This document shows, piece by piece, positions 1-64,000 of a DNA stretch of 64,000 bases; position 1 is the first letter of the stretch; the number at the start of each line of letters is the position of its first letter. The stretch lies in the NCBI RefSeq assembly GCF_014349155.1, contig NZ_JACSIT010000050.1, positions 2,501-66,500 of the forward strand, in the 5' to 3' direction. This DNA is from Neolewinella lacunae (GTDB lineage: Bacteria > Bacteroidota > Bacteroidia > Chitinophagales > Saprospiraceae). The notes below the pieces were generated by a model. It did not search any database. It saw nothing but the letters and a program-made list of their open reading frames with translations, and had not been told where the DNA came from. Position numbers and translations under genes: made by a program.

Positions 1-133
1 CTCTTTTAAGGAGAGGAACCTGAGCTGATTTAACCTTCTTTCAGATCTTGGGTGGTCCCACCCCGGAGGGCGGGCGAAGAAGGTAATCAGGGTTGCGTCC
101 ACCGCAGGGCGGTACGCAGCTGGCGGGGAGTCA

Positions 134-1150
134 TTACTGGGAAACGGGCTTGACCGTCTTGACGATCCGCGCGGCCACCTTGTAGGGGTCGGCGGCGGAG
201 TTGGGGCGGCGGTCTTCGAGCCAGCCTTTCCAGCCACGCTCCACCGTAGCGATGGGAATGCGGATGGAGGCACCGCGGTCGGAGATGCCGAAGCTGAACT
301 GGTCGATGCTCTGGGTCTCGTGCTTGCCCGTCAGGCGGAGGTGGTTATCGTGGCCGTAGACGGCGATGTGTTCCTTGACGTAGGGGCGGAAGGCTTCGCA
401 GACTTTGTCGTAGTCGGCCTTGTTGCCGCTGTTGCGGAGGAAGGAGTTGGAGAAGTTGGCGTGCATGCCGGAGCCGTTCCAGTCGCCAACCAGCGGTTTG
501 CAGTGGTACTCGACGGCTACGCCGTAGGACTCGGCAACGCGCTCCAGGAAGTAACGGGCCAGCCATACCTGGTCGCCCGCTTCGGCGGCACCCTTATCGA
601 AGGTCTGGAATTCCCACTGTCCGGGCGCCACTTCGGCGTTGATGCCTTCGACGATCAGCCCGGCATCGAGGCATACGTCGAGGTGTTCTTCGATGATTTC
701 GCGGCCGTAGGCGTTGTTGGCGCCCACGGAGCAGTAGTAGGGGCCCTGGGGGCGGGGGTCTGTGCCGTCGGCGGGGAAGCCAAGGGGCTTGTTCGTTTCT
801 GGATCCCAGAGGAAGTACTCCTGTTCGAAGCCGAACCAGAAGTCGCGGTCGTCATCGTCGATGGTGGCGCGGGCGTTGGAGGGGTGGGGAGTACCGTCGG
901 AGTTGAGGACTTCGCAAAGGACGACGTAGCCGTTCTTGCGCTGGGGGTCAACGACGATGGCCACGGGCTTGAGCAGACAGTCGGAACTGCCGCCGGGGGC
1001 CTGGTTGGTGGAGGAACCGTCGAAGGACCACATCGGGCAGTCTTCCAGCTTGCCGCTGAAGTCTTCCACGATTTTGGTTTTACAGCGGATCTGCTGCATG
1101 GGCTCGGTACCGTCGAGCCAAATGTATTCGAGCTTGTGCTTGGTAGCCAT
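134..1150 (-). CDS. glnA: Glutamine synthetase, type II (eukaryotic-like)
   Basis: Makes glutamine from glutamate, ammonia and ATP in the cytoplasm. The 338-residue product has the short GSII layout: an N-terminal beta-grasp part with DGSSTNQA, then the catalytic barrel with PGQWEFQ, GDWNGSGMH, DNHLRLTGKHET and RGASIRIP. GSII enzymes are about 340-370 residues, well below the roughly 470 of GSI or 700 of GSIII. The ATG start is the first residue of the conserved N-terminus. It is last in a same-strand set of PII, AmtB and porin, so ammonium uptake and fixation sit together. No adenylylation-loop expectation applies to GSII. The family call is secure; transcriptional linkage to the porin gene, 154 bp away across a REPIN, is inferred. 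Confidence 0.95.
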   Translation of the reverse strand: MATKHKLEYIWLDGTEPMQQIRCKTKIVEDFSGKLEDCPMWSFDGSSTNQAPGGSSDCLLKPVAIVVDPQRKNGYVVLCEVLNSDGTPHPSNARATIDDDDRDFWFGFEQEYFLWDPETNKPLGFPADGTDPRPQGPYYCSVGANNAYGREIIEEHLDVCLDAGLIVEGINAEVAPGQWEFQTFDKGAAEAGDQVWLARYFLERVAESYGVAVEYHCKPLVGDWNGSGMHANFSNSFLRNSGNKADYDKVCEAFRPYVKEHIAVYGHDNHLRLTGKHETQSIDQFSFGISDRGASIRIPIATVERGWKGWLEDRRPNSAADPYKVAARIVKTVKPVSQ

Positions 1151-1194
1151 GGAAAAAGGAGTTGTTTTGGGTTAAATCAGAAATTTGTGAAAGC

Positions 1195-1292
1195 GGGCGC
1201 GGCCGCAGGTGCCAGAGAAGGTGGAAAGGAGCAAGGGAAGAATAAGACTCGCCCTGCTACGGGTTCCCATCCCCCGCACCTGCGTCAGCGCC
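1195..1292. repeat. REPIN-like inverted pair, copies 1 and 2
   Basis: A forward core GGGCGCGGCCGCAGGTGCC at 1195-1213 faces a reversed, more diverged core GCACCTGCGTCAGCGCC at 1276-1292. The 62 bp between them includes GGAGCAAGGGAAG, which recurs next to other copies. It lies between the porin stop and the glnA start. Confidence 0.8.
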
Positions 1293-1304
1293 TGGATTGG
1301 TTAA

Positions 1305-2453
1305 CTAGAAAGAGTAGACGCCCGCGAGGATAAAGGCGAATACGGACTCATCGTTGACCCCGTAGGTATCGGAATCGTAGACGTTAAAGAAGCCATTGCT
1401 GCCCGAGTCGAAGCGCACTTCGGGGATGATGCGGAGGTCACCGACGCTGAACCCGGCGCTGGCCGTAAGGCTGAGTACGCTGGGCGTATCGATGTCTACT
1501 CCTTCGGGCGGCGTGAGCGAGAAGAGCTCGCCGCGCAGGCTGACGGTAGCGGTTTCGGAAGCGTTGACGGTAGCGTAGAGCGCCGTGCCGAAGAATCCGC
1601 CCACGCTTTCGCCGTCGAAGCTCTGGCTGTAGCTGCTCACGTTGAGGCCCAGGGAGAAAGTTTCGCTGACGGCGTAGGTCGCCGTGAGGTCCACCTGGAA
1701 CTCGCTGAGGTCGTCATCGCTGGTGGTGAGATCACCCCCTTCGGCCTCTTTGCCGGTCAGCACATTGAGGTAGGCGGAGAGGCCACCGAGTTCGGTGCTC
1801 AACTGGGCACCGAGGTGCTTACCGGCCACTCCGTCAATCTTGGAGTCCGTATCGTTGAACACCCCGATCATTGCCCCGAATTTTTCGCCGAGGGCGAAAT
1901 CGGCTTTCGCACCGGTGTGGAAGAAAGGTCCGTTGCTGAAGAGGTAACTTACGCTGTAATTCATGTTGGCGGGGGCATCGATGACTTCGTAGCCCACGAA
2001 GGTACCAAAGTTACCGAGGGTGAAGGTAACGGCGTCGCTGGGCGAGTAGGTTACGAACAGCTGCTGAACGGTAGAGGCGAAGTTTCCAGCGAAGCCACCG
2101 TTGGCCTGGGTGGCGCGGGGGCCGAAACCGACCTGGCCGACGAAGCCGACTTTACCTACCGTCTTTTCGGCCAGCAGGTTGACGTTGCCGATACCGAAGG
2201 TATTGGTAGCACCGGTGAAGCTGGTACCGAAGGGGAGGTAAACGCCGTCTGCGCCATCGACCTGCGAAACGTTGCCCTGGTAGTAGGCATCGACGTAGCC
2301 GGTGAGGGAGAAGCCGGGCTCCTCTTCTTCTTTTTCTTCCTGGGCCGTGGCGGGCGTTACCACCGGATCGGTAGTTGCTTCGACGGCTTGGGCGAAAAGT
2401 TGGAAACTGGAAAGCAGGAAGGCCACGAGGGTGATTTTAAAACTTAGTTTCAT
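1305..2453 (-). CDS. Outer-membrane beta-barrel porin (OmpL/bbp2-like)
   Basis: A 382-residue predicted outer-membrane barrel. The start at 2453 gives a clean signal peptide (KLSFKITLVAFLLSSFQLFAQA), then an acidic linker, then alternating aromatic/hydrophobic strands ending in the aromatic C-terminus GVYSF typical of porins. Upstream in-frame codons would put about 30 residues before the signal peptide and are unlikely. Similar porins are often found beside ammonium transporters in Bacteroidota, so a role in passage of small nitrogen compounds across the outer membrane is plausible. It lies between amtB and glnA on the same strand. The substrate is inferred from context only. Confidence 0.8.
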   Translation of the reverse strand: MKLSFKITLVAFLLSSFQLFAQAVEATTDPVVTPATAQEEKEEEEPGFSLTGYVDAYYQGNVSQVDGADGVYLPFGTSFTGATNTFGIGNVNLLAEKTVGKVGFVGQVGFGPRATQANGGFAGNFASTVQQLFVTYSPSDAVTFTLGNFGTFVGYEVIDAPANMNYSVSYLFSNGPFFHTGAKADFALGEKFGAMIGVFNDTDSKIDGVAGKHLGAQLSTELGGLSAYLNVLTGKEAEGGDLTTSDDDLSEFQVDLTATYAVSETFSLGLNVSSYSQSFDGESVGGFFGTALYATVNASETATVSLRGELFSLTPPEGVDIDTPSVLSLTASAGFSVGDLRIIPEVRFDSGSNGFFNVYDSDTYGVNDESVFAFILAGVYSF

Positions 2454-2571
2454 GGTAAAGTGAGGTTGGTAATTGCGGGGTTGCAATTGGAGAAGGTGAG
2501 AAAAACACCGGACGAGAACCAACCTCGGAGGTAATTTGGGCAAATGGATTGCGCCTGCTTACCTTTATCGC

Positions 2572-2668
2572 TTCCGCCGCAGGTGGCGGAAAAGATCCTT
2601 GAGTCGGGGGCGGTTCTACCGTTTCCGGCGGGCCCGTCTTAAGCGTTGCAGCGCTGGCGGGCCTTTTT
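2572..2668. other. Two GC hairpins between amtB and the porin gene
   Basis: TTCCGCC and GGCGGAA pair around a six-base loop at 2572-2591. A second GC-rich stem at about 2630-2662 ends in GGCGGGCC followed by TTTTTT on the plus strand. No plus-strand gene ends here, so its use as a terminator is unclear. It may instead limit read-through between amtB and the porin gene. Confidence 0.4.
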
Positions 2669-2734
2669 TGTTGAAAGAATGGTAGTGGGGTGGATGGGTT
2701 TTGGACACCCTGCCCCACTACCTTATATATATGG

Positions 2735-4015
2735 TTACGATTCGCTGGTGAGCTGGAAGACGCCGTCTTCCTTGTTCAGCGTGTAGGCGTGCATGTCGTG
2801 CTCGCCGATGTCGAGGCCTTTCAGCTCTTCTTCGGCGTCGACGCGGATGCCCACGGTTACCTTGAGTACGCCGAGGATACCGAAGGTAGTGGCGAAGCTG
2901 AACGCACCTACGGCCAACGTACCGATCAACTGGGTAAAGAAGTGGTGGTCTGGGTTGGTGCTGAAGATGCCAACGGCCAGGGTGCCCCAGATGCCGCACA
3001 CGCCGTGGACGGAAGTGGCGCCTACGGGGTCATCGAGTTTCAGCGTTTTATCGAAGAAGACAATGCTTACGGGGATGATGATGCCGGCGATGGCTCCGAT
3101 GGCGATGGCGCTGATGCCGGTGAAGCTATCGGCTCCGGCCGTGATGCCTACCAGGCCCCCGAGGATGCCGTTGAGGACCATGGAGAGGTCGTAGGACTTA
3201 AACATGAGGTAAGCCATGAAGAAGGCCGCCAAGCCGCCGGCCGCAGCGGCCAGAGAGGTGGTGACGAAGACCAGGGAAACGGCGTTGGGGTTGGCGCTCA
3301 GGACGGAACCGCCGTTGAAGCCGAACCAACCAAACCACAGGAGGAAAACACCGATGGCGGCCAGGGGCATGCTGTGGCCGGGGATGGCCGTGATGCTGCC
3401 GTCTTTGCGGTACTTCCCTTTGCGGGCACCGAGAAGGATGATGGCGGCCAGGGCAGCGAAGCCACCGGCGGCGTGTACGAGGGTAGAGCCTGCGAAGTCG
3501 TAAAAGCCCTTCGTATCCAACCAGCCCAGGCCCCACTTCCAGCTGCCGGTAATGGGGTAGCTGAAGGCCACGAAAAGGGTGGCAAAGATGAGGAAGGGCA
3601 CGAGCTTCATGCGCTCCGCAACGGCACCGGAAACAATGGTGGCGCAGGTGGCGGCAAACATGCCCTGGAAGATGAAGTCGGAGTAGCCCGTGTAGCTAGA
3701 ACCAGCTTCGGCAGCGGCAGCGTAGGCCTCGGAAGACCCGTCGCCAATGGCACCCGCAGCCCAGTCCATGGGAGCGAAGCGGCCCAGCCAACCACCGATG
3801 CTCCAGGCATCGCCGGGATACATCAGGTTGTAGCCCACGACGTAGTAAGTGAGCAGGCCGATGGAGATGATCATGGAGTTTTTGAAGAGGATGTTCACAA
3901 CGTTCTTACGCTGCACGAAGCCAGCCTCAAGGGTGGCAAAACCCAGGTGCATGATGAAGACCAGGCAGGTCGCAATCAGTATCCAGAGGTTATTAACGGT
4001 AAGCATTGCTTCCAT
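2735..4015 (-). CDS. amtB: Ammonium transporter, Amt family
   Basis: Inner-membrane ammonium channel of 426 residues with about eleven membrane helices. Family landmarks are visible: FATLEAGFVQRKN near the N-terminus, FQGMFAATCATIVSGAVAER, the pore histidine region TLVHAAGGFAALAA and the second histidine in SVHGVCGIWG. Amt channels are trimeric and gated by PII proteins, and the PII gene lies directly upstream on the same strand with a 269-bp gap. Starts at 4015 and 4006 are both possible; the first is used. The function is secure. Confidence 0.96.
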   Translation of the reverse strand: MEAMLTVNNLWILIATCLVFIMHLGFATLEAGFVQRKNVVNILFKNSMIISIGLLTYYVVGYNLMYPGDAWSIGGWLGRFAPMDWAAGAIGDGSSEAYAAAAEAGSSYTGYSDFIFQGMFAATCATIVSGAVAERMKLVPFLIFATLFVAFSYPITGSWKWGLGWLDTKGFYDFAGSTLVHAAGGFAALAAIILLGARKGKYRKDGSITAIPGHSMPLAAIGVFLLWFGWFGFNGGSVLSANPNAVSLVFVTTSLAAAAGGLAAFFMAYLMFKSYDLSMVLNGILGGLVGITAGADSFTGISAIAIGAIAGIIIPVSIVFFDKTLKLDDPVGATSVHGVCGIWGTLAVGIFSTNPDHHFFTQLIGTLAVGAFSFATTFGILGVLKVTVGIRVDAEEELKGLDIGEHDMHAYTLNKEDGVFQLTSES

Positions 4016-4284
4016 GGAGTTGAAAATTTTAGTTTCGAAGGGAAATTCGAGTGAGTGGGGGGTTACTGGAAGGAAACCACCACCGGGTGCTCAGCGCAAG
4101 GAGTACTCACGACGGGCCCGGGATGGACGAAACAAATGGTTACCTGGAAGGGGCTAAGGAAAGGCGGACCTGCACCGCTGGATGCGCTGGTGCGTAGATG
4201 GGAAAGTGAGGCAGAAACTGCCGGTCCGCAGTAAGTTGAAGCGGAGGGGTGGTTAGGCCCACCGGCGGGGAGAAGGGGCGCAGA

Positions 4285-4623
4285 TCAGATGGCGCTCTCG
4301 TCTTCTTCACCCGTGCGGATGCGGACGACGCGGTCTACATCAAAAACGGTGATTTTGCCATCCCCGACCTTGCCCGTACGGCCAGCGGAGGTGATGGCGC
4401 TGATGATGGCATCAAGCTTTTCGGTCGGCGCGAGGATGTCCAGCTGAAGGCGAGCAATGTAGTCGGCATCGTAAACGCTGCCGCGGTAGGTGAGCTGCTC
4501 GCCGCGTTGGAGGCCAAAACCCTTTACCTCAGTGAGGGTAAAGAAATTGACGTCAATTTCGGCCAAAGCATCACGGATGGCCTCAAAACGGGACAAACGA
4601 ATGATAGCTTCAATCTTCTTCAT
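4285..4623 (-). CDS. glnK: PII nitrogen regulatory protein (GlnB/GlnK)
   Basis: A 112-residue cytosolic trimeric signal protein sensing ATP/ADP and 2-oxoglutarate. It opens with MKKIEAIIR and carries the T-loop region GLQRGEQLTYRGSVYDADYI, keeping the tyrosine (SVY) equivalent to the uridylylated Tyr51. The C-terminal nucleotide-binding segment GRTGKVGDGKITV and VVRIRTGE are present. Placement upstream of amtB is the classic glnK-amtB arrangement, so it most likely gates the ammonium channel. GlnK rather than GlnB is inferred from this context. Confidence 0.94.
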   Translation of the reverse strand: MKKIEAIIRLSRFEAIRDALAEIDVNFFTLTEVKGFGLQRGEQLTYRGSVYDADYIARLQLDILAPTEKLDAIISAITSAGRTGKVGDGKITVFDVDRVVRIRTGEEDESAI

Positions 4624-4983
4624 GTGGGGAAGTTATCTTTGCCGCTTGGGTGGTTAAACCAGGCTGGGCAAATTTGCGTGAAAAGGAACAAGTTGTCGGG
4701 CTATCTGGTTAAGGGCGCTCAAGGGAGATCGTCACCTCCGCTTTGGTCTTACAAAGGTGAAACAGCGGGCGGAAGCCAGAGAGCCAATGTCGGCCGTAAA
4801 ATGTTACGTTCAAAACTAAGCAAACCAATTGTAAAGCACTGATAATTAACTACATAGCTAAAAAATTGCTGCCATGGCAAGCCTCCCGGATGTCCCCCGA
4901 CTAAAACGGAAAAATCCCGGCTGACGGCCCCGGGCAGTAACTAAGCAGTACCTTTCCCACCCTTCTCTCCGTATTCTTGCACC
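4624..4983. other. Divergent intergenic region, glnK / helical protein
   Basis: No gene seen in these 360 bp. The minus strand of 4811-4818 reads TAGTTTTG, a match to the Bacteroidota -7 box, and could serve glnK with a leader of about 180 nt. The right half is an AT/GC-mixed spacer with no strong repeat. Confidence 0.35.
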
Positions 4984-6495
4984 ATGGCTACCGCCGTTAA
5001 GGACCAACTCTGGCGACTGATCCACTCGCTCTCCAAAGCGGAGAAGCGCAGTTTCAAGCTGTACGCTACGCGGGCGGGCAGTACGGTAGACAGCAAATTC
5101 ATTCAGCTTTTTGACGTCCTGGACCGCCTGCCGGAGCCGAATGACGACCAGGCCATGGCCAGGATGAAGATCACCAGCGGGCAGTACAGCAACCTTAAGC
5201 GCCACCTCTACCAGCAGCTGCTGACGAGCCTGCGCCTGATTTACATTGATAAGGAGATTGACATCGAGTTGCGGGAGCAATTGGATTTTGCCCGGATTCT
5301 GTATGGTAAGGGCCACTACCTTGATGCTTTACGCATTCTTGAGCGGGCCAAAGCCAAGGCCGTAGAGCACAACCAGGATTTGCTGCACCTGGAGATCCTG
5401 GAATTCCAGAAACTGATTGAAGCCCGCCACATCACGCTTTCGCGGCAGGACGAAGACAAGTTGGAGTACCTCGTCAACGAATCCGCCGAGCGCAGCTTCA
5501 GTGTCCTCAACACCAGCGAGCTGTTCAACATCAACATCCAGATTCACGGCCGGTACATCGAAAACGGTCATAGCCGGGGGCCGGAGGATGAATTGGTGAA
5601 CCGCGAATTCTGGAAAAGCATCCAGAGAGGCCACATTGACCGGGATTCGGTGGCGCACACCTTCCACCAAAAAATCAACCGCTTCCAGGCGGCGATGTGG
5701 TACAACTACATCCAGTTGCAATTGGATGATGCCCTGGAATCGGCCCGCAACGCCATTGCCCTGTTCGAGATCAGCCGGCACATGGTCATGAAAGACCCCG
5801 ATTTGTACCTGCGGGCCCTCTACTACGTCACGCTTTTCGCCTACCTCAACCGGGATGAGAAAATGGTGGCCCGCTACCTGCGGAGGATGGAAGATTTCCT
5901 GAGCAACGAAAACATCCTGCTCAACGAGAATTCGCAGTTGATTGGCCATACCTACCAGTACCTTAGCCAGTTCAACCACCATTTTCTGCGGAGAGACGGC
6001 GCGGCGGCCTACGCCCTGAGCCTCGAAGTAACTGCCGCCTACACGGAGGGGCGCTTTCTCCCCAATGAGCAGCGCTGGGGCCTCTTCCGCTACAAATGTG
6101 CGGCGGCCTGCTTTTTGACCCACCGTTTTGGGGAGGCCCTCGATCACCTCAACGAGATCATCAACCTGCGGAGCGGCATTTTACGCGAAGACCTCCTGAT
6201 CAACAGTCGCATCCTGCACGCCATTTGCCACTTTGAAATCGGCAACCTGGCCCTGGTGGATTATCACCTGACGGGCCTGAGCCGGCTGCTGCGCAAAAGC
6301 CGGGAAGCCGCGGAAGTCCACCGCCTGGCCATCAGCACCTTGCGCCGGCTGCTGAAGTGCCCGCCGAATGAGCACTTGCCCATCTACCAGCAACTTGCCA
6401 GGGACCTGGACCAACCCACCCGGCATCCCTTCGAACAAAAAGCCTTGGTTTACCTGAATCTGCAGGATTGGCTGAACCTGCACACGCCAGCGTGA
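4984..6495 (+). CDS. Helical repeat protein of unknown function
   Basis: A 503-residue, mostly alpha-helical soluble protein without signal peptide or membrane segment. The sequence alternates amphipathic helices with Leu/Ala/Tyr spacing typical of TPR-like solenoids (for example LDALRILERAKAKAVEH and FGEALDHLNEII). The N-terminus (WRLIHSLSKAEKRSFKLYA) is charged. I do not recognise a named family and see no catalytic motif. The ATG start directly precedes the helical region, and the next plus-strand gene is 203 bp downstream. A protein-interaction scaffold is the most that can be inferred. Confidence 0.75.
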   Translation: MATAVKDQLWRLIHSLSKAEKRSFKLYATRAGSTVDSKFIQLFDVLDRLPEPNDDQAMARMKITSGQYSNLKRHLYQQLLTSLRLIYIDKEIDIELREQLDFARILYGKGHYLDALRILERAKAKAVEHNQDLLHLEILEFQKLIEARHITLSRQDEDKLEYLVNESAERSFSVLNTSELFNINIQIHGRYIENGHSRGPEDELVNREFWKSIQRGHIDRDSVAHTFHQKINRFQAAMWYNYIQLQLDDALESARNAIALFEISRHMVMKDPDLYLRALYYVTLFAYLNRDEKMVARYLRRMEDFLSNENILLNENSQLIGHTYQYLSQFNHHFLRRDGAAAYALSLEVTAAYTEGRFLPNEQRWGLFRYKCAAACFLTHRFGEALDHLNEIINLRSGILREDLLINSRILHAICHFEIGNLALVDYHLTGLSRLLRKSREAAEVHRLAISTLRRLLKCPPNEHLPIYQQLARDLDQPTRHPFEQKALVYLNLQDWLNLHTPA

Positions 6496-6698
6496 CTTTC
6501 CGGGAGCTAGAAGAGATATGAACCTTTTGGGGTTTGCACACCATTGGCAAAACTACTGGTCTTGACCACGACGTAGATAAACAGCCCGGGGCTATTTCCC
6601 GGGATTGCGCTTACCTTACCCGCAGGTTCGCTGGTAAACCATTATTTGCTTCAGTGTTTACGAGTACAGCCTGAGCAAAGCCCCAAAAATCGCTTGCA

Positions 6699-7562
6699 AT
6701 GAGATCAGTTTACTTTCGCTTTTCCAGCCTCTTTGTAGTGCTGGCCCTTGCTATTTTCCAGCTGGCCAACTCCAGCGGGCCAGCCGCCAACGGCAACTAT
6801 TTTACCGGAGCACCTACGGCCTCGGGCGGTACGGAGCGTACGTGTAGCACCTGCCACAGCGGCGGCAGTTTTGGGGAGCCCCGGATCAGCGTCCGCTTCG
6901 CCGCCGACGGGGAGCCGGCAGATACCCTGAGTAATTACCGGCCGGGACAAACCTACACGGTGACGCTGGCGGTAGGCTATAGCACTGCGGCGCCCGCTGG
7001 CTACGGTTTCCAGAGCCAGTTCCTAACGGCAGCCAACGCTACGGCGGGCACCCTGGATATGCCCGGCGATGGAGTACAGATCACCGCCGGAAATGGAGAC
7101 CGCCGCTACGCCGAGCACAGTGACATCAACAGCGACAGTACCTTTACTTTTCAGTGGACGGCGCCCGAAGCCGGTGCGGGCGAAGTGAAATTGTACGCCG
7201 TTGGCAATCTCGTCAACCGCGCCAACGGTACCGGGGGAGACAACGGTAGCACCGCGCCCACCATCATCACCCTCGGCGAGGGCTCGCCGGTAGCAACCCG
7301 CGAAGTGGAGGCCATCAACGGTGCCCTCTTTCCCAACCCGGCGGCGGACCGCGTTTTCCTGGACATCGCGCCGCGCGTAGCCGGCACCTACACCCTGCAA
7401 CTGCTGGCCGTGGACGGACGACCACTGGGCCAAAGCACCCAAGTACTGCGGGCGGGCCGGCAGCGGCTGGAACTTCCCCTGGCCCAGGCCCCGGCTGGCG
7501 TATACCTCGTGACGCTGACGGGAGCGGGCGGACGTTTCGCAGGCCGAATCGTCAAGGAATAA
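6699..7562 (+). CDS. T9SS-secreted choice-of-anchor V protein with CXXCH motif
   Basis: A 287-residue exported protein. A signal peptide (about 1-25) is followed by GNYFTGAPTASGGTERTC and CSTCH, a CXXCH motif of the type that binds c-type haem and that is a hallmark of the choice-of-anchor V group. The middle is a beta-rich domain. The last 75 or so residues form a T9SS type-A sorting domain (LFPNPAADRVFLDI ... GVYLVTLTGAGGRFAGRIVKE). It should cross the outer membrane through the Por system. Whether haem is attached is unknown. It is followed by an inverted repeat pair and then another T9SS cargo gene. Confidence 0.85.
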   Translation: MRSVYFRFSSLFVVLALAIFQLANSSGPAANGNYFTGAPTASGGTERTCSTCHSGGSFGEPRISVRFAADGEPADTLSNYRPGQTYTVTLAVGYSTAAPAGYGFQSQFLTAANATAGTLDMPGDGVQITAGNGDRRYAEHSDINSDSTFTFQWTAPEAGAGEVKLYAVGNLVNRANGTGGDNGSTAPTIITLGEGSPVATREVEAINGALFPNPAADRVFLDIAPRVAGTYTLQLLAVDGRPLGQSTQVLRAGRQRLELPLAQAPAGVYLVTLTGAGGRFAGRIVKE

Positions 7563-7929
7563 AGCCGCAGGCAGCCATTGCTTTCGGCACAGCAGACTGG
7601 AAGGGGGCGCGGCCGCAGGTGGAAAGAACGGGACCAAACAGCAAGGCCCAACCCGAACCCGGCAGTTGCTCCACTTCCACCAGATCCGCCGCCCCCCCTT
7701 CCCTGGCTCGTTCAACTTACGCTGCACCTGCGGCCGCGCCCGTGCTGCACCAGCCCGCCTATTTCCGCTCCCCTGCCCTGCTTGTCGGCCACACAACCAA
7801 ACAAGCTGGCCCTTTGATATGGCAAATTTCTTCAACTGTGTTCCGACCCGTATTTTTGCCGCGCTCTGGCGCTGACAGCTTGCAATACGAGCACTGATTA
7901 TTTCTTCGACCTACTCTCATCTGATTTTC
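7563..7929. other. Intergenic region with REPIN-like pair
   Basis: No gene is supported in these 367 bp. The region holds the inverted repeat pair at 7605-7741, then an AT-richer stretch near 7860-7929 that should contain the promoter of the metalloprotease gene. Confidence 0.6.
7605..7741. repeat. REPIN-like inverted pair, copies 3 and 4
   Basis: The forward core GGGCGCGGCCGCAGGT at 7605-7620 and the reversed core GCACCTGCGGCCGCGCCC at 7724-7741 are separated by 103 bp. Both cores are near-perfect. The pair begins 43 bp after the stop of the preceding gene. Confidence 0.85.
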
Positions 7930-10900
7930 ATGCGTACGCTCTTCCTATTGACGGTGTCCGTCTTTTTATGCACTTCCCTGGACGCCCAAAGCTGGCAGCC
8001 GATTGAAATCGATAAAACGGAGGGCGACCGCCGGATTGTGGTGAAAAATGCCCTGGGGCTGAGCACCGACCCGGCCGCACTGCAAACCCTTCTCCGGCGG
8101 GCACCCCACGAACGAGATGCGCGCGCCGAAGAAAGTCCCGTAAGCCTTACCCTTCCCGACGCGGCGGGACAACTGACGACATTCCGCATCGTGGCCTACG
8201 ACGTAATGGCCCCAGCCGACCAGCCGCGCTTTCCCAACATCGGTACCTGGTACGGCATTAACCCAGCGCGGCCGGGGCAGACCATTTTCCTGGACTGGAC
8301 GGAACGCGGTTTTCACGCCAGCGTTTCCGGTGGCGGGCAAGCGGCCTTTTACGTCGATCCGTTGTACCGGGGCAACGACCAACTCTACCAGGTGTACGCC
8401 CGTTCGGCGGCTACCGCGCCGGAGCACCTGCCCTTCAGCTGCCAAACCAAAGCCGATGCCCTCTGGGAAGCCCCGGAGCTGCCGGCGGGGCCCAAGCGCC
8501 TGGGCGACTGCGTATTACGGCAGTACACCCTGGCCGTATCGGCAACCGTAGCCTACACCACCTACCACGGTGCGACGACGGCGGCGGGTGCCGCCCTGGT
8601 ACAATCGGCGGTGGTCACTTCGGTCAATCGCCTCAACCAGGTCTTTACCCGCGATCTTTCGCTCCGCCTGCAATTGGTGCCGAACAACGACAATGTCTAT
8701 TTCTACGCCGGGGGCAATAATCCCTTTTCCAGCAACGACGTTGGCGACCTCATTGACGAGAATACGGGGGTGTTGAACAACCGCCTGGGGGCGGGCACTT
8801 ACGACCTGGGCCACGTTTACACCCAGGGCGGCAACAACGGGGTGGCGGCCCTCCGTTCCGGTTGCACGGGGTTCGCAGGTGCTGGCGCAACCAGCCACTC
8901 CCGGCCCGAGAACGATCCCTTCGTCATCGATTACGTCGCCCACGAAATGGGCCACCAATTGGGCGGCAACCATACCCAAAACAACGATTGCAACTACAGC
9001 AGCAGTGCAGGAATGGAGCCCGGTAGCGCTTCGTCCATCATGGGCTACGCCGGCATCTGTTCGCCGAACGTCCAAAACCAAAGCGACGACTATTTCCATG
9101 GCCGCAGCATCGAGGAAATCACCACTTTCCTGGAGTTGGGTAACGGGGGCAGCTGCGCCACCGTAGTGGATATGTCTTTGGCCAATCCGGTGGTAGTGGC
9201 GGTTCCCGATCACCTCATCCCCGCCGGCACGCCTTTCGTGCTGGAAACTTCGGCCACGGGCAACGGTACCCTTTCTTACAACTGGGAGCAGTACGACGCA
9301 GCCCAGGGCCCGATGCCCCCGGTAGGCACCAGTACCGTCGGGCCACTGTTCCGCAGCTTTGCCGCTACGGAGGAGGGCGCGCGCTATTTTCCCCAGCTGA
9401 GCGCGGTCGTTGCCGGGGAAGATCCTGAATGGGAAGAATTGCCCTTGGTGGACCGCACGCTCAACTTCCGCCTGACGGCCATCAACCGCAACGCGGCCTA
9501 CGGCTGTGCCAGCGAGGATAACGTCCGCCTGACGGTGGACGCTGATCGGGGGCCATTTACCGTAACGGACCCCAGCAACGGCAACCGGTGGAGTGCCGGG
9601 CAAATTGCCCAGATCCAGTGGGACGTAGCGGGCACCGACGCTGGTGCGCTCAACTCCCCTACCGTACGGGTGCTGCTTTCTACCGACGGAGGTCTCAACT
9701 TTCAGCCCCTGGCCAGCGGGCTCCCGAATACCGGCTACGCCGAGGTGCAGGTGCCCGGTACGCTGAGCAACGCGGCCCGGATAATGGTCCGCAGTGAAGG
9801 CAACGTCTTTTTCAACGTCAGCAGCCAGGACTTTTCCATCGGCACCAGCAGCGGTACGCCCTCCGTAGCCGTGACGGCCCTGGACCCTACGGAAGTGAGT
9901 GATTGTTTTGTGAGTACCGACGAAGTTTCCCTGCGCTTCCTTACGGCCAGCAGCGGCGGCGCTACGGCTCCCATTGCCCTTAGTGTGACGGGGCTAGCGC
10001 CGGGGCTGACGGCCAGCTTTAGCCCGGCGACGGTGCGCCCCGGTGGCGTATTTACTTTGCGCATCAGTGGACTTTCTTCCGTCCCCGCCGGCACCTATCC
10101 GGGCCAGGTGAAGGGCGGCAGCACCGAAACCAACTTCACCCAAAATTTCACCGTCACCAAAACCTCGGGGGCGCTGGCTGGCCCGCTGGCCCTCTCTCCC
10201 GTCGGCCAGGCGGAGGACACCCGGCCAACCCTGCGGGTCCAGCCCACGGGTGCCGATGCCTACAACTTTGAAATCTCCGACCAGCCGGACTTCTCCAACA
10301 TCCTCTTTTCCTTTACCGGCCCCGACCCCAGCTATACCCCGCCCGGCTACCTGAATGCCGAAAGCCCGTATTTCTGGAGAGCCCGGACGATCGACGTCAA
10401 CACGAATTGTGGGAGTTCGGAATGGACCGTTTCCCCGTTCCTGGCGGGCCCTTGCTTTCAATTTTTCAGCACTGCCGCACCCGCCCCAATCAGTTCCGGC
10501 CCTCCGCCCCAGTCGGCCAATATGGCGCTGGCAATCGCTCAAATGGGGCAGATTACGGACCTGGACCTGGTCTCCTTAGACATTACCCACACCTACCTGA
10601 GTGACCTGGCCATTGAATTGGTATCCCCCGCCGGCACGGCAGCAGTGATTTTCAACGAAGAATGTGGCTCGGTGAACAATATCCTGGCCACCTTTGATGA
10701 CGAAGCAGCGGAGGACGCCTTTAACTGCCCGCCGATCGGCAACGACCTTTTCGTACGCTCGCGCGGCGATCTGCTGAGTGCCTTCGATGGCGAATCCCTC
10801 CAGGGCAATTGGACGGTAGTCGTAAACGATGGGGCAGACCAGGACGGGGGCGCGATCAATGGCTTCGGGATCAAGGCCTGTTTGGAGGCCAATGTTTTAC

Positions 10901-11430
10901 CGGTCACCTTCGTCTCTTTTACCGCCCGGGGGCGTAAGTCCGACATCCTCCTCCGCTGGGCAACGGAACAAGAGACGGCCAACCGGGGCTTTTTCCCGGA
11001 GCGCACGCCCGTGGGCCAGCCCGGCGCATGGCGGGAGCTGGGCTTCGTCGCCGCCGGTGCCGACTACTCTTTCGTGGATTCCACGGCGCTGCCCGGGCAG
11101 GAATACCTCTACCGCCTGCGGCAGGTAGACCTGGACGGGACGGTCACTTACTCCGAACTGCGCATGGCCCAGATCGGGGCGGCGACGGTGGGGGCTGGCT
11201 TACTGCTCTACCCCAACCCGGCGCGGGAAACGGTAGCTTACCGCTGGGCCGGACCGAGCAGTGGACAGACGCCGTATCGCCTGACGGACGCCTGGGGACG
11301 GGTCGTCCAGACGGGCATTCTCTACGCCGGGGGCGGCAGCATCGCACTGGACCAACGAGCCGCCGGGGTTTACTACCTCACGCTGACTTCTGCGGAGCGG
11401 CAGGAAACTTTCCGCCTCATCCGGCTGTAA
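7930..11430 (+). CDS. Secreted reprolysin-like zinc metalloprotease with P domain and T9SS signal
   Basis: A 1166-residue secreted protease. The order is: signal peptide (1-19, ending LDAQ), propeptide-like region to about 190, then a metzincin domain with HEMGHQLGGNHT, giving zinc ligands His338, His342 and His348 with catalytic Glu339, and a Met-turn candidate in SSIMGYAGIC. Ig/fibronectin-like modules fill about 430-850. A proprotein-convertase P domain spans about 860-990 (THTYLSDLAIELVSP, NWTVVVNDGADQDGG). The end is a T9SS type-A sorting domain (LLYPNPARETVAYRW ... GVYYLTLTSAERQETFRLIRL). It is expected to act outside the cell on protein substrates. The next gene follows after 34 bp. 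Confidence 0.92.
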   Translation: MRTLFLLTVSVFLCTSLDAQSWQPIEIDKTEGDRRIVVKNALGLSTDPAALQTLLRRAPHERDARAEESPVSLTLPDAAGQLTTFRIVAYDVMAPADQPRFPNIGTWYGINPARPGQTIFLDWTERGFHASVSGGGQAAFYVDPLYRGNDQLYQVYARSAATAPEHLPFSCQTKADALWEAPELPAGPKRLGDCVLRQYTLAVSATVAYTTYHGATTAAGAALVQSAVVTSVNRLNQVFTRDLSLRLQLVPNNDNVYFYAGGNNPFSSNDVGDLIDENTGVLNNRLGAGTYDLGHVYTQGGNNGVAALRSGCTGFAGAGATSHSRPENDPFVIDYVAHEMGHQLGGNHTQNNDCNYSSSAGMEPGSASSIMGYAGICSPNVQNQSDDYFHGRSIEEITTFLELGNGGSCATVVDMSLANPVVVAVPDHLIPAGTPFVLETSATGNGTLSYNWEQYDAAQGPMPPVGTSTVGPLFRSFAATEEGARYFPQLSAVVAGEDPEWEELPLVDRTLNFRLTAINRNAAYGCASEDNVRLTVDADRGPFTVTDPSNGNRWSAGQIAQIQWDVAGTDAGALNSPTVRVLLSTDGGLNFQPLASGLPNTGYAEVQVPGTLSNAARIMVRSEGNVFFNVSSQDFSIGTSSGTPSVAVTALDPTEVSDCFVSTDEVSLRFLTASSGGATAPIALSVTGLAPGLTASFSPATVRPGGVFTLRISGLSSVPAGTYPGQVKGGSTETNFTQNFTVTKTSGALAGPLALSPVGQAEDTRPTLRVQPTGADAYNFEISDQPDFSNILFSFTGPDPSYTPPGYLNAESPYFWRARTIDVNTNCGSSEWTVSPFLAGPCFQFFSTAAPAPISSGPPPQSANMALAIAQMGQITDLDLVSLDITHTYLSDLAIELVSPAGTAAVIFNEECGSVNNILATFDDEAAEDAFNCPPIGNDLFVRSRGDLLSAFDGESLQGNWTVVVNDGADQDGGAINGFGIKACLEANVLPVTFVSFTARGRKSDILLRWATEQETANRGFFPERTPVGQPGAWRELGFVAAGADYSFVDSTALPGQEYLYRLRQVDLDGTVTYSELRMAQIGAATVGAGLLLYPNPARETVAYRWAGPSSGQTPYRLTDAWGRVVQTGILYAGGGSIALDQRAAGVYYLTLTSAERQETFRLIRL

Positions 11431-11464
11431 ACCGGAGTAGCTTCGTCTTCCGAAACATCCCCAC

Positions 11465-11893
11465 ATGGCAAAAAAGCAAAAACGCAACGACGGGCTGGCC
11501 TTCTCTTCCCCCGCCAGCGAAGCCAATGATAATCCCTTCGCTGCGCTGCTGGGGCTCGGAGCTGAGTTGCCGGCCGGCCCGGCTCATCCCGCTGCCGAAG
11601 ACGACGATGGGGGCGCGGACGCAGGTGCAGTGGCGGGGGACGTAAAAGCAAAGATGGCCCTGCGGGTACACCACGACCGCAAGCACCGCAATGGTAAAGA
11701 AGCCACCATCATCACCGGATTCACCGGCACCGATGAGCAGCTTGCCGACCTCGGAAAATTACTGAAGTCCCGCTGCGGCGTCGGCGGCTCCGCCAAGGAC
11801 GGCGAGATCATCATCCAGGGCAACAAACGCGATAAAGTCCTCGAAATCCTCCTGGCCGAAGGCTACCGCGCCGCCAAAAAAAGTGGCGGGTAG
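11465..11893 (+). CDS. SUI1/eIF1-like translation initiation factor
   Basis: A 142-residue protein whose C-terminal two thirds are the SUI1 fold ([58 protein letters not shown]), the family that includes E. coli YciH and eukaryotic eIF1. It should act at the small ribosomal subunit. The N-terminal linker (about 1-60) is low complexity and contains a copy of the dispersed repeat translated as Gly-Ala-Asp-Ala-Gly-Ala at about residues 49-54. The start is an ATG 34 bp after the protease stop, so the two could be co-transcribed. The bacterial role of this family is poorly defined. Confidence 0.9.
11611..11629 (+). repeat. Dispersed repeat core inside SUI1 gene
   Basis: GGGCGCGGACGCAGGTGC in forward orientation, in the linker-coding part of the SUI1 gene. 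It is translated in frame as Gly-Ala-Asp-Ala-Gly-Ala. Confidence 0.75.
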
Positions 11894-11983
11894 GCATTTG
11901 TTCCAACACCAAATTAACGTAAGGTTGAGCCTTTGCAGTAACCGCAACTAACTGATCTTCAACGGCCTTTAGAAAGGAGTACT

Positions 11984-12037
11984 GTAGTTTTGCAGTTCGG
12001 CAGTGAATAATGCATCACTTCTGAACTACAAAACTAC
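11984..12037. other. Long imperfect hairpin near the glnS 3' end
   Basis: GTAGTTTTGCAGTTC at 11984-11998 and GAACTACAAAACTAC at 12023-12037 are complementary at 14 of 15 positions around a 24-nt loop. It lies between the convergent SUI1 and glnS genes. No long T-run follows, so a terminator role is only possible. Confidence 0.55.
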
Positions 12038-12101
12038 CGACCTAAAAAACCATTGCGTTCTACCATCTGAAAATCAGCGAATACCCCAACCTGAGGTCAG
12101 A

Positions 12102-13775
12102 TTATCCCTTCCACCCGGACTTCAGGCCCACCGTCAGGTTAAACACGGGCTTACCGGGAGTACCGTCGGGATCGGCCGTGTAGTAGCCCTTGCGGAGGAA
12201 CTGGAAGGTATCCCCTGGCTGGGCCTTGGCCAGGGCGGGTTCTCCCTTGGCGGCCAGGATTTGCAAGCTGCTGGGGTTAATGAATTCCAGAAAATCCCGG
12301 TCCTCGTGGTCCATCGGTGTGGGGTCGGTAAACAACTTATCGTATTCCCGCACTTCCAGGTCAATGGCTTCCCGCACGGCCACCCAGTGAATGGTTCCCT
12401 TCGCGCTGACGCCAGAAGTATCATTGCCGGAACGGCTCTCGGGGTAGTAGGTAGCGTTGATCTGGGTCACCACCCCGTCGGCATCTTCTTCGTGGCCGGA
12501 AACGTGGATGATGTAGGCGGACTTGAGCCGTACGTCCTTGCCCGGGGCCAGGCGGAAGTACTTGCGGTTCTGCGGTTCTTTTTGGTAATCTTCCCGTTCC
12601 ACCCACAGTTCTTTGCCAAAGGGCAGCGCTTCCTCGGTAAGGGCTGGGCTGCCTTCTGTTTCGGGCTGCCGCTCGGCGGTGAGCATCTCTACCTGGTCTG
12701 CGGGGTAATTGGTCAATACCAGTTTCACGGGATCCAGGACGGCCATGTAGCGGTCGGCGGTGTCGTTGAGTACTTCGCGTACGTTGTGCTCCAGAAGGTC
12801 GTATTCCTGCTGGTTGTCGCGCTTAGTGACGCCCGTACGCAGGCAAAAATTACGCAGGGCCAAGGGAGGATAGCCCTTGCGGCGCATGCCCGCCAGCGTA
12901 CCCATGCGGGGATCATCCCAACCCGCCACGATGCCTTCTTCGACCAGTTTTTTGAGCTTGCGCTTGCTGGTGATGAGGTAATCGACGTTCATGCGCGCGA
13001 ATTCGATCTGCCGACTGGGAAAAATCTCCAGCGCTTCAATCAACCAGTTGTAGAGGTCACGGTGGTGCCGGAATTCCAGGCTGCACAGCGAGTGCGTGAT
13101 GCCCTCAATGGAGTCGCTCTGCCCGTGTGCAAAGTCGTAGAGGGGGTAGATGCACCAGGCGTCGCCCGTCCGGTGGTGGGCTTCGTGTTTAATCCGGTAC
13201 AGGACGGGGTCACGCAGCAGGAGATTGGGGTGGGCCATGTCAATTTTGGCCCGCAGGACTTTACTGCCGTCGGGAAATTCCCCTGCCTTCATCCGCTCGA
13301 ATAAGTCGCGGTTCTCGGTAATGGAGCGGTCGCGGAAGGGGCTGTTGGTGCCCGGCCGGTCGATGTCTCCTTTCTGCTGGGCAATTTCCTCTACCGTTGA
13401 GTCATCCACGTAGGCCAGTCCTTTATCGATGAGCCGCAGGGCAAATTCGTAGAGTTCACCGAAATAGTCTGAGGCGTACAGCGTCTCTCCTTCCCATTCG
13501 TAGCCCAGCCAGCGGAGGTCGTTTTCGATGTTGGTCACAAAGTGGGTTTCTTCGGTAGACGGGTTGGTGTCGTCCATCCGCAGGTTGGTTTTCCCTCCGT
13601 ACTTTTTGCCGATTTCGAAGTTGATGACAATGGCCTTGGCGTGTCCGATGTGCAGGTACCCATTCGGCTCGGGGGGAAAGCGGGTGTGGACGCGGCCGCC
13701 GTGCTTGCCGTTTTTCAGGTCTTCGACGATGAATTCTTCAATAAAGTTGTCCGCTTCGGGAATGCGCTCAGTCAT
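12102..13775 (-). CDS. glnS: Glutamine-tRNA ligase
   Basis: Charges tRNA-Gln with glutamine in the cytoplasm. The 557-residue product has the class I HIGH motif as LHIGH (His42-His45) in FPPEPNGYLHIGHAKA, and a KMSKS-equivalent TSKRK in VDYLITSKRKLKKL. The C-terminal anticodon-binding beta-barrels are complete, ending near KPVFNLTVGLKSGW. The length matches bacterial GlnRS (about 550). I start at the ATG at 13775; an alternative start 10 codons upstream adds a poorly conserved stretch. TATCTTTG on the coding strand at 13819-13826 fits a -7 promoter box. Presence of GlnRS suggests direct charging rather than only the GatCAB route. Confidence 0.96.
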   Translation of the reverse strand: MTERIPEADNFIEEFIVEDLKNGKHGGRVHTRFPPEPNGYLHIGHAKAIVINFEIGKKYGGKTNLRMDDTNPSTEETHFVTNIENDLRWLGYEWEGETLYASDYFGELYEFALRLIDKGLAYVDDSTVEEIAQQKGDIDRPGTNSPFRDRSITENRDLFERMKAGEFPDGSKVLRAKIDMAHPNLLLRDPVLYRIKHEAHHRTGDAWCIYPLYDFAHGQSDSIEGITHSLCSLEFRHHRDLYNWLIEALEIFPSRQIEFARMNVDYLITSKRKLKKLVEEGIVAGWDDPRMGTLAGMRRKGYPPLALRNFCLRTGVTKRDNQQEYDLLEHNVREVLNDTADRYMAVLDPVKLVLTNYPADQVEMLTAERQPETEGSPALTEEALPFGKELWVEREDYQKEPQNRKYFRLAPGKDVRLKSAYIIHVSGHEEDADGVVTQINATYYPESRSGNDTSGVSAKGTIHWVAVREAIDLEVREYDKLFTDPTPMDHEDRDFLEFINPSSLQILAAKGEPALAKAQPGDTFQFLRKGYYTADPDGTPGKPVFNLTVGLKSGWKG

Positions 13776-13818
13776 CAGTTGCTGTAATTCTACCTTTCCC
13801 CGCAAGTTGCCGGGGCGG

Positions 13819-13826
13819 CAAAGATA
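13819..13826 (-). promoter_or_regulatory. Candidate -7 promoter element of glnS
   Basis: The coding strand reads TATCTTTG, matching the Bacteroidota TAnnTTTG box, 43 bp upstream of the glnS ATG. A well-spaced -33 TTTG was not found. Confidence 0.45.
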
Positions 13827-13934
13827 ACGGCTTCGCCCGGGAATTAGGTCCGCTTCGCGGCAATCGCTGGCGGCATTTTCCGGCGGAGCGTAGCTGCCGG
13901 GCCTTAAAGCTTGTGGTGCCAGGGCGGTCTTTGC

Positions 13935-14741
13935 TTATTCCGCCCAAATGCCGGTCTTGAGCGTCCAGTCGTAGTCGGTGTATTCCCGCTTGATGTCTTT
14001 GTTTTCTTCCGTCAGCACGCCGTAGGTGACTAAAAACTCGTCAATGCCCCCGTGGTCGCCGAAGTCCCCCCGGAACCAGGAAAAAAGTGGCGAGGTATAC
14101 AGCACGGATTTGCCGTCCACTTCTTTGATCTCACTGTGCTTGGCCAGGTACTTCGTTACCCGGTTATCGATCTGCTCGTTGTAGGTGGCTGGCACGTAGA
14201 TTTCCACGGGCGGGCAGTCTGCGGCACCGCAGTTCAGGGCAAAGTGTACCCGCGAGTCGCCGCCCTTGACTTTAAATGTGCGTTCGAATTTGTTGGGGAA
14301 AAACTTGGGAATAAAGCCCAATCCAAAGCGGTTTTCTCCTCCCCGGATAATGCCGTGTTCCATTTCGTTCGGGCTAAAGGTGTGCCCGGCGACGGTAAAC
14401 GAAGGCGTACTGAAAAAGGCGCTCCGGTCGTCAAAAAGTTCGGGATTGCGGGTCAGCAGATACTGCACCATGCCGTTATAGGTATTTACCCAGAAGGCCA
14501 GTTTTTTCTCCCGGGTGTCCAGTGCTGCGGCCAGGTCCTGCGGTTTATAGGCGGCCAGTTGTTCCACCAGTGCCGTGGCGTCTTGTCCATTTTTAATGGT
14601 CAGCAGAATTTCCTGGCTAAGGGCGTTGGGCGTCAGGCCAGCAAAATCCTCCGGCGGGAAACCATCCGTTGGCTGGTACCTTCCGCAGGCCAGTATTCCG
14701 AACATCAGTAAGCCTAGAACCCCAAATTGACCGTATCGCAT
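13935..14741 (-). CDS. DUF547 lipoprotein
   Basis: A 267-residue DUF547 protein. The ATG at 14741 gives a lipoprotein signal (MRYGQFGVLGLLMFGILAC) with the lipid-modified cysteine at about residue 19. The DUF547 core is visible: KKLAFWVNTYNGMVQYLL, FALNCGAADCPPVEIY with its paired cysteines, and a final SPLFSWFRGDFGDHGGIDEFL. The biochemical role of DUF547 is unknown. It is likely anchored in a membrane facing the periplasm. It is divergent from the acyl-CoA dehydrogenase gene. Confidence 0.88.
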   Translation of the reverse strand: MRYGQFGVLGLLMFGILACGRYQPTDGFPPEDFAGLTPNALSQEILLTIKNGQDATALVEQLAAYKPQDLAAALDTREKKLAFWVNTYNGMVQYLLTRNPELFDDRSAFFSTPSFTVAGHTFSPNEMEHGIIRGGENRFGLGFIPKFFPNKFERTFKVKGGDSRVHFALNCGAADCPPVEIYVPATYNEQIDNRVTKYLAKHSEIKEVDGKSVLYTSPLFSWFRGDFGDHGGIDEFLVTYGVLTEENKDIKREYTDYDWTLKTGIWAE

Positions 14742-14888
14742 ATTGTGCTGTTTTCGATACAACAGGCCAAACACCCAATTTGTGGTAGTCGCGGGTGATT
14801 TTGTGTGCAGGTCTTGCCAGGCTCGCGTAGGTGGTCAGGTTCTCCTGCCCTGCGCTCTGACATCCTCCGCTCCCGGGTCCCTTTCCCT

Positions 14889-14907
14889 GCATCCTGCGGC
14901 CGCGCCC
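14889..14907 (-). repeat. Dispersed repeat core, reverse, slightly diverged
   Basis: GCATCCTGCGGCCGCGCCC is the reversed core with one substitution (CACC to CATCC). It sits in the divergent promoter region between the DUF547 and acyl-CoA dehydrogenase genes. Confidence 0.7.
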
Positions 14908-14980
14908 GATGCAAACACTTCCCAAGATGTAGCGAATTTTCGCTAAACTGCCCTATCTTCACGCGCCAAGCTTGAAAGAC

Positions 14981-16780
14981 ATGCAGTACATCTCTACCCG
15001 CAACCTCCGTTTCGTCCTCAACGAAGTGCTCGACCTCGCCCAGATCCGCTCTTTCCCCGCCCACGCTGCCTTTGACCACGAAGCGACGGAGATGACCCTG
15101 GACGCGGCCAAACAGCTGGCCGACCAGTATCTTTTCCCTTACTACCGGGAGATGGACAAAAACAAAGCCTACTATAAGGATGGCGAGGTGCACGTTTTAC
15201 CCGCCGTGGGCGAGGGCATGCGCGCCATGGGGGCCGCTGGCTGGCTGAGCGCGGCCTGGCCCTACGAACTGGACGGGCAGCAGATGCCTACCGTGATTCT
15301 CAACGCCGCCGGCCTCATCTTCCAGGCCGCCAACGGCAACCTGGCCGCCTACAGTTTCCTGACCACGGGTGCCGCCAACCTGATCCTGAACTTCGGCACC
15401 GACCAACTCAAATCTGCCTACCTGGCCAAAATGGCCGCGGGCGAATGGCAAGGCACGATGGCCCTGACCGAACCACAGGCGGGGTCTTCCCTCTCCGACA
15501 TCACCACTACTTACGAAGACCTGGGCGACGGCAGCTACGCCATCAAAGGCCAGAAAATTTACATCAGCGGTGGTGATCACAACGCTACGGAAAACGTCGT
15601 CCACCTCCTCCTGGCCCGCAAAAAAGACGGCCCCAAAGGGATGAAGGGCGTCAGCCTGTTCGTCGTCCCCAAGCACCTTCCGCAGGGCGATGCGCTGGTC
15701 GATAACCACGTGACGACTGCCGGCATCTACGGCAAAATGGGCCAGAAAGGCTACGTCGCCGCCCACCTCATGTTCGGGGAGCAGGGCACTACGCGGGGCT
15801 ACCTGGTGGGCGAAGAGTTCCGGGGGCTGAACAACATGTTCCAGATGATGAACGAAGCCCGGATCGGGACGGGCGTCATGGCGGCTGCTTCGGCTTCGGC
15901 GGCCTACTACGCCAGTTTGCAGTACGCCCGGGAGCGCCCCCAGGGCCGGCATCCGGGCAATAAGGACGTGAATGCTCCGCAGGTCCTCATCATTGAGCAC
16001 GCGGACGTGCGCCGCATGCTGCTGTTTCAGAAAGCCGTGGTGGAGGGCAGCATCGGGTTGCTCATCCAATGCTCCCTGTACGAAGACCTCAGTAAGATCA
16101 GCGAGGACGCCGCCGAAAAAGAGCGGGCCCACCTGCTGACGGAGCTGCTTACCCCCATCGCCAAATCTTTCCCCAGCGAGTACGGCACCGAGGCGGTCAG
16201 CCAGGGCATGCAGGTGCTGGGCGGTGCGGGATACACCGATGATTTTCCGCTCGAACAGATTTACCGCGACATCCGCGTCAACGCCATCTACGAAGGCACC
16301 ACCACCATCCACGGGCTCGACCTGCTGGGCCGCAAAGTCCTCATGCACCAGGGCAAGGGACTGCAATTTCTGACCGAAGAAATTCAGCAAACCCTCACCC
16401 CCGCGCTGGCCGACCCCGCCACCCAGGCCCTGGCCGAGACGCTGGCCCAGGGCTTAGCCTCTGTTCAGCAGGTGCTGGGGCATTTGCTGGGGCTGGCGCA
16501 AAAAGAGGAAGACCCCCGGGTGTACCTGGCCGACGCCACCGTCTTTTTGGACTACTTCAGCCTCCACGTCATCGGCTGGCTGTGGTTGCGCGAAGCCCTG
16601 GTGGCCAGCCGGGCCCTGCCCACCGCAGCGGGCGAGGAGGAAAGCAATTTTTACCGTTCCAAAATTCAGACCGCCAGCTTTTTCTTCCACTACATTTTCC
16701 CCCGCACGGCCGGCCACAAACGAACCTTACTCGGCAGCGGCCGCGTCACGCTGGAGACCGGGCCGGAATTGCTGGTATAA
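14981..16780 (+). CDS. Acyl-CoA dehydrogenase family protein
   Basis: A FAD-dependent acyl-CoA dehydrogenase of 599 residues, longer than the usual 380, matching the large subgroup with a C-terminal extension (DmdC/FadE-like). Seen are the FAD/substrate signature MALTEPQAGSSLSDI, the region LGGAGYTDDFPLEQIYRDIRVNAIYEGTT typical of the family, and a C-terminal helical part. It would introduce a double bond into an acyl-CoA, but the substrate cannot be told. The start is the ATG at 14981; an in-frame TTG three codons earlier is less likely. TATCTTCA at about 14954 may be the -7 box. No beta-oxidation partners are adjacent. Confidence 0.9.
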   Translation: MQYISTRNLRFVLNEVLDLAQIRSFPAHAAFDHEATEMTLDAAKQLADQYLFPYYREMDKNKAYYKDGEVHVLPAVGEGMRAMGAAGWLSAAWPYELDGQQMPTVILNAAGLIFQAANGNLAAYSFLTTGAANLILNFGTDQLKSAYLAKMAAGEWQGTMALTEPQAGSSLSDITTTYEDLGDGSYAIKGQKIYISGGDHNATENVVHLLLARKKDGPKGMKGVSLFVVPKHLPQGDALVDNHVTTAGIYGKMGQKGYVAAHLMFGEQGTTRGYLVGEEFRGLNNMFQMMNEARIGTGVMAAASASAAYYASLQYARERPQGRHPGNKDVNAPQVLIIEHADVRRMLLFQKAVVEGSIGLLIQCSLYEDLSKISEDAAEKERAHLLTELLTPIAKSFPSEYGTEAVSQGMQVLGGAGYTDDFPLEQIYRDIRVNAIYEGTTTIHGLDLLGRKVLMHQGKGLQFLTEEIQQTLTPALADPATQALAETLAQGLASVQQVLGHLLGLAQKEEDPRVYLADATVFLDYFSLHVIGWLWLREALVASRALPTAAGEEESNFYRSKIQTASFFFHYIFPRTAGHKRTLLGSGRVTLETGPELLV

Positions 16781-16817
16781 TGCAGGCTGGACATTTTGCG
16801 GTGCAGTATCTCCTACG

Positions 16818-16835
16818 GGGCGCGGACGCAGGTGC
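16818..16835 (+). repeat. Dispersed repeat core, forward
   Basis: GGGCGCGGACGCAGGTGC, followed by GAAGCAAGGGAAG, which matches the extended part of the family. It lies between the acyl-CoA dehydrogenase and DUF4157 genes. Confidence 0.85.
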
Positions 16836-16990
16836 TTGGCCCCGGACACGAAGCAAGGGAAGTCCAATAAAAAGTAGGTGTTTACCCCTGTTTTCGGGCG
16901 ATTTCCCGGGACAAAGTTCCTCGATTCGCCCCTAAAGCGCTATTTTTCTGGTCGGGCCAGTACTGTCCCTCACTTAAAAGACCAGGCAAT

Positions 16991-18805
16991 ATGCGCACCG
17001 GTAAAACCACTGCCCCTTCCGCAACTTCCCGTGCGGCGGCCCGTCCTCAGGCCAGCCAGGACCATACCGCACCGGCCAGTGCAGTCTTTCAGGACCGTCG
17101 CCCCGCCGTCGCCGCCCAACGCGCGCTGGGGGCTTTGGCCAATGCCCCCCTGCAACGCCAGGAAAGCCCGCCGGTACCGAACCGCACCGGCCTCCCCGAC
17201 CAACTCAAAAGCGGAGTGGAAAGCCTGGCGGGGGTCGCCCTCGATGATGTCCGGGTCCACCGCAACTCCAGCGCCCCCGCCCGGCTGCAGGCCCACGCCT
17301 ACGCGCAGGGGACAGACATCCACCTCGGCCCCGGCCAGGAGGAACACCTCCCGCACGAGGCCTGGCACGTCGTGCAGCAAAAGCAGGGGCGGGTGAAACC
17401 TACTACGCGCCTGAACGGCAACGTAGCCGTCAACGACAACCCGGGCCTGGAGCGCGAAGCCGACCTGCTGGGTGCCAAAGCTCTCCGCGCCCAGCCCGCC
17501 GAGCAGTCTTTGCCCGGCACGGCCTCCACCGCCCCCATTCAGGAAAAAGCCAGTGCCCAGGTGGCTCAACTGCACGACGTACCCGAGGGAGTGACTTCCC
17601 CCCTGGACGAACAGTTCCTGCGCATCTTCCTCCTCATCGAGCAGGCCCTGCGCCTGATGGAACCCGCCGAGTCGAACAGCGAAAAACGGGGCAAAGAGGG
17701 CAAAGACAGGGGAGAAAAATTGGCTACCGGCTTCCTTGATCTGGTAAGCGGAGACAAAAGCACCAGTGAGGTGATTAGTGATCAGTTCAGCCTCAGCGAA
17801 AAATTGAAACTGGGTTGGGAAGGGGCAAAATTATTGGTATCAGGAGCAACCGAAAGCGGGCCCTTGTCCACCTCGACCCGTTCGGAGCGGGAGACGCCTC
17901 CCCCATCGTCCTCCTTTTTCTCCTTTGGGTCAGGAGAAACGAGCAGCCGGGACAAAGGAAAGGAGGAAAAGCGTCCCGAAGAGCGTTCTTCCCTTCTCCC
18001 GTCCTTTCTCACCCGTTCGGGTGGGGATAAAGGCCCGGAAAAGGAAAAAGAAAAGCAGGAGGAATCACCGGGGTTCTTCTCCAGCCTGTTCAGCAGTTCA
18101 CCGAACATCACCAATTCCGGTCCCCGTATGGGCGGCGTCAGCGAAGGCCTGGGCACGGGGGGCAAGTTGTTGCTCAGTAGTGCCTTGCGCAAAGAACAGG
18201 TGAAGACGGAAGGTAGCGAATTACTGCGCAGGGGGGTAAAGGAAGGCACTTCATTTTTCTCCGGCGCTACCGAAGGAGTGGGCAAACTCATCGGCTCCGG
18301 AGAAGACTTCTTCGATGCCAGGAAGATCGTCCGGGCTGCAAGCGAGCACGAAAACCAGGCCAATGAACTTCTCCGCCAAGCACAGTCTTCTATTGAAGAA
18401 CAAAAAAGCAGCTATCCAGAACTGCCTGAGCTATACGCCAAACGGATTAGTGAGGCCCAAACCCTCCTCCGCTTACTCCCGGACGGGATTGAAAAATACA
18501 GCAGTTCCAGTACCCGCGAAAGGGCCAGCACCTGGGCCCTCAAAACCCGAAAAACCCTCCAGGAGCGCAACCCCGGCGACCCCAGCCTCTACGGGCAGTT
18601 CAAGGGCTTTGGCAACTTCGTGAAGAACGAGGGTGGGGAGTTGTTGGAATCCGTGAAAAAAGGGGGAAGTTCCCTGTTCTCCTCCGCCAAACAGGGCTTC
18701 GGTGAATGGAAGGAGAAGGCCACCCAAAAACTGGCCGATACCAAATCCAGCGTCTTGGGTGGGATATCAGAGCGGGTAGAAGATTCTATTCTTGAGGACA
18801 AGTAA
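16991..18805 (+). CDS. Orphan DUF4157 (eCIS core domain) protein
   Basis: A 604-residue protein with the DUF4157 domain at about residues 65-150: [19 protein letters not shown], then [16 protein letters not shown] with a metallopeptidase-like HEAWH (His122, Glu123, His126), then [14 protein letters not shown]. This domain is common in cargo and toxins of extracellular contractile injection systems. Residues about 200-604 are rich in Ser, Gly, Lys and Glu, partly disordered or helical ([20 protein letters not shown]), and match nothing I know. There is no signal peptide and no sheath, tube or baseplate gene in the window. A toxin or effector role is inference. It is flanked by inverted repeat copies at 16818 and 18875. 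Confidence 0.85.
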
Positions 18806-18874
18806 AATTGGGTTGGTTTTTTTCTGACGGGGGAAAGACAACCATCTGCCTTCCTTTGCTCTTTTACCTTGCCT

Positions 18875-18892
18875 GGCACCTGCGCCAGCGCC
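18875..18892 (-). repeat. Dispersed repeat core, reverse, diverged
   Basis: GGCACCTGCGCCAGCGCC is the reversed core with the central part altered. The sequence just upstream (CTTCCTTTGCTC) matches the reversed extension of the family. It follows the DUF4157 gene. Confidence 0.75.
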
Positions 18893-18900
18893 ACTGAACG

Positions 18901-18968
18901 GTCTTGTAGTCCGGTAGTTCTTTAGTGCCCGATACGGATAACGCTACAGAACCCACAATCTACAAGAC
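18901..18968. other. GTCTTGTAG / CTACAAGAC inverted repeat upstream of ubiD
   Basis: GTCTTGTAG (18901-18909) is perfectly complementary to CTACAAGAC (18960-18968). The stretch to 18990 contains several ACTAC words. It resembles the hairpin at 11984-12037 in word content. Confidence 0.35.
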
Positions 18969-18993
18969 TACCGATTTACCAGACTACAGACTT

Positions 18994-20811
18994 ATGTACG
19001 CCTCCCTCCGTCAGGCCGCCGAAGACCTCGAAAAAAACGGCCAACTCCTGCGCATCAGTGAAGAAGTGGACCCCGATCTGGAGATGGCCGAAATCCACCG
19101 CCGCATCTTTGCCGCCGGTGGTCCCGCCATCCTTTTTGAGCGCGTCAAAGGGAGTCCGTTCCAGGCCATTTCCAACCTCTACGGAACGAAGGAGCGGACG
19201 GATTTTCTGTTCCGCAAGACGCTGCCCCGCGTCAAAAAGGTGGTAGAGCTCAAGGCCGACCCCGCCAATTTTGCCCGCAACCCCCTGCGCTACCTCGGGG
19301 CGCCGTTTACGGCCCTGAGCGCCCTACCCCGCCGCCACTTCCGGCCCGCCATCAAGTACGCCCGCACGACGATCGATCAGTTGCCCCTCGTTAAATCGTG
19401 GCCCATGGACGGCGGTGCCTTCGTCACCCTGCCCCAGGTGATGACCCTGCCGCCGGGCAGCCGCAAGCCGATGGAATCCAACATCGGCATGTACCGCATC
19501 CAGCTGACGGGCAACGATTACGTGACCAACCAGGAAATCGGGCTGCACTACCAGTTGCACCGCGGCATCGGCGTGCACCATACGGCGTATTTGCAGTCTG
19601 ATGAGCCCTTTCGTTGCAGCATTTTCGTTGGCGGGCCGCCCAGCCACGCCTTTTGTGCCATCATGCCGCTGCCCGAGGGGCTGAGTGAAATGACTTTTGC
19701 CGGGATGCTGGCGGGGCGCCGCTTCGGTTACACCTGGGATGGCGACTGGCTGCTGTCGGCCGATGCCGACTTCGTCATCACCGGCACCATCCGCAAGGGG
19801 GAGAAAAAGCCCGAGGGCCCCTTCGGCGACCACCTGGGCTACTACAGCCTGCAACACGATTTTCCGGTGATGGACGTCGAGGCCGTCTGGCACCGCAAAG
19901 ACCCGCTGTGGCACTTCACCGTAGTGGGGCGGCCGCCGGCGGAAGACAGCCAGTTTGGCTACCTGATCCACAAAATCGTCAAAGACCTTACACCCGGCGA
20001 ATTCCCGGGCATCCGGCAGATCAATGCCGTTGATGAGGCGGGCGTGCATCCCCTGCTGTTGGCCGTTGGCTCGGAGCGCTACATGCCCTTCCGCGAACGT
20101 GTGCCGGAGGAGATCATTACCCAGGCCAACCGCATTCTGGGCAGCGGGCAGACAAGCCTGGCCAAATACTGCATCATTGCGGCCGACGAAGACGACCCCA
20201 AACTGGACGCCGACGATCAACCCGCCTTCTTTCACCACGTGCTGGAGCGCTTCGACCCCCGGCGCGACCTGCATTTCCAGACCCGGACGACCATCGACAC
20301 CCTGGACTACAGCGGCTCGGGCTGGAATGCGGGCAGCAAGCTCATCCTCGCCTGCCGTGGCGACCGCCGGCGCTCCCTGGCTACGGAAGTACCCGCCGCC
20401 CTGCAACTTCCGGAGGGTTACAGCGCGCCGCAGCTGGTGGCACCGGGCATTCTGGCCGTTGCGGGCCCGCCCTTTTCCGCCACGGGCTACGCCGATCTGG
20501 AGCCTTTTCTGGGCGCGAACGCAGGTGCTTTGGACATCACAACGAGCGATGGAGGCCCACAGGTACCCCTCATTGTGGTCTGCGACGACAGTCACTTCCT
20601 GGCCGCGTCTTTCGCCAATTTCGTCTGGGCCACCTTCACACGCTCCAACCCGAGCCACGACCTGCACGGCATCGACGCCTTCACGGAGCACAAGCACTGG
20701 GGCTGCACGGGGCCCGTAGTGATCGATGCCCGCGTTAAGCCCTGGCACGCTCCCGGCCTGGTGCCCGACCCGGCGGTGAGCGAACGGGTGGAGCAAAGAT
20801 TAAAGGAGTAA
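18994..20811 (+). CDS. UbiD-family decarboxylase
   Basis: A 605-residue member of the UbiD family, which uses prenylated FMN to decarboxylate aromatic or unsaturated acids. It has the UbiD layout: N-terminal QAAEDLEKNGQLLRISEEVD, the cofactor/metal region SNIGMYRIQLTGNDYVTNQEIGLHYQLHRGIG, PEGPFGDHLGYYS, and EHKHWGCTGPVVIDA at the C-terminus. The length of about 600 suits the menaquinone/ubiquinone-type decarboxylases, so quinone synthesis is the best guess. I start at the ATG at 18994 because conserved sequence begins there; a GTG 23 codons earlier is possible. A repeat core encodes Gly-Ala-Asn-Ala-Gly-Ala near residues 507-512. Confidence 0.87.
   Translation: MYASLRQAAEDLEKNGQLLRISEEVDPDLEMAEIHRRIFAAGGPAILFERVKGSPFQAISNLYGTKERTDFLFRKTLPRVKKVVELKADPANFARNPLRYLGAPFTALSALPRRHFRPAIKYARTTIDQLPLVKSWPMDGGAFVTLPQVMTLPPGSRKPMESNIGMYRIQLTGNDYVTNQEIGLHYQLHRGIGVHHTAYLQSDEPFRCSIFVGGPPSHAFCAIMPLPEGLSEMTFAGMLAGRRFGYTWDGDWLLSADADFVITGTIRKGEKKPEGPFGDHLGYYSLQHDFPVMDVEAVWHRKDPLWHFTVVGRPPAEDSQFGYLIHKIVKDLTPGEFPGIRQINAVDEAGVHPLLLAVGSERYMPFRERVPEEIITQANRILGSGQTSLAKYCIIAADEDDPKLDADDQPAFFHHVLERFDPRRDLHFQTRTTIDTLDYSGSGWNAGSKLILACRGDRRRSLATEVPAALQLPEGYSAPQLVAPGILAVAGPPFSATGYADLEPFLGANAGALDITTSDGGPQVPLIVVCDDSHFLAASFANFVWATFTRSNPSHDLHGIDAFTEHKHWGCTGPVVIDARVKPWHAPGLVPDPAVSERVEQRLKE
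20511..20528 (+). repeat. Dispersed repeat core inside ubiD-family gene
   Basis: GGGCGCGAACGCAGGTGC in forward orientation, translated in frame as Gly-Ala-Asn-Ala-Gly-Ala. Confidence 0.65.
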
Positions 20812-20864
20812 GGGGGAAAGGAATAAAGGGGGAAAGGGGGAAAGGAATAAAGGGGGAAAGGGGC
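20811..20864. repeat. 24-bp purine tandem repeat, two units
   Basis: Two head-to-tail units built from GGGGG, AAAGGAATAAA, GGGGG and AAA directly after the decarboxylase stop codon. All bases except two T per array are purines on this strand. Confidence 0.75.
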
Positions 20865-21057
20865 TGCCGCACGGGATAGGCGATGCAAGGCATCTTAAAA
20901 CCTTCGATTAGTTTTTCATACATTCCAATGCTTTATTCATTTATTCAAGAATTCATTTATTCCCTCCTTAGCTTTGCCCCCGCACCAGTGCCAGGACCTT
21001 TCACTTTACCACCACCCCTTGCCTACCCTCATCATTCATCCGACGCAATTGCTTTCG

Positions 21058-22092
21058 ATGGAGGCCTTCGATGCCTACCTGACGGCGGGTTTTCGGCCGG
21101 CCGGGCAATCGGTGTATTTTGCCGACTACCTGCGCCCGGCCAACGACGGAATTTACGGGTGCATCCAGATTCGATTGCCCCTGGAGAAGTTCGCCTTCAA
21201 ACCTAAGCACCGACGCATGTTGCGGCAACACGGCGCGCGTTTCCGAACGGAAATTTCCCTGGCTACCCGTTTGCCCGATGCGGAGATGTACGCAGTCAAC
21301 GCCCGCTACGCCGCCGTCTACCCGGAAAAAACCCGGCTGGACCTGGAGTTTCACCTTTGCAACGAAGCCAACGGCCAACGCACCCTGCACACGCACTGCG
21401 CTAAGGTTTACGACGGGGAACAGCTGATCGCCTTCAGCTTCTTTGACGTCGGTCAAAAAGTGGTCTATACCAAGGCGGGCATTTACGACCCGGCTTACGC
21501 GGACTACAGCCTGGGCACTTACACCATCCTCCTGGAGATCGACTGGGCACTTTCCAACGGTTTCCACTTTTATCACCCGGGCTACTACGCCCCGGCCTAC
21601 CCCGTTTTTCACTATAAGCTGCGCTTTGGCCCGGCCGACTACCGGGATTGGAAAACGGGCCAATGGCATCCGTTGCCGAACAACGACCCTGACTTCCCGC
21701 CCGATCCTTACGCCCACAACCTCGCTGCGCTGGAGATCCTTCAGCAGGAAATGGAGCGGTGGGGCTTCAGCGCTACCTTGCTGGAATACCCTTCCTATAC
21801 CGCCCGCTTTCACTATCCCGGGACGGGTGGTGGCCTGCTTGATGCGCCCCTACTCCTGAAACTGCGCCAGGGGCCGGAGGGCGTGATTGTTTACGACAAC
21901 CAGCGCCAGTGTTACACTTTTCTCCTGACGGCATCTTCGGGGCTGCGCGATGTGAAGGTCCGCATCCAGGGTCCCGGCGGTCTGCCACGCTCGCTCTTCC
22001 CCCTGCGCGTGCTGGGTGTACTGCTGGAAGGAGAGACTCCACAGGAATTCCTCACCAATCTTCAGGGGGAAATGAGGACGCCGGACGTTTAG
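21058..22092 (+). CDS. Aminoacyl-tRNA-protein transferase (Ate1/Bpt-like)
   Basis: A 344-residue protein resembling bacterial leucyl/arginyl-tRNA-protein transferases, which add an amino acid to protein N-termini for N-degron proteolysis. Matches include IYGCIQIRLPLEKFAFKPKHRRMLRQHG and GIYDPAYADYSLGTYTILLEIDWA ... FYHPGYYAP. The cysteine-rich N-terminal CxxC segment usual in the family is not visible, so it is a divergent member. The start is taken as the ATG at 21058 (MEAFDAYLTAG); the frame is open 28 codons further upstream. Its stop overlaps that of a small convergent gene. Substrate and donor amino acid are unknown. Confidence 0.72.
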   Translation: MEAFDAYLTAGFRPAGQSVYFADYLRPANDGIYGCIQIRLPLEKFAFKPKHRRMLRQHGARFRTEISLATRLPDAEMYAVNARYAAVYPEKTRLDLEFHLCNEANGQRTLHTHCAKVYDGEQLIAFSFFDVGQKVVYTKAGIYDPAYADYSLGTYTILLEIDWALSNGFHFYHPGYYAPAYPVFHYKLRFGPADYRDWKTGQWHPLPNNDPDFPPDPYAHNLAALEILQQEMERWGFSATLLEYPSYTARFHYPGTGGGLLDAPLLLKLRQGPEGVIVYDNQRQCYTFLLTASSGLRDVKVRIQGPGGLPRSLFPLRVLGVLLEGETPQEFLTNLQGEMRTPDV

Positions 22093-22226
22093 GCGAAAAA
22101 CGAGTAAATGAGGATGAGGAGCAGCACCACACAAATGCCGGTGATGATGAAGAAGCGTTTGATTTGCCGGGCGTCTTCGGGGTTTACGGGCTTCTTGTTG
22201 CGTTGAATTTTGCTCTTTGTGGCCAT
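22089..22226 (-). CDS. Small single-pass membrane protein (45 aa)
   Basis: An ATG-started frame of 45 residues: a basic, hydrophilic N-terminus (MATKSKIQRNKKPVNPEDAR) followed by one hydrophobic helix (FFIITGICVVLLLILIYSFF). The positive-inside pattern predicts a cytoplasmic N-terminus. Its stop overlaps the stop of the convergent transferase gene by three bases, and it is divergent from fabI. I do not recognise it. The compact, unbroken topology makes it a credible gene. Confidence 0.7.
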   Translation of the reverse strand: MATKSKIQRNKKPVNPEDARQIKRFFIITGICVVLLLILIYSFFA

Positions 22227-22350
22227 GATCGGGTTTGCTTTTTTGTGGTGGTCAAGATAGCCGTTGGGGAGAAAATGCGCAAACCCCGAGAGGAAAGAGA
22301 AGCATTTACTGCTGGCAGCACTACCTTCGCGCGGTAAAAACTACCCGCAC

Positions 22351-23154
22351 ATGACCCCTCAATTACTCGCCGGCAAGCGTGGCGTTATCTTTGGAGCCCT
22401 CGATGAACAGTCCATTGCCTGGTCCATCGCCGAAGTTTGTGCCGCCATGGGTGCCAAATTCACACTCACCAACGCTCCGGTGGCCCTGCGTTTTGGGCAG
22501 CTCAACACCCTGGCTGAACGCCTGGGTGCCACCATCATCCCCGCCGATGCTACGAGCATCGGGGACATGGAAAAGCTCTTTCAGCAGTCCGAAGAAATCC
22601 TGGGGGGTAAAATCGACTTCGTGCTCCACGCCATCGGGATGAGCCTGAACGTGCGCAAGAAGAACGAGTACACCAACCTCAACCACGACTGGATGCTGAA
22701 GACTTTCGACATCAGCGCCGTCAGCTTCCACAAAATGTGCCAAGTCTTGTACAAGGGCGACCACATGGCCGAGTGGGGCTCCATCCTGGGGCTGACCTAC
22801 ATCGCCGCCCAACGGACTTTCCCCGACTACAGTGAAATGGCCGAAAGCAAAGCCCTGCTGGAAAGCTTCGCCCGCAGCTTTGGCTACCACTTTGCCGAAA
22901 AGAACAAGGTGCGCGTCAATACCATCAGCCAATCGCCCACCATGACTACGGCTGGCCAGGGCGTCAAAGGCTTCGATAAATTCTTTGGCTACGCCGACAC
23001 CATGTCTCCCCTCGGCAATGCCCCCGCCCTCGACTGCGCCAACTACTGCGCTACCCTCTTCAGCGACCTGACGCGCTACGTCACCATGCAAAACCTCTTC
23101 CACGACGGCGGCTTTTCCAGCATGGGCATGAACCCTAAACTCATCCAGGAGTAA
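22351..23154 (+). CDS. fabI: Enoyl-[acyl-carrier-protein] reductase (NADH)
   Basis: Catalyses the last reduction in each round of type II fatty-acid elongation, using NADH. The 267-residue product has a Rossmann start (LAGKRGVIFGALDEQSIAWSIA), LHAIGMSLN, and the catalytic pair in LTYIAAQRTFPDYSEMAESK, with Tyr and Lys separated by six residues as in FabI. The ATG at 22351 fits the family N-terminus; the frame extends upstream without conserved sequence. A repeat core starts one base after the stop codon. Confidence 0.95.
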   Translation: MTPQLLAGKRGVIFGALDEQSIAWSIAEVCAAMGAKFTLTNAPVALRFGQLNTLAERLGATIIPADATSIGDMEKLFQQSEEILGGKIDFVLHAIGMSLNVRKKNEYTNLNHDWMLKTFDISAVSFHKMCQVLYKGDHMAEWGSILGLTYIAAQRTFPDYSEMAESKALLESFARSFGYHFAEKNKVRVNTISQSPTMTTAGQGVKGFDKFFGYADTMSPLGNAPALDCANYCATLFSDLTRYVTMQNLFHDGGFSSMGMNPKLIQE

Positions 23155-23155
23155 A

Positions 23156-23173
23156 GGGCGCGGCCGCAGGTGC
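23156..23173 (+). repeat. Dispersed repeat core, forward, next to fabI stop
   Basis: GGGCGCGGCCGCAGGTGC begins at 23156, one base after the fabI TAA. It would lie in the fabI 3' untranslated region. Confidence 0.85.
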
Positions 23174-23423
23174 AAGGAAAAGGACGAAGAGCGCAGCGAG
23201 GCTTACGTGGGCTAACCTAATGTTGCAGCGCAGGAAATTCCTGGATAGACGACAAGCGATTCTTGATGGTTGATTGCGCTGCCGCGAGGGATCTGTCGGC
23301 GCACTAGCACCAAACAGCGACCAGAGACTCTTGTAAGGCAATGCGGTGAAGAGAATAGGTAAAAGGCGAAAGCCTCCCAGCAAAAATTACTATTTTCACG
23401 CATCAGCAATCCCCTGCTCCCCC

Positions 23424-23780
23424 ATGACTTTAGAAGACCTTCGCGCCTACTGTTTGGCCAAGCCCGCCACTACGGAAGGGCTCCCCTTCGGACCTGACAC
23501 CCTGGTATTTAAAGTGGCCGGTAAGATGTTCGCCCTCACGGGGATGGATGAGGCCGACCTGCGCGTCAACCTCAAATGCGACCCTGAATACGCCATCACC
23601 CTTCGCGAACGCCACGAGGAGATCAAGCCCGGATACCACATGAATAAGCAGCACTGGAATACCGTTTACATCGAAGACGGAGACCTGAGCACCGAGTTGG
23701 TCCGGGAACTGATTGACCACAGCTACGAGCTCATCGTCGCTTCGCTGTCCAAAAAAGTGCGGGCGGAGTTTGGACTTTAA
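23424..23780 (+). CDS. MmcQ/YjbR family protein
   Basis: A 118-residue protein of the MmcQ/YjbR (DUF419) family, which has a CyaY-like fold and is often annotated as DNA-binding. Typical pieces are EDLRAYCLAKPATTEGLPFG, TLVFKVAGKMFAL, LKCDPEYAITLRE and HMNKQHWNTVYI. The ATG at 23424 matches the family start. Its stop overlaps that of the convergent asparaginase gene. No clear biochemical role is known for the family. Confidence 0.9.
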   Translation: MTLEDLRAYCLAKPATTEGLPFGPDTLVFKVAGKMFALTGMDEADLRVNLKCDPEYAITLRERHEEIKPGYHMNKQHWNTVYIEDGDLSTELVRELIDHSYELIVASLSKKVRAEFGL

Positions 23781-24835
23781 TCCTCATAAAATTTGATGAC
23801 GCGTGCTTCGCCGGCCTTCAGGTAGGCGCGGTACATGCCGGGGGTGTTGAAGGGCATCGTGATGTTTCCCTTCGCATCCAGGGCGATGAGGCCACCGGTG
23901 CCACCGGCTTTTTCCAGGGTCTGGTGAATGACGGCGTTGGCAGCCTCCTCCAGGGAAGCACCGCCGTAGGCCATGCGGGCGTGGACGTCGTAAGCAACGG
24001 CGTAGCGGATAAAGTATTCTCCCCAACCCGTGCAGGAAACCCCGCAGGTAGCGTTATCGGCGTAAGTCCCTGCCCCGATAATGGGGCTATCCCCCAGGCG
24101 GTTGTAGCGCTTGTTGGTCATTCCTCCGGTGCTGGTGCCTGCGGCGAGGTTGCCGGATTTATCGAGCGCTACGCAGCCAACGGTGCCGTACTTGTGGTCG
24201 ATCTCCTCAATGATCCGGTTGCCCTGGATCTTTTCCTGTTCCACCTTCTCGCCTTCGAGGGCGCGTTGGAGGCTGTTCCAGCGGTCTTCGGTATGAAAGT
24301 AAGCAGGGTCGACAATTTCCAGGCCTTGCTCGGTAGCGAAGTCGGTGGCTCCCTTGCCCGTCAGCAAAACGTGTTCACTTTTTTCCAGTACGGCGCGGGC
24401 GGCGGAGATGGGGTGTTTTACGGTGGTGAGGCCGCCGACGGCTCCGGCATTTTGGTCGTGGCCGGTCATGAAGCTGGCGTCCATTTCATTGATGCCTGCG
24501 TTGGTAAATACGGCACCCTTTCCTGCGTTGAAGTAAGGGCTGTCTTCCAGCACCCAGATGGTTTGCTCTACGGCGTCGGCGGCAGTTCCCCCGGCTTTCA
24601 GGACAGCCTCGCCCGCGTCCAGGGCCGCCTCCATGGCCGTGCGGATGGCAGCGGCGCGTTCTTCGGTCATGTCGGCTTCCAGAATAGTGCCCGCGCCGCC
24701 GTGGATGACCATAGCGTAAGCGGGTGGCGCAGCAGATGCGGGGGTAGTGGCAGTGGGGTCAGACATGGTTACGGCGGGTTGATCCCCGCAGGCCAGAAGG
24801 ACAAAAAGAAGGAGGAGCAGGCACAACTTTTGCAT
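23777..24835 (-). CDS. Isoaspartyl peptidase / L-asparaginase (Ntn hydrolase), lipoprotein
   Basis: A 352-residue Ntn-hydrolase that self-cleaves to expose a threonine nucleophile. A lipoprotein signal (MQKLCLLLLLFVLLAC, Cys16) precedes MVIHGGAGTI, the family opening. The autoproteolysis site is DHKYGTVGCVALD with Thr218 as nucleophile, followed by GTSTGGMTNKRYNRLGDSPIIGAGTYA. It should hydrolyse beta-aspartyl peptides or asparagine, here on the periplasmic side. The length fits the family plus a signal. Confidence 0.94.
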   Translation of the reverse strand: MQKLCLLLLLFVLLACGDQPAVTMSDPTATTPASAAPPAYAMVIHGGAGTILEADMTEERAAAIRTAMEAALDAGEAVLKAGGTAADAVEQTIWVLEDSPYFNAGKGAVFTNAGINEMDASFMTGHDQNAGAVGGLTTVKHPISAARAVLEKSEHVLLTGKGATDFATEQGLEIVDPAYFHTEDRWNSLQRALEGEKVEQEKIQGNRIIEEIDHKYGTVGCVALDKSGNLAAGTSTGGMTNKRYNRLGDSPIIGAGTYADNATCGVSCTGWGEYFIRYAVAYDVHARMAYGGASLEEAANAVIHQTLEKAGGTGGLIALDAKGNITMPFNTPGMYRAYLKAGEARVIKFYED

Positions 24836-24947
24836 AGCGCGACGGGGGTTTTGTTGGACAATATTACTCTATCTCCGAAGAACGGTGGGGAATCGGCGCG
24901 TTTTATCCCCAAAGACGTGGGCTGGCAGCCATAGTAAAACGCAAAAA

Positions 24948-24975
24948 GCCCGCCCTCCGGCTAAGGAAGGCGGGC
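24948..24975 (-). terminator. Rho-independent terminator of the flotillin gene
   Basis: GCCCGCC and GGCGGGC form a stem with a 14-nt loop. On the minus strand the stem is followed by TTTTT. It lies 25 bp beyond the flotillin stop. Confidence 0.8.
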
Positions 24976-24999
24976 GTAGGATAAAAACTACGAATCAAA

Positions 25000-26550
25000 C
25001 TACTCAATCTTTGTTGTTGGGGCGGAGCCGTTGCCGGGTTTTTCGGCCACCCCGTTGGTGGAGGGATGTACCTCGCCGACCAATCCCGTGGGCAGGCGCA
25101 TGCCACTCTGGCCGAGGAAGTCGTTGAGCTGGGGCATCATGCCGTAGAGCCCCTGGACGAAGTTGCCTACGCCTTGGCCGTTGCCGTTGTCATAGACGAC
25201 AACTTTCTCGATTTCCAGGTCTTTAATGGCTTCGGTCTGGATGCGGGTCAGGGCTTCGAGCTTATCGAGCATGAGGTAATTAATGGCCGCCTGGGGGTCT
25301 CCGCCGGCGGCACTGACCAGTTTTTGGAAGCCTTCAGCCTGCTTGCGGAGCAGTTCTTCCATGCCCTGGGCTTCGGCCTGGTAGCGGGCCAGGGTGGCGT
25401 CGGCTTCACCGCGGGCGATTTCGCGGCGGCGTTCTGCTTCGGCCTGGGCGGCGATGATGGCTTTCTGGCGCTCGATATCGGCCTGAACGACTTGTTCGGC
25501 TTCTTTTTCGGCTTTCTCCTTCAGGGCACGGGCTTTTTCGGCGGCTTCCTGGGCGCGGTAGGCTTCGGCCTGGGCGTTGGCTTCGGCGACCTGGCGGGCT
25601 GCAGTGGCGCGGCGGTTGGCTTCGGCCAGGGCGACGTCGCGGGCAGCGTTCGACTCCGCAATTTTGATGGCGGCTTCGTTTTTACCGGCCTGCGCTTCGG
25701 CCTGGAATTTGGATTCCCCGATTTCGGCGCGGGAGTTGGCGTCGGCCACCTTGATGCGTTGCTCCTGGGCGGCTTCCGCCTCGCCGATCTGGGCGCGGGA
25801 ATTGGCGGCGGCTACCTGGATGCGCTGCTCCTGGGCGGCGGCGGCTTCGCCAATCTCGGCCTTGGCCGTCAGGGCGGCCACTTTAGTACGCTGGTCTTGC
25901 AGGGCTTCGGCCTGGCCGATGCTGCCCGTGCGTTGCTCGTTGGCCACCTTCACCTTGGCTTCTTCGATGGCCTTGGCGGCGGCTTCCTTGCCGAGGGCGA
26001 CGATGTACCCGGACTCATCCTGGATGTCGGTGACGTTGACGTTGATGAGGCGCAGGCCCACTTTGTGGAGTTCTTCGCCGACGTTGGAGTAGACGGAGCT
26101 GACGAACTTATCGCGGTCAGTGTTCAACTCCTCAATGTCCATGTTGGCAATGACAAGGCGCATCTGGCCCATGATGATGTCCTGGCTCAGGCGGGCCACC
26201 TGCTCGCGGTTGAGCGACAGCAGACGGTTGGCGGCGGCGAGCATCAGCTTTTCGTCTTCGCCGATGCCGACGGTAAACTGGGAAGGGACGTTAACCCGGA
26301 TGTTCTGCTTAGACAGGGCGTCTTTCAGGTTAACGTCGATGGACAGCGGCGTCAGGTCGAGGTAGCGGTAGTCCTGGATGACGGGCCAGACGAAGGCCGC
26401 ACCGCCGGCGTAACACTTGGCCGATGCGCCGCCGCCGGTTTTGCCGTAAACGACCAGGATTTTGTCCGAAGGGCAGCGTTTGTAACGACTGACCAAAAAT
26501 ATTACGAAAAGGGCAAATAGCAGAATAATTGCTCCAATAATTTCCATCAT
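25000..26550 (-). CDS. Flotillin-like SPFH protein
   Basis: A 516-residue membrane-associated flotillin that organises membrane microdomains. The N-terminal hydrophobic segment (IIGAIILLFALFVIFLV) anchors it. The SPFH domain spans about 25-200 (LSIDVNLKDALSKQNIRVNVPSQFTVGI, LRLINVNVTDIQD). A long Ala/Glu-rich coiled coil follows (about 200-420), including two near-identical 23-residue units around EAAAAQEQRIQVAAANSRAQ and EAEAAQEQRIKVADANSRAE. The C-terminus has ALTRIQTEAIKDLEIEKVVVYD. The NfeD-like gene lies 69 bp upstream on the same strand, the standard partner. Two adjacent ATGs are possible starts. Confidence 0.93.
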   Translation of the reverse strand: MMEIIGAIILLFALFVIFLVSRYKRCPSDKILVVYGKTGGGASAKCYAGGAAFVWPVIQDYRYLDLTPLSIDVNLKDALSKQNIRVNVPSQFTVGIGEDEKLMLAAANRLLSLNREQVARLSQDIIMGQMRLVIANMDIEELNTDRDKFVSSVYSNVGEELHKVGLRLINVNVTDIQDESGYIVALGKEAAAKAIEEAKVKVANEQRTGSIGQAEALQDQRTKVAALTAKAEIGEAAAAQEQRIQVAAANSRAQIGEAEAAQEQRIKVADANSRAEIGESKFQAEAQAGKNEAAIKIAESNAARDVALAEANRRATAARQVAEANAQAEAYRAQEAAEKARALKEKAEKEAEQVVQADIERQKAIIAAQAEAERRREIARGEADATLARYQAEAQGMEELLRKQAEGFQKLVSAAGGDPQAAINYLMLDKLEALTRIQTEAIKDLEIEKVVVYDNGNGQGVGNFVQGLYGMMPQLNDFLGQSGMRLPTGLVGEVHPSTNGVAEKPGNGSAPTTKIE

Positions 26551-26619
26551 GATGCTGGGATTTAAAAGGTGGGTGAAAGTAACAGGAATGCCTTAGGTTC
26601 TTGGCCAGCCTGCAATGGG

Positions 26620-27144
26620 TTAAGTAGTGGGGCGAACGAGCACGTAGCCATCCGCCGTGAGGTCCTCGACGAGTACCGGAGTACCCGTTGGGATGGGCTC
26701 GCCGGAAGCGGAGCGGGCTTTGAGTTCGCGGTTGGTACCTTTAATGGGGATGTTGACGAGGCCTTCGCCGGCAGCGGGGATGAGGAGGTAGACCGTCCCT
26801 TGCTGGTACAGGGCGTCCCGCAGCGACCAGTTGACATCCGCCTGCTGCGCAAGCATGAATTTCAGGAGGATGCTGAGGACCCAGACGGCCACTGCACCTG
26901 CGGCCGCGCCCAGCGTAAAAGCCAATACCGGATCGAGTTGACTGGTCAGGAACAATTTTACCGTCCAGGCCCCGATGGACACGAAAGTGAGCACTCCTTT
27001 GAAGATGCCGAGGCTACCGCTATCGAAGTCGCTGTTGAAATCCAGGTCGATATCGAAGTCCAAGCCGCTGATGATGGACAGCAACAAGAGCAGCAGCAGA
27101 ATGCCTCCGGAAATCAGGGAAATGGTGGTGAGCAGTTCGATCAT
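26620..27144 (-). CDS. NfeD-like membrane protein
   Basis: A 174-residue NfeD-type protein with an N-terminal helix (ISGGILLLLLLLSII), two further hydrophobic segments (about 48-66 and 73-96) and a C-terminal OB-like beta domain (GTVYLLIPAAGEGLVNIPIKG ... TGTPVLVEDLTADGYVLVRP). NfeD proteins partner with flotillins, and the flotillin gene is immediately downstream. Oddly, residues 79-84 (Gly-Ala-Ala-Ala-Gly-Ala), within a membrane helix, are encoded by a perfect copy of the dispersed repeat core. Confidence 0.85.
   Translation of the reverse strand: MIELLTTISLISGGILLLLLLLSIISGLDFDIDLDFNSDFDSGSLGIFKGVLTFVSIGAWTVKLFLTSQLDPVLAFTLGAAAGAVAVWVLSILLKFMLAQQADVNWSLRDALYQQGTVYLLIPAAGEGLVNIPIKGTNRELKARSASGEPIPTGTPVLVEDLTADGYVLVRPTT
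26894..26911 (-). repeat. Dispersed repeat core inside NfeD-like gene
   Basis: GCACCTGCGGCCGCGCCC, a perfect reversed core in the plus-strand reading. On the coding strand it is in frame and encodes Gly-Ala-Ala-Ala-Gly-Ala within a predicted membrane helix. Confidence 0.75.
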
Positions 27145-27307
27145 GGCTCGGATGTTTTAGTGTGGCCCCATTCAGCAGGAAAATTGCCGTAGCGGAGGAA
27201 CACCAGGAAAACGTTTGCCCCCCCGCAAATCGTTGTGGCAAAAATTTGGTGTTCGTCGAGTTTGGCCTGGGCTTGGTCGAAGGTAACGAAAATGCGTGCA
27301 ACTGCGG

Positions 27308-28306
27308 CTACTCTTCCTCCTCGGGGTCGGCAGTCAGATCCCGCCGGACGGCAATGGCGGCGTTGAGTTCAAAGCCGATGATGAGGATCAGGGCATTGAG
27401 CTGAAGCCAGAGCATGATGATGATGACGGTAGCAATGGAGCCGTAGAACTTGGTATAGGTATCGTAGCGGTTGAAGCCATCGACGTAGAAACTGAAGGCC
27501 ACCGAAGTGAACAGGGACAGACCAGCGGCCAGGCTTACCCCCGGACTGAAGTAGCTGAAGCGCCGGTGGGTAGCCGCTCCGTAGCGGTAGAGGGTGCCGA
27601 TGGTGATGTAATAGAGGGCCAGCATGACGAACCAGCGCAGGATGTTGAACAAAAAGGTGGCCAGGGAACTGGCGTTGGCCGCGTGCGCCAGCCACCCCAG
27701 AATGGCATCGCCCAAAATGACCAAAACGGTGCTGGCGATGATGAACAAACCGATCAGCAACGTGAGGCCGGCAGCAATGAGGCGTTTGCGCAGTGCGTTG
27801 CGGCGGCGGAAGGTTTTGACGTAGCTTTTTTCGAAGGCCTGCATCATGGCCAGCATCCCGTTGCTGGAGAAGTAAATGGCCAGCAGAAAACCGAAACTCA
27901 GCAGGCCCAGGCGGGGGGAATTGGTGATCTCCTGGACGAAGCCGTAGACGATATCCCCCGCCTGGCCGGGCATCACCCGCTTGATCTCGTCGTAGAGAAT
28001 AACGTTGAAATCGGCCATCGACGGAAACCACCGCACGGCCACGTCCAGCAGGAAAGGCAGCAGGGTAAAAATCGTCAGCAGCGACGGGAAAAGGGAAAGG
28101 AAAAAGCTGAAGGCTACGCTGTTGGCCCGGGTAAAGAGGTCGTCGCGCGTGATCTCCTTGTAGACAAAGACGACGACGTCGTAAATGGGCACCCCGTGGA
28201 ACCCGATGAAAGAATTTTGCTTGGTATACTGCTTTAGACCGATCCACAGGGGGTGTTCGCTGAAAAAACGCCGGAAGGACGCGATATCGGGCAGTTTAAT
28301 CTTCAA
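27308..28306 (-). CDS. YihY/BrkB family inner-membrane protein
   Basis: A 332-residue integral membrane protein of the YihY/BrkB family, with about six helices. Visible hallmarks are RANSVAFSFFLSLFPSLLTIFTLLPF and, near the C-terminus, LFTSVAFSFYVDGFNRYDTYTKFYGSIATVIIIMLWLQLNALILIIGFELNAA split over the last helices. The molecular function is not established. The start appears to be TTG at 28306, since no ATG occurs in the first 90 or so codons. It overlaps the thioesterase stop by 11 bp, so the two are probably translationally coupled. Confidence 0.88.
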   Translation of the reverse strand: MKIKLPDIASFRRFFSEHPLWIGLKQYTKQNSFIGFHGVPIYDVVVFVYKEITRDDLFTRANSVAFSFFLSLFPSLLTIFTLLPFLLDVAVRWFPSMADFNVILYDEIKRVMPGQAGDIVYGFVQEITNSPRLGLLSFGFLLAIYFSSNGMLAMMQAFEKSYVKTFRRRNALRKRLIAAGLTLLIGLFIIASTVLVILGDAILGWLAHAANASSLATFLFNILRWFVMLALYYITIGTLYRYGAATHRRFSYFSPGVSLAAGLSLFTSVAFSFYVDGFNRYDTYTKFYGSIATVIIIMLWLQLNALILIIGFELNAAIAVRRDLTADPEEEE

Positions 28307-28709
28307 AGTAAGGTTGCAGTTTTTCCAGTAGGTAAGCGGGGGCGGAGACGGCTTTGGCGGTCTTCACGTCAATGAAACACAACTTTACGCTGCCACCGTT
28401 GACCAATTTACCCTTTTCGTTGTGAATCTCGACGTAAAAAGTGATGGTATCGACGGGCAGCCGCCTTAAAGTGGTCGTGATCGTCAGCAATTCATCGTAG
28501 CGGGCCGGACGGACGAAACGCTGGTTGAGGCTCATCACCGGCATCATCACCCCGTGCTCCCCTTCCATGTTGGCGTAGGTGAGGCCCAAATCCCGCAGCA
28601 TCTCCACGCGGCCAATCTCGTAGAGCAGGGCATAGCGGCCGTAGTAGAGGTAGGCCATCTGGTCAGTCTCTCCGTAACGGACGCGGTGGGTGGTGGAGGT
28701 GGTTAGCAT
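28296..28709 (-). CDS. Acyl-CoA thioesterase (YbgC/4HBT family)
   Basis: A 137-residue hotdog-fold thioesterase. The N-terminal RVRYGETDQMAYLYYGRY holds the catalytic aspartate and the helix of the 4-hydroxybenzoyl-CoA thioesterase family. RFVRPARYDELLTITT and FYVEIHNEKGKLVNGGSVKLCFID follow in the usual order. It hydrolyses acyl-CoA thioesters; chain preference is unknown. It is first in a two-gene unit with the YihY-like gene. An 8-bp repeat array begins just upstream of its start. Confidence 0.92.
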   Translation of the reverse strand: MLTTSTTHRVRYGETDQMAYLYYGRYALLYEIGRVEMLRDLGLTYANMEGEHGVMMPVMSLNQRFVRPARYDELLTITTTLRRLPVDTITFYVEIHNEKGKLVNGGSVKLCFIDVKTAKAVSAPAYLLEKLQPYFED

Positions 28710-28751
28710 TGATTAATGAGCGAATGGGTGAGCACGAAGTACTGCGCAGCA

Positions 28752-28978
28752 AATGAGTGAATGAGTGAATGAGTGAATGAGTGAATGCGTGAATGGGGGA
28801 ATGAGCGAATGCGTGAATGAGTGAATGCGTGAATGCGTGAATGCGTGAATGAGTGAATGCGTGAATGCGTGAATGAGTGAATGCGTGAATGGGTGAATGC
28901 GTGAATGCGTGAATGGGGGAATGAGCGAATGCGTGAATGGGTGAATGCGTGAATGCGTGAATGGGGGAATGAGCGAAT
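28752..28978. repeat. 8-bp tandem array, about 28 units
   Basis: Degenerate units of the type GTGAATGC, GTGAATGA, GTGAATGG and GGGAATGA run head to tail. The unit is not a multiple of three and contains TGA, so it cannot code for long. An inverted stretch of the same words is at 29121-29146. Confidence 0.92.
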
Positions 28979-28982
28979 AAAT

Positions 28983-29052
28983 GACCGCCGTAGGCAGCAG
29001 CGTAGCTAATAATTGAATAAATGAAAACCGTAGGCAGCAGGGTAGCTAAATA
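28983..29052. repeat. Two copies of the GACCGCCGTAGGCAGCAGCG element
   Basis: The element is at 28983-29010 and, less exactly, at 29026-29052. The same element recurs three times at 49730-49890. Confidence 0.8.
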
Positions 29053-29120
29053 AGGGGATAAATGAATAATTTGCCGAGGTCAGATGATTACTGGATGATT
29101 GGCCTATCCCGTGCGGTAGC

Positions 29121-29146
29121 TCATTCACTCATTCACGCATTCACCC
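29121..29146. repeat. Inverted stretch of the 8-bp array at the valS 3' end
   Basis: The minus strand reads GTGAATG words matching the 28752-28978 array. The valS TGA stop (29133-29135) lies inside it. Confidence 0.85.
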
Positions 29147-31886
29147 GAAGGATGCGCTCCAGGCTGGCGATTTTGGCGGTGGCGTCGGCTTGTTTTTTGC
29201 GTTCGAGGGTGATGACTTCTTCGGGGGCGTTGGCGACGAAGCGTTCGTTGGACAACTTTTTCTCGATGCCGGCCAGAAAGCCGCGCAGGCGATCCAGCTC
29301 GGCTTGCATTTTGGCGCGTTCGGCGGCCTGGTCGATCGTTTCGTTTAAGACGAGGTAGGCCGTATCGTTGCCGAAGAGGAAGGGCAGGGCGTTGTCTGGG
29401 GCGGCATCCGTCAGCGCGACGGCCGACAAAACACCGCTCTTTTGGAGGAATTCCCTGGCACCCCGAAATCCTCCGGGACTATTGCCTGCGTTCGCGCCCA
29501 AGAGCGCCTCACTGGCCGGCGAATGCTCCACGAACAACTGCAAAGGTTCCCGGGGGGCAATCTCGCGCTGGCTGCGGATGTAGCGGATGTGGCTGACCGT
29601 CTCCTGCAAAAGGGTGAAAGACTGGATGAGCGCCGCGTCAAAATCTTCGACCTTGGGCCAGGTGCTGACCACGCAATCTTCGCCCTCCCGGCGCTCGCGC
29701 AGTCCGTGCCAGACCTCTTCGGTGATGAAGGGCAGAAAGGGGTGGAGCAGGGTCATCATCCGTTCAAAAGCCGAAACGGTGGCTTCGTAAGTATCGCGGC
29801 TGATGACGCCATCGGCGGGTTTGATGGCCTCCAGGTACCACGAGCAGAAGTCGCCCCAGATGAAATTGTAGAGCGTGCGCAACGCCTCGCTGATGCGGTA
29901 TTCGCCGAGCATGCGGTCTACCTCCCCGGTGGTTTCGTTCAGCTTGGCCAGCAGCCATTCGGCGGCCAAAAGCTCCAAAGCGTCGGGCGCACGGTCGCTG
30001 ACGGTAAAGCCCTGCAAAAGCCGGTTGGCGTTGAAAATCTTGTTGCAGAATTTCTTGCCCTGGTCGCACAACTCGCTGGTGTTGAGCACTTTTTGCGTCT
30101 GTGGGTCGATGGGGGCGTCGAAGACGATGTCATTGCCGGCCGCCGCGCTCGACATCATCCCGAAGCGTACGCCGTCGGCGCCGTAGGTCTTGAGCAGTTC
30201 CAGCGCGTCGGGGCTGTTGCCGAGGGATTTCGACATTTTGCGGCGCTTTTCATCGCGGACCATCCCGGTGAAGTAGACGTTGCGGAAGGGCATGCGGCCG
30301 TTCTTTTCCACGAAGTCTTTGCCCAGCAGGTCTTCGCTGAATTCGTAGCCGGCCATGACCATGCGGGCGACCCAGAAGAACATGATGTCCCAGCCCGTCA
30401 CCAGGTCGCTGGTGGGGTAATAGTACTGCAGTTCGCGGGTATCTTTCCAGCCGTCGAAGACGGAAAGGGGCCAGAGCCAGCTGGAGAACCAAGTATCGAG
30501 CACGTCTTCGTCCTGCTGTAAATCTTCCAGTTGCAAATTGGCCTCCGGGTGGGCCTGCTGGGCCTGGGCGAGGGCTTCGGCGGCGGTTTCGGCCACGAAC
30601 ACTTCGTCCTTCCAGTACCAGGCCGGGATGCGCTGCCCCCACCAGAGCTGGCGGCTGACGCACCAGTCGCGGACGTTCTCCGGCGTCAGCCAGTTGCGGT
30701 ACATATTGACCATGTTGGGCGGGTGGAAGCGGACTTCGCCGGATTCCACTGCGCCGAGGGCGGTGGCGGCCAGGTCGTCCATGCGCAAAAACCACTGCAG
30801 GGTCAGGCGGGGTTCGACCACGGCGTTGGTGCGTTCGCTGCGGCCGATGCGGGTGCGGTATTGGGTGGTGGCTACCAGGTCTCCGCTGGCTTTGAGGAGC
30901 TTGACGATTTCGGTGCGGGCCTCGAAACGATCGAGTCCTACACCGACTTGGGCGAATTCGTTGAGCTTGCCATCGGGCGTGAGGATGTCGATCACCTCCA
31001 GGCCGTACTTTTCGCCGAGGGCGTAGTCGTTGGGGTCGTGGGCGGGCGTCACCTTGAGGGCGCCGGTGCCGAATTCGGGATCGACGTAATCGTCGGTGAT
31101 GATGGGGATGGGGCGGTTGACCAGGGGGACGATCACCTGCCGGCCGTGGTAGCGCAGGTAGCGTTCGTCGGTGGGGCTGACGGCCAGGCCCGTATCGGCC
31201 ATGATCGTTTCCGGGCGCTGGGTGGCGATGGTGATGTACTCATCGTCGGTGCCGGCCACTTTGTAGCGGACGTGGTAGAGGTTCGAGTTTTCGTCGGTGT
31301 AGATGACTTCCTCGTTGCTGAGTACCGTTTGGGCCTCGGGGTCCCAGTTGGTCATGCGCAGGCCGCGGTACATTTTGTCTTTGCGGTAGAGGCTGACGAA
31401 GACCTTGATGACGGCCCGGTAGAGCTCCGGCTCCATGGTGAAGCGGGTGCGTTGCCAGTCGCAGCTGGCGCCCAGTTCCTGGAGTTGCTGGAGGATGATT
31501 CCGCCGAATTCCTCTTTCCATTCAAAGGCGTGGGCGAGGAATTCCTCGCGGGTGAGATCCGATTTTTTGATGCCCTTTTCGCGGAGGCGCTGGACGACCT
31601 TGGCTTCGGTGGCGATGCTGGCGTGGTCGGTACCGGGCACCCAGCAGGCGTTGCGTCCGTCGAGGCGGGCCTTGCGGATGAGGATGTCCTGGATGGTATT
31701 ATTGAGCATGTGCCCCATGTGGAGCACGCCGGTGACGTTGGGTGGCGGGATGACGATGGTGAAGGGCTCGCGCTCGTCGGGCTCGCTGTGGAAGTAATTT
31801 TTGGCCAGCCAGTGCTGGTACCATTTGTGTTCAACGTCGGCGGCGGAATAGGCCTGGGGGGTACGGTTTCCTTCGGGGGCGGGCAT
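29133..31886 (-). CDS. valS: Valine-tRNA ligase
   Basis: Charges tRNA-Val in the cytoplasm. The 917-residue product has HMGH in PPPNVTGVLHMGHMLN, the editing domain, KMSKS in RRKMSKSLGNSPDAL, and a C-terminal coiled coil (AAERAKMQAELDRLRGFLAGIEKKL), so it is complete. Two oddities occur. A 17-codon in-frame segment (Gly-Ala-Asn-Ala-Gly-Asn-Ser-Pro...) near residues 796-812 is a long copy of the dispersed repeat. The last codons (Val-Asn-Ala, then TGA) are made by the 8-bp repeat GTGAATGC. TATCTTCG on the coding strand at 31918-31925 fits a -7 box. Confidence 0.96.
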   Translation of the reverse strand: MPAPEGNRTPQAYSAADVEHKWYQHWLAKNYFHSEPDEREPFTIVIPPPNVTGVLHMGHMLNNTIQDILIRKARLDGRNACWVPGTDHASIATEAKVVQRLREKGIKKSDLTREEFLAHAFEWKEEFGGIILQQLQELGASCDWQRTRFTMEPELYRAVIKVFVSLYRKDKMYRGLRMTNWDPEAQTVLSNEEVIYTDENSNLYHVRYKVAGTDDEYITIATQRPETIMADTGLAVSPTDERYLRYHGRQVIVPLVNRPIPIITDDYVDPEFGTGALKVTPAHDPNDYALGEKYGLEVIDILTPDGKLNEFAQVGVGLDRFEARTEIVKLLKASGDLVATTQYRTRIGRSERTNAVVEPRLTLQWFLRMDDLAATALGAVESGEVRFHPPNMVNMYRNWLTPENVRDWCVSRQLWWGQRIPAWYWKDEVFVAETAAEALAQAQQAHPEANLQLEDLQQDEDVLDTWFSSWLWPLSVFDGWKDTRELQYYYPTSDLVTGWDIMFFWVARMVMAGYEFSEDLLGKDFVEKNGRMPFRNVYFTGMVRDEKRRKMSKSLGNSPDALELLKTYGADGVRFGMMSSAAAGNDIVFDAPIDPQTQKVLNTSELCDQGKKFCNKIFNANRLLQGFTVSDRAPDALELLAAEWLLAKLNETTGEVDRMLGEYRISEALRTLYNFIWGDFCSWYLEAIKPADGVISRDTYEATVSAFERMMTLLHPFLPFITEEVWHGLRERREGEDCVVSTWPKVEDFDAALIQSFTLLQETVSHIRYIRSQREIAPREPLQLFVEHSPASEALLGANAGNSPGGFRGAREFLQKSGVLSAVALTDAAPDNALPFLFGNDTAYLVLNETIDQAAERAKMQAELDRLRGFLAGIEKKLSNERFVANAPEEVITLERKKQADATAKIASLERILRVNA
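29451..29501 (-). repeat. Long-form dispersed repeat inside valS (51 bp)
   Basis: It has the reversed core GCCTGCGTTCGCGCCC plus an extension containing TCCTCCGGGACTAT. It is 46/51 identical to 63503-63553 in the helicase gene. It is in frame and free of stops in valS. Confidence 0.88.
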
Positions 31887-31917
31887 GGGGCGGAGACGGT
31901 TTTTTCGTTAGCAGGGG

Positions 31918-31925
31918 CGAAGATA
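31918..31925 (-). promoter_or_regulatory. Candidate -7 promoter element of valS
   Basis: The coding strand reads TATCTTCG, 31 bp upstream of the valS ATG. No confident -33 element was found. Confidence 0.4.
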
Positions 31926-32013
31926 GGGTTTGGCGGGCTGCTGGGCTAACGCTGGGGCGGAAGCGGGTGGTTGCGGGAGTTGGGGTGTTTTTGGAAGGTG
32001 GTGTTGGGGGATG

Positions 32014-32032
32014 GGGCGCGGCCGCAGGTGCC
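32014..32032 (+). repeat. Dispersed repeat core, forward
   Basis: A perfect GGGCGCGGCCGCAGGTGCC in the divergent region between valS and the SDR gene. Confidence 0.85.
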
Positions 32033-32119
32033 GGGCCGGTCGGAGAAGCCGGGGAGGGAAAGGGGGGCCTGCGAACGGACCGCTACGTCACCACGTTAAG
32101 GAGACAAATACAGAACAAG

Positions 32120-32902
32120 ATGAAAGCAGTAGGATTAATCACGGGCGCCAGTTCAGGCATTGGCCGCGCCCTGGCCCACGAGCACGCCAAGCGCCAACGA
32201 GACCTCGTGATCGTGGCCCGCCGGGAGGAAGAACTCAAAGAATTGAAGGCCGAGTTGAGCGCGAAGTACGGCGTCCAGGTGCGGGTCATTGCCAAAGACC
32301 TCACGGCCCCGGGGGCGTGCCAGGCCATTTACGATGAGCTCAAGCAGGAGGGCATTGCCGTCGACTACCTGTTCAACAACGCTGGCTACGGCGGCCACGG
32401 CAATTTCCACGAACGGGATTTGGCCACCGACCTGGGGATGATCGACCTCAACGTGAAAGCCCTGGTGGAACTGACCCACCTCTTCCTCAAAGACATGGTG
32501 GTGCGTGGACGGGGCAAAATCCTGCAAACTTCCAGCACGGCTGGCTACATGCCCGGGCCCTTGCAGGCCGTGTACTTTGCCACCAAAGCTTTCGTGAACT
32601 CCTTCACCTGGGCCGTTGCTAAGGAAGTGGAAAACACGGGCGTTACGCTCACCACCCTCAACCCCGGTGCCGTTGCCACTGAATTTGCCGACACCGCCGA
32701 GCTGAGCGATACCGACCTCTTCAAAAGCCCCAAGACCCCGGAATACACCGCCGGGCGCGGTTACGCCGCCATGGAAGCGGGCAAACTCGATGAAATCACC
32801 GAGTTTGGCCTGAAAATGACGATCAAGGCGGGCCTGGCGGTGATGCCCCTGAAGATGCAGCTCACTACCATTTATAACATGCAGAAGAAGCAGGGGGCTT
32901 AG
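32120..32902 (+). CDS. Short-chain dehydrogenase/reductase (YqjQ/DltE-like)
   Basis: A 260-residue classical SDR, an NAD(P)-dependent oxidoreductase. It has GASSGIGRALA for cofactor binding, NNAG, and the catalytic Ser and YxxxK in TSSTAGYMPGPLQAVYFATK. LNPGAVATEF follows the active site. The C-terminal part (LKMTIKAGLAVMPLKMQ) resembles the DltE-like subgroup. The ATG at 32120 is chosen because the glycine-rich motif starts at once. The substrate is unknown. Confidence 0.9.
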   Translation: MKAVGLITGASSGIGRALAHEHAKRQRDLVIVARREEELKELKAELSAKYGVQVRVIAKDLTAPGACQAIYDELKQEGIAVDYLFNNAGYGGHGNFHERDLATDLGMIDLNVKALVELTHLFLKDMVVRGRGKILQTSSTAGYMPGPLQAVYFATKAFVNSFTWAVAKEVENTGVTLTTLNPGAVATEFADTAELSDTDLFKSPKTPEYTAGRGYAAMEAGKLDEITEFGLKMTIKAGLAVMPLKMQLTTIYNMQKKQGA

Positions 32903-32941
32903 CGCTTGCCTGATTTTTTTACCCCCCGAAAGCTGATGCCC

Positions 32942-34846
32942 TTAATCTCGAGGCATTTCACCTATGAAGATGTACCTCTCTGGATGGGCCAGCATACCAT
33001 CGATGAGCTCCTGTGGGACGGGAAACCCTGTAAATGTGTCCTTTCCTTTTTCAAAGTCTTGAATTAATTCGCTAGGTTCCAATCCCTCCGGTGCCCTGAA
33101 GAAGTACTCCTTGAAAGAAATGGGCCTAAGCAACTTATTGATACGGTGGGTGAAGCCTATCAAGACCTCGTCCCGGTAGTCTTTTCTTTCCTCTATTGCC
33201 AGCATGGTACTGCGGTAAATCTCCGTGGGCGCGCTCGCCTTACCCGAGTAAATCAGCTGTTGCTCAGTAAAGCAAAGGGTAAGGATGGATTGACTGGTTA
33301 AGCTGATGGTACCCGTTAATTGCGTACGCCGACCTGCCCCATTATCATAGATTATGCGTCGGGCGGTGCCTTCAAGGCCATCAATTTCAATAGGCCGCAT
33401 ATATACCTTCCTTTCTCGGCTAGAAACCCGTAGGGAGTAGTATTGCCCCGTAAACGCATGAAGTAGCGGGTCGCTCGTTTCCCCCCTCCCGGGCCGGTTG
33501 GCATATCTCCGAAAAAATGGGTGAGAATGCTGAAGTGGTGAATCACAATACTGGTCGTATTCTCCGGAGAGGAAGGGGATCAGGCTTGGGTATTGCCGCT
33601 GGACCTCTGCCATTTGGTCCTCATTAGACACCAGAATGGTTCCTTCGCGCGGCAACTCACCTGCTTTGACGGGGTAGAGTATGATTCTTCCGCACAATGG
33701 GCTGGTTTCGTCGGGTGTAATGAGGTTATACGTACCGGCCATCGTTCCTTCGGGCACTTGACCCCGGTGGTCTTGATAATAGCTGGTTTTCAGGCTCATC
33801 GCCGCACGATGGTGGTGGCTGCCCCGGCTATAATCCATTCGGAATTGCAGGATACCGTTTCTGACGGTGGCGATGTAACCCACAACTTTTTCTTCCCGGT
33901 TTGGGCTTTTAAAGGAAACCCGGAATCCATCGTAGATTTCGAAGGGGCTGGCGATGATTTCAGCTTGTTGGTTGGCCCTTTCGTAAAGCACAAATCCTTG
34001 GTAGCTGCCTTGCACATTACTAATTCGCTTTAATCGCTTTTTCGCGTCTTCAAAGTTGAGCAGGGTTCTGTGGCTCCGATTCACCTCTACGCGTCGGTTG
34101 TAAAGGATATAGCTGATCCACGGGGGGACTGCCTCATTAGCTATTTTGTGCGCTACTGCGGCTTTGCTATCCGCCAGCTCTAAGATGGCTACCCCAGAAT
34201 CGGGATGAAAAGTAGTATAGGTAGCCACCAGGTGAGGGCTTCGGTTGAGTAAAGTGTCTAGGTTGGCATTGATGGTGTTAAACGAACGCTGCTGGCCAGG
34301 TTCTTTAGTGATCGGATCCAACTTTTGCAGCGACATGAACAGCTTGTCCTCGCTCCACAAAAGCTCTCCTTCGTAACGGGCGTGGTGATCGGTATTGCGG
34401 CTGGGGTCAGGGTAATGTTCCAACACCACCCTTCGATGGTCGATGTCAATCATTAGGTAAGATCGGTAAAAGCGCAGCACCCCACCAGCTGTAAACCCTG
34501 AAAAGTAGTAAACATAGTGTCGCTGCTTCCCGGCATTGGCAGGAGACTTCGTCTCAACACTAGCCTTAGCCAAGCCAATTTCGTAGTTTTCCAGCCACAC
34601 CATCTGCAAGCCCAACTGCTCCAGAAGCCTGCCTGTATACTTGCGCAGCTGCGCCAGCGAAACGTTCTTGCCTTTCCGCAGCTTATACACTGCGGTCTGA
34701 TCGGCACCAATCAATTCTGCGGTGCGGAGAGCAGCGTTCTTTTCGCTGCTGATCGCGGGGTGCTTTTCGCACTCAAGAAAAACCTCGATCCATTGTTCAC
34801 TAGTCAACTGGGCGATTTGGTCAGTAGAAAGCAATTCCTGCGGCAT
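32942..34846 (-). CDS. Unrecognised HTH protein with three apparent beta-rich repeats
   Basis: A 634-residue protein I cannot place. Residues 35-80 look like an XRE-type helix-turn-helix (RTAELIGADQTAVYKLRKGK, then NVSLAQLRKYTGRL). The rest contains three similar beta-rich stretches at about 110-225, 280-395 and 465-550. They share a Tyr-rich opening (YYFSGF, YQGFVLY, FTGQYYSL) and a later Gly-x-Ile/Leu strand ending in hydrophobics (EGELLWSEDKLFMSL, VGYIATVRNGILQF, TGTISLTSQSILTL). No signal or membrane segment is seen. The ATG at 34846 is preferred; the frame runs upstream through a repeat array. Codon use looks less GC-biased than its neighbours. A ligand-sensing regulator is only a guess. 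Confidence 0.75.
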   Translation of the reverse strand: MPQELLSTDQIAQLTSEQWIEVFLECEKHPAISSEKNAALRTAELIGADQTAVYKLRKGKNVSLAQLRKYTGRLLEQLGLQMVWLENYEIGLAKASVETKSPANAGKQRHYVYYFSGFTAGGVLRFYRSYLMIDIDHRRVVLEHYPDPSRNTDHHARYEGELLWSEDKLFMSLQKLDPITKEPGQQRSFNTINANLDTLLNRSPHLVATYTTFHPDSGVAILELADSKAAVAHKIANEAVPPWISYILYNRRVEVNRSHRTLLNFEDAKKRLKRISNVQGSYQGFVLYERANQQAEIIASPFEIYDGFRVSFKSPNREEKVVGYIATVRNGILQFRMDYSRGSHHHRAAMSLKTSYYQDHRGQVPEGTMAGTYNLITPDETSPLCGRIILYPVKAGELPREGTILVSNEDQMAEVQRQYPSLIPFLSGEYDQYCDSPLQHSHPFFRRYANRPGRGETSDPLLHAFTGQYYSLRVSSRERKVYMRPIEIDGLEGTARRIIYDNGAGRRTQLTGTISLTSQSILTLCFTEQQLIYSGKASAPTEIYRSTMLAIEERKDYRDEVLIGFTHRINKLLRPISFKEYFFRAPEGLEPSELIQDFEKGKDTFTGFPVPQELIDGMLAHPERYIFIGEMPRD

Positions 34847-35165
34847 ATGAAAAAAAATGTTCGCCAAGGTAACTTTTTCTTTTTGTCTTCTCAAAGGGGA
34901 CTTGGCAGGCTTTAAGCATAAGCTGGCAGCCTTCAGCATACGCTGGCAGCCTCTCGAATGCACTGGCAGCCTTCAGCAGGCGTTTTGGCAGCGACCTGGC
35001 AGCCATTCTAGCAGTTTTCGACAACCTAAGAAGTCTCTTTGCTGCCAAATGTGCTAGAATTTTTATTTAGCATATTATGTCAAAATTTGCTTATTACAAA
35101 TTTTGCACCTATTTTAGACCCAGCATAGTATTCAACTATTCACGTACCACTCAAAGCACATCCCC
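34847..35165. other. Divergent regulatory region with phased repeats and AT-rich tract
   Basis: These 319 bp separate the divergent HTH and DUF4407 genes. The region contains the TGGCAGC array (34902-35048) and an AT-rich stretch at about 35049-35115. No gene is seen. Confidence 0.6.
34902..35048. repeat. Phased TGGCAGC repeat array (operator- or iteron-like)
   Basis: The words TTGGCAGG, CTGGCAGC or TTGGCAGC start at 34902, 34923, 34943, 34963, 34985 and 34996, with spacings of 21, 20, 20, 22 and 11 bp. These are one or two DNA turns. An inverted copy, GCTGCCAA, is at 35041-35048. Confidence 0.75.
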
Positions 35166-36371
35166 ATGTCAATCCAAACTCACTTTCTTCACAGCGTAAC
35201 CGGCCTCGACCCAAGCCTGATCGTAGGTTCCACTCGGCATTTTCATCGCCGCGTATCCTTTTTGGGCGCCATCATGGTTTTCACAGCTTTCTTCAATGGA
35301 GCCTTGCTAACCATAAGTTTAGGGGTCAATGGCTTCTCTGCCATCACCGCCATTGCCGCCGGAGCAGCGACCATTTGTTTCACCTACCTGGTAGAGCGAT
35401 TCATCGTGACCTCCACCCAGTCTTTAACAGGAGCTGACGTCACGTACCGCCTTTTCATGGTCCTTTCGATGATCGGGTTGCACCTCATCTTCGTTGACCT
35501 GGCGGTATACCGGGCAGACATCATTCCCATCGCAATCGATCACCACGAGGAGCAAAAGCAAGACGATGCGGAGGGCCTTAACATCGCACTTGATGCTTCC
35601 TTAGCTGAGATAAAGGCCACGGAGACGCGGATTGATGCACAGAGAGTTGAATTCAGCATTCGCCAGGAGCGCCCACTCTTGGAAGCCACTGGCAAAGGGG
35701 CCACGGGGCAGGTTGGCTCCAGTACCATGACCAAATATGAAGAGGAGGAGTTTGAGAAGTACCGCAGTACCATCTATATGCCCGATAGTACTCGTCTCGC
35801 CAACCAATTGGTTTACCACCGTAAACAAGCAGACTCGATCCAAGCGCTGATCACCGCCATTGCGGTCCGGCCCTTTGATTACGACGCCATCGGGCTGACT
35901 ACTAAGTTGACCTACCTGCACGAGTTTTCCAAACAACCTGGCAACGAATCCGTGCCCTTCATCATGCTCCTTCTCGCCATCATCGTCCTTGTCATAGAAA
36001 TGGCCCCGCTTTACGCCCGCCATCGGCTGGAGTTCAAAGAATACCAGCAGGCCTACCAGCAGAAAAGAGCGTTCAAGGACTTGCAGCGGCAGGAAAAAAC
36101 CCGCCTTGCGATGATGGCCGAACAGCTCAGAGGCGAGGCCATAGATGCCGCTGCCGCCGAACGTCAGCGGTACACCACTGCCGAGCAAAAGGCCGAGGAT
36201 CGCTTCGCTTACGCCCAACTCCAAGTGGCGTTTCTCAAAAGGACTGAAATGGAGCGCGCCGGATGCCTACAAGACTTCGCGGCGGAGGAGCATCCCAGAG
36301 TCCACGAGGTTTTCAACAAGTTGCGCTACGACCTGGCGCTCATTTTCAACCCCTCAACGCTAAGCACCTAA
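35166..36371 (+). CDS. DUF4407 membrane protein
   Basis: A 401-residue integral membrane protein of the DUF4407 group. Two helices lie near 30-75 (FLGAIMVFTAFFNGALLTI and a following segment), another near 95-115, and a fourth at about 260-280 (FIMLLLAIIVLVIEMAPLY). A polar, helical loop of about 140 residues separates helices three and four, and the C-terminal 120 residues form a charged coiled coil. The architecture fits DUF4407, whose function is unknown. It is divergent from the HTH gene and shares its regulatory region, suggesting linked control. A small membrane protein follows 78 bp downstream. Confidence 0.82.
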   Translation: MSIQTHFLHSVTGLDPSLIVGSTRHFHRRVSFLGAIMVFTAFFNGALLTISLGVNGFSAITAIAAGAATICFTYLVERFIVTSTQSLTGADVTYRLFMVLSMIGLHLIFVDLAVYRADIIPIAIDHHEEQKQDDAEGLNIALDASLAEIKATETRIDAQRVEFSIRQERPLLEATGKGATGQVGSSTMTKYEEEEFEKYRSTIYMPDSTRLANQLVYHRKQADSIQALITAIAVRPFDYDAIGLTTKLTYLHEFSKQPGNESVPFIMLLLAIIVLVIEMAPLYARHRLEFKEYQQAYQQKRAFKDLQRQEKTRLAMMAEQLRGEAIDAAAAERQRYTTAEQKAEDRFAYAQLQVAFLKRTEMERAGCLQDFAAEEHPRVHEVFNKLRYDLALIFNPSTLST

Positions 36372-36378
36372 GCCCACC

Positions 36379-36422
36379 TCCCGGCTCTCGCTTCCTACCA
36401 TCCGGAAGACCGAGAGCCGGGA
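36379..36422. other. Perfect 12-bp inverted repeat
   Basis: TCCCGGCTCTCG pairs perfectly with CGAGAGCCGGGA around a 20-nt loop. It lies 8 bp after the DUF4407 stop and 27 bp before the next start. No T-run follows, so it may be an RNA-stability or attenuation element. Confidence 0.75.
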
Positions 36423-36449
36423 TGGCTTTCATCCAAAAAATCGCTTGCC

Positions 36450-36623
36450 ATGAATACGCTACTCTTTGTCATGATCTGTTTTGGGGTGCTTCTGCTTTTT
36501 GTGCTGGCTGAAGCTCTTCTTGCCTTCATTGACCGCATGATCACCCTGCTGTTTAAACTTCTCGTAGTGGTGGTCTTGCTGATTCTCGTCATTTCAATTT
36601 GCGTTGCCGGGCTTGGCCTTTAG
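36450..36623 (+). CDS. Small membrane protein (57 aa), two hydrophobic helices
   Basis: An ATG-started frame of 57 residues composed almost entirely of two hydrophobic helices (LLFVMICFGVLLLFVLAEAL and LLFKLLVVVVLLILVISI) around a short polar turn (AFIDRM). I do not recognise it. It follows DUF4407 on the same strand and may be co-transcribed with it. The last base of its TAG stop is the first base of a dispersed repeat copy, so an insertion may have defined the 3' end. An unbroken hydrophobic pattern supports coding. Confidence 0.65.
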   Translation: MNTLLFVMICFGVLLLFVLAEALLAFIDRMITLLFKLLVVVVLLILVISICVAGLGL

Positions 36624-36640
36624 GGCGCGGCCGCAGGTGC
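36623..36640 (+). repeat. Dispersed repeat core, forward
   Basis: A perfect GGGCGCGGCCGCAGGTGC overlapping the stop codon of the small membrane protein gene. Confidence 0.85.
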
Positions 36641-36683
36641 AGTAGAAAGGATAGGGAGCAATGTTGCTTGCTCCCTGCTACTG
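36640..36683 (+). terminator. Two-part hairpin, probable terminator
   Basis: AGGGAGCAA (36653-36661) pairs with TTGCTCCCT (36668-36676), extended by CAGTAG/CTACTG at the base, followed by TTTA. It directly follows a repeat core, and the GGAGCAA word is part of the extended repeat. Confidence 0.55.
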
Positions 36684-36766
36684 TTTACTTTGCCAGGATG
36701 GTCGTTCTGGCTGATGGCCTAGATTTTTACCAGCACCCACCCCAAAATTCGCCCTATTTTCCCGCC

Positions 36767-37336
36767 ATGATCTCCAAGTACTCCTTCATTCTTCTCCTTT
36801 CCTGCTTCATCTTGGCCGCTTGCGACCAAGCGACACAACCCGCCCCCACGAGCGCCACCTCTGTATCTCCTACCGAAGACGTGGAGGTCAAGCTCGCGGC
36901 CCTGGGCATTGAACTGCCCGAACTGGCCACTCCAGCCGCCAATTACGTACACGCCGTCCGCAGCGGCAACCTGGTTTTCCTGGCCGGCAAAGGGCCGACG
37001 CGACCCGATGGCACCCGCGTAACCGGCCGCCTGGGCGATAGCCTGACCGTGGAGGAAGGTTACGCCGCCGCCCGGCTGGTGGGCATCCAACAACTCGCCG
37101 CCCTGAAAGCAACTTTGGGGGATCTCAATAAGGTTACCCGGGTGGTAAAAGTCCACGGCATGGTCAATGCCACCCCCGACTTTACGGAGCATTCCAAAGT
37201 CATCAACGGCTTTTCCGACCTGATGGTGGAGGTCTTCGGCGAGCGCGGCAAACACGCCCGGGCGGCGGTGGGCATGGCCTCCCTGCCCGGTGGCATTGCC
37301 GTTGAAGTGGAAGTGGTGGTGGAAGTGATGGAGTGA
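36767..37336 (+). CDS. RidA-family lipoprotein
   Basis: A 189-residue RidA (YjgF/YER057c) family protein carrying a lipoprotein signal (MISKYSFILLLSCFILAAC, Cys19) and a Pro/Thr/Ser-rich linker before the domain. RidA enzymes deaminate reactive enamines and imines. The domain is seen in YVHAVRSGNLVFLAGKGPTRPDG, NLNKVTRVVKVHGMVNATPDF-like segments and GKHARAAVGMASLPGGIAVEVEVVVEV. Export is unusual compared with the cytosolic RidA type. The final strand shows the usual VEVE pattern. The ATG at 36767 is chosen because it begins the signal. Confidence 0.88.
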   Translation: MISKYSFILLLSCFILAACDQATQPAPTSATSVSPTEDVEVKLAALGIELPELATPAANYVHAVRSGNLVFLAGKGPTRPDGTRVTGRLGDSLTVEEGYAAARLVGIQQLAALKATLGDLNKVTRVVKVHGMVNATPDFTEHSKVINGFSDLMVEVFGERGKHARAAVGMASLPGGIAVEVEVVVEVME

Positions 37337-37566
37337 GGGGTCGTATTCACCCGCTAGGAACCTTTAAACTGCGCAGATCCAAGCCAAATCTCCCTTTCGA
37401 AGCCACCCTTGCAAGGGTCCGCAAAGCCGCTATCTTTACCGCCCGGGCTGCATGCTTCGCTTCCCCCCAGGCCTGAGCGAGCCTTGTGGTTGAAGAACGA
37501 TTTACGAAGCAGCGTGGACTTGTCCTCATCCCTGAGATCCCCTCACCTGCACAAGAGCATTCGTAC

Positions 37567-38856
37567 ATGTTGGCCTGGCTTGGACTGATTACCATCTTGC
37601 TTTTGCTTTTTTTGGTCATGGCCAAAAGGATGGCGGCCGTCGTTGCGCTGATCCTGGTCCCCATCCTAACCGCCCTACTGGCCGGATTCACCAGCGAAAT
37701 CATCGACTTCATCACCGAGGGGCTAAAATCAATTGCTCCTACGGGGGTCATGTTCATCTTTGCCATTCTCTTCTTTGGCATCCTGACCGATGCGGGCACG
37801 TTTAAGCCTTTGATTAAGCAGTTGCTGCGGTTTGCGGGCAACGACCCCGCCCGGGTAACCGTGGCCACTGCGGTTTTGGCCATGCTGGTGCATTTAGACG
37901 GCTCGGGGGCAGTTACTTTCTTGGTTACGATACCGGCCCTGTTGCCGCTCTACGATGCCTTGAACATGAAGCGTACCACCTTGGCCACGGTCACGGCACT
38001 TGCGGCGGGCACGATGAACATCTTACCCTGGGGTGGCCCTACCATCCGCGCGGCATCGGCCTTGGAAGTTCCGGTTACCGAGCTTTTCAACCCCCTTTTG
38101 GTACCCGTTCTTTTGGGCCTGCTTTCCGTGCTGGTGATGGCGTTCCTTCTCGGCAAAAAAGAACGCAGCAGCGCGTCTACGGCAGCACCGGAAAAACCCT
38201 GGGAAGCGTCCGTAGGCCAGGTAAACGATCTGGAAAGGCCAAAGCTGTTTTACCTAAACATTGCCTTGATTTTGCTGGCCGTTGGTCTGCTCATCAGCGG
38301 AGTAGCTCCGCCGCACGTCATTTTCCTGGTCGCTTTTGCCGTGGCCATTACCATCAATTATCCGAACCCCAAGGAGCAAGGGGAGCGCATCAACGCCCAC
38401 GCCAAGGCTGCCCTGTTGATGGCCAGCATCCTGTTTGCCGCCGGCTGCTTCACCGGCATCCTGAAAGGCTCGGGCATGATCGATGCGATGGCCGAAAGTG
38501 CCGTAGCGCTGATCCCCCAGTCCGTAGGCAGTCATTTGGCCGTAATTACGGGCCTCATCGCTATGCCGGCCAGTTTGCTGTTCGACCCGGATTCCTTTTA
38601 CTTCGGGATTTTGCCCCTTCTTTCTTCCACCGCCACCCATTTTGGGGTAGAAGCGGTTGAGGTAGGCAGGGCAGCCATCCTGGGGCAGATGACGACCGGC
38701 TTTCCGGTGAGTCCTTTGACGGGTTCGACCTATTTACTCATCGGGCTCACTGGCGTAGACCTGGGTGAACACCAGCGAAAAACCATCCCTCTGGCTTTTT
38801 TGATCACCCTGATTATGCTGTTTTTTTCCTTACTCGTGGGGGCAATATCGTGGTAA
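37567..38856 (+). CDS. CitMHS-family tricarboxylate transporter
   Basis: A 429-residue inner-membrane transporter of the CitMHS family, which imports metal-citrate with protons. About twelve hydrophobic helices are present, with FAILFFGILTDAGTFKPLI, MLVHLDGSGAVTFLVTIPALLPLY and the symmetric C-terminal GLIAMPASLLFDPDSFYFGILPLL typical of the family. The ATG at 37567 starts just before helix one. The next gene begins 2 bp after its stop, so it forms an operon with two AtuA-related genes. The substrate is likely a di- or tricarboxylate, but citrate itself is not proven. Confidence 0.9.
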   Translation: MLAWLGLITILLLLFLVMAKRMAAVVALILVPILTALLAGFTSEIIDFITEGLKSIAPTGVMFIFAILFFGILTDAGTFKPLIKQLLRFAGNDPARVTVATAVLAMLVHLDGSGAVTFLVTIPALLPLYDALNMKRTTLATVTALAAGTMNILPWGGPTIRAASALEVPVTELFNPLLVPVLLGLLSVLVMAFLLGKKERSSASTAAPEKPWEASVGQVNDLERPKLFYLNIALILLAVGLLISGVAPPHVIFLVAFAVAITINYPNPKEQGERINAHAKAALLMASILFAAGCFTGILKGSGMIDAMAESAVALIPQSVGSHLAVITGLIAMPASLLFDPDSFYFGILPLLSSTATHFGVEAVEVGRAAILGQMTTGFPVSPLTGSTYLLIGLTGVDLGEHQRKTIPLAFLITLIMLFFSLLVGAISW

Positions 38857-38858
38857 CT

Positions 38859-40196
38859 ATGAAAAAAATCAGAATTGGCAGTGGCGCGGGTTACGCGGGA
38901 GATCGGTTAAAACCCGCCCTAGACCTCATCGAAAAAGGTGATTTGGACTACATCTGTTTTGAAGGCCTGGCTGAACGGACCATCGCCTTAGCCCAGCAAG
39001 CCAAAAAAGTGAATCCCGACCTCGGGTACAACGAACTGCTGTTGTACCGCATGGAAAAGGTATTGCCACTGGCCCACCGGCACCGCACCAAAGTCATTAC
39101 CAACATGGGTGCCGCAAACCCCGTGGCGGCCTGCCGGGAAATCGCCAAACTGGCAACATCTCTTGGCTTGCAGGATTTAAAAATTGCAGCGGTAACGGGC
39201 GACGACTGCACAGCAATCATCAGCGATTACTGGGATTCCCCCATCTTGGAAACGGGAGACCCACTTGGCACGCTGGCAGAACGTATCGTGTCCGCCAACG
39301 CCTACCTGGGCAGTGAAGGCATCGTGGAGGCCCTTAAAAACGGAGCCGACATCGTCGTTACGGGCCGCGTGGCGGATCCCTCCTTGTTCTTGGCGCCTAT
39401 GCTGTTTGAGTTTGGTTGGGACGACACCCAGCTAGACAAAATGGGCACGGGAACGCTGGTGGGACATCTGCTAGAATGTGCGGGGCAAGTAACGGGGGGA
39501 TATTTTGCCGATCCCGGAAAAAAGGAAGTACCCGACTTGTGGAACCTGGGCTTTCCGTACGTAGAAATCGCCGAAAACGGGGAGGGGTACATTTCCAAAC
39601 TTACCGCCGCCGGAGGGATGGTTACGCCCGCCACCTGCACGGAACAATTGCTGTACGAAATCCATGACCCCAAGCACTACATCACCCCCGACTGCGTAGC
39701 CGATTTCTCGAAGGTTACCTTCATCCAAAGTGCTAAAGACCAGGTCCGCTTTGCGGGTGCCACTGCCCAAGCCGCTACCAGCACCTTTAAAGTCAGCGTT
39801 GGGTACAGCGACGGTTTCATCGGGGAAGGAGAGATCAGCTACGGCGGAGCCAATTGCTACCAAAGGGCCTTACTGGCCCAGCAAGTCGTAGAAAAACGCT
39901 TAGCACAATTTCCGCACCGTTTCTCCGACCTCCGGACCGAACTCATCGGGGTAAATGCGTTGCTTGAAAGACCGCTTGGGGCCGCCGAACCTAATGAGGT
40001 ACGCTTGCGGGTAGCCGCCAAAACCACCCTCCGCGAACACGCCCTACTTCTGGCCAATGAAGTGGAGACACTCTACACCAACGGACCGGCTGGCGGAGGA
40101 GGAGCAAGTAAGAAGGTTTCAGAAGTCCTGGCCATTGCCTCTATCCTCATTCCGAAATCGGCCATCCGCATAAATATTCAGTACCTAAACGTTTGA
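38859..40196 (+). CDS. AtuA-like (DUF1446) protein
   Basis: A 445-residue protein of the DUF1446/AtuA family, named for acyclic terpene utilisation in Pseudomonas. Characteristic parts are IRIGSGAGYAGDRLKPALDLIEKGDLDYICFEGLAERT, GADIVVTGRVADPSLFLAPM, and GHLLECAGQVTGGYFADPG. The reaction is not well established. It starts 2 bp after the transporter stop and is followed 4 bp later by a short partner gene that corresponds to the C-terminal domain of longer AtuA proteins. Together these suggest uptake and processing of an organic acid, which is inference from gene order. Confidence 0.88.
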   Translation: MKKIRIGSGAGYAGDRLKPALDLIEKGDLDYICFEGLAERTIALAQQAKKVNPDLGYNELLLYRMEKVLPLAHRHRTKVITNMGAANPVAACREIAKLATSLGLQDLKIAAVTGDDCTAIISDYWDSPILETGDPLGTLAERIVSANAYLGSEGIVEALKNGADIVVTGRVADPSLFLAPMLFEFGWDDTQLDKMGTGTLVGHLLECAGQVTGGYFADPGKKEVPDLWNLGFPYVEIAENGEGYISKLTAAGGMVTPATCTEQLLYEIHDPKHYITPDCVADFSKVTFIQSAKDQVRFAGATAQAATSTFKVSVGYSDGFIGEGEISYGGANCYQRALLAQQVVEKRLAQFPHRFSDLRTELIGVNALLERPLGAAEPNEVRLRVAAKTTLREHALLLANEVETLYTNGPAGGGGASKKVSEVLAIASILIPKSAIRINIQYLNV

Positions 40197-40200
40197 AGAG

Positions 40201-40503
40201 ATGAAGCTTTGGGACATTGCGCACGCCCGGACCGGCGACAAAGGGAACATCAGTAACATCAGCCTCATCGCTTACGAGGCCAGGGACTACGAACTGATCC
40301 GGGAAAAAGTTACTGCGGAAAGCGTCAAAGAATGGTTTGGGCCCCAAATCAAAGGAGCAGTGCAACGCTTCGAAATACCCCAGCTCAATGCTTTGAACTT
40401 CGTGATGTACGAGGCCCTCGCAGGAGGGGTAACCCGCTCTACGGCCCTGGACAAACACGGTAAAACACTGGGGGCCTACTTACTGGAGATGCCCATTGAA
40501 TAA
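40201..40503 (+). CDS. AtuA-associated small domain protein
   Basis: A 100-residue protein starting MKLWDIAHARTGDKGNISNISLIAY, which matches the ferredoxin-like C-terminal domain of AtuA-type proteins encoded here as a separate gene. It lies 4 bp after the DUF1446 gene and is certainly co-transcribed with it. It probably forms a complex with the larger subunit. No metal-binding cysteines are present. Confidence 0.85.
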   Translation: MKLWDIAHARTGDKGNISNISLIAYEARDYELIREKVTAESVKEWFGPQIKGAVQRFEIPQLNALNFVMYEALAGGVTRSTALDKHGKTLGAYLLEMPIE

Positions 40504-40730
40504 TGGTCCGCCACGGCGAAGTCCCCTCCGTTCAGATTGGTTTTTCCGGAGTCCGGGGTGCCTGACGGTCGACCGGGCCTGCGTTTGGGTGCCTGCGCTG
40601 TCCCATCCCTGCGCGGGTTTAGCACCTCAATCGCTCCCCCCCGACTCGGTCAGCCTTCCAGCGCTTTCGTTCCACTCGCTTAATTTACTACCTTTACCCA
40701 CTGAGAAGTACGGAAAAAAACCTGCCCGAT

Positions 40731-42035
40731 ATGAGAATCGACCCCATCGATAAGATTCTGGTCATCCCAGTGATGCGGTTCATCAACAACTCGACAACCA
40801 GCGGAATCCTTCTGTTTGCCTCCGCAGCAGTCGCCCTGATCCTGGCCAACTCTCCCCTACAGGAAGCCTACCACCATTTCTGGGAACACACCTTTTCGAT
40901 TGGGTACGACGACTACGTCATCTCCAAATCCCTGCACCATTGGATCAACGATGGCCTCATGTCGGTCTTCTTTTTCGTCATCGGCCTGGAGCTGAAACGA
41001 GAAATTATGGCCGGGGAGTTATCGCGGCCCAAAGACGCCATCCTGCCCATCGTGGTGGGCTTGGGCGGGATGGCCATTCCGGCACTGTGTTACTCCTTTT
41101 TCAACGCTTCCAGCGCCGGTGCCGCGGGTTGGGGGATTCCGATGGCTACCGATATTGCCTTCGCACTCGGCATTCTCTACATGCTGGGAGATCGGGTGCC
41201 CGTGGCCCTGAAAATCCTGCTGACCGCCATTGCGATTGTGGACGACCTGGGGGCCGTTCTGGTAATAGCCTTTTTTTACACCTCCGAAATTTCAACCGTC
41301 AGTTTACTGGTGGGGGGAGGGTTTCTGGCCATCCTCATCCTGGGCAATCTACTGGGGGTCCGGAGTATTATCTTTTACGGCGTCATCGGCATTGGCGGGC
41401 TGTGGCTGGCCTTCCTGCTTTCGGGTGTTCACGCTACCATTGCGGGAGTGATCGCGGCCTTGACGATCCCGGCCAACGTCAAGATCGAAGACGAACAGTT
41501 CGTATCGAAGATGAACGCATTGACCAATGACTTTGAACGAAGTACCCCCAACAACGTCTCGCTGCTGACCCACGACCAGTTGCACATCATTGACAAAATC
41601 AGGCACTACGCCAATGCCGCCCTGACGCCTTTGCAAAGACTGGAGCACGGCATGCACCCATTGGTCGCATTCGTCATCATGCCCATCTTTGCCCTGGCCA
41701 ACGCAGGCATTACCTTCTCGGGGAGTTTTACCGATAACCTGGTGAGCAAGGTAAGTTTAGGGGTAATGCTGGGCCTGGTGCTGGGCAAATTTCTCGGCAT
41801 CGTCCTCGTGTCCAAAACCCTGGTCAATTTGAAACTCGCCCAATTGCCCATCGGCTTAAGGTGGCAGCACATCTATGGCATTGCCCTGCTGGCGGGCGTC
41901 GGCTTCACCATGTCATTGTTCATTACCGACCTGGCCTTCGTTGACCCCACCTTCGTCGTCCAGGCCAAGATTGGCATTTTCGTGGCCTCCATGCTTTGTG
42001 GTACGCTGGGGTACCTGGTCCTTAGGAAGGCTTGA
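40731..42035 (+). CDS. nhaA: Na+/H+ antiporter NhaA
   Basis: A 434-residue inner-membrane antiporter that expels sodium in exchange for protons. It has the NhaA signatures WINDGLMSVFFFVIGLELKRE, GWGIPMATDIAFALGIL, and the ion-binding Asp pair in AIAIVDDLGAVLVIAFFYT. The length is slightly above the E. coli form (388). The ATG matches the usual N-terminus. A 227-bp gap separates it from the AtuA operon, so it is probably its own unit. Consistent with a marine or saline habitat. Confidence 0.96.
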   Translation: MRIDPIDKILVIPVMRFINNSTTSGILLFASAAVALILANSPLQEAYHHFWEHTFSIGYDDYVISKSLHHWINDGLMSVFFFVIGLELKREIMAGELSRPKDAILPIVVGLGGMAIPALCYSFFNASSAGAAGWGIPMATDIAFALGILYMLGDRVPVALKILLTAIAIVDDLGAVLVIAFFYTSEISTVSLLVGGGFLAILILGNLLGVRSIIFYGVIGIGGLWLAFLLSGVHATIAGVIAALTIPANVKIEDEQFVSKMNALTNDFERSTPNNVSLLTHDQLHIIDKIRHYANAALTPLQRLEHGMHPLVAFVIMPIFALANAGITFSGSFTDNLVSKVSLGVMLGLVLGKFLGIVLVSKTLVNLKLAQLPIGLRWQHIYGIALLAGVGFTMSLFITDLAFVDPTFVVQAKIGIFVASMLCGTLGYLVLRKA

Positions 42036-42258
42036 GCTGCCGTTGAGCATTTGGCGGACTGCGCGAAGCGTAGCAATTTCGGGAGCTCCGCGGGCAGCGC
42101 GCCAACCGCAAAAAACAAAGTTAGACGTTTGAACTGCTGCCTTATCTTTAGGGCCGGGCCGCCGCCGCGGGCTGAGGAACGCTCCTGCTTCCAACTTGCA
42201 AGCGCCGCGCATTGGGAAACCCCAAAAGCAGAACAAGGGGCTGCCCTTTGGTACAGGC

Positions 42259-42996
42259 ATGAAAGACATTAACTTCGTTTTCTTACTCCTGGCGCTGGTA
42301 GCGGAAATCATCGGAACGATCGGTGGCTTTGGCTCCTCCGTTTTCTTTGTTCCCCTTGGCAACTTTTACTTTGATTTCTACTCGGTGTTGGGCCTGACGG
42401 CCCTCTTCCATTTATCCAGTAATCTGAGCAAAATCTTCCTGTTCAAAACAGGACTCGACAAGAGGTTGCTCGCCTACATCGGCATCCCGTCAGTAGTCTT
42501 CGTTATTGCCGGAGGGTATTTATCCAAACTCATTGACAGCACCCTCCTGGAAGTAATTCTTGGCTTTTTTCTGGTGGGACTGAGCTTGCTCTTTCTCATC
42601 AAGAGCGAATTGACCATTAAGCCCACCGATAAAAACGCGGTCATTGGCGGCTCACTTTCGGGCTTTTCCGCCGGCTTACTCGGCACCGGGGGAGCCATCA
42701 GGGGACTCACTATGGCGGCATTCAATCTCGAAAAAAGTGTATTCATTGCCACTTCGGCTTTCATCGATTTTATGATTGATTTTTCCAGAACCTTCGTCTA
42801 CTACAACAACGGTTACCTCCACCAGCACGACTTAAAGTATGTACCGTTTTTATTCGTCATCGGACTGTTGGGCTCGTGGATTGGCAAGAAAATATTGGCG
42901 TACATCCCCCAGTCCAAATTCCGGAGATTGTCCTTATTCTTTATCCTCCTCATCGGCGTGGTGACGCTGGTTCAACTCTTCGTTACCCGGACTTAG
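42259..42996 (+). CDS. TauE/SafE-family membrane exporter
   Basis: A 245-residue integral membrane protein of the sulfite exporter TauE/SafE family, with about eight helices. Family features are IIGTIGGFGSSVFFVPLGNFY near the N-terminus and the second-half repeat IGGSLSGFSAGLLGTGGAIRGLTM. TauE/SafE proteins move sulfur-containing anions or other organic anions. The ATG at 42259 precedes the first helix; the upstream in-frame extension is polar and unlikely. The substrate is unknown. Confidence 0.87.
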   Translation: MKDINFVFLLLALVAEIIGTIGGFGSSVFFVPLGNFYFDFYSVLGLTALFHLSSNLSKIFLFKTGLDKRLLAYIGIPSVVFVIAGGYLSKLIDSTLLEVILGFFLVGLSLLFLIKSELTIKPTDKNAVIGGSLSGFSAGLLGTGGAIRGLTMAAFNLEKSVFIATSAFIDFMIDFSRTFVYYNNGYLHQHDLKYVPFLFVIGLLGSWIGKKILAYIPQSKFRRLSLFFILLIGVVTLVQLFVTRT

Positions 42997-43055
42997 CGTT
43001 TCTAAATCGGGAATTCCCTGGCTGGACGAACCTCCCTCGCTCCTTCACCGTCCCC

Positions 43056-43074
43056 GGCACCTGCGGCCGCGCCC
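43056..43074 (-). repeat. Dispersed repeat core, reverse, with extension
   Basis: A perfect reversed core between two convergent genes. Read on the minus strand, the extension reads GGTGAAGGAGCGAGGGAGG, close to the extension at 1195. Confidence 0.88.
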
Positions 43075-43092
43075 AGCTGCCCCAATTGCGTA

Positions 43093-43848
43093 TTACAAAT
43101 TTATACCTCCGGCCACTTCAATGCGCTGCCCGTTTACCCACTTTGCAGCGTCGGAACAAAGGAAAGCGACTACGCCACCGATGTCATCGGCCTGCCCAAC
43201 CCGATTGAGTGCGGCCATGCCAGCCAGGCGCTCCTTGAGCTGCGGATTGCTGCGGATGGCCGCATTGTTGAAATCCGTTTCCACCGGCCCCGGTGCCACC
43301 ACGTTGGCGCGGATGCCCCGGTGGCCGTATTCCTTGGCAATGTAGCGGGTAAGCACCTCCACAGCCCCTTTCATCGACGCGTACAGCGAGTAGCCAGGAT
43401 TGCAAAAACGCGTGGTTCCGGTAGTGATGTTGATGATGCAACCTCCATCGTTCATCCCGGAAAGCAACCGCTGCGTAAGAAAGTATACGCCCTTAAAGTG
43501 TACGTTGAGAAAATCGTCAAATTGTTGCTCAGTCGCCTCCGTCATGGGGATGGTAGCGCCCATGCCGGCGTTGTTGATCAGATAATCGATTGGGCGACCA
43601 TCAAAGGTTCCCGACAGTGTATTTTCCAGCTCGTCCGCAAATGCTTCGATATTGCTTATTTGCCGTAAATCGAGGGGCAGGGCGGCGGCCATTCTTCCTA
43701 ATTTTTTGATTTCCGCGACGACGTCCGCAGCGGCGTCCGATTGGGTTGCGTAGGTTATCAGTACGTCTACGCCACTGCCAGCGAGGGCCAAGGCCATATC
43801 CTTTCCTAATCCCCGGCTTCCGCCGGTAACGAGCGCAATTCTTGTCAT
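43093..43848 (-). CDS. Short-chain dehydrogenase/reductase
   Basis: A 251-residue classical SDR with VTGGSRGLGKDMA for cofactor binding, LINNAGMGA, YxxxK in YSLYASMK and VAPGPVETDF. The C-terminal VNGQRIEVAGGINL is typical of the group that includes FabG and glucose dehydrogenases. The position 13 residues before the catalytic Tyr is Thr (in INITTGTTRF), where Ser is usual. The divergence of the AraC-type gene directly upstream on the same strand suggests that regulator may control this SDR. The substrate is unknown. Confidence 0.9.
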   Translation of the reverse strand: MTRIALVTGGSRGLGKDMALALAGSGVDVLITYATQSDAAADVVAEIKKLGRMAAALPLDLRQISNIEAFADELENTLSGTFDGRPIDYLINNAGMGATIPMTEATEQQFDDFLNVHFKGVYFLTQRLLSGMNDGGCIINITTGTTRFCNPGYSLYASMKGAVEVLTRYIAKEYGHRGIRANVVAPGPVETDFNNAAIRSNPQLKERLAGMAALNRVGQADDIGGVVAFLCSDAAKWVNGQRIEVAGGINL

Positions 43849-43953
43849 TTTGAGATAATGTTTAAATGATTATGTGATGCCACAAAGGTGGGGCAACGCG
43901 AAAAAGTAAAGCTTCGGTAAAAGCCAAAACTTGTGTTTTCCGTCCAAAAACCC

Positions 43954-44847
43954 TCAGACGAGAGCCCTTTTCCTGCTTTCAATCAAAAACTGCTTCGGGG
44001 TGATGCCGTATTTTTTGTGGAAGGCTTTGATGAAGTGGGGCACATTGCCGTAGCCAGACTCCCCGGCGACGTCAGCTATTTGCCCTACTTCCGGTTGGGC
44101 GAGCAAACCGCGTGCCCGGGCGAGCCGCCGTTCAATGAGCCATTGTTTGGGCGAGACGCCCGCGAACTTCGTTTTAAAATCCCGGGTAAAGGTGGAAACC
44201 GACCGCCCGGTGAGGTAGGCGTAGTCTTCGATGCCCAATGGTTTATGAAAATTGGCCTCCATGAATTCCCGCAGGCTCCGTCGCTCCCGCCTATTGAGCG
44301 CCGCAAGCAAGGCCAGGAAGCGTCCCTGATCGGCAATGGCCGCCTGGAGCAGGTGCAAAAGTTCGAGCAACTTCAGCTTGGTGAGTTGCCGGCTGGCGGG
44401 TACTGCACCGTCATACAGATGCAGCAAAGACTCAGCAAAAAAGCGCAGCTTGGCGTCCATTCGGAATACCGTCGGTCGCGCTAATTGGCACTTGAATTCG
44501 GACTCTACTGACTGTCCGGTCATAAACTCACGAACAACCCCGGGCTCGAAGAAAAACATCATCGCTTCAAACACGCCGTTCCTGGGAAGAATATCGGAAA
44601 CGGTGTAAAGCCCCTTCGGAATCAGGACCAGGTGGCCAGCGGTGACTTCCAGAAAAAGCCCCTCTTCTTCGTTTTCCATGCGGAGCGTGCCCTGCATTAC
44701 CATCGTCAGGGCGTGCTGGGCCACGTAGCCCTCCTTGCCCAGCACCGTTTCCAGCAACTGCTTGTGGATGATGCAGGAATGTCCGTCGACGAGGATTTTC
44801 CGCAAGGCAGGGTCATCGTAAAATTTTTGCGGCAGTATTCTGAGCAT
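43954..44847 (-). CDS. AraC-family transcriptional regulator
   Basis: A 297-residue regulator. The N-terminal cupin-like sensor (about 1-150) contains LTMVMQGTLRMENEEEGLFLEVTAGHLVLIPKGLY. The C-terminal AraC domain has two helix-turn-helices: LGIEDYAYLTGRSVSTFTRDFKTKFAGVSPKQWLIERRL and IADVAGESGYGNVPHFIKAFHKKYGITPKQF. The SDR gene is 105 bp downstream on the same strand and is a likely target. The ATG at 44847 is used; an in-frame earlier start adds 12 residues. The inducer is unknown. Confidence 0.93.
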   Translation of the reverse strand: MLRILPQKFYDDPALRKILVDGHSCIIHKQLLETVLGKEGYVAQHALTMVMQGTLRMENEEEGLFLEVTAGHLVLIPKGLYTVSDILPRNGVFEAMMFFFEPGVVREFMTGQSVESEFKCQLARPTVFRMDAKLRFFAESLLHLYDGAVPASRQLTKLKLLELLHLLQAAIADQGRFLALLAALNRRERRSLREFMEANFHKPLGIEDYAYLTGRSVSTFTRDFKTKFAGVSPKQWLIERRLARARGLLAQPEVGQIADVAGESGYGNVPHFIKAFHKKYGITPKQFLIESRKRALV

Positions 44848-44986
44848 GTCCTTCGTCTTTTGCTGACGCAAAAGTGCGCCCACGCCAGAAGCAAAACCTG
44901 TGGAAAGGACTGTAAGTTGTGTTTTTCGGTCAATCTGCTGCGCATTCTCCAGTTTGGCAGGTCTTGCAAAAAAAGTTCAGAAGAGG

Positions 44987-45022
44987 TTTGCGCAATCAAA
45001 TAGTTGCGTTTATGTTTGCAAC
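44987..45022 (+). promoter_or_regulatory. Bacteroidota promoter with overlapping inverted repeat, upstream of arsR-like gene
   Basis: TTTG at 44987-44990 and TATGTTTG at 45011-45018 are separated by 20 bp, matching the -33/-7 pattern. An inverted repeat, GTTGC (45003-45007) and GCAAC (45018-45022), spans the -7 box, with another AGTTGCC just downstream. This is a good place for an ArsR-type repressor to bind. Confidence 0.65.
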
Positions 45023-45052
45023 CGATTAGTTGCCAATCAACGTGATTCAAGC

Positions 45053-45379
45053 ATGAGACGAGACATTTTTCAAGCCATTGCTGACCCGACACGCCGGGCC
45101 ATCATTGCTTTGATAGCCCTGCAGCCGATGACGCCCAATGCGCTGTCCCAGGAGTTCGACATTACCAGGCAGGCAGTTTCGAAGCACCTCCAGTTGCTGG
45201 TGGAATGTGAAGTAGCCACTCCCCACCAGCAAGGCCGCGAGATCTTCTACCGCCTTGAAATCGACAAAATGAAGGAAATAGACCACTGGCTTGAGCAGTT
45301 CCGAAAGAACTGGGAACGCCGCTACAACCAACTTGACGAATTACTCAACACTTTAAATACCAATAAAAATGAACAGTAA
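45053..45379 (+). CDS. ArsR-family HTH transcriptional regulator
   Basis: A 108-residue winged-helix protein with RRDIFQAIADPTRRAIIALI and NALSQEFDITRQAVSKHLQLL, the ArsR-type HTH. There are no metal-binding CxC cysteines, so it is of the type paired with SRPBCC proteins. The SRPBCC gene overlaps its last 11 bp, indicating translational coupling. It probably represses its own operon through the inverted repeat over the promoter. The signal is unknown. Confidence 0.93.
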   Translation: MRRDIFQAIADPTRRAIIALIALQPMTPNALSQEFDITRQAVSKHLQLLVECEVATPHQQGREIFYRLEIDKMKEIDHWLEQFRKNWERRYNQLDELLNTLNTNKNEQ

Positions 45380-45875
45380 GCTGCTTTTCGATTTCATTGT
45401 GGACAAGCAAAACAACACCATGACCATTCGGCGGGAGTTTGCCGCTCCCCGCCAGTTGGTGTGGGACTGCTACACCAAAAGTGAGTTGCTCAACCAGTGG
45501 TTTGCCCCACAACCCCTCCAGACCAAAACCAAGTCGATGGAATTTCGTCCGGGCGGACATTGGCACTACGCCATGGTTGACGGTAGCTCTGGTGACGAAT
45601 ACTGGGGGTTGACGGAATACATCACCATCCAACCCATTGACTTTTACACCTCCCGGGATGCCTTCAGTAACGAGGCTGGCGAAATCAACGCCGGGCTGCC
45701 CCGGGCCAACTGGGTGATAAGCTTTACCGAGAAAGATACCAACACGGTGGTGGAAACTGTCGTCACCTACTCTTCTCTAGCCGACTTGGAAACGGTCGTT
45801 AACATGGGCATGGAAGAAGGAATGACTTCAACTTTTACGCGTCTGGACGAGCTGCTGGTGGAACTAAAAGGCTAG
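45369..45875 (+). CDS. SRPBCC (AHSA1-like) protein
   Basis: A 168-residue START/Bet v1-like protein. It begins its domain with MTIRREFAAPRQLVWDCYTKSELLNQWFAP, the AHSA1 signature, and ends with MEEGMTSTFTRLDELL. These proteins hold hydrophobic ligands in a central cavity. Overlap with the ArsR-type gene is a common pairing and suggests the two respond to the same compound. No enzyme activity can be assigned. Confidence 0.92.
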   Translation: MNSKLLFDFIVDKQNNTMTIRREFAAPRQLVWDCYTKSELLNQWFAPQPLQTKTKSMEFRPGGHWHYAMVDGSSGDEYWGLTEYITIQPIDFYTSRDAFSNEAGEINAGLPRANWVISFTEKDTNTVVETVVTYSSLADLETVVNMGMEEGMTSTFTRLDELLVELKG

Positions 45876-45966
45876 CTTTAGGCCTTGTTGGGTCCGTACT
45901 TTCCAGCTCCGTTGCGTCGGGAAGCGCGGGCCCAACGGGCAAAGCTGCCCTTAACTTTCCACCACC

Positions 45967-46473
45967 ATGCCAAGTACCCCTACTCCCCTCATCGATGCCC
46001 AACTCCTCCTCCAGAAAAAGGACGGCAAGGGCGGCTGGACCTTCGCCGTCATCACCGGCATCCCCCCGGAGGCCCGCGACAAACTCGGCCTCGTTCGCGT
46101 ATCGGGGTCCATTGACGGGGCGGAACTCAGGCAGTTCAACCTCCTTCCCCTGGCGGGCGGTGGCCAATTGCTGCCCGTCAAAACCGCCATCCGCAAGAAA
46201 ATCCGCAAGCAGGCGGGCGATTACGTCCACGTCATTCTTTACCTCGACCATTCCCCCGTCGAGGTGCCCGACGAAATCGAAGGCTGCCTGCTCGATGCGC
46301 CCGCCGCCCACGACTTTTTCTACACGCTTTCCCCCAGCAACCAGAAATATTACCTCGACTGGATCGCCGAAGCCCAGCGCTTCGAAACCAAAATTGAACG
46401 CATCGCCCGGATGATCGAACGCCTGGAAAAGGGCTGGCGATTCTACGATTGGCCCATCAAAGAGGGCGGATAA
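45967..46473 (+). CDS. DUF1905/YdeI (OmdA-like) domain protein
   Basis: A 168-residue protein. The N-terminal half matches DUF1905 (GGWTFAVITGIPPEARDKLG ... VKTAIRKKIRKQAGDYVHVIL). The C-terminal half resembles the YdeI/OmdA bacteriocin-protection domain (LSPSNQKYYLDWIAEAQRFETKIERIARMIERL). The two-domain layout is common. The function is not established. It stops 2 bp short of the convergent gene's stop. Confidence 0.85.
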   Translation: MPSTPTPLIDAQLLLQKKDGKGGWTFAVITGIPPEARDKLGLVRVSGSIDGAELRQFNLLPLAGGGQLLPVKTAIRKKIRKQAGDYVHVILYLDHSPVEVPDEIEGCLLDAPAAHDFFYTLSPSNQKYYLDWIAEAQRFETKIERIARMIERLEKGWRFYDWPIKEGG

Positions 46474-46475
46474 GC

Positions 46476-47774
46476 TCACACCAAACCCTCCAGCAGCCGG
46501 TTTTTCCAACGCGGAAAACCGTCCGTCACCCCACTTTCGGCGGCTTCGTGGAGCACCCGCCAAAAGGCGTGTTCGAAGTGAAGGGAGCGCCGGTACTCCT
46601 CGCGGCCCACATTAGCGATGGTGGCAATTTCCCGCTCCACGGCGCGGAACTGCGCAGGCAGGTCTTGCCAGTCTTTGGGAATGCTCCAGACGTAGGTCGC
46701 GTGCGAATCCAGCAGTTCCAGAATAAAGTGGTGGGCATCCTGGCCAGCGGCAAAAAAGACGAAGCCGAACTTGGGGGAAAGCACGTAGCGGAGTTTCTGC
46801 CCGGCACCGTGTAAGCGTCCGGAGAGGAACTCCAACTGCCGCGCATTGCGCGCGGGCCGCTCCTGCAAAAGCGCCGCCAGCAGGTCATGACCGTCTTGGG
46901 GCAGCAACGCCTTGCCCAACGCATCATCGTCGAGGCTCTCGAAAAAGTCTTCGGGGGTAAAGAGGCTTTTATCGACAGTCCGCGTTTTTCCTTTCAGAAG
47001 ATCGCGGAGGCTGCGGGCGCGGAAAAGTTCCAGCATCCCCTCGTCAATCCGGGCAATTTCTGCGGAGCCGGCTTCCGTCAGCACGGATTTGCCATCTTCA
47101 GAACGGAGTTGGGCCACTACGCGGATGGTCTTGCGTTGGAGGGCTTTGACGAAGTAGGGCTTGATGGCGTCAAACTCGGCCACCAGGTGGTCGTTGGCAA
47201 TGTTGAAGGGCAAAGGCTCAGTTACGCCGGGCAGTTCCACTTCGCCGCTTACGCCGCCGTTGCCAATTTTCAGGTCCAGAAAGGGGAAGGTGAAATGGAC
47301 CGAACGCACGGGGACGGGCCGGGCCAGCTCCCGGGCTTCCGCCTCGTCCAGGAATTCTTCCTCCCAAAAGTCAGGGTCGTCGTCCAGGAAACCGTCGTCG
47401 TCCCAGTCGGCAGCCGTTGGCCGGGCAGTGCTCGGGGCCAGTACGGCGGCCAGTTCCCCGAGGCGGTAATACATCAGCTGGGCCTTAAACATTTCGGCGT
47501 CCAGCGGCGCAAAAAGCAGGCGGTTTACGGGCCGCTTCATCTGTCGCTGGGGGTCAAAATCCAGATCCTCCGCGTCGTAGTGCAACACCTCCAGGTGCAG
47601 GGCTGCGGTGTCTGCGGCGTAGTCGGTCAGGCCTACTTCCCAGTACACCTCCTCCCGGTCCCGAAACCGGAAAGCCTGCGCGGGCAGGTTCGTCATCGAC
47701 CACGGGAAACAGCCCGTTGCCGAATAATGCACCCCCGCGTTATCCACCCGCAGTACGATTTTTTTCACGGCCAT
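46476..47774 (-). CDS. Protein of unknown function (432 aa)
   Basis: I do not recognise this protein. It has no signal or membrane segment. Residues about 120-150 are very acidic (DWDDDGFLDDDPDFWEEEF). The N-terminal half is beta-rich and the C-terminal half mixes helices with a strand pattern (FGFVFFAAGQDAHHFILELLDSHATYVWSIP). The final helical part (AVEREIATIANVGREEYRRSLHFEHAFWRVLHEA) is well formed. It is convergent with the YdeI-like gene and divergent from the photolyase gene, with a REPIN between. The ATG follows a plausible spacer. No neighbour suggests a role. Confidence 0.75.
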   Translation of the reverse strand: MAVKKIVLRVDNAGVHYSATGCFPWSMTNLPAQAFRFRDREEVYWEVGLTDYAADTAALHLEVLHYDAEDLDFDPQRQMKRPVNRLLFAPLDAEMFKAQLMYYRLGELAAVLAPSTARPTAADWDDDGFLDDDPDFWEEEFLDEAEARELARPVPVRSVHFTFPFLDLKIGNGGVSGEVELPGVTEPLPFNIANDHLVAEFDAIKPYFVKALQRKTIRVVAQLRSEDGKSVLTEAGSAEIARIDEGMLELFRARSLRDLLKGKTRTVDKSLFTPEDFFESLDDDALGKALLPQDGHDLLAALLQERPARNARQLEFLSGRLHGAGQKLRYVLSPKFGFVFFAAGQDAHHFILELLDSHATYVWSIPKDWQDLPAQFRAVEREIATIANVGREEYRRSLHFEHAFWRVLHEAAESGVTDGFPRWKNRLLEGLV

Positions 47775-48097
47775 AAAGTTAGCGTTTTGCGGCTTTTCTC
47801 CATTTGGGCGCGGCCGCAGGTGCCGGGCGAGAAACAGGGAGAAGCCTGGTCAGCCCAGCCAACGGACGTCCTGCGGGTGGCGAACTTTGCTGCGGAAAAC
47901 CCGCATTACTGGCTCCAGCGGCCAATCCTTGCTCGTCATCACCAGTGCAGCACCTGCGTCCGCGCCCCTCACAATAACCGTTCCGCCACCTGGATCACCC
48001 CCCACTGTCAGCCCACGGTAAATAGCGCTGGCGGAGGAGCCATACCGCAACCATCCTACCCACCTGCCGTTAGTCTGAGACGAAAAGCCGCCCCAAT
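47775..48097. other. Divergent intergenic region with REPIN-like pair
   Basis: These 323 bp hold the inverted repeat pair at 47806-47967 and the presumed promoters of the unknown gene and the photolyase gene. No gene is supported. Confidence 0.6.
47806..47967. repeat. REPIN-like inverted pair
   Basis: The forward core GGGCGCGGCCGCAGGTGCC at 47806-47824 and the reversed core GCACCTGCGTCCGCGCCC at 47950-47967 are separated by 125 bp. The reversed copy is preceded by CCTTGCTCGTC, a match to the reversed extension. Confidence 0.85.
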
Positions 48098-49540
48098 ATG
48101 AGTAAACGCCTCGCCATTGTCTGGTTTCGCCGCGACCTCCGCCTGCACGACAACGAAGCACTGTCTGAAGCCCTGAAATATGCCGATGAAGTGCTGCCCG
48201 TGTACATTTTCGATCCTCGCGAATGGCGCGGCACCCTCCCCCACTCCGGCCTGCCCAAAGTGGGTGCCCACCGCGCCCGGTTCATCCTGGAATGCGTGGC
48301 CGACCTGCGCGAAAATCTCCGCCGCCGGGGCTCCAACCTCCTGCTGCGCATCGGCAAGCCCGAGGAAATCCTGGTCCGCCTGACCGAAGAAAACCAGGCC
48401 AGCTGGGTGTTTTGCAACCGCGAACGCACCCAGGAGGAAGTTACCGTCCAGAATGCCGTAGAGCAAAACCTCTGGACCATCGGACGCGAAGTGTATTACA
48501 CCCGCGGCAAGCTCCTCTACTACACCGCCGATCTGCCTTTTCCCATTACCCAAACGCCCGACGTGTTCACCAATTTCCGCAAGGAAACGGAGCGCATCAC
48601 ACCCGTCCGGGAACCCCTGCCCGCGCCGGGTAAAATCCCTTTCCAGCCCGGTCCGTCCCTGGATTTCGGCGAACTGCCTACCCTGGCCGATTTTGGAATG
48701 ACGGAGCCGCCCTACGACGAACGCGCCGCCATCCGCTGGGTAGGCGGAGAAACTGCGGCCCTCGATCGCCTGGCCTACTACCTCTTCGAAAGTCACGCCG
48801 TAGCCACCTACAAAGAAACCCGCAACGGACTGATTGGCCCCGACTACAGCACCAAGTTCAGTGCCTGGCTGGCCCAGGGCTGCATCTCCCCCAAGCGGAT
48901 TTACTGGGAACTGAAGGCCTACGAACAGAAAAACGGAGCCAACGAAAGCACCTACTGGGTGTTTTTCGAACTGCTTTGGCGCGACTTCTTCCGCATGATG
49001 GGTAAGAAACACGGCAACGCCATCTTCCACAAGGGCGGCACCAAGGGCGAAGCACCGCAGTCGCGCACCGACCCCGCCGCCTTTGAGACCTGGAGGAATG
49101 GCCGGACGGGCTCGCCCTTCGTAGATGCCAACATGCGCGAACTGGCACTGACAGGCTTCATGAGCAACCGCGGCCGGCAAAACGTAGCCAGCTACCTGGC
49201 CAAAGACCTCCGCCTGGACTGGCGGCTCGGCGCCGAATACTTCGAATCCGCCCTGATTGACTACGACGTTACCAGCAACTGGTGCAACTGGAATTACGTG
49301 GCCGGCGTCGGCTCCGACCCCCGCGAAGACCGCTACTTCAATATCCTCACCCAGGCCCGCCGCTACGACGAGGACGGAGCCTACGTAAAACTTTGGTGCC
49401 CGGAACTCCAAGCGCTGCCCTGCGAACTGGTCCACCAACCCGAGGTAATGTCCGAGGCCGAACAACGCCGCTACGACGTCTGGCTCGGCGTAGACTATCC
49501 CTGGCCCCTGGTGAAGAAAGCGAAAGCATCGCGCAGGTGA
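48098..49540 (+). CDS. Cryptochrome/photolyase, DASH type
   Basis: A 480-residue flavoprotein that repairs cyclobutane dimers in DNA using blue light, or acts as a photoreceptor. It starts IVWFRRDLRLHDNEAL, the photolyase N-terminal domain. FAD-binding signatures include YKETRNGLIGPDYSTKFSAWLAQGCISPKRIYWEL, and ELLWRDFFRMMGKKHGNAIF marks the DASH group. SNRGRQNVASYLAKDLRLDWRLGAEYFE and YDVTSNWCNWNYVAGVGSDPR follow in order. DASH proteins mostly repair single-stranded or looped DNA. The single-exon length suits the family. Confidence 0.95.
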   Translation: MSKRLAIVWFRRDLRLHDNEALSEALKYADEVLPVYIFDPREWRGTLPHSGLPKVGAHRARFILECVADLRENLRRRGSNLLLRIGKPEEILVRLTEENQASWVFCNRERTQEEVTVQNAVEQNLWTIGREVYYTRGKLLYYTADLPFPITQTPDVFTNFRKETERITPVREPLPAPGKIPFQPGPSLDFGELPTLADFGMTEPPYDERAAIRWVGGETAALDRLAYYLFESHAVATYKETRNGLIGPDYSTKFSAWLAQGCISPKRIYWELKAYEQKNGANESTYWVFFELLWRDFFRMMGKKHGNAIFHKGGTKGEAPQSRTDPAAFETWRNGRTGSPFVDANMRELALTGFMSNRGRQNVASYLAKDLRLDWRLGAEYFESALIDYDVTSNWCNWNYVAGVGSDPREDRYFNILTQARRYDEDGAYVKLWCPELQALPCELVHQPEVMSEAEQRRYDVWLGVDYPWPLVKKAKASRR

Positions 49541-49655
49541 TGTGTGATGTCTGATGTGTGATGTCAGATGTACGATGTCTGATGTGCCCGGCCCCGACGT
49601 CTTCGTGCGGCAGCCCAATCAAATATCAGGTATCGTCTATCGTCTATCGTCTATC
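49541..49655. repeat. Two short simple-sequence arrays
   Basis: Degenerate GATGTCTGATGTGT words at 49541-49585, and three to four head-to-tail TATCGTC units at 49631-49655. Confidence 0.75.
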
Positions 49656-49690
49656 AAAGCCCTATAATAGGTCATCAATATCCAAGAAGC

Positions 49691-49904
49691 CCTTTCTCCT
49701 GCGCGAGCAAATTTTGAATGTTGAATGTTGACCGCCGTAGGCAGCAGCGCAGTTAATTGTAAATGTTAAATGTTGACCGCCGTAGGCAGCAGCGCAGTTA
49801 ATTGTAAATGTTAAATTAATCCGCCTTTCTCCTGCGCGAGCAAATTTTGAATGTTGAATGTTGACCGCCGTAAGCAGCAGCGCAGTGAATTGTAAATGTT
49901 AAAT
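49691..49904. repeat. 81-bp direct repeats with GACCGCCGTAGGCAGCAGCG
   Basis: Full units at 49691-49771 and 49824-49904 differ at only a few positions, and a partial unit lies between them. Each contains the GCAGCAG element (49730, 49775 and 49863), which also occurs at 28983-29052. Confidence 0.88.
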
Positions 49905-49906
49905 CC

Positions 49907-50878
49907 CTACGGCCTCGGCGGATTTTCCGTCGGGTCAACCGGCGCATCTACTGGTGCGGGGCGGAGTAAGGACACGGCAATCCCGCCAGCCAATAGTCCG
50001 AAAATAACTACCAGCGATACCCAGTCGGGCGCGTGCCATACCTCGTGCAAAATCATCTTGATGCCCACGAAGGCCAGGATGAGGGCCAGGCTGATTTTTA
50101 CGTAGGCAAACTTATCCAGCATCCGCGACAGCACGAAATACAGCGAGCGCAGCCCGAGGATGGCCAGGATGTTGGAGCTGAAAACGAGGAAAGAGTCGGT
50201 CGTGATGCCCAGGATGGCGGGGATAGAATCAATGGCAAAAATCACGTCCGTCGTCTCTACCATCATCAGGGCGATGAACAGGGGCGTAGCTGCCCGCACC
50301 CCTCTTTTTTTAATCCAGAAACGGTTGCCGTGGTAGTGCTTCGTGACGGGCACCACCCGCTTAATAAATTTAATGACCGGGTTTTCTGAAGGAGGAACAT
50401 CTTCCGCATCCTTGGTCATTTTCAAGGCGCTGTAGAGCAGCAGTAAGCCGAAGACGTAAAACATCCAGTCAAATCGGTCGAGCAGGTATACCCCGGCCAG
50501 AATCATGATCAGGCGAAAGAAAATTGCTCCCAGGATACCCCAGAACAAGACCCGGTGCTGGTACATCGCCGGCACCCGGAAGTAGGCAAAAATCAGCGCA
50601 ATCACGAACACGTTGTCCATGCTCAGGGACAGTTCCACGAGGTAGCCCGTCAGATAGTTGATCACCGCCTGGTTGGCGGTCAGTTCAGAATCCACCCAGC
50701 CGTTGCCGTAGGCCAGGTAAACGAATCCGCTGAAGCCGAGCCCGATGGTGGTCCACATCGCCGTCCATTTCAGGGCCTCCGACGTACGGGGCACGTGGTC
50801 TTTGCGGTTCAGGACGAACAGATCGAGGAACAACAGGATAGCAACAAAGCAGAAAAAGCCAATCCAGATTGCGGACAT
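49907..50878 (-). CDS. TerC/Alx family membrane protein
   Basis: A 323-residue inner-membrane protein with about nine helices. TerC hallmarks are YLTGYLVELSLSMDNVFVIALIFAYF, with the metal-site Asp-Asn, and TTDVIFAIDSIPAILGITTD. Relatives export manganese (Alx, MntP-like role) or are linked with tellurite resistance. The length of about 320 fits Alx. A GC-rich leader of about 100 nt precedes it and could be structured. Metal export is inferred from the family. Confidence 0.93.
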   Translation of the reverse strand: MSAIWIGFFCFVAILLFLDLFVLNRKDHVPRTSEALKWTAMWTTIGLGFSGFVYLAYGNGWVDSELTANQAVINYLTGYLVELSLSMDNVFVIALIFAYFRVPAMYQHRVLFWGILGAIFFRLIMILAGVYLLDRFDWMFYVFGLLLLYSALKMTKDAEDVPPSENPVIKFIKRVVPVTKHYHGNRFWIKKRGVRAATPLFIALMMVETTDVIFAIDSIPAILGITTDSFLVFSSNILAILGLRSLYFVLSRMLDKFAYVKISLALILAFVGIKMILHEVWHAPDWVSLVVIFGLLAGGIAVSLLRPAPVDAPVDPTENPPRP

Positions 50879-50996
50879 TGCGCGGAAGGTTCTTAACGTA
50901 GAGAAAGTGCGGAGACTGACAAGGTCCCACTGCCCCGGTGTACGGGAAGGTGAGGTTCAGCCCCACCGTAGTCACCCCGTAGCGGGGGCGAAGATA
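50879..50996 (-). promoter_or_regulatory. Structured leader and -7 box of the terC-like gene
   Basis: The coding strand has TATCTTCG at 50989-50996, followed by a leader of about 105 nt. The leader can form at least three short hairpins, including GGTGGGG/CCTCACC (one mismatch) and CCCG/CGGG. Manganese (yybP-ykoY) riboswitches often precede this gene family, but the consensus was not clearly matched here. Confidence 0.35.
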
Positions 50997-51083
50997 CCTT
51001 GTAGAACAACGCCGACCGGGGGAAAGTGCGGAAGGAAAAAGGCTCCTTTGTTCCCACCCCGCAGCGCTAAACGCGCCCCACCG

Positions 51084-52910
51084 CTAATCGTTGGCATTTC
51101 CGTCGGCATCCCCGGTCTTAAGGACGAAGAAGTTGACCGGCAGTTCGAATACGCCGGCGTTGTTCAGGGCAATGCCCACGGGCGTTCCAACGTCAACTGG
51201 CGTGGGTGTGAGGGGAAAGCCCGCTGGTATTACCAGCCAGTTGGGCCGGGTCCGCCAATCGTCGAGGCCCAGAATTACCCGGGTGATCTGTGTAATATCC
51301 GACACCCTGATGTTGCCCGAGTTATTCACGTCGCCGGCCACTTGTCGCTCCGCCGTAAGGGTATCCAGGCCGAGGATATGGCGGCGGATGCGGATGATGT
51401 CGCCCACGTCAACGCCCGTAAGCAAGTCCAGGTCGGCGCCGTAAGTCCCCGAGATCGCAAAGGCCGTCACCAGCGGGGGCCGCTCCCCACGGAAGCGGCC
51501 TTCGGCGTCGGTAAGGTATTGCTGGCTCCCGTCGGGTGCCCAGGCAAAGGTGATGGTGGCCCCTTCCACGGGCTGGCCGTTGTTCAGGACCTGGCCGGAA
51601 ACGAAACGCCTGGGCAACAGGTTGGCGCCGTTCAGGGTCATGGCATTGGTGCCCAGCGGGTCCAGCCATTCGGCCAGGCGGCTGGCGGGCGTAGCACCCG
51701 TGTTCCAACTCAGGAAGAGGCGACCGACGAAAGCGGTGTTCGTGCCATTGCAGTTGAAAAACCCGCCGCTGAGTTGGCCGCGGATCCGGCGGTTGGCATC
51801 AAAAAAAGCACTCCCCGAAGAGCCCACCTGAAAGCTACCCGTTGCAATGCCCACCGTAAAATGGTGGTTGGCCGGGGTCGTCAGGGTAGGACTCCAGACG
51901 ATGGGCGTCGTGCGCACGATCATGCCGCCGGCGTTGGAAATGCCGAGCTTCTGGATGTCACCCTCGGGGTGATGAAAGTGTCGCGCCAGGCCCGGTGCGT
52001 TGCCGTCGGAGCGATCCCATCCCGCAAAGTAGTGGTCTTCGGCGGCAAAGTCCACGTCGATGATTTCCAAGAGCATAAAGTCCGTTTCCCGCAATCCCGC
52101 CCGGAATTCCACGCCCCGGTAAGTGGTGGGCGTCGGCTCCGTAGCGGGATTGGTACAGCCCGTGCTACGGTAGTCAAAATCAAGCTCCCACAGGTCGTAC
52201 AGCGGCGTAAAGCCATCCATACAGTGAAATCCCGTCAAGACGTACGGGCGGCCATCCTGGGCGGTATTGTTGATGAGGTTGCCCGTACAAAATCCTACGC
52301 CTTCGGCCACCACGAGATTGATGCGTGCAGCACCCGACTTTTCGTCGTCCCAACCATCACCCGCACTGCAATTGGCGTTGATCTGGCAAGCGTTGGAGTC
52401 GCCGAAGTCCTTGGCCCGGCCCCCGTGCCAAAGGTCGGGGCGGTAGACGTGGTCGATGCGCCAGATGTGAAACGGGGCCTTTTCCGGCCGGGGCCCGCGG
52501 TAGCGCAGCGTCACCTCCTGCCCGGGCAGGAAGCCCGTGAACAGGCGCCCCAAATCGCTCACGTCCGCCTGCGTGAAAGGGCCGCGTTGCGCGTCGCCCG
52601 CGTGTAAGCTCAGGGTGGCACCAGCGGGAAGCTCCACCGCGTCCAAAAATAAGCCGAGGCCGTGGGCAGCGGGTACGGAAAAGCGCCGCGACCACGTCAG
52701 CACCCCGTTTTCATAGGCGTATTCGCCGTACTCCGGCGTCAGGTCCAGGGCCAGCGGAGCCGAATAGCGGGGATTGCCAAAACGCTCGTCCTCCGCCGCC
52801 AGCTTCGCCAGATTCGGCGACGGGAGCAATACGGCAGACGCCTGGGCCAGCAGCGCAGGCCCGGCTAAGGACAGCAGCACGAGGAAGAAAATGGTGTTTC
52901 TGGGATACAT
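51084..52910 (-). CDS. Secreted trypsin-like (lysyl endopeptidase-like) serine protease with dockerin-like C-terminus
   Basis: A 608-residue secreted protease. The ATG at 52910 gives a signal peptide (MYPRNTIFFLVLLSLAGPALLAQ). A beta-rich prodomain of about 180 residues follows. The chymotrypsin-fold domain has His229 in LTGFHC, a candidate Asp277 in RETDFMLLEI, and Ser365 in GSSGSAFFD, with paired cysteines as in Achromobacter lysyl endopeptidase. After a short carboxypeptidase-regulatory-like module (about 433-490) come two dockerin-like calcium repeats (VDVGDIIRIRRHILGL and GDVNNSGNIRVSDITQITRVILGL, 500-549), and GDADGNAND ends the protein. No T9SS sorting domain is apparent, which is odd. 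Confidence 0.88.
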   Translation of the reverse strand: MYPRNTIFFLVLLSLAGPALLAQASAVLLPSPNLAKLAAEDERFGNPRYSAPLALDLTPEYGEYAYENGVLTWSRRFSVPAAHGLGLFLDAVELPAGATLSLHAGDAQRGPFTQADVSDLGRLFTGFLPGQEVTLRYRGPRPEKAPFHIWRIDHVYRPDLWHGGRAKDFGDSNACQINANCSAGDGWDDEKSGAARINLVVAEGVGFCTGNLINNTAQDGRPYVLTGFHCMDGFTPLYDLWELDFDYRSTGCTNPATEPTPTTYRGVEFRAGLRETDFMLLEIIDVDFAAEDHYFAGWDRSDGNAPGLARHFHHPEGDIQKLGISNAGGMIVRTTPIVWSPTLTTPANHHFTVGIATGSFQVGSSGSAFFDANRRIRGQLSGGFFNCNGTNTAFVGRLFLSWNTGATPASRLAEWLDPLGTNAMTLNGANLLPRRFVSGQVLNNGQPVEGATITFAWAPDGSQQYLTDAEGRFRGERPPLVTAFAISGTYGADLDLLTGVDVGDIIRIRRHILGLDTLTAERQVAGDVNNSGNIRVSDITQITRVILGLDDWRTRPNWLVIPAGFPLTPTPVDVGTPVGIALNNAGVFELPVNFFVLKTGDADGNAND

Positions 52911-53338
52911 CGGTATTGGGTAGATAGACAAAAAGCAGTAGAACAAAGATAGGCAAAAGGCCCGGCCCGGGGGCATGGCTGGCCAAAAAGTGCCGCAGCC
53001 GGTACCTGCCCGGGGCGCGGCCGCAGGTGCCAGGGAAGGGGATGAGGAGCAAGGGCAGTCCAGCCACCCATTGCCGGTTAACCGCACCCTGCACCTGCGT
53101 TCGCGCCCAAAATGAAAAGCATAAGCGCCAGCGACCAAGGTATTGCCCTTTGCCTCACCATACCTTCCCAAACGGTGGTCGTTAAAGATTTTCCGGCCAC
53201 CCAGCAAAGCACTAAAAGCCGTACTTTCGCCCACCGTTAAACAAAAAACCGGGCAGCCGGGGTTATCGGTGGGGGCGGCGGCATCTCTGCCACCCACTTC
53301 ACCACTTCTGCCTTCCGCAAGACCCAAGTAAGACCATC
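52911..53338. other. Divergent intergenic region with REPIN
   Basis: These 428 bp separate the protease and ettA genes. They hold the REPIN at 53013-53108 and a TATCTTTG box on the minus strand at 52944-52951. No gene is supported. Confidence 0.65.
53013..53108. repeat. REPIN-like inverted pair, best-preserved
   Basis: The forward core GGGCGCGGCCGCAGGTGCC at 53013-53031 and the reversed core GCACCTGCGTTCGCGCCC at 53091-53108 are separated by 59 bp containing GATGAGGAGCAAGGGCAG. Total length is 96 bp. Confidence 0.9.
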
Positions 53339-55021
<1,683 letters not shown>

Positions 55022-55044
55022 GCCGCTTTACCCGCCTACGGGTT

Positions 55045-55205
55045 TCCCGGTTGAGGGTGTCCCCATACCGCTCAAGATCTCTCCGCTTGCGAACGTCCCG
55101 GTTGAGGGTGTCCCCACCCGAACCCCACCTGGCTCCGACTGCCTCTACCCCGCTCAGGATCTCTCCGCTTGCGAACGTCCCGGTTGAGGGTGTCCCCACC
55201 CGAAC
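55045..55205. repeat. Direct repeats with 82-bp period
   Basis: TCCCGGTTGAGGGTGTCCCC occurs at 55045, 55096 and 55178. The segments 55068-55123 and 55150-55205 are almost identical over 56 bp. They fill the gap between the convergent ettA and response-regulator genes. Confidence 0.88.
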
Positions 55206-55209
55206 CTTC

Positions 55210-55620
55210 CTACCGCCGATTAGTCGTCAGCCAAAAGTTGACGATGTGCTCCATCGCCGAGCGGTAAGCCTGTGGAATGGTGGGTTTATTGACGAAAGCC
55301 GAGGCCCCCAGGGCGTAAGCCCGGTCAATCTCATTCTGGTCTTCCGAAGCCGAAAACATGACGATGGGGAAAGGAGGCCGTTCGTTGGCATCCTGAAAAG
55401 TCTTGAGCACCCCAAAGCCGTCGATGCGCGGCATGTGCAGGTCCATAATCACCAGATGGACGCCTTTAACTGGCCGGTTCTTCTGGTAAAATTGCAGGAA
55501 GTGTGCCCCATCACGGAGCACGACCACGTCGATGTTCTTATCGATTTGGCGAATGGTACGTTGGGCCAACGTCGCTTCGAGCGGGTCGTCCTCAATCAGG
55601 AGTACACGAGAGGGTGTCAT
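55210..55620 (-). CDS. Single-domain response regulator
   Basis: A 136-residue receiver domain with no output domain, like Rcp1 or CheY. It has the acidic pocket Glu10, Asp11 and Asp12 (VLLIEDD), phosphoacceptor Asp60 in LVIMDLHMPRIDG, Ser90 and Lys112 in FVNKP. The histidine kinase gene is 118 bp upstream on the same strand and is its likely partner. Output must go through protein contacts. The ATG at 55620 begins the domain. Confidence 0.93.
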   Translation of the reverse strand: MTPSRVLLIEDDPLEATLAQRTIRQIDKNIDVVVLRDGAHFLQFYQKNRPVKGVHLVIMDLHMPRIDGFGVLKTFQDANERPPFPIVMFSASEDQNEIDRAYALGASAFVNKPTIPQAYRSAMEHIVNFWLTTNRR

Positions 55621-55738
55621 TGTAGCTTTCTGTGAATCGGTAGGTAGAAAGACGGAACCGGGACGCCTAAACGCAGGACCGGCAGCCCGCATCTCCAAAA
55701 ATTAGGGATTACTAGAAGCGAAAGATACAGGAAATTCC

Positions 55739-57037
55739 TCAGAAAGCGGAAGAGGCACCAACTTTTACGGGTAATCTTAGGGTGAAGGTGGCTCCTTTGC
55801 CCAATTTTCCGTCGGCTTCGATCGATCCGCCGAGGTTGCGCATGATGCGGTGCACCGATGCCAGCCCGACGCCGGTGCCGGGAATATCGTCGGCCGCGTA
55901 GAGCCGGCTGAAGAGCTGGAAGAGCTTATCGGCGTAGGCGGGATCAAAGCCGATGCCGTTATCGGAGAAGCTGATCACGTGCTGCCCTTCCTGCAAATAA
56001 TAGTTGATCCGCACCACCGCCCGCTGCCGGTTGCTGGAATACTTGATGGCGTTGGAAAGCAGATTCTGCAGCACCTGCTCGATCAGACCCGCGTCGGTGT
56101 AAATGATCGGGAAGGCATCCTGCTCAATGATGAGCTCCGCCGCCTGCCGCTCCGTTTGCCGCGTCCCACTGATGATCTGATCGAGCATCTCCTCAATGTT
56201 GACGGGAACAATCTTGGGTTCCTCCCGCTGGTTGCGGCTAAGCATCAGGAGGCCATCAATCATCTTGGCCAGTTTGCTGGCGGACTGTTCTACGTAGTGG
56301 AGGTAGGTTGTGCGGTCCTCGGCCGAAGCATCGGGCTCTTCGCGGAGGGCTTCCGCAAAACTGGCAATGTGACGAACCGGGGCCCGCAAGTCGTGGGCCA
56401 CGCTGTACATGAAAGCCTTGAGCTCTTCGTTGACCGCCCGCCGCTGTTCTTCCAGGACCTTGACGTCGTTAATGTCAATGATGAGGCCGATAATCTGTTC
56501 CGGCTCTCCTTCGGGCTGGTAACGCTTTGCACTGGCCCGGAACCAACGGTATTCGTTTAATTGGTTCAGGTAACGGAACTCCAAATGCGCGCCAGCACCG
56601 GTAGTGAAAATATTGCGGGGGATGGGCTTCGCACTGGGCAGGTCGAGAACCGACTCCGCAAATGCAGTTTTATTCCGGGTTGGCGCGTCGTTTTCTACGT
56701 CCCAGTCGGGCTCCTCCTTAGCTTCGGCCATCGCCATGGCGCGGTCCAGGTCTTCGGGGTGAATCTGCTCCAGGAACTGCCGGTAAGAAGGGGGCATACC
56801 AATGTCCCCGTATCCCAGGATTTCGGCCAGTTGTTCGGAGATGTACATGTAGTCACCCGCCAGGTTCTGACGCATAAAGATGCCACCTTCGGCGGCTTCG
56901 GTGATCTCGGAGATAATGAAGTTAAAACGCCTAACTTCCTTCAAGTGCAGATGTGCTTCGGCTTGAGATACGGCCAACTGCCGCTTTAGGCTTTTGATCA
57001 GTTCGTTCTCACCTCCGGGGGGTGAAGTGGTCGTCAT
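55739..57037 (-). CDS. PAS-domain sensor histidine kinase
   Basis: A 432-residue cytosolic kinase. A short coiled coil (about 10-45) leads to a PAS domain (about 50-195, ending in LIIDINDVKVLEEQRRAV). The dimerisation/phosphoacceptor domain has His215 in FMYSVAHDLRAPVRHI. The ATPase has EQVLQNLLSNAIKYS, FSDNGIGFD and GTGVGLASVHRI. No membrane helix is present, so the signal is intracellular. The H-box is of the phytochrome-associated type, which often pairs with single-domain regulators as here. Confidence 0.94.
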   Translation of the reverse strand: MTTTSPPGGENELIKSLKRQLAVSQAEAHLHLKEVRRFNFIISEITEAAEGGIFMRQNLAGDYMYISEQLAEILGYGDIGMPPSYRQFLEQIHPEDLDRAMAMAEAKEEPDWDVENDAPTRNKTAFAESVLDLPSAKPIPRNIFTTGAGAHLEFRYLNQLNEYRWFRASAKRYQPEGEPEQIIGLIIDINDVKVLEEQRRAVNEELKAFMYSVAHDLRAPVRHIASFAEALREEPDASAEDRTTYLHYVEQSASKLAKMIDGLLMLSRNQREEPKIVPVNIEEMLDQIISGTRQTERQAAELIIEQDAFPIIYTDAGLIEQVLQNLLSNAIKYSSNRQRAVVRINYYLQEGQHVISFSDNGIGFDPAYADKLFQLFSRLYAADDIPGTGVGLASVHRIMRNLGGSIEADGKLGKGATFTLRLPVKVGASSAF

Positions 57038-57256
57038 TTCAGTTTGTGTGTATAAGTCTATTCAGAGAGTAATACACGAATGTAGCCAACATCTGGCCCG
57101 TTATTGTGCAACGGCCCATTGCTTTAGCAAGTGGCACTAAAATGCGGGCAAGCGGTGCATAAACCGGTCCGTTCGTACAGGCCTGACTACCTTCTAAATG
57201 GCCCAATCCGACGAATTCCCCACCATTCCCTTTAGCGGGTCCCCTGGCAAATTGCC

Positions 57257-58147
57257 TCAATCGATGTAGCGCTTGGTCAGGTTTCCGTAGGCATCAATGC
57301 GGCGGTCACGGAAAAACGGCCAGATGCGGCGAACGTCGGCGGTCCGTTGCCGGTCGATGCGTACCACGCTTTCTGTGGGCACATCCTGCGGCGCTTCGTA
57401 AAGGATTTCCCCCTGCGGACCAGCTACGAAGGAACTGCCCCAGAACCGGATGCCGTTGGTTACTCCGCTGGGGTCGGGTTCGAAGCCGGTGCGGTTGACG
57501 GCAACGACGGGCAATCCGTTGGCTACGGCGTGGGCCCGCTGGCTGATCATCCAGGCGTCACGCTGCCGGCCCTGCTCGGCGGCATCATCCGTGGTTTCGT
57601 AGCCAATGGCAGTAGGGTAAATGAGCAACTCCGCCCCCGCCAACGCCATCAGGCGCGCCGCCTCGGGATACCACTGGTCCCAGCAGACGAGCACCCCCAG
57701 TTTACCCACGCTGCTTTGGATGGGCTGGAAGCCCATATCACCCGGCGTGAAGTAAAATTTTTCGTAGTAGGCCGGGTCGTCCGGGATGTGCATCTTGCGG
57801 TACCGCCCCAGGATGGTGCCGTCGCGTTCTATGACCACCGCCGTATTGTGGCAAAGCCCCGGTGCCCGCTGCTCAAAAAGGGAAACCACCAACACTACGT
57901 CCAATTCCCGGGCCAATTCCCCAAAGTAATCCGTACTCGGCCCGGGAATGGGCTCCGCCTGTTCAAATACTTCGGTAGCTTCCGTCTGGCAGAAGTACAG
58001 GCCCGTATGCAGTTCCTGAAAAACGATGAGCTCCGCCCCCGCCGCTTTGCAACGGCGCGCTGCGGCCGTGCTGTTGGCCAGGTTCTTATCGCGGTCTTCG
58101 GTATTGGCCTGTTGGACCAGGCCGACGTGTAAAGGCTTGGCAGCCAT
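57257..58147 (-). CDS. aguB: Carbon-nitrogen hydrolase, N-carbamoylputrescine amidase-like
   Basis: A 296-residue nitrilase-superfamily amidase. The catalytic triad is Glu45 (FQELHTGLYFC), Lys118 (GRYRKMHIPDDP) and Cys155 (LVCWDQWYPEAAR). The sequence around the active site, including YEKFYFTPGD, matches N-carbamoylputrescine amidase, which forms putrescine in the agmatine route. The agmatine deiminase partner is not in the window. It lies 57 bp downstream of the Lrp-type gene on the same strand. Confidence 0.9.
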   Translation of the reverse strand: MAAKPLHVGLVQQANTEDRDKNLANSTAAARRCKAAGAELIVFQELHTGLYFCQTEATEVFEQAEPIPGPSTDYFGELARELDVVLVVSLFEQRAPGLCHNTAVVIERDGTILGRYRKMHIPDDPAYYEKFYFTPGDMGFQPIQSSVGKLGVLVCWDQWYPEAARLMALAGAELLIYPTAIGYETTDDAAEQGRQRDAWMISQRAHAVANGLPVVAVNRTGFEPDPSGVTNGIRFWGSSFVAGPQGEILYEAPQDVPTESVVRIDRQRTADVRRIWPFFRDRRIDAYGNLTKRYID

Positions 58148-58204
58148 GTTTTTCTGCTTTTTGCCCTCCGGAGGAGGGAATGCACCCGGTCTGGGGCCTA
58201 AAGA

Positions 58205-58693
58205 TTAATCCTCCTCGCTGGCGTCGTACTCGTAAGGCAACAACTTCGAGTCTTTCACCGTGGAAAGGGTCATGAGCGTTTTGAGGCGCTCGATCTCATC
58301 GATCTGCTGCAGCGTTTTGAACAACAGCCGCTCGTAGGTGGGGATGTCTTTACAGACAATCTTGATGAGGAAGTCCGCCTCCCCGGTTATGATGTAACAT
58401 TCGGTGATCTCATCAATACCTTCCACCTGGGAAAGGAAATTTTCGCGGGCCTGGTCCTTCCGCCAATCCAGCGAAACCAACACGAAGGTTTTCACCATCA
58501 GGCCAATGGCTTCGGGGTTGACTTGGGCGTGGTAGCTGCGGATGACCTCGTTGTGCTCCAGTTTCTTGACCCGCTCCAGCGTGGGTGCGGGGCTCAGCCC
58601 GATGCGCTTGGAGAGGTCCAGGTTGGTTATCTTACTGTTTTCCTGAAGAATCTTCAGGATGTTGAGATCAATCTTATCGAGTTTTTCGGACAT
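58205..58693 (-). CDS. Lrp/AsnC-family transcriptional regulator
   Basis: A 162-residue regulator with an N-terminal HTH (DKIDLNILKILQENSKITNLDLSKRIGLSPAPTLERVKKLE) and a C-terminal RAM ligand-binding domain (VEGIDEITECYIITGEADFLIKIVCKD). Family members respond to amino acids. The glutamate dehydrogenase gene is directly upstream on the same strand. A perfect inverted repeat surrounds its own -7 box, which suggests autoregulation. Confidence 0.95.
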   Translation of the reverse strand: MSEKLDKIDLNILKILQENSKITNLDLSKRIGLSPAPTLERVKKLEHNEVIRSYHAQVNPEAIGLMVKTFVLVSLDWRKDQARENFLSQVEGIDEITECYIITGEADFLIKIVCKDIPTYERLLFKTLQQIDEIERLKTLMTLSTVKDSKLLPYEYDASEED

Positions 58694-58705
58694 GGTATGG
58701 GCGCA

Positions 58706-58742
58706 AAATGTTGGTGCGGCGAAGATAACCGCACCAACATTT
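58706..58742 (-). promoter_or_regulatory. Perfect 14-bp inverted repeat enclosing the -7 box of the lrp-type gene
   Basis: AAATGTTGGTGCGG (58706-58719) pairs exactly with CCGCACCAACATTT (58729-58742). On the coding strand the nine-base centre is TTATCTTCG, which contains the -7 box TATCTTCG. It lies 12 bp upstream of the ATG. It may be an operator, and could also act as the gdhA terminator since a T-run follows on that strand. Confidence 0.75.
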
Positions 58743-58789
58743 ATTTCATAATCTTCGTGAAAAAAGTATAAAATTCTTCCATCATCCCC

Positions 58790-60214
58790 CTACGGCCAAA
58801 TACCGAGGGCAATGTAATCACTGGAAATTTTACTGATGGCCAAGGCAAAGGCGGCCGTACGCAGGTCTTTAATTCCTTCTTTTTCCCGGTAGAGCTTGTA
58901 AATGCCCTGGAAGCCGGTAATCATTGTCTCTTCCAGGCCGGAACGGACCAGGTCAATCTCATCCGCCCCGCGGGCAATCTGGTCTTTGACTTTTTCATTG
59001 ATGGCCTTGCCCGTGGTGGCTTCGATTTGCTCCAGGATGCGGCGGTAGGCCCCTTCATCGAAACGCTTTTCCAGGCGGCCAAATCGCATGTGGCTCAGGT
59101 TCTTCAACCATTCGAAGTAGGACACCGTTACCCCGCCGGCGTTGAGGTAAATATCGGGAATGACTACGATGCCGCGCTCGGCCAGGATTTCGTCACCGCC
59201 CGCCGTTACCGGTCCGTTGGCCGCTTCGGCAATGATTTTGGCGTTGACGTCGCGGGCGTTCTCCGCCGTGATCTGGTTTTCCAGTGCGGCTGGCACCAAA
59301 ATGTCACACTCAAATTCCATGACGGTACGCCGGTCTTCTTTGCCGAAGACCTCTACGTCGGGGTAAGTCAGGATCGTACCGTGCTCGCGGCGGTGGCGGA
59401 TGACATCGTGGATGTCTAGCCCCGCCTTGCGGTAAATGGCCCCCTCCACTTCGGAGACGCCGACGATGATCACTCCACCTTCATCCTGGCTGATGGTGGC
59501 CGTGTAGGAACCTACGTTGCCCAGGCCCTGCACCACCATCGTTTTGCCCCTGATGCCGAGGGTCAGGCCCAGCTGGTCCATCAGGTCTTTCTGGTTACAG
59601 GCTTCACGGATGCCGTAAAATACCCCGCGGCCGGTGGCTTCGGTGCGGCCCTGTACGCCGTTCTGGCTGACGGGTTTTCCCGTCACACAACCCGCCGCGT
59701 TGATGTCGTCGGGGTGGAAAGAGCGGTAAGTATCGTAGATCCAGGCCATCTCGCGGGGGCCGGTGCCGTAGTCGGGCGCGGGAACGTCCACGGCCGGACC
59801 GATGAACTTGCGGCGGATCAACTCGGTGGTGTAGCGGCGGGTAATCTTTTCCAGGTCGGCCTCACTGTATTCCCAGGGGTTGATCTTTACGCCGCCCTTC
59901 GCCCCGCCAAAGGGTACGTCAACAATGGCACACTTGTAGGACATGAGCGTAGCCAGGGCCACTACCTCGTCTTGGTTCACGTGGTTGGAGTAGCGGATGC
60001 CGCCCTTGGTGGGGCTGCGGTGGTGGCTGTGCTGGGCCCGGTAGGCCTCGATGACGCGCACCTCGCCGTCAATTTTTACTGGAAAGTGGATCTGGTAGAC
60101 GCTGTTGCAGACCCGGATCTGCTTGAGCAATCCCTCCGGCAATCCGGTGTGGGGGGCGGCAGCGTCGAAGTAATGGTTGACGCTGTCAAGAAAGGAAACA
60201 GTACTGTTAGACAT
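58790..60214 (-). CDS. gdhA: Glu/Leu/Phe/Val dehydrogenase (glutamate dehydrogenase)
   Basis: A 474-residue NAD(P)-dependent amino-acid dehydrogenase interconverting glutamate and 2-oxoglutarate. Substrate motifs are HHRSPTKGGIRYS and SYKCAIVDVPFGGAKGG, with the catalytic lysine, and the Rossmann motif is VVQGLGNVGS. The C-terminus (AAFALAISKISSDYIALGIWP) is complete. Glutamate is the likely substrate from length and motif, though the wider family is possible. The ATG at 60214 overlaps the CcmD-like stop by 8 bp, implying translational coupling. Confidence 0.95.
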   Translation of the reverse strand: MSNSTVSFLDSVNHYFDAAAPHTGLPEGLLKQIRVCNSVYQIHFPVKIDGEVRVIEAYRAQHSHHRSPTKGGIRYSNHVNQDEVVALATLMSYKCAIVDVPFGGAKGGVKINPWEYSEADLEKITRRYTTELIRRKFIGPAVDVPAPDYGTGPREMAWIYDTYRSFHPDDINAAGCVTGKPVSQNGVQGRTEATGRGVFYGIREACNQKDLMDQLGLTLGIRGKTMVVQGLGNVGSYTATISQDEGGVIIVGVSEVEGAIYRKAGLDIHDVIRHRREHGTILTYPDVEVFGKEDRRTVMEFECDILVPAALENQITAENARDVNAKIIAEAANGPVTAGGDEILAERGIVVIPDIYLNAGGVTVSYFEWLKNLSHMRFGRLEKRFDEGAYRRILEQIEATTGKAINEKVKDQIARGADEIDLVRSGLEETMITGFQGIYKLYREKEGIKDLRTAAFALAISKISSDYIALGIWP

Positions 60215-60428
60215 GATCTTCAATTTGCTTTTCTAATACGGTCAGCTTGCGGTCAAGCGACCACAGATAAAAGACTAGCCCGAGAAAAACGACTACAATC
60301 ACGGCAACCACTACGTAAATCTTCCCGATGCTCCGCAGGAAATCGGCGGGTGGCTCGGCCGCAGATTGTGCCAACAGACTGCCCAGCGAAAAGGCCAACA
60401 ATAGAAAGGTGGTGGTGAAACGGGTCAT
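60207..60428 (-). CDS. CcmD-like small membrane protein
   Basis: A 73-residue protein with an N-terminal signal-like helix (TTFLLLAFSLGSLLAQS), a periplasmic stretch, and a second helix (IYVVVAVIVVVFLGLVFYLWSLDRKLTVLEKQI) resembling CcmD, which supports haem export during cytochrome c maturation. No other ccm gene is near. Its stop overlaps the start of gdhA, so the two are co-translated. The CcmD assignment is moderate because such short proteins are easy to confuse. Confidence 0.75.
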   Translation of the reverse strand: MTRFTTTFLLLAFSLGSLLAQSAAEPPADFLRSIGKIYVVVAVIVVVFLGLVFYLWSLDRKLTVLEKQIEDHV

Positions 60429-60534
60429 TCCCTCAAAAGGCTTTGGTTAGGTAATGGCAAATGTAATTCGGGAATAGCAGTTCAGGCACTTTCCCCCGCC
60501 GATTTTACCCATTTGTGGAAAATCAAGGCACCTG

Positions 60535-60552
60535 GGGCGCGGCCGCAGGTGC
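60535..60552 (+). repeat. Dispersed repeat core, forward, with extension
   Basis: A perfect GGGCGCGGCCGCAGGTGC followed by GATGGAGCAAGGCAAG, between the divergent CcmD-like and helicase genes. Confidence 0.88.
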
Positions 60553-60615
60553 AGGGCCGGTGACGATGGAGCAAGGCAAGTCTCCCCCACGCGGGCGAAC
60601 TTCCCCTCCACTCCT

Positions 60616-60623
60616 TATCTTCG
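60616..60623 (+). promoter_or_regulatory. Candidate -7 promoter element of the helicase gene
   Basis: TATCTTCG ends only 6 bp before the ATG, so transcription would begin at or very near the start codon and the mRNA could be leaderless. Confidence 0.4.
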
Positions 60624-60629
60624 CCTTTC

Positions 60630-63600
60630 ATGGAATCCCCCCAGCGTAACGATGCCTTCCGCAAATACTTTTACCGCCAGCTGGATAAGATCGCGGGCAA
60701 CGGTGTGCTTACCGAAGCCGACCGCGCCCAGGCCCTGCGCCAACTCATCGCCGAAATCTTTGAACGAGCCACCGAGCAGGATAAGCTGCACTTCTCCACC
60801 AGCTTCGCCCGCATCAGCTACGCCGCCCACAAGTACGGCATCCCCAACGTCCACATCCACCAGGAACGCCACTTCCGCACCCGCCGGCCAGCCCAGCTCA
60901 GCACCGAAGAACTGGGCAAACACGTCGCCACCGGCTACCGCCTGGCCACCGAACTCATCCGGGCCACCTTCGGCGGGGCCGTCCCCGACGAATGGGTGCG
61001 CTTCCTCACCTTCCCCTACCCTTTCCCCTACGTCAAGCCCGAGGTCCACGAACGCTTCCCCACCCTGCGGGTACTGGCCGTAGAAGACGACGCCGAAGAG
61101 CAACTGCTCTACGTCCGTGAAGAAGCCCAGGCCGAAAGAACCTTCGCCATCCCCTACGGCGAAAACGAGGTGAGCAACAGCCTCGTCGCCCAGGCCATCG
61201 CCATCGTTCGCAAGATCAGCGGCCTGCCCCTCATGCTCAACCTCATCGGGGCGGAACTGCGCGACGATGGCCAGCTCTACCCAGCCCAGATCATCGTTGA
61301 ACCCGATTACCTCATCGACGTCACCGCCGTGGCCGAGAGTTTCGACGGTACCCATTCCTACCAGCCCTGGACGAGCATCGCCCAGAAGCTCGTGCCCTAC
61401 CGCCAGGAAATCCCCCTCCTACGCGGCAACCTGGTCAACTACTTCCTCGACCGGCTGGTCGAAGCGCCCGAGGTGGAATTCCAAACCCTCATCGGCAGCA
61501 TCTTCCAAACCCAGCCACTGGCGCTCTGCCTTTTTGACGACAACCAGATCAAAGACCTGATCGACCAGCTCCGCACCCACTTCGTCACCCTCCAGAAATT
61601 CGTGCGTCAGGATCTGGCGGGCATCGACGTCGACCGCGAAAAGATTCTCCTCGAACCCACCTTCCTCTGCCCCACCTACGGCGTACAGGGTCGCCTCGAC
61701 TTACTCCAAACCGCCGAAAGTCCCAACGACCCTACCACCATCGTGGAGTTGAAAACCAGCAAGTACTGGCACCCCAACCGCCACGGCATCAATCAGACGA
61801 ACTACATCCAAACCCTGCTCTACGACCTGATGATCAACGAGGCCCTCGGAGAAGGAGCCAACGTACGCAGTTACATCCTCTACAGCGCCGACTACGGCAA
61901 CGGCCTCAAGTACGCCCCGCCCGAGTACCTCCAGAAACTCGAAGCCATCGCCGCCCGCAACCAGCTGATGGGCGTGGAACTTTTGCTCGGCCAGCTGGGC
62001 GTACCGCCAGACCAGGACCTCGCGGCCGCCACCAGCCACCTCCTCAACCGGCTGCAGCCCGCCAAAATCCCGACCCTCGGCACTTTCTCCGTCAAAGACC
62101 ACGAACTGGTCCTCACCGTCTTTGGCCAGCTTTCGGACCTGGAACGGCGCTACTTCGGCGCCTTCCTCGGCTTCACCGCCCGCGAACAACGCCTGGCCAA
62201 AACCGGCCAGCAAAAACTCGAAAGCATCAACGGACTCGCCTCGCTTTGGCTCGATGACCGTGCGGACAAAATCGAACGCTTCGAACTCCTCGATGGCCTC
62301 TCTTTCGCGGGCTACGACCCCAGCACCTCCATCCTCACCCTCCTCCGGCCAGAAGACGACGACCGCCTGGTAAAATTCCGCCAGGGCGACATCATCGCCC
62401 TCTACGCCACCCCCGCCAACACGGCCCAGCCCCAGGATACGATCCGCTCCCAGATCCTGAAATCCACCATCATTGCCGTCGACCACGAGCGCGTCCAGCT
62501 CCGCCTGCGCAGCCAGCAGCTCAACGACACCGCTTTCCGCCGCCCGGCGTACTGGAGCATTGAAAAGGACGTCCTCGACAGCAGCTTCCGCAACCACTAC
62601 CAGGGCTTGTTTGCCTGGGCGCAGTCCACGCCGGATTTTCGCCGCCGCTGGCTGGGTACCGAAGCCCCCCGGCAGGTGCCTCCTCTCCCCGGTGCCATCT
62701 CGCCGGAGCTTACGACCGAGCAAAACCGCATCCTGCAACGCATCATTACGGCCCCCGACTATTTCCTCCTCTGGGGGCCTCCCGGCACGGGAAAAACCAA
62801 CCAGATGCTGCACCATCTGGTACGCCACCTCCTGACCAACAGCGAAGAGTGCATCCTGCTGGTCGCCTACACCAACCGGGCGGTCGACGAAATCTGCGAG
62901 AGCCTGGAGCGCATCGTCGGTCCCGACGGCAAACCGTTTACGGATTACCTCCGCATCGGCAGCCGCTACGGCGTCAATGCCCGCTTTGAAGACCGGCTTT
63001 TGCAGGTCAAAAGCAGCCAGATCAGCCGCCGCCAGGAGCTCAAGACCCTCATTGAGCAAACGCGCATCTTCGTTGGCACCGTAGCCAGCGTGGGCGGCAA
63101 GGGGGAGCTCTTCGCCCTCAAGTCCTTCGACCGCCTGGTGGTGGACGAAGCGAGCCAGATCCTGGAACCTTTGCTGGCGGGCCTCTTGCCGCTGGCCCCG
63201 CAGACCCTCTTGATCGGCGATCACCGGCAGCTGCCCGCCGTAGTTCAGCAAGGCCCTGAAGACACGCTGGTACACGATACTGCCCTGCGGGAAATTGGCC
63301 TGACCAATCTCGCCACCAGCCTCTTCGAACGGCTTTTCCTCACCGCCCAACGCAAGGGATGGCACTGGGCTTTCGACCGTCTTCGCCACCAGGGACGGAT
63401 GCACCAGGACATCATGGCCTTCCCCGCCCAACATTTTTACGGGGGCGAGTTGCACATCCTGCCGGAGACCATCGCCCACCACCGCGCCCAGCTCCTTCCC
63501 CTTTCCCTGGCATCCCGAACTCCTCCGGGACTATCGCCTGCGGCCGCGCCCAATACCACCGAAGGACCTTCCCCCGCCCTGCTGAACACCCTTGGCACCC

Positions 63601-64000
63601 ACCGCTTGCTCTTCCTGCCTACGTCGCCGGACCACCGGCAGGCGGACCCCAAAGTGAATGGCCACGAGGCCGATTTATTGGTGGAACTTATCCGCGCATT
63701 CCGCTCCCTTTACGCCCTTACCGACCGGCCGGTAGTGGCGGGCGACATCGGCATCATCACGCCCTACCGCGCCCAGATTGCCCACATCCGGCGCTCCTTG
63801 CGCGCCGCCGGACTGCCCCCGGAAGACTTTATGGTCGACACCGTGGAACGCTACCAGGGCGGGGCCAAACGCATCGTCCTGATTTCCCTGTGCACGAACG
63901 AAGACAAGCAGATTCAGATGCTTTCCCAGATCAGTGAGGAGGGCGTTGACCGCAAACTCAACGTGGCCATGACGCGTGCCCGCGAGCACCTCGTTTTGCT
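60630..64000 (+). CDS. Dna2-like nuclease-helicase (PD-(D/E)XK + SF1), truncated by window edge
   Basis: An open frame of at least 1123 codons running off the right edge. It starts MESPQRNDAFRKYFYRQLDK. A PD-(D/E)XK nuclease core lies at about 350-400: GVQGRLDLL gives the Asp and IVELKTSKYWH the Glu-x-Lys. The SF1 helicase part has Walker A GPPGTGKT (716-723), VVDEASQI (Asp839, Walker B) with LLIGDHRQLPAVVQ, and NVAMTRAREHLVL (motif VI) at the edge. This Cas4-like nuclease plus DNA2/NAM7-type helicase resembles Dna2 and suggests DNA repair or defence. A 51-bp repeat lies inside at about residues 958-975, between helicase motifs. Only the last residues should be missing. Confidence 0.9.
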   Translation, partial: MESPQRNDAFRKYFYRQLDKIAGNGVLTEADRAQALRQLIAEIFERATEQDKLHFSTSFARISYAAHKYGIPNVHIHQERHFRTRRPAQLSTEELGKHVATGYRLATELIRATFGGAVPDEWVRFLTFPYPFPYVKPEVHERFPTLRVLAVEDDAEEQLLYVREEAQAERTFAIPYGENEVSNSLVAQAIAIVRKISGLPLMLNLIGAELRDDGQLYPAQIIVEPDYLIDVTAVAESFDGTHSYQPWTSIAQKLVPYRQEIPLLRGNLVNYFLDRLVEAPEVEFQTLIGSIFQTQPLALCLFDDNQIKDLIDQLRTHFVTLQKFVRQDLAGIDVDREKILLEPTFLCPTYGVQGRLDLLQTAESPNDPTTIVELKTSKYWHPNRHGINQTNYIQTLLYDLMINEALGEGANVRSYILYSADYGNGLKYAPPEYLQKLEAIAARNQLMGVELLLGQLGVPPDQDLAAATSHLLNRLQPAKIPTLGTFSVKDHELVLTVFGQLSDLERRYFGAFLGFTAREQRLAKTGQQKLESINGLASLWLDDRADKIERFELLDGLSFAGYDPSTSILTLLRPEDDDRLVKFRQGDIIALYATPANTAQPQDTIRSQILKSTIIAVDHERVQLRLRSQQLNDTAFRRPAYWSIEKDVLDSSFRNHYQGLFAWAQSTPDFRRRWLGTEAPRQVPPLPGAISPELTTEQNRILQRIITAPDYFLLWGPPGTGKTNQMLHHLVRHLLTNSEECILLVAYTNRAVDEICESLERIVGPDGKPFTDYLRIGSRYGVNARFEDRLLQVKSSQISRRQELKTLIEQTRIFVGTVASVGGKGELFALKSFDRLVVDEASQILEPLLAGLLPLAPQTLLIGDHRQLPAVVQQGPEDTLVHDTALREIGLTNLATSLFERLFLTAQRKGWHWAFDRLRHQGRMHQDIMAFPAQHFYGGELHILPETIAHHRAQLLPLSLASRTPPGLSPAAAPNTTEGPSPALLNTLGTHRLLFLPTSPDHRQADPKVNGHEADLLVELIRAFRSLYALTDRPVVAGDIGIITPYRAQIAHIRRSLRAAGLPPEDFMVDTVERYQGGAKRIVLISLCTNEDKQIQMLSQISEEGVDRKLNVAMTRAREHLVL
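63503..63553 (-). repeat. Long-form dispersed repeat inside helicase gene (51 bp)
   Basis: The reversed core GCCTGCGGCCGCGCCC plus the TCCTCCGGGACTAT extension. It is 46/51 identical to the copy in valS but is translated from the opposite strand, giving Ser-Leu-Ala-Ser-Arg-Thr-Pro-Pro and onward without a stop. Confidence 0.88.

Follow-up and report, generated by a model that had tools for sequence, protein, structure and literature searches.

The 64,000-nt stretch of Neolewinella lacunae DNA analyzed here (the window) contains an 18-nt core that recurs on both strands, which raises the question of whether this motif is a mobile repeat or a sequence spread by another process. The sequence-only reading of the window had described 21 copies of a palindromic, REP-like repeat. 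All 11 forward positions were exact, and the reverse positions were correct to 1–2 bases (e.g., 14890, 18876, 43057, and 63534). Nineteen of the 21 copies passed a refined profile; in the other two, at 29484 and 63536, a 24-nt hairpin interrupts a core-like sequence, and both are intragenic (Table 1). The motif is also more frequent than chance, as had been claimed, with 1,260 copies genome-wide (≤2 mismatches; 636 + 624) compared to 4 (4 + 0) for the reversed pattern. Our analysis suggests that this motif family is probably a lineage-specific self-DNA signal, similar to the uptake sequences known as DUS and USS and spread by biased uptake.

Table 1. Copies of the motif and core-like sequences in the window.
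Feature	Position	Strand	Remarks
Convergent pair, + 1195 / - 1276	1195..1293	.	Tandem gene gap beside GlnII-like glutamine synthetase gene
Convergent pair, + 7605 / - 7724	7605..7741	.	
Motif in SUI1/YciH-like gene (11465-11893 +)	11611..11628	+	Reads GADAGA
Single copy, one-base insertion (GGATGC)	14890..14907	-	
Single copy, full purine-rich arm, end near GAAGTCC	16818..16835	+	
Single copy between predicted genes	18876..18893	-	
Motif in UbiD-family gene (18925-20811 +)	20511..20528	+	Reads GANAGA
Single copy, start 1 nt past stop codon of FabI-like gene	23156..23173	+	
Motif in predicted gene (26620-27144 -)	26894..26911	-	Reads GAAAGA; lowest profile score in the window (20)
Core-like stretch of valS coding DNA, interrupted by inserted 24-nt hairpin (8 aa)	29460..29499	-	
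Motif upstream of valS	32014..32031	+	
Single copy at predicted stop codon	36623..36640	+	
Single copy between convergent genes	43057..43074	-	
Convergent pair, + 47806 / - 47950	47806..47967	.	Upstream of DASH cryptochrome gene
Convergent pair, + 53013 / - 53091, 96 nt	53013..53108	.	
Single copy with arm	60535..60552	+	
Core split by 24-nt hairpin like that in valS	63512..63551	-	Inside + strand ORF with IGHMBP2-type helicase match below model cut-off

The motif is bipartite and asymmetric: a T-tract stands before the head, followed by GGGCG, a 4-nt spacer, CGCAGGTGC, and a one-sided purine-rich extension reaching approximately 28 nt beyond the 18-nt core. The spacer is variable, with lengths of 4 or 6 preferred. 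The shared extension noted earlier is real and corresponds to this purine-rich arm, in which GGAC and GGAGCAAGG are the preferred pieces. The center of the core is indeed tolerant, with position 9 the most variable (C 61%, A 24%), followed by positions 1, 8, and 7. A one-sided extension beyond the core is also found in the USS of Pasteurellaceae. Orientation bias was absent among 131 sites (68 vs. 63), and neighbors within 300 nt formed 14 convergent and 4 divergent pairs. The description as palindromic applies only to the convergent pairs, which fold as long hairpins (78–162 nt) and four of which lie in the window (spans, 96–162 nt); the copies are mostly single, and single copies are asymmetric.

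Each genome carries from over a hundred to more than 1,000 copies, in both orientations and in both genes and gaps, and copy number varies several-fold among congeners. A comparable motif was absent from the de novo k-mers of three outgroup genomes, an absence that counts for little because the samples were small (100 kb each). In the viral contigs scanned, 22 stretches carry the core.

The location of the copies relative to genes was determined in five genomes. In G000, 78 of 109 copies were intergenic and 31 were within predicted genes, after 4 of 113 copies without both neighboring genes had been dropped. The intragenic copies in four other genomes were 26 of 50, 12 of 23, 11 of 18, and 25 of 48. 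Coding copies were enriched over synonymous shuffles in all five genomes tested: G000 had 10 exact copies in coding DNA vs. 0.08, and at ≤2 mismatches the counts were 22 vs. 0.3 (G013), 9 vs. 0.7 (G016), 6 vs. 0.13 (G001), and 15 vs. 2.0 (G010). The excess over synonymous shuffles indicates a genuine repeat family, as the sequence-only reading had supposed, and one that cannot be reduced to a protein motif. Seven of 14 antisense coding copies were at most approximately 110 nt from the start of the gene, a placement similar to the rcUS bias published for the USS of Pasteurellaceae (PMC2346458, excerpt). Part of the arms and hairpin inserts of the intergenic copies in G000 may come from another process.

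The proximity of some copies to gene ends, with 21 of 121 heads beginning 0–20 nt from a stop codon, and the strong hairpins of convergent pairs would suit transcription terminators, attenuators, or another RNA-level element. The chance of such an element is nevertheless remote, considering that many copies are intragenic, most are single, and the T-tract lies before the head, not after a hairpin. Scans of the window against Rfam and for tRNAs gave no matches. Tandem, divergent, and convergent gaps in G000 are about equally dense in the motif, and on this lack of preference among gap classes a regulatory or terminator role was rejected.

Sites were then compared at aligned positions between species. 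From G016 to G012, two species with 80% identity, 15 of 17 sites were retained, and 12 of 17 were identical at all fixed positions, compared to 7.05% of 14,933 GC-rich (≥72%) aligned windows. This GC-rich window null was used instead of 40 shuffled-motif decoys, which gave just 4 matches (all lost), too few for the purpose, and a pairwise retention count (360 comparisons) was left out because it was dominated by few loci around valS. The valS coding site was within 2 mismatches in 16 of 20 congeneric genes and present in altered form in 3 others, and it was found in none of 16 outgroup genes; G009 (55% complete) yielded no valS and is outside these counts. Upstream of valS, a motif in the same orientation was present in 9 of 19 genomes, including that of the window (8 within 1 mismatch and one with a longer spacer). 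For the copy at 29484, a complete mobile element inserted in frame in valS was also considered and then rejected when alignment showed that only the 24-nt hairpin had been inserted, at a core-like site; none of the 19 other congeneric genomes compared has this hairpin in valS. Among coding sites, only the valS site was traced to outgroups, and its gain involved no element-sized insertion.

These positions bear directly on the claim that the family behaves like a REP element. Under that explanation, a RAYT (TnpA-REP) would mobilize REP/REPIN units; the convergent pairs would be REPINs, and the single copies would be their decayed halves. The family shares abundant dispersed copies and inverted pairs with hairpin potential with REP/REPIN systems (PMC3116915, excerpt), and its hundreds of copies, their intergenic excess, the long hairpins of the convergent pairs, and Y1_Tnp matches in 20 of 21 congeneric genomes are consistent with it. 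However, REP elements are extragenic and spread by unit insertion, whereas 31 of 109 G000 copies lie within predicted genes, no element insertion accompanied the gain of the valS copy, the species compared share orthologous positions, and the spelling has been rewritten lineage-wide.

Linkage to RAYT genes also differs from that expected. A Y1 transposase flanked by the same core had been proposed as a check, but the genome's own RAYT (L051) bears a different repeat family, and other repeats were also seen by eye at L117, L120, and L130, as at L051, which was checked further. Around 31 RAYT loci (of 70 matches), the core was not enriched, with 9 copies in 98.7 kb vs. 60 in 357.3 kb of 19 valS stretches. 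The sole RAYT between two convergent cores among these 31 of 70 matched loci was L120 (G011); its own inverted repeat GGGCGCCCCTTCCAGGGACGTG brackets it (by eye), so its position between cores was taken as coincidence and rejected as linkage. Moreover, G018 has 665 copies (≤1 mismatch) and no Y1_Tnp match, albeit in an assembly of 880 contigs, and G001 has four Y1_Tnp matches yet another dialect. The REP/RAYT explanation is therefore largely refuted and is considered very improbable.

The spelling of the motif shifts in concert by lineage. Position 7 is T in 92% of G013 sites vs. 14% in G000. At first, G001 and G010 seemed empty of the motif; each holds its own dialect. The G001 dialect has a 6-nt spacer, with 18 sites per 140 kb and 609 copies genome-wide. 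Alignment to G001 stretches succeeded for 7 of 17 G016 sites, and 5 of these 7 corresponded to a site in the G001 dialect. The G010 dialect has 892 copies compared to 0–7 in the other 20 genomes, and this form may share the conserved part and the orthologous places with the other dialects. Overall, the genus holds at least five dialects, four of which were compared at orthologous places, one with a spacer change.

The distribution of sites along the genome brings in the main rival to an uptake signal. Spacing in G000 was more even than random (CV, 0.60 vs. 0.88 ± 0.07; an equally low value in 0 of 1,000 random sets), and significantly even spacing was also found in G013 (7 of 1,000) and G010 (3 of 1,000); spacing was even where the samples were large. 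In the remaining two of the five genomes tested, G016 and G012, spacing was not significantly even (equally low values in 159–212 and 85–103 of 1,000 random sets, respectively). The motif could be the binding site of an abundant chromosome-organizing or global DNA-binding protein (nucleoid, repair, or methylation-linked), with selection on spacing and occupancy and dialects that track the protein. Even spacing in three of five genomes, the conserved positions, the bipartite structure with preferred spacers of 4 or 6, and the presence of copies in both genes and gaps agree with this idea. On the other hand, the simultaneous re-spelling of hundreds of sites together with a spacer change is hard to achieve under per-site selection, congeners differ several-fold in copy number, and the three kinds of gap are about equally dense. 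A comparable motif, HIP1 of cyanobacteria, is likewise frequent in the genomes of one clade and of debated function (PMC4390886, excerpt), but it is a symmetric octamer palindrome tied to orphan methyltransferases (GATC/CGATCG), whereas the motif here is 18 nt long, asymmetric, mostly intergenic in G000, and divided into dialects. A chromosome-protein site is thus possible but rather unlikely.

The uptake-signal explanation accounts for these features through a mechanism in which a surface receptor of naturally competent cells would prefer motif-bearing DNA. Incoming homologous DNA would replace the resident allele, so motif-improving alleles would spread without being locally useful (molecular drive), and a shift in receptor preference would set every site drifting toward a new dialect. 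The inner-membrane DNA channel ComEC was found in 21 of 21 genomes; it was also found in 12 of 15 outgroup genomes searched, so its presence does not discriminate. A type IV pilus motor was not found: PF00437 gave short partial matches of approximately 25 bits, with 11 of 21 genomes just reaching the curated cut-off of 24.9 bits. The weak matches were at one point taken as UvrA-like, but the three proteins checked were all ClpB chaperones. The known DUS machinery therefore seems to be missing. Neisseriaceae and Pasteurellaceae both have type IV pili. Because pilus machinery is a mechanistic trait of the known cases, our proposal is that the motif works like DUS/USS, not that it is a member of either group.

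At the sequence level, the motif matches DUS and USS in most respects, with hundreds to thousands of copies on both strands, a coding excess, dialects replaced in situ, and inverted pairs. The DUS of Neisseriaceae likewise number in the hundreds to thousands, some of them intragenic or arranged as inverted pairs, and their dialects surround a conserved part and follow phylogeny (PMC3630211, excerpt), whereas here it can only be said that lineages differ. DUS are 10–12 nt long, compared to approximately 18 nt plus the extension for this motif, which belongs to another phylum, varies even in spacer length between dialects, and occurs where no type IV pilus motor was found. The USS of Pasteurellaceae are similar in their relatively even distribution and in antisense copies near gene 5′ ends, and they are scarce in acquired DNA (PMC2346458 and PMC7811141, excerpts). 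Such scarcity is only hinted at here by the low GC of site-free windows, a property that acquired DNA would show: site-free 8-kb windows had a GC content of 0.478 (3 windows only) vs. 0.586 (53 windows), and site-free 4-kb windows had 0.553 (n = 25) vs. 0.589 (n = 90), differences that the GC-rich motif itself could confound. USS are also denser, at approximately 1 per kb vs. 1 per 3.5–9 kb, and unrelated in sequence and phylum.

Uptake sequences have been described in two families, Neisseriaceae (PMC3630211, excerpt) and Pasteurellaceae (PMC2346458 and PMC7811141, excerpts), and our literature search found neither an uptake sequence reported in Bacteroidota nor an uptake or competence experiment on these organisms. 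Riemerella, a member of Bacteroidota, is naturally transformable by means of ComEC/DprA/ComF and of proteins not homologous to known machinery (PMC8459023, excerpt). The signature looks less like a mobile repeat than a tag for recognizing own-kind DNA. There may be an even chance that Bacteroidota have a self-DNA uptake signal that operates with no type IV pilus motor and whose letters and spacer were rewritten genome-wide several times in one genus, in which case species would differ in the DNA they accept. If true, this would be a third, independent case in another phylum, showing that signatures of self-DNA arise repeatedly in evolution and do not depend on a pilus motor. With at least five dialects in one genus, receptor/motif co-evolution and the molecular-drive model would be directly testable there, and the dialects could lead to the DNA receptor of Bacteroidota.

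All occurrences listed in the sequence-only reading (11 forward and 10 reverse) were present, with offsets of at most 1–2 bases. When the whole genome (5,815,296 bases in 154 contigs, the window being C32:2501-66500) was searched for the 18-mer core GGGCGCGGCCGCAGGTGC at up to two mismatches, 636 forward and 624 reverse matches were obtained, compared with four forward and no reverse matches for the pattern read backwards. A profile refined on the window and 20 other stretches (463 kb in total) identified 131 sites, or one per 3.5 kb, of which 19 lie in the window; the reversed sequence gave none. Exact convergent doublets occurred in only five stretches of the species collection, from Neolewinella agarilytica, two Lewinella MAGs, and one Bacteroidia MAG (two contigs), which suggests a Lewinella-like genus (Lewinellaceae, Saprospirales).

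The motif acts as a genome-wide unit in which the half-sites are fixed and the spacer letters are freer. A weak T-tract precedes its left edge, which is sharp. The head, GGGCG-CGGC-CGCAGGTGC, is most variable at position 9, followed by positions 1, 8, and 7, and the arm to its right is variable and purine-rich, prefers GGAC and GGAGCAAGG, and ends ~48 nt from the edge. The half-site spacer in the N. lacunae genome (G000) was predominantly 4 nt (123 cases; control, 5), with a minor class of 6 nt (14 cases; control, 5). Most copies were single. Neighbor pairs less than 300 nt apart were convergent in 14 cases, divergent in four, and tandem in none, and convergent pairs less than 200 nt apart spanned 78–162 nt and folded as long hairpins.

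Among the 21 genomes of the genus, the spelling is consistent within lineages and different between them. Position 7 was T in 92% of the sites of genome G013, those in and upstream of valS included, and in 14% of those of G000; G016 and G012 preferred GGACGCGGGTGCCG. G001 appeared motif-free (one match per strand at up to two mismatches), which was overturned by its own form at aligned sites: five of the seven G016 sites alignable to G001 carried a 6-nt-spacer form of TTTGGGCGGCGGAGCGCAGGTA. At up to two mismatches, this form had 609 copies in G001, 183 in the sister genome G006, and 1–93 in each of the other 19. G010, which branches first within the genus in a valS tree, had 892 copies of TTTTGGCTnnCAAAGTAGCAATG (0–7 in each of the other 20 genomes), evenly spaced and partly paired (two convergent, four divergent). 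From its layout of T-tract, GGC, and C-A-x-x-G-T part, rather than from alignment, this form may be homologous to the other dialects. The best-represented form reached at least 137 copies in all 21 genomes, and no similar motif was seen in three outgroup genomes at 100 kb each.

Gaps between genes, as classified with a simple gene finder, made up ~18% of the DNA and held 78 of the 109 classifiable copies in G000. Density was about equal in the three gap types, with 41 copies in 44.2 kb of tandem, 21 in 22.1 kb of divergent, and 16 in 14.7 kb of convergent gaps, and orientation was unbiased (68 vs. 63). The remaining 31 copies lay in predicted genes. The possibility, raised in the sequence-only reading, that all copies reduce to a shared protein motif was examined by synonymous shuffling of 297 genes (364 kb). 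Exact cores numbered 10 against 0.08 expected, and those with one, two, and three mismatches numbered 9, 11, and 5 against 0.64, 2.0, and 6.8, respectively. Because of this excess, a protein by-product was ruled out. Local-dialect copies in coding sequence likewise numbered 22 vs. 0.3 in G013, 9 vs. 0.7 in G016, 6 vs. 0.13 in G001, and 15 vs. 2.0 in G010. The reading frame varied among coding copies: some encode GAxAGA, some proline/alanine linkers, and others lie antisense at apparent signal-peptide ends (CxSAQ). A gene start lay within ~110 nt of seven of the 14 antisense copies listed; Pasteurellaceae antisense uptake sequences are mostly near gene 5′ ends, according to a passage of PMC2346458.

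The motif is evenly spread where samples are large. With close pairs merged, the coefficient of variation (CV) of gaps in G000 was 0.60, compared with 0.88 ± 0.07 for random placement (0 of 1,000 sets as low) and 0.94 ± 0.09 for gene-gap-weighted placement (0 of 500). The values were 0.64 vs. 0.90 in G013 (7 of 1,000) and 0.54 vs. 0.80 in G010 (3 of 1,000). G016 (23 sites) and G012 (29 sites) showed the same tendency without significance (159–212 and 85–103 of 1,000 random sets as low, respectively).

Motif positions are inherited among the species compared. Between G016 and G012, compared over 200 kb each with 95% aligned at 80.5% identity, 15 of 17 G016 sites retained the motif at the aligned place, and 12 of 17 were identical at every fixed position, compared with 7.05% of 14,933 GC-rich aligned windows; flank identity was lower at the sites (0.71) than at these null windows (0.79). 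Of 23 sites traced the other way, 15 were retained, two stood at two mismatches, three were lost, and three were unaligned. Within valS, the motif occupied the same codons at up to two mismatches in 16 of 20 congeneric genes; the exceptions were G000, where a hairpin splits it, G015, with a 6-nt spacer, G001, with its own dialect, and G010, which lacks it. None of 16 outgroup valS genes had it, the closest showing seven mismatches. Compared with outgroup genes, the site shows substitutions and a length difference of about one codon, and therefore no element was inserted. Upstream of valS, the motif was found in the same orientation at up to one mismatch in 8 of 19 genomes, N. lacunae included, and in its 6-nt-spacer form in G015; the best match in each of the other 10 had five or more mismatches. 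By eye, the remainder of this gap appeared unalignable.

The sequence-only reading took the family for REP-like and proposed searching for a Y1 transposase (RAYT) gene flanked by the same core. The Y1_Tnp gene of N. lacunae instead bears a different repeat, GGGGACACCCTCRRCC, on both sides, and the two are likely the organism's true REP/RAYT pair. RAYT loci were also not enriched in cores: a core lay within ~1.5 kb at 8 of the 31 loci examined (of 70 Y1_Tnp matches), with nine matches in 98.7 kb, compared with 60 in 357.3 kb (19 stretches) around valS. Y1_Tnp matches were present in 20 of 21 genomes, including four in G001. G018 had 665 motif copies at up to one mismatch and no Y1_Tnp match, which is not conclusive alone because its assembly comprises 880 contigs.

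For small hairpins, which lie within or behind cores, the motif seems to serve as a landing site. A C-rich hairpin, usually of 27 nt, immediately followed the core in 23 of 26 occurrences in G000. A 24-nt hairpin (NATAGTCCCGGAGGANTTCGGG..) occurred four times (five with a looser pattern), always within a core after GCAGG, and one adds eight in-frame residues to valS that the other 19 congeneric genes lack. Neither kind was found in five other congeneric genomes sampled (140–220 kb each). Separately, a gene cluster on stretch L049 falls in an 11.9-kb motif-free stretch, among the longest, which is possibly acquired DNA.

Locations of repeats, hairpins, and other features
Feature	Location	Remark
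24-nt and ~27-nt hairpins	window 29460-29483; 63512-63535; L031-L050	at motif 3′ part
GGGGACACCCTCRRCC, 13 copies	L051 711-2507 and 2673	around Y1_Tnp gene
GGGGACACCCTCRRCC, 3 copies	window 55032-55206	
GGGGACACCCTCRRCC, 10 copies	L031-L050	in 399 kb
Y1_Tnp gene	L120 1252-2081 (G011)	own inverted repeat; between two convergent motif copies
8-nt-unit tandem array (GTGAATGC/GTGAATGA)	window 28704-29034	immediately downstream of valS; inverted copy 29119-29157
~80-nt direct repeat (GCAGCGCAGTTAATTGTAAATGTTAAAT)	window 49691-49904	three copies
Gene cluster	L049 11572-17079 (C43 31572-37079)	resembles contractile phage-tail/injection apparatus (by eye)

Searches of the open-licence literature found no description of such a motif for Bacteroidota, Lewinella, or Hymenobacter, and no report of natural transformation in Lewinella. 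ComEC was present in all 21 genomes of the genus and is non-discriminating because 12 of the 15 outgroup genomes that were searched have it as well. The pilus motor family PF00437 gave only short matches of ~25 bits in the genus, barely at the curated cut-off in 11 genomes; three of these proteins were fetched, and all were ClpB chaperones. Riemerella, of the same phylum, naturally transforms via ComEC, DprA, ComF, and proteins without a homologue in well-known machinery, as a part of PMC8459023 describes. Neisseriaceae have eight DNA uptake sequence (DUS) dialects with a common CTG core that track phylogeny, according to an extract of PMC3630211. The motif most likely works like a DUS, short of proven membership. 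Recognition would lie not with the regulation of the chromosome itself but with a receptor for incoming DNA, and biased uptake with homologous replacement would spread better-matching alleles, a drive modeled for Haemophilus influenzae (Maughan 2010, as cited in a passage of PMC7811141). Such a drive would explain the copies in neutral places, the tolerance in genes, the even spacing, and the wholesale change of dialect.
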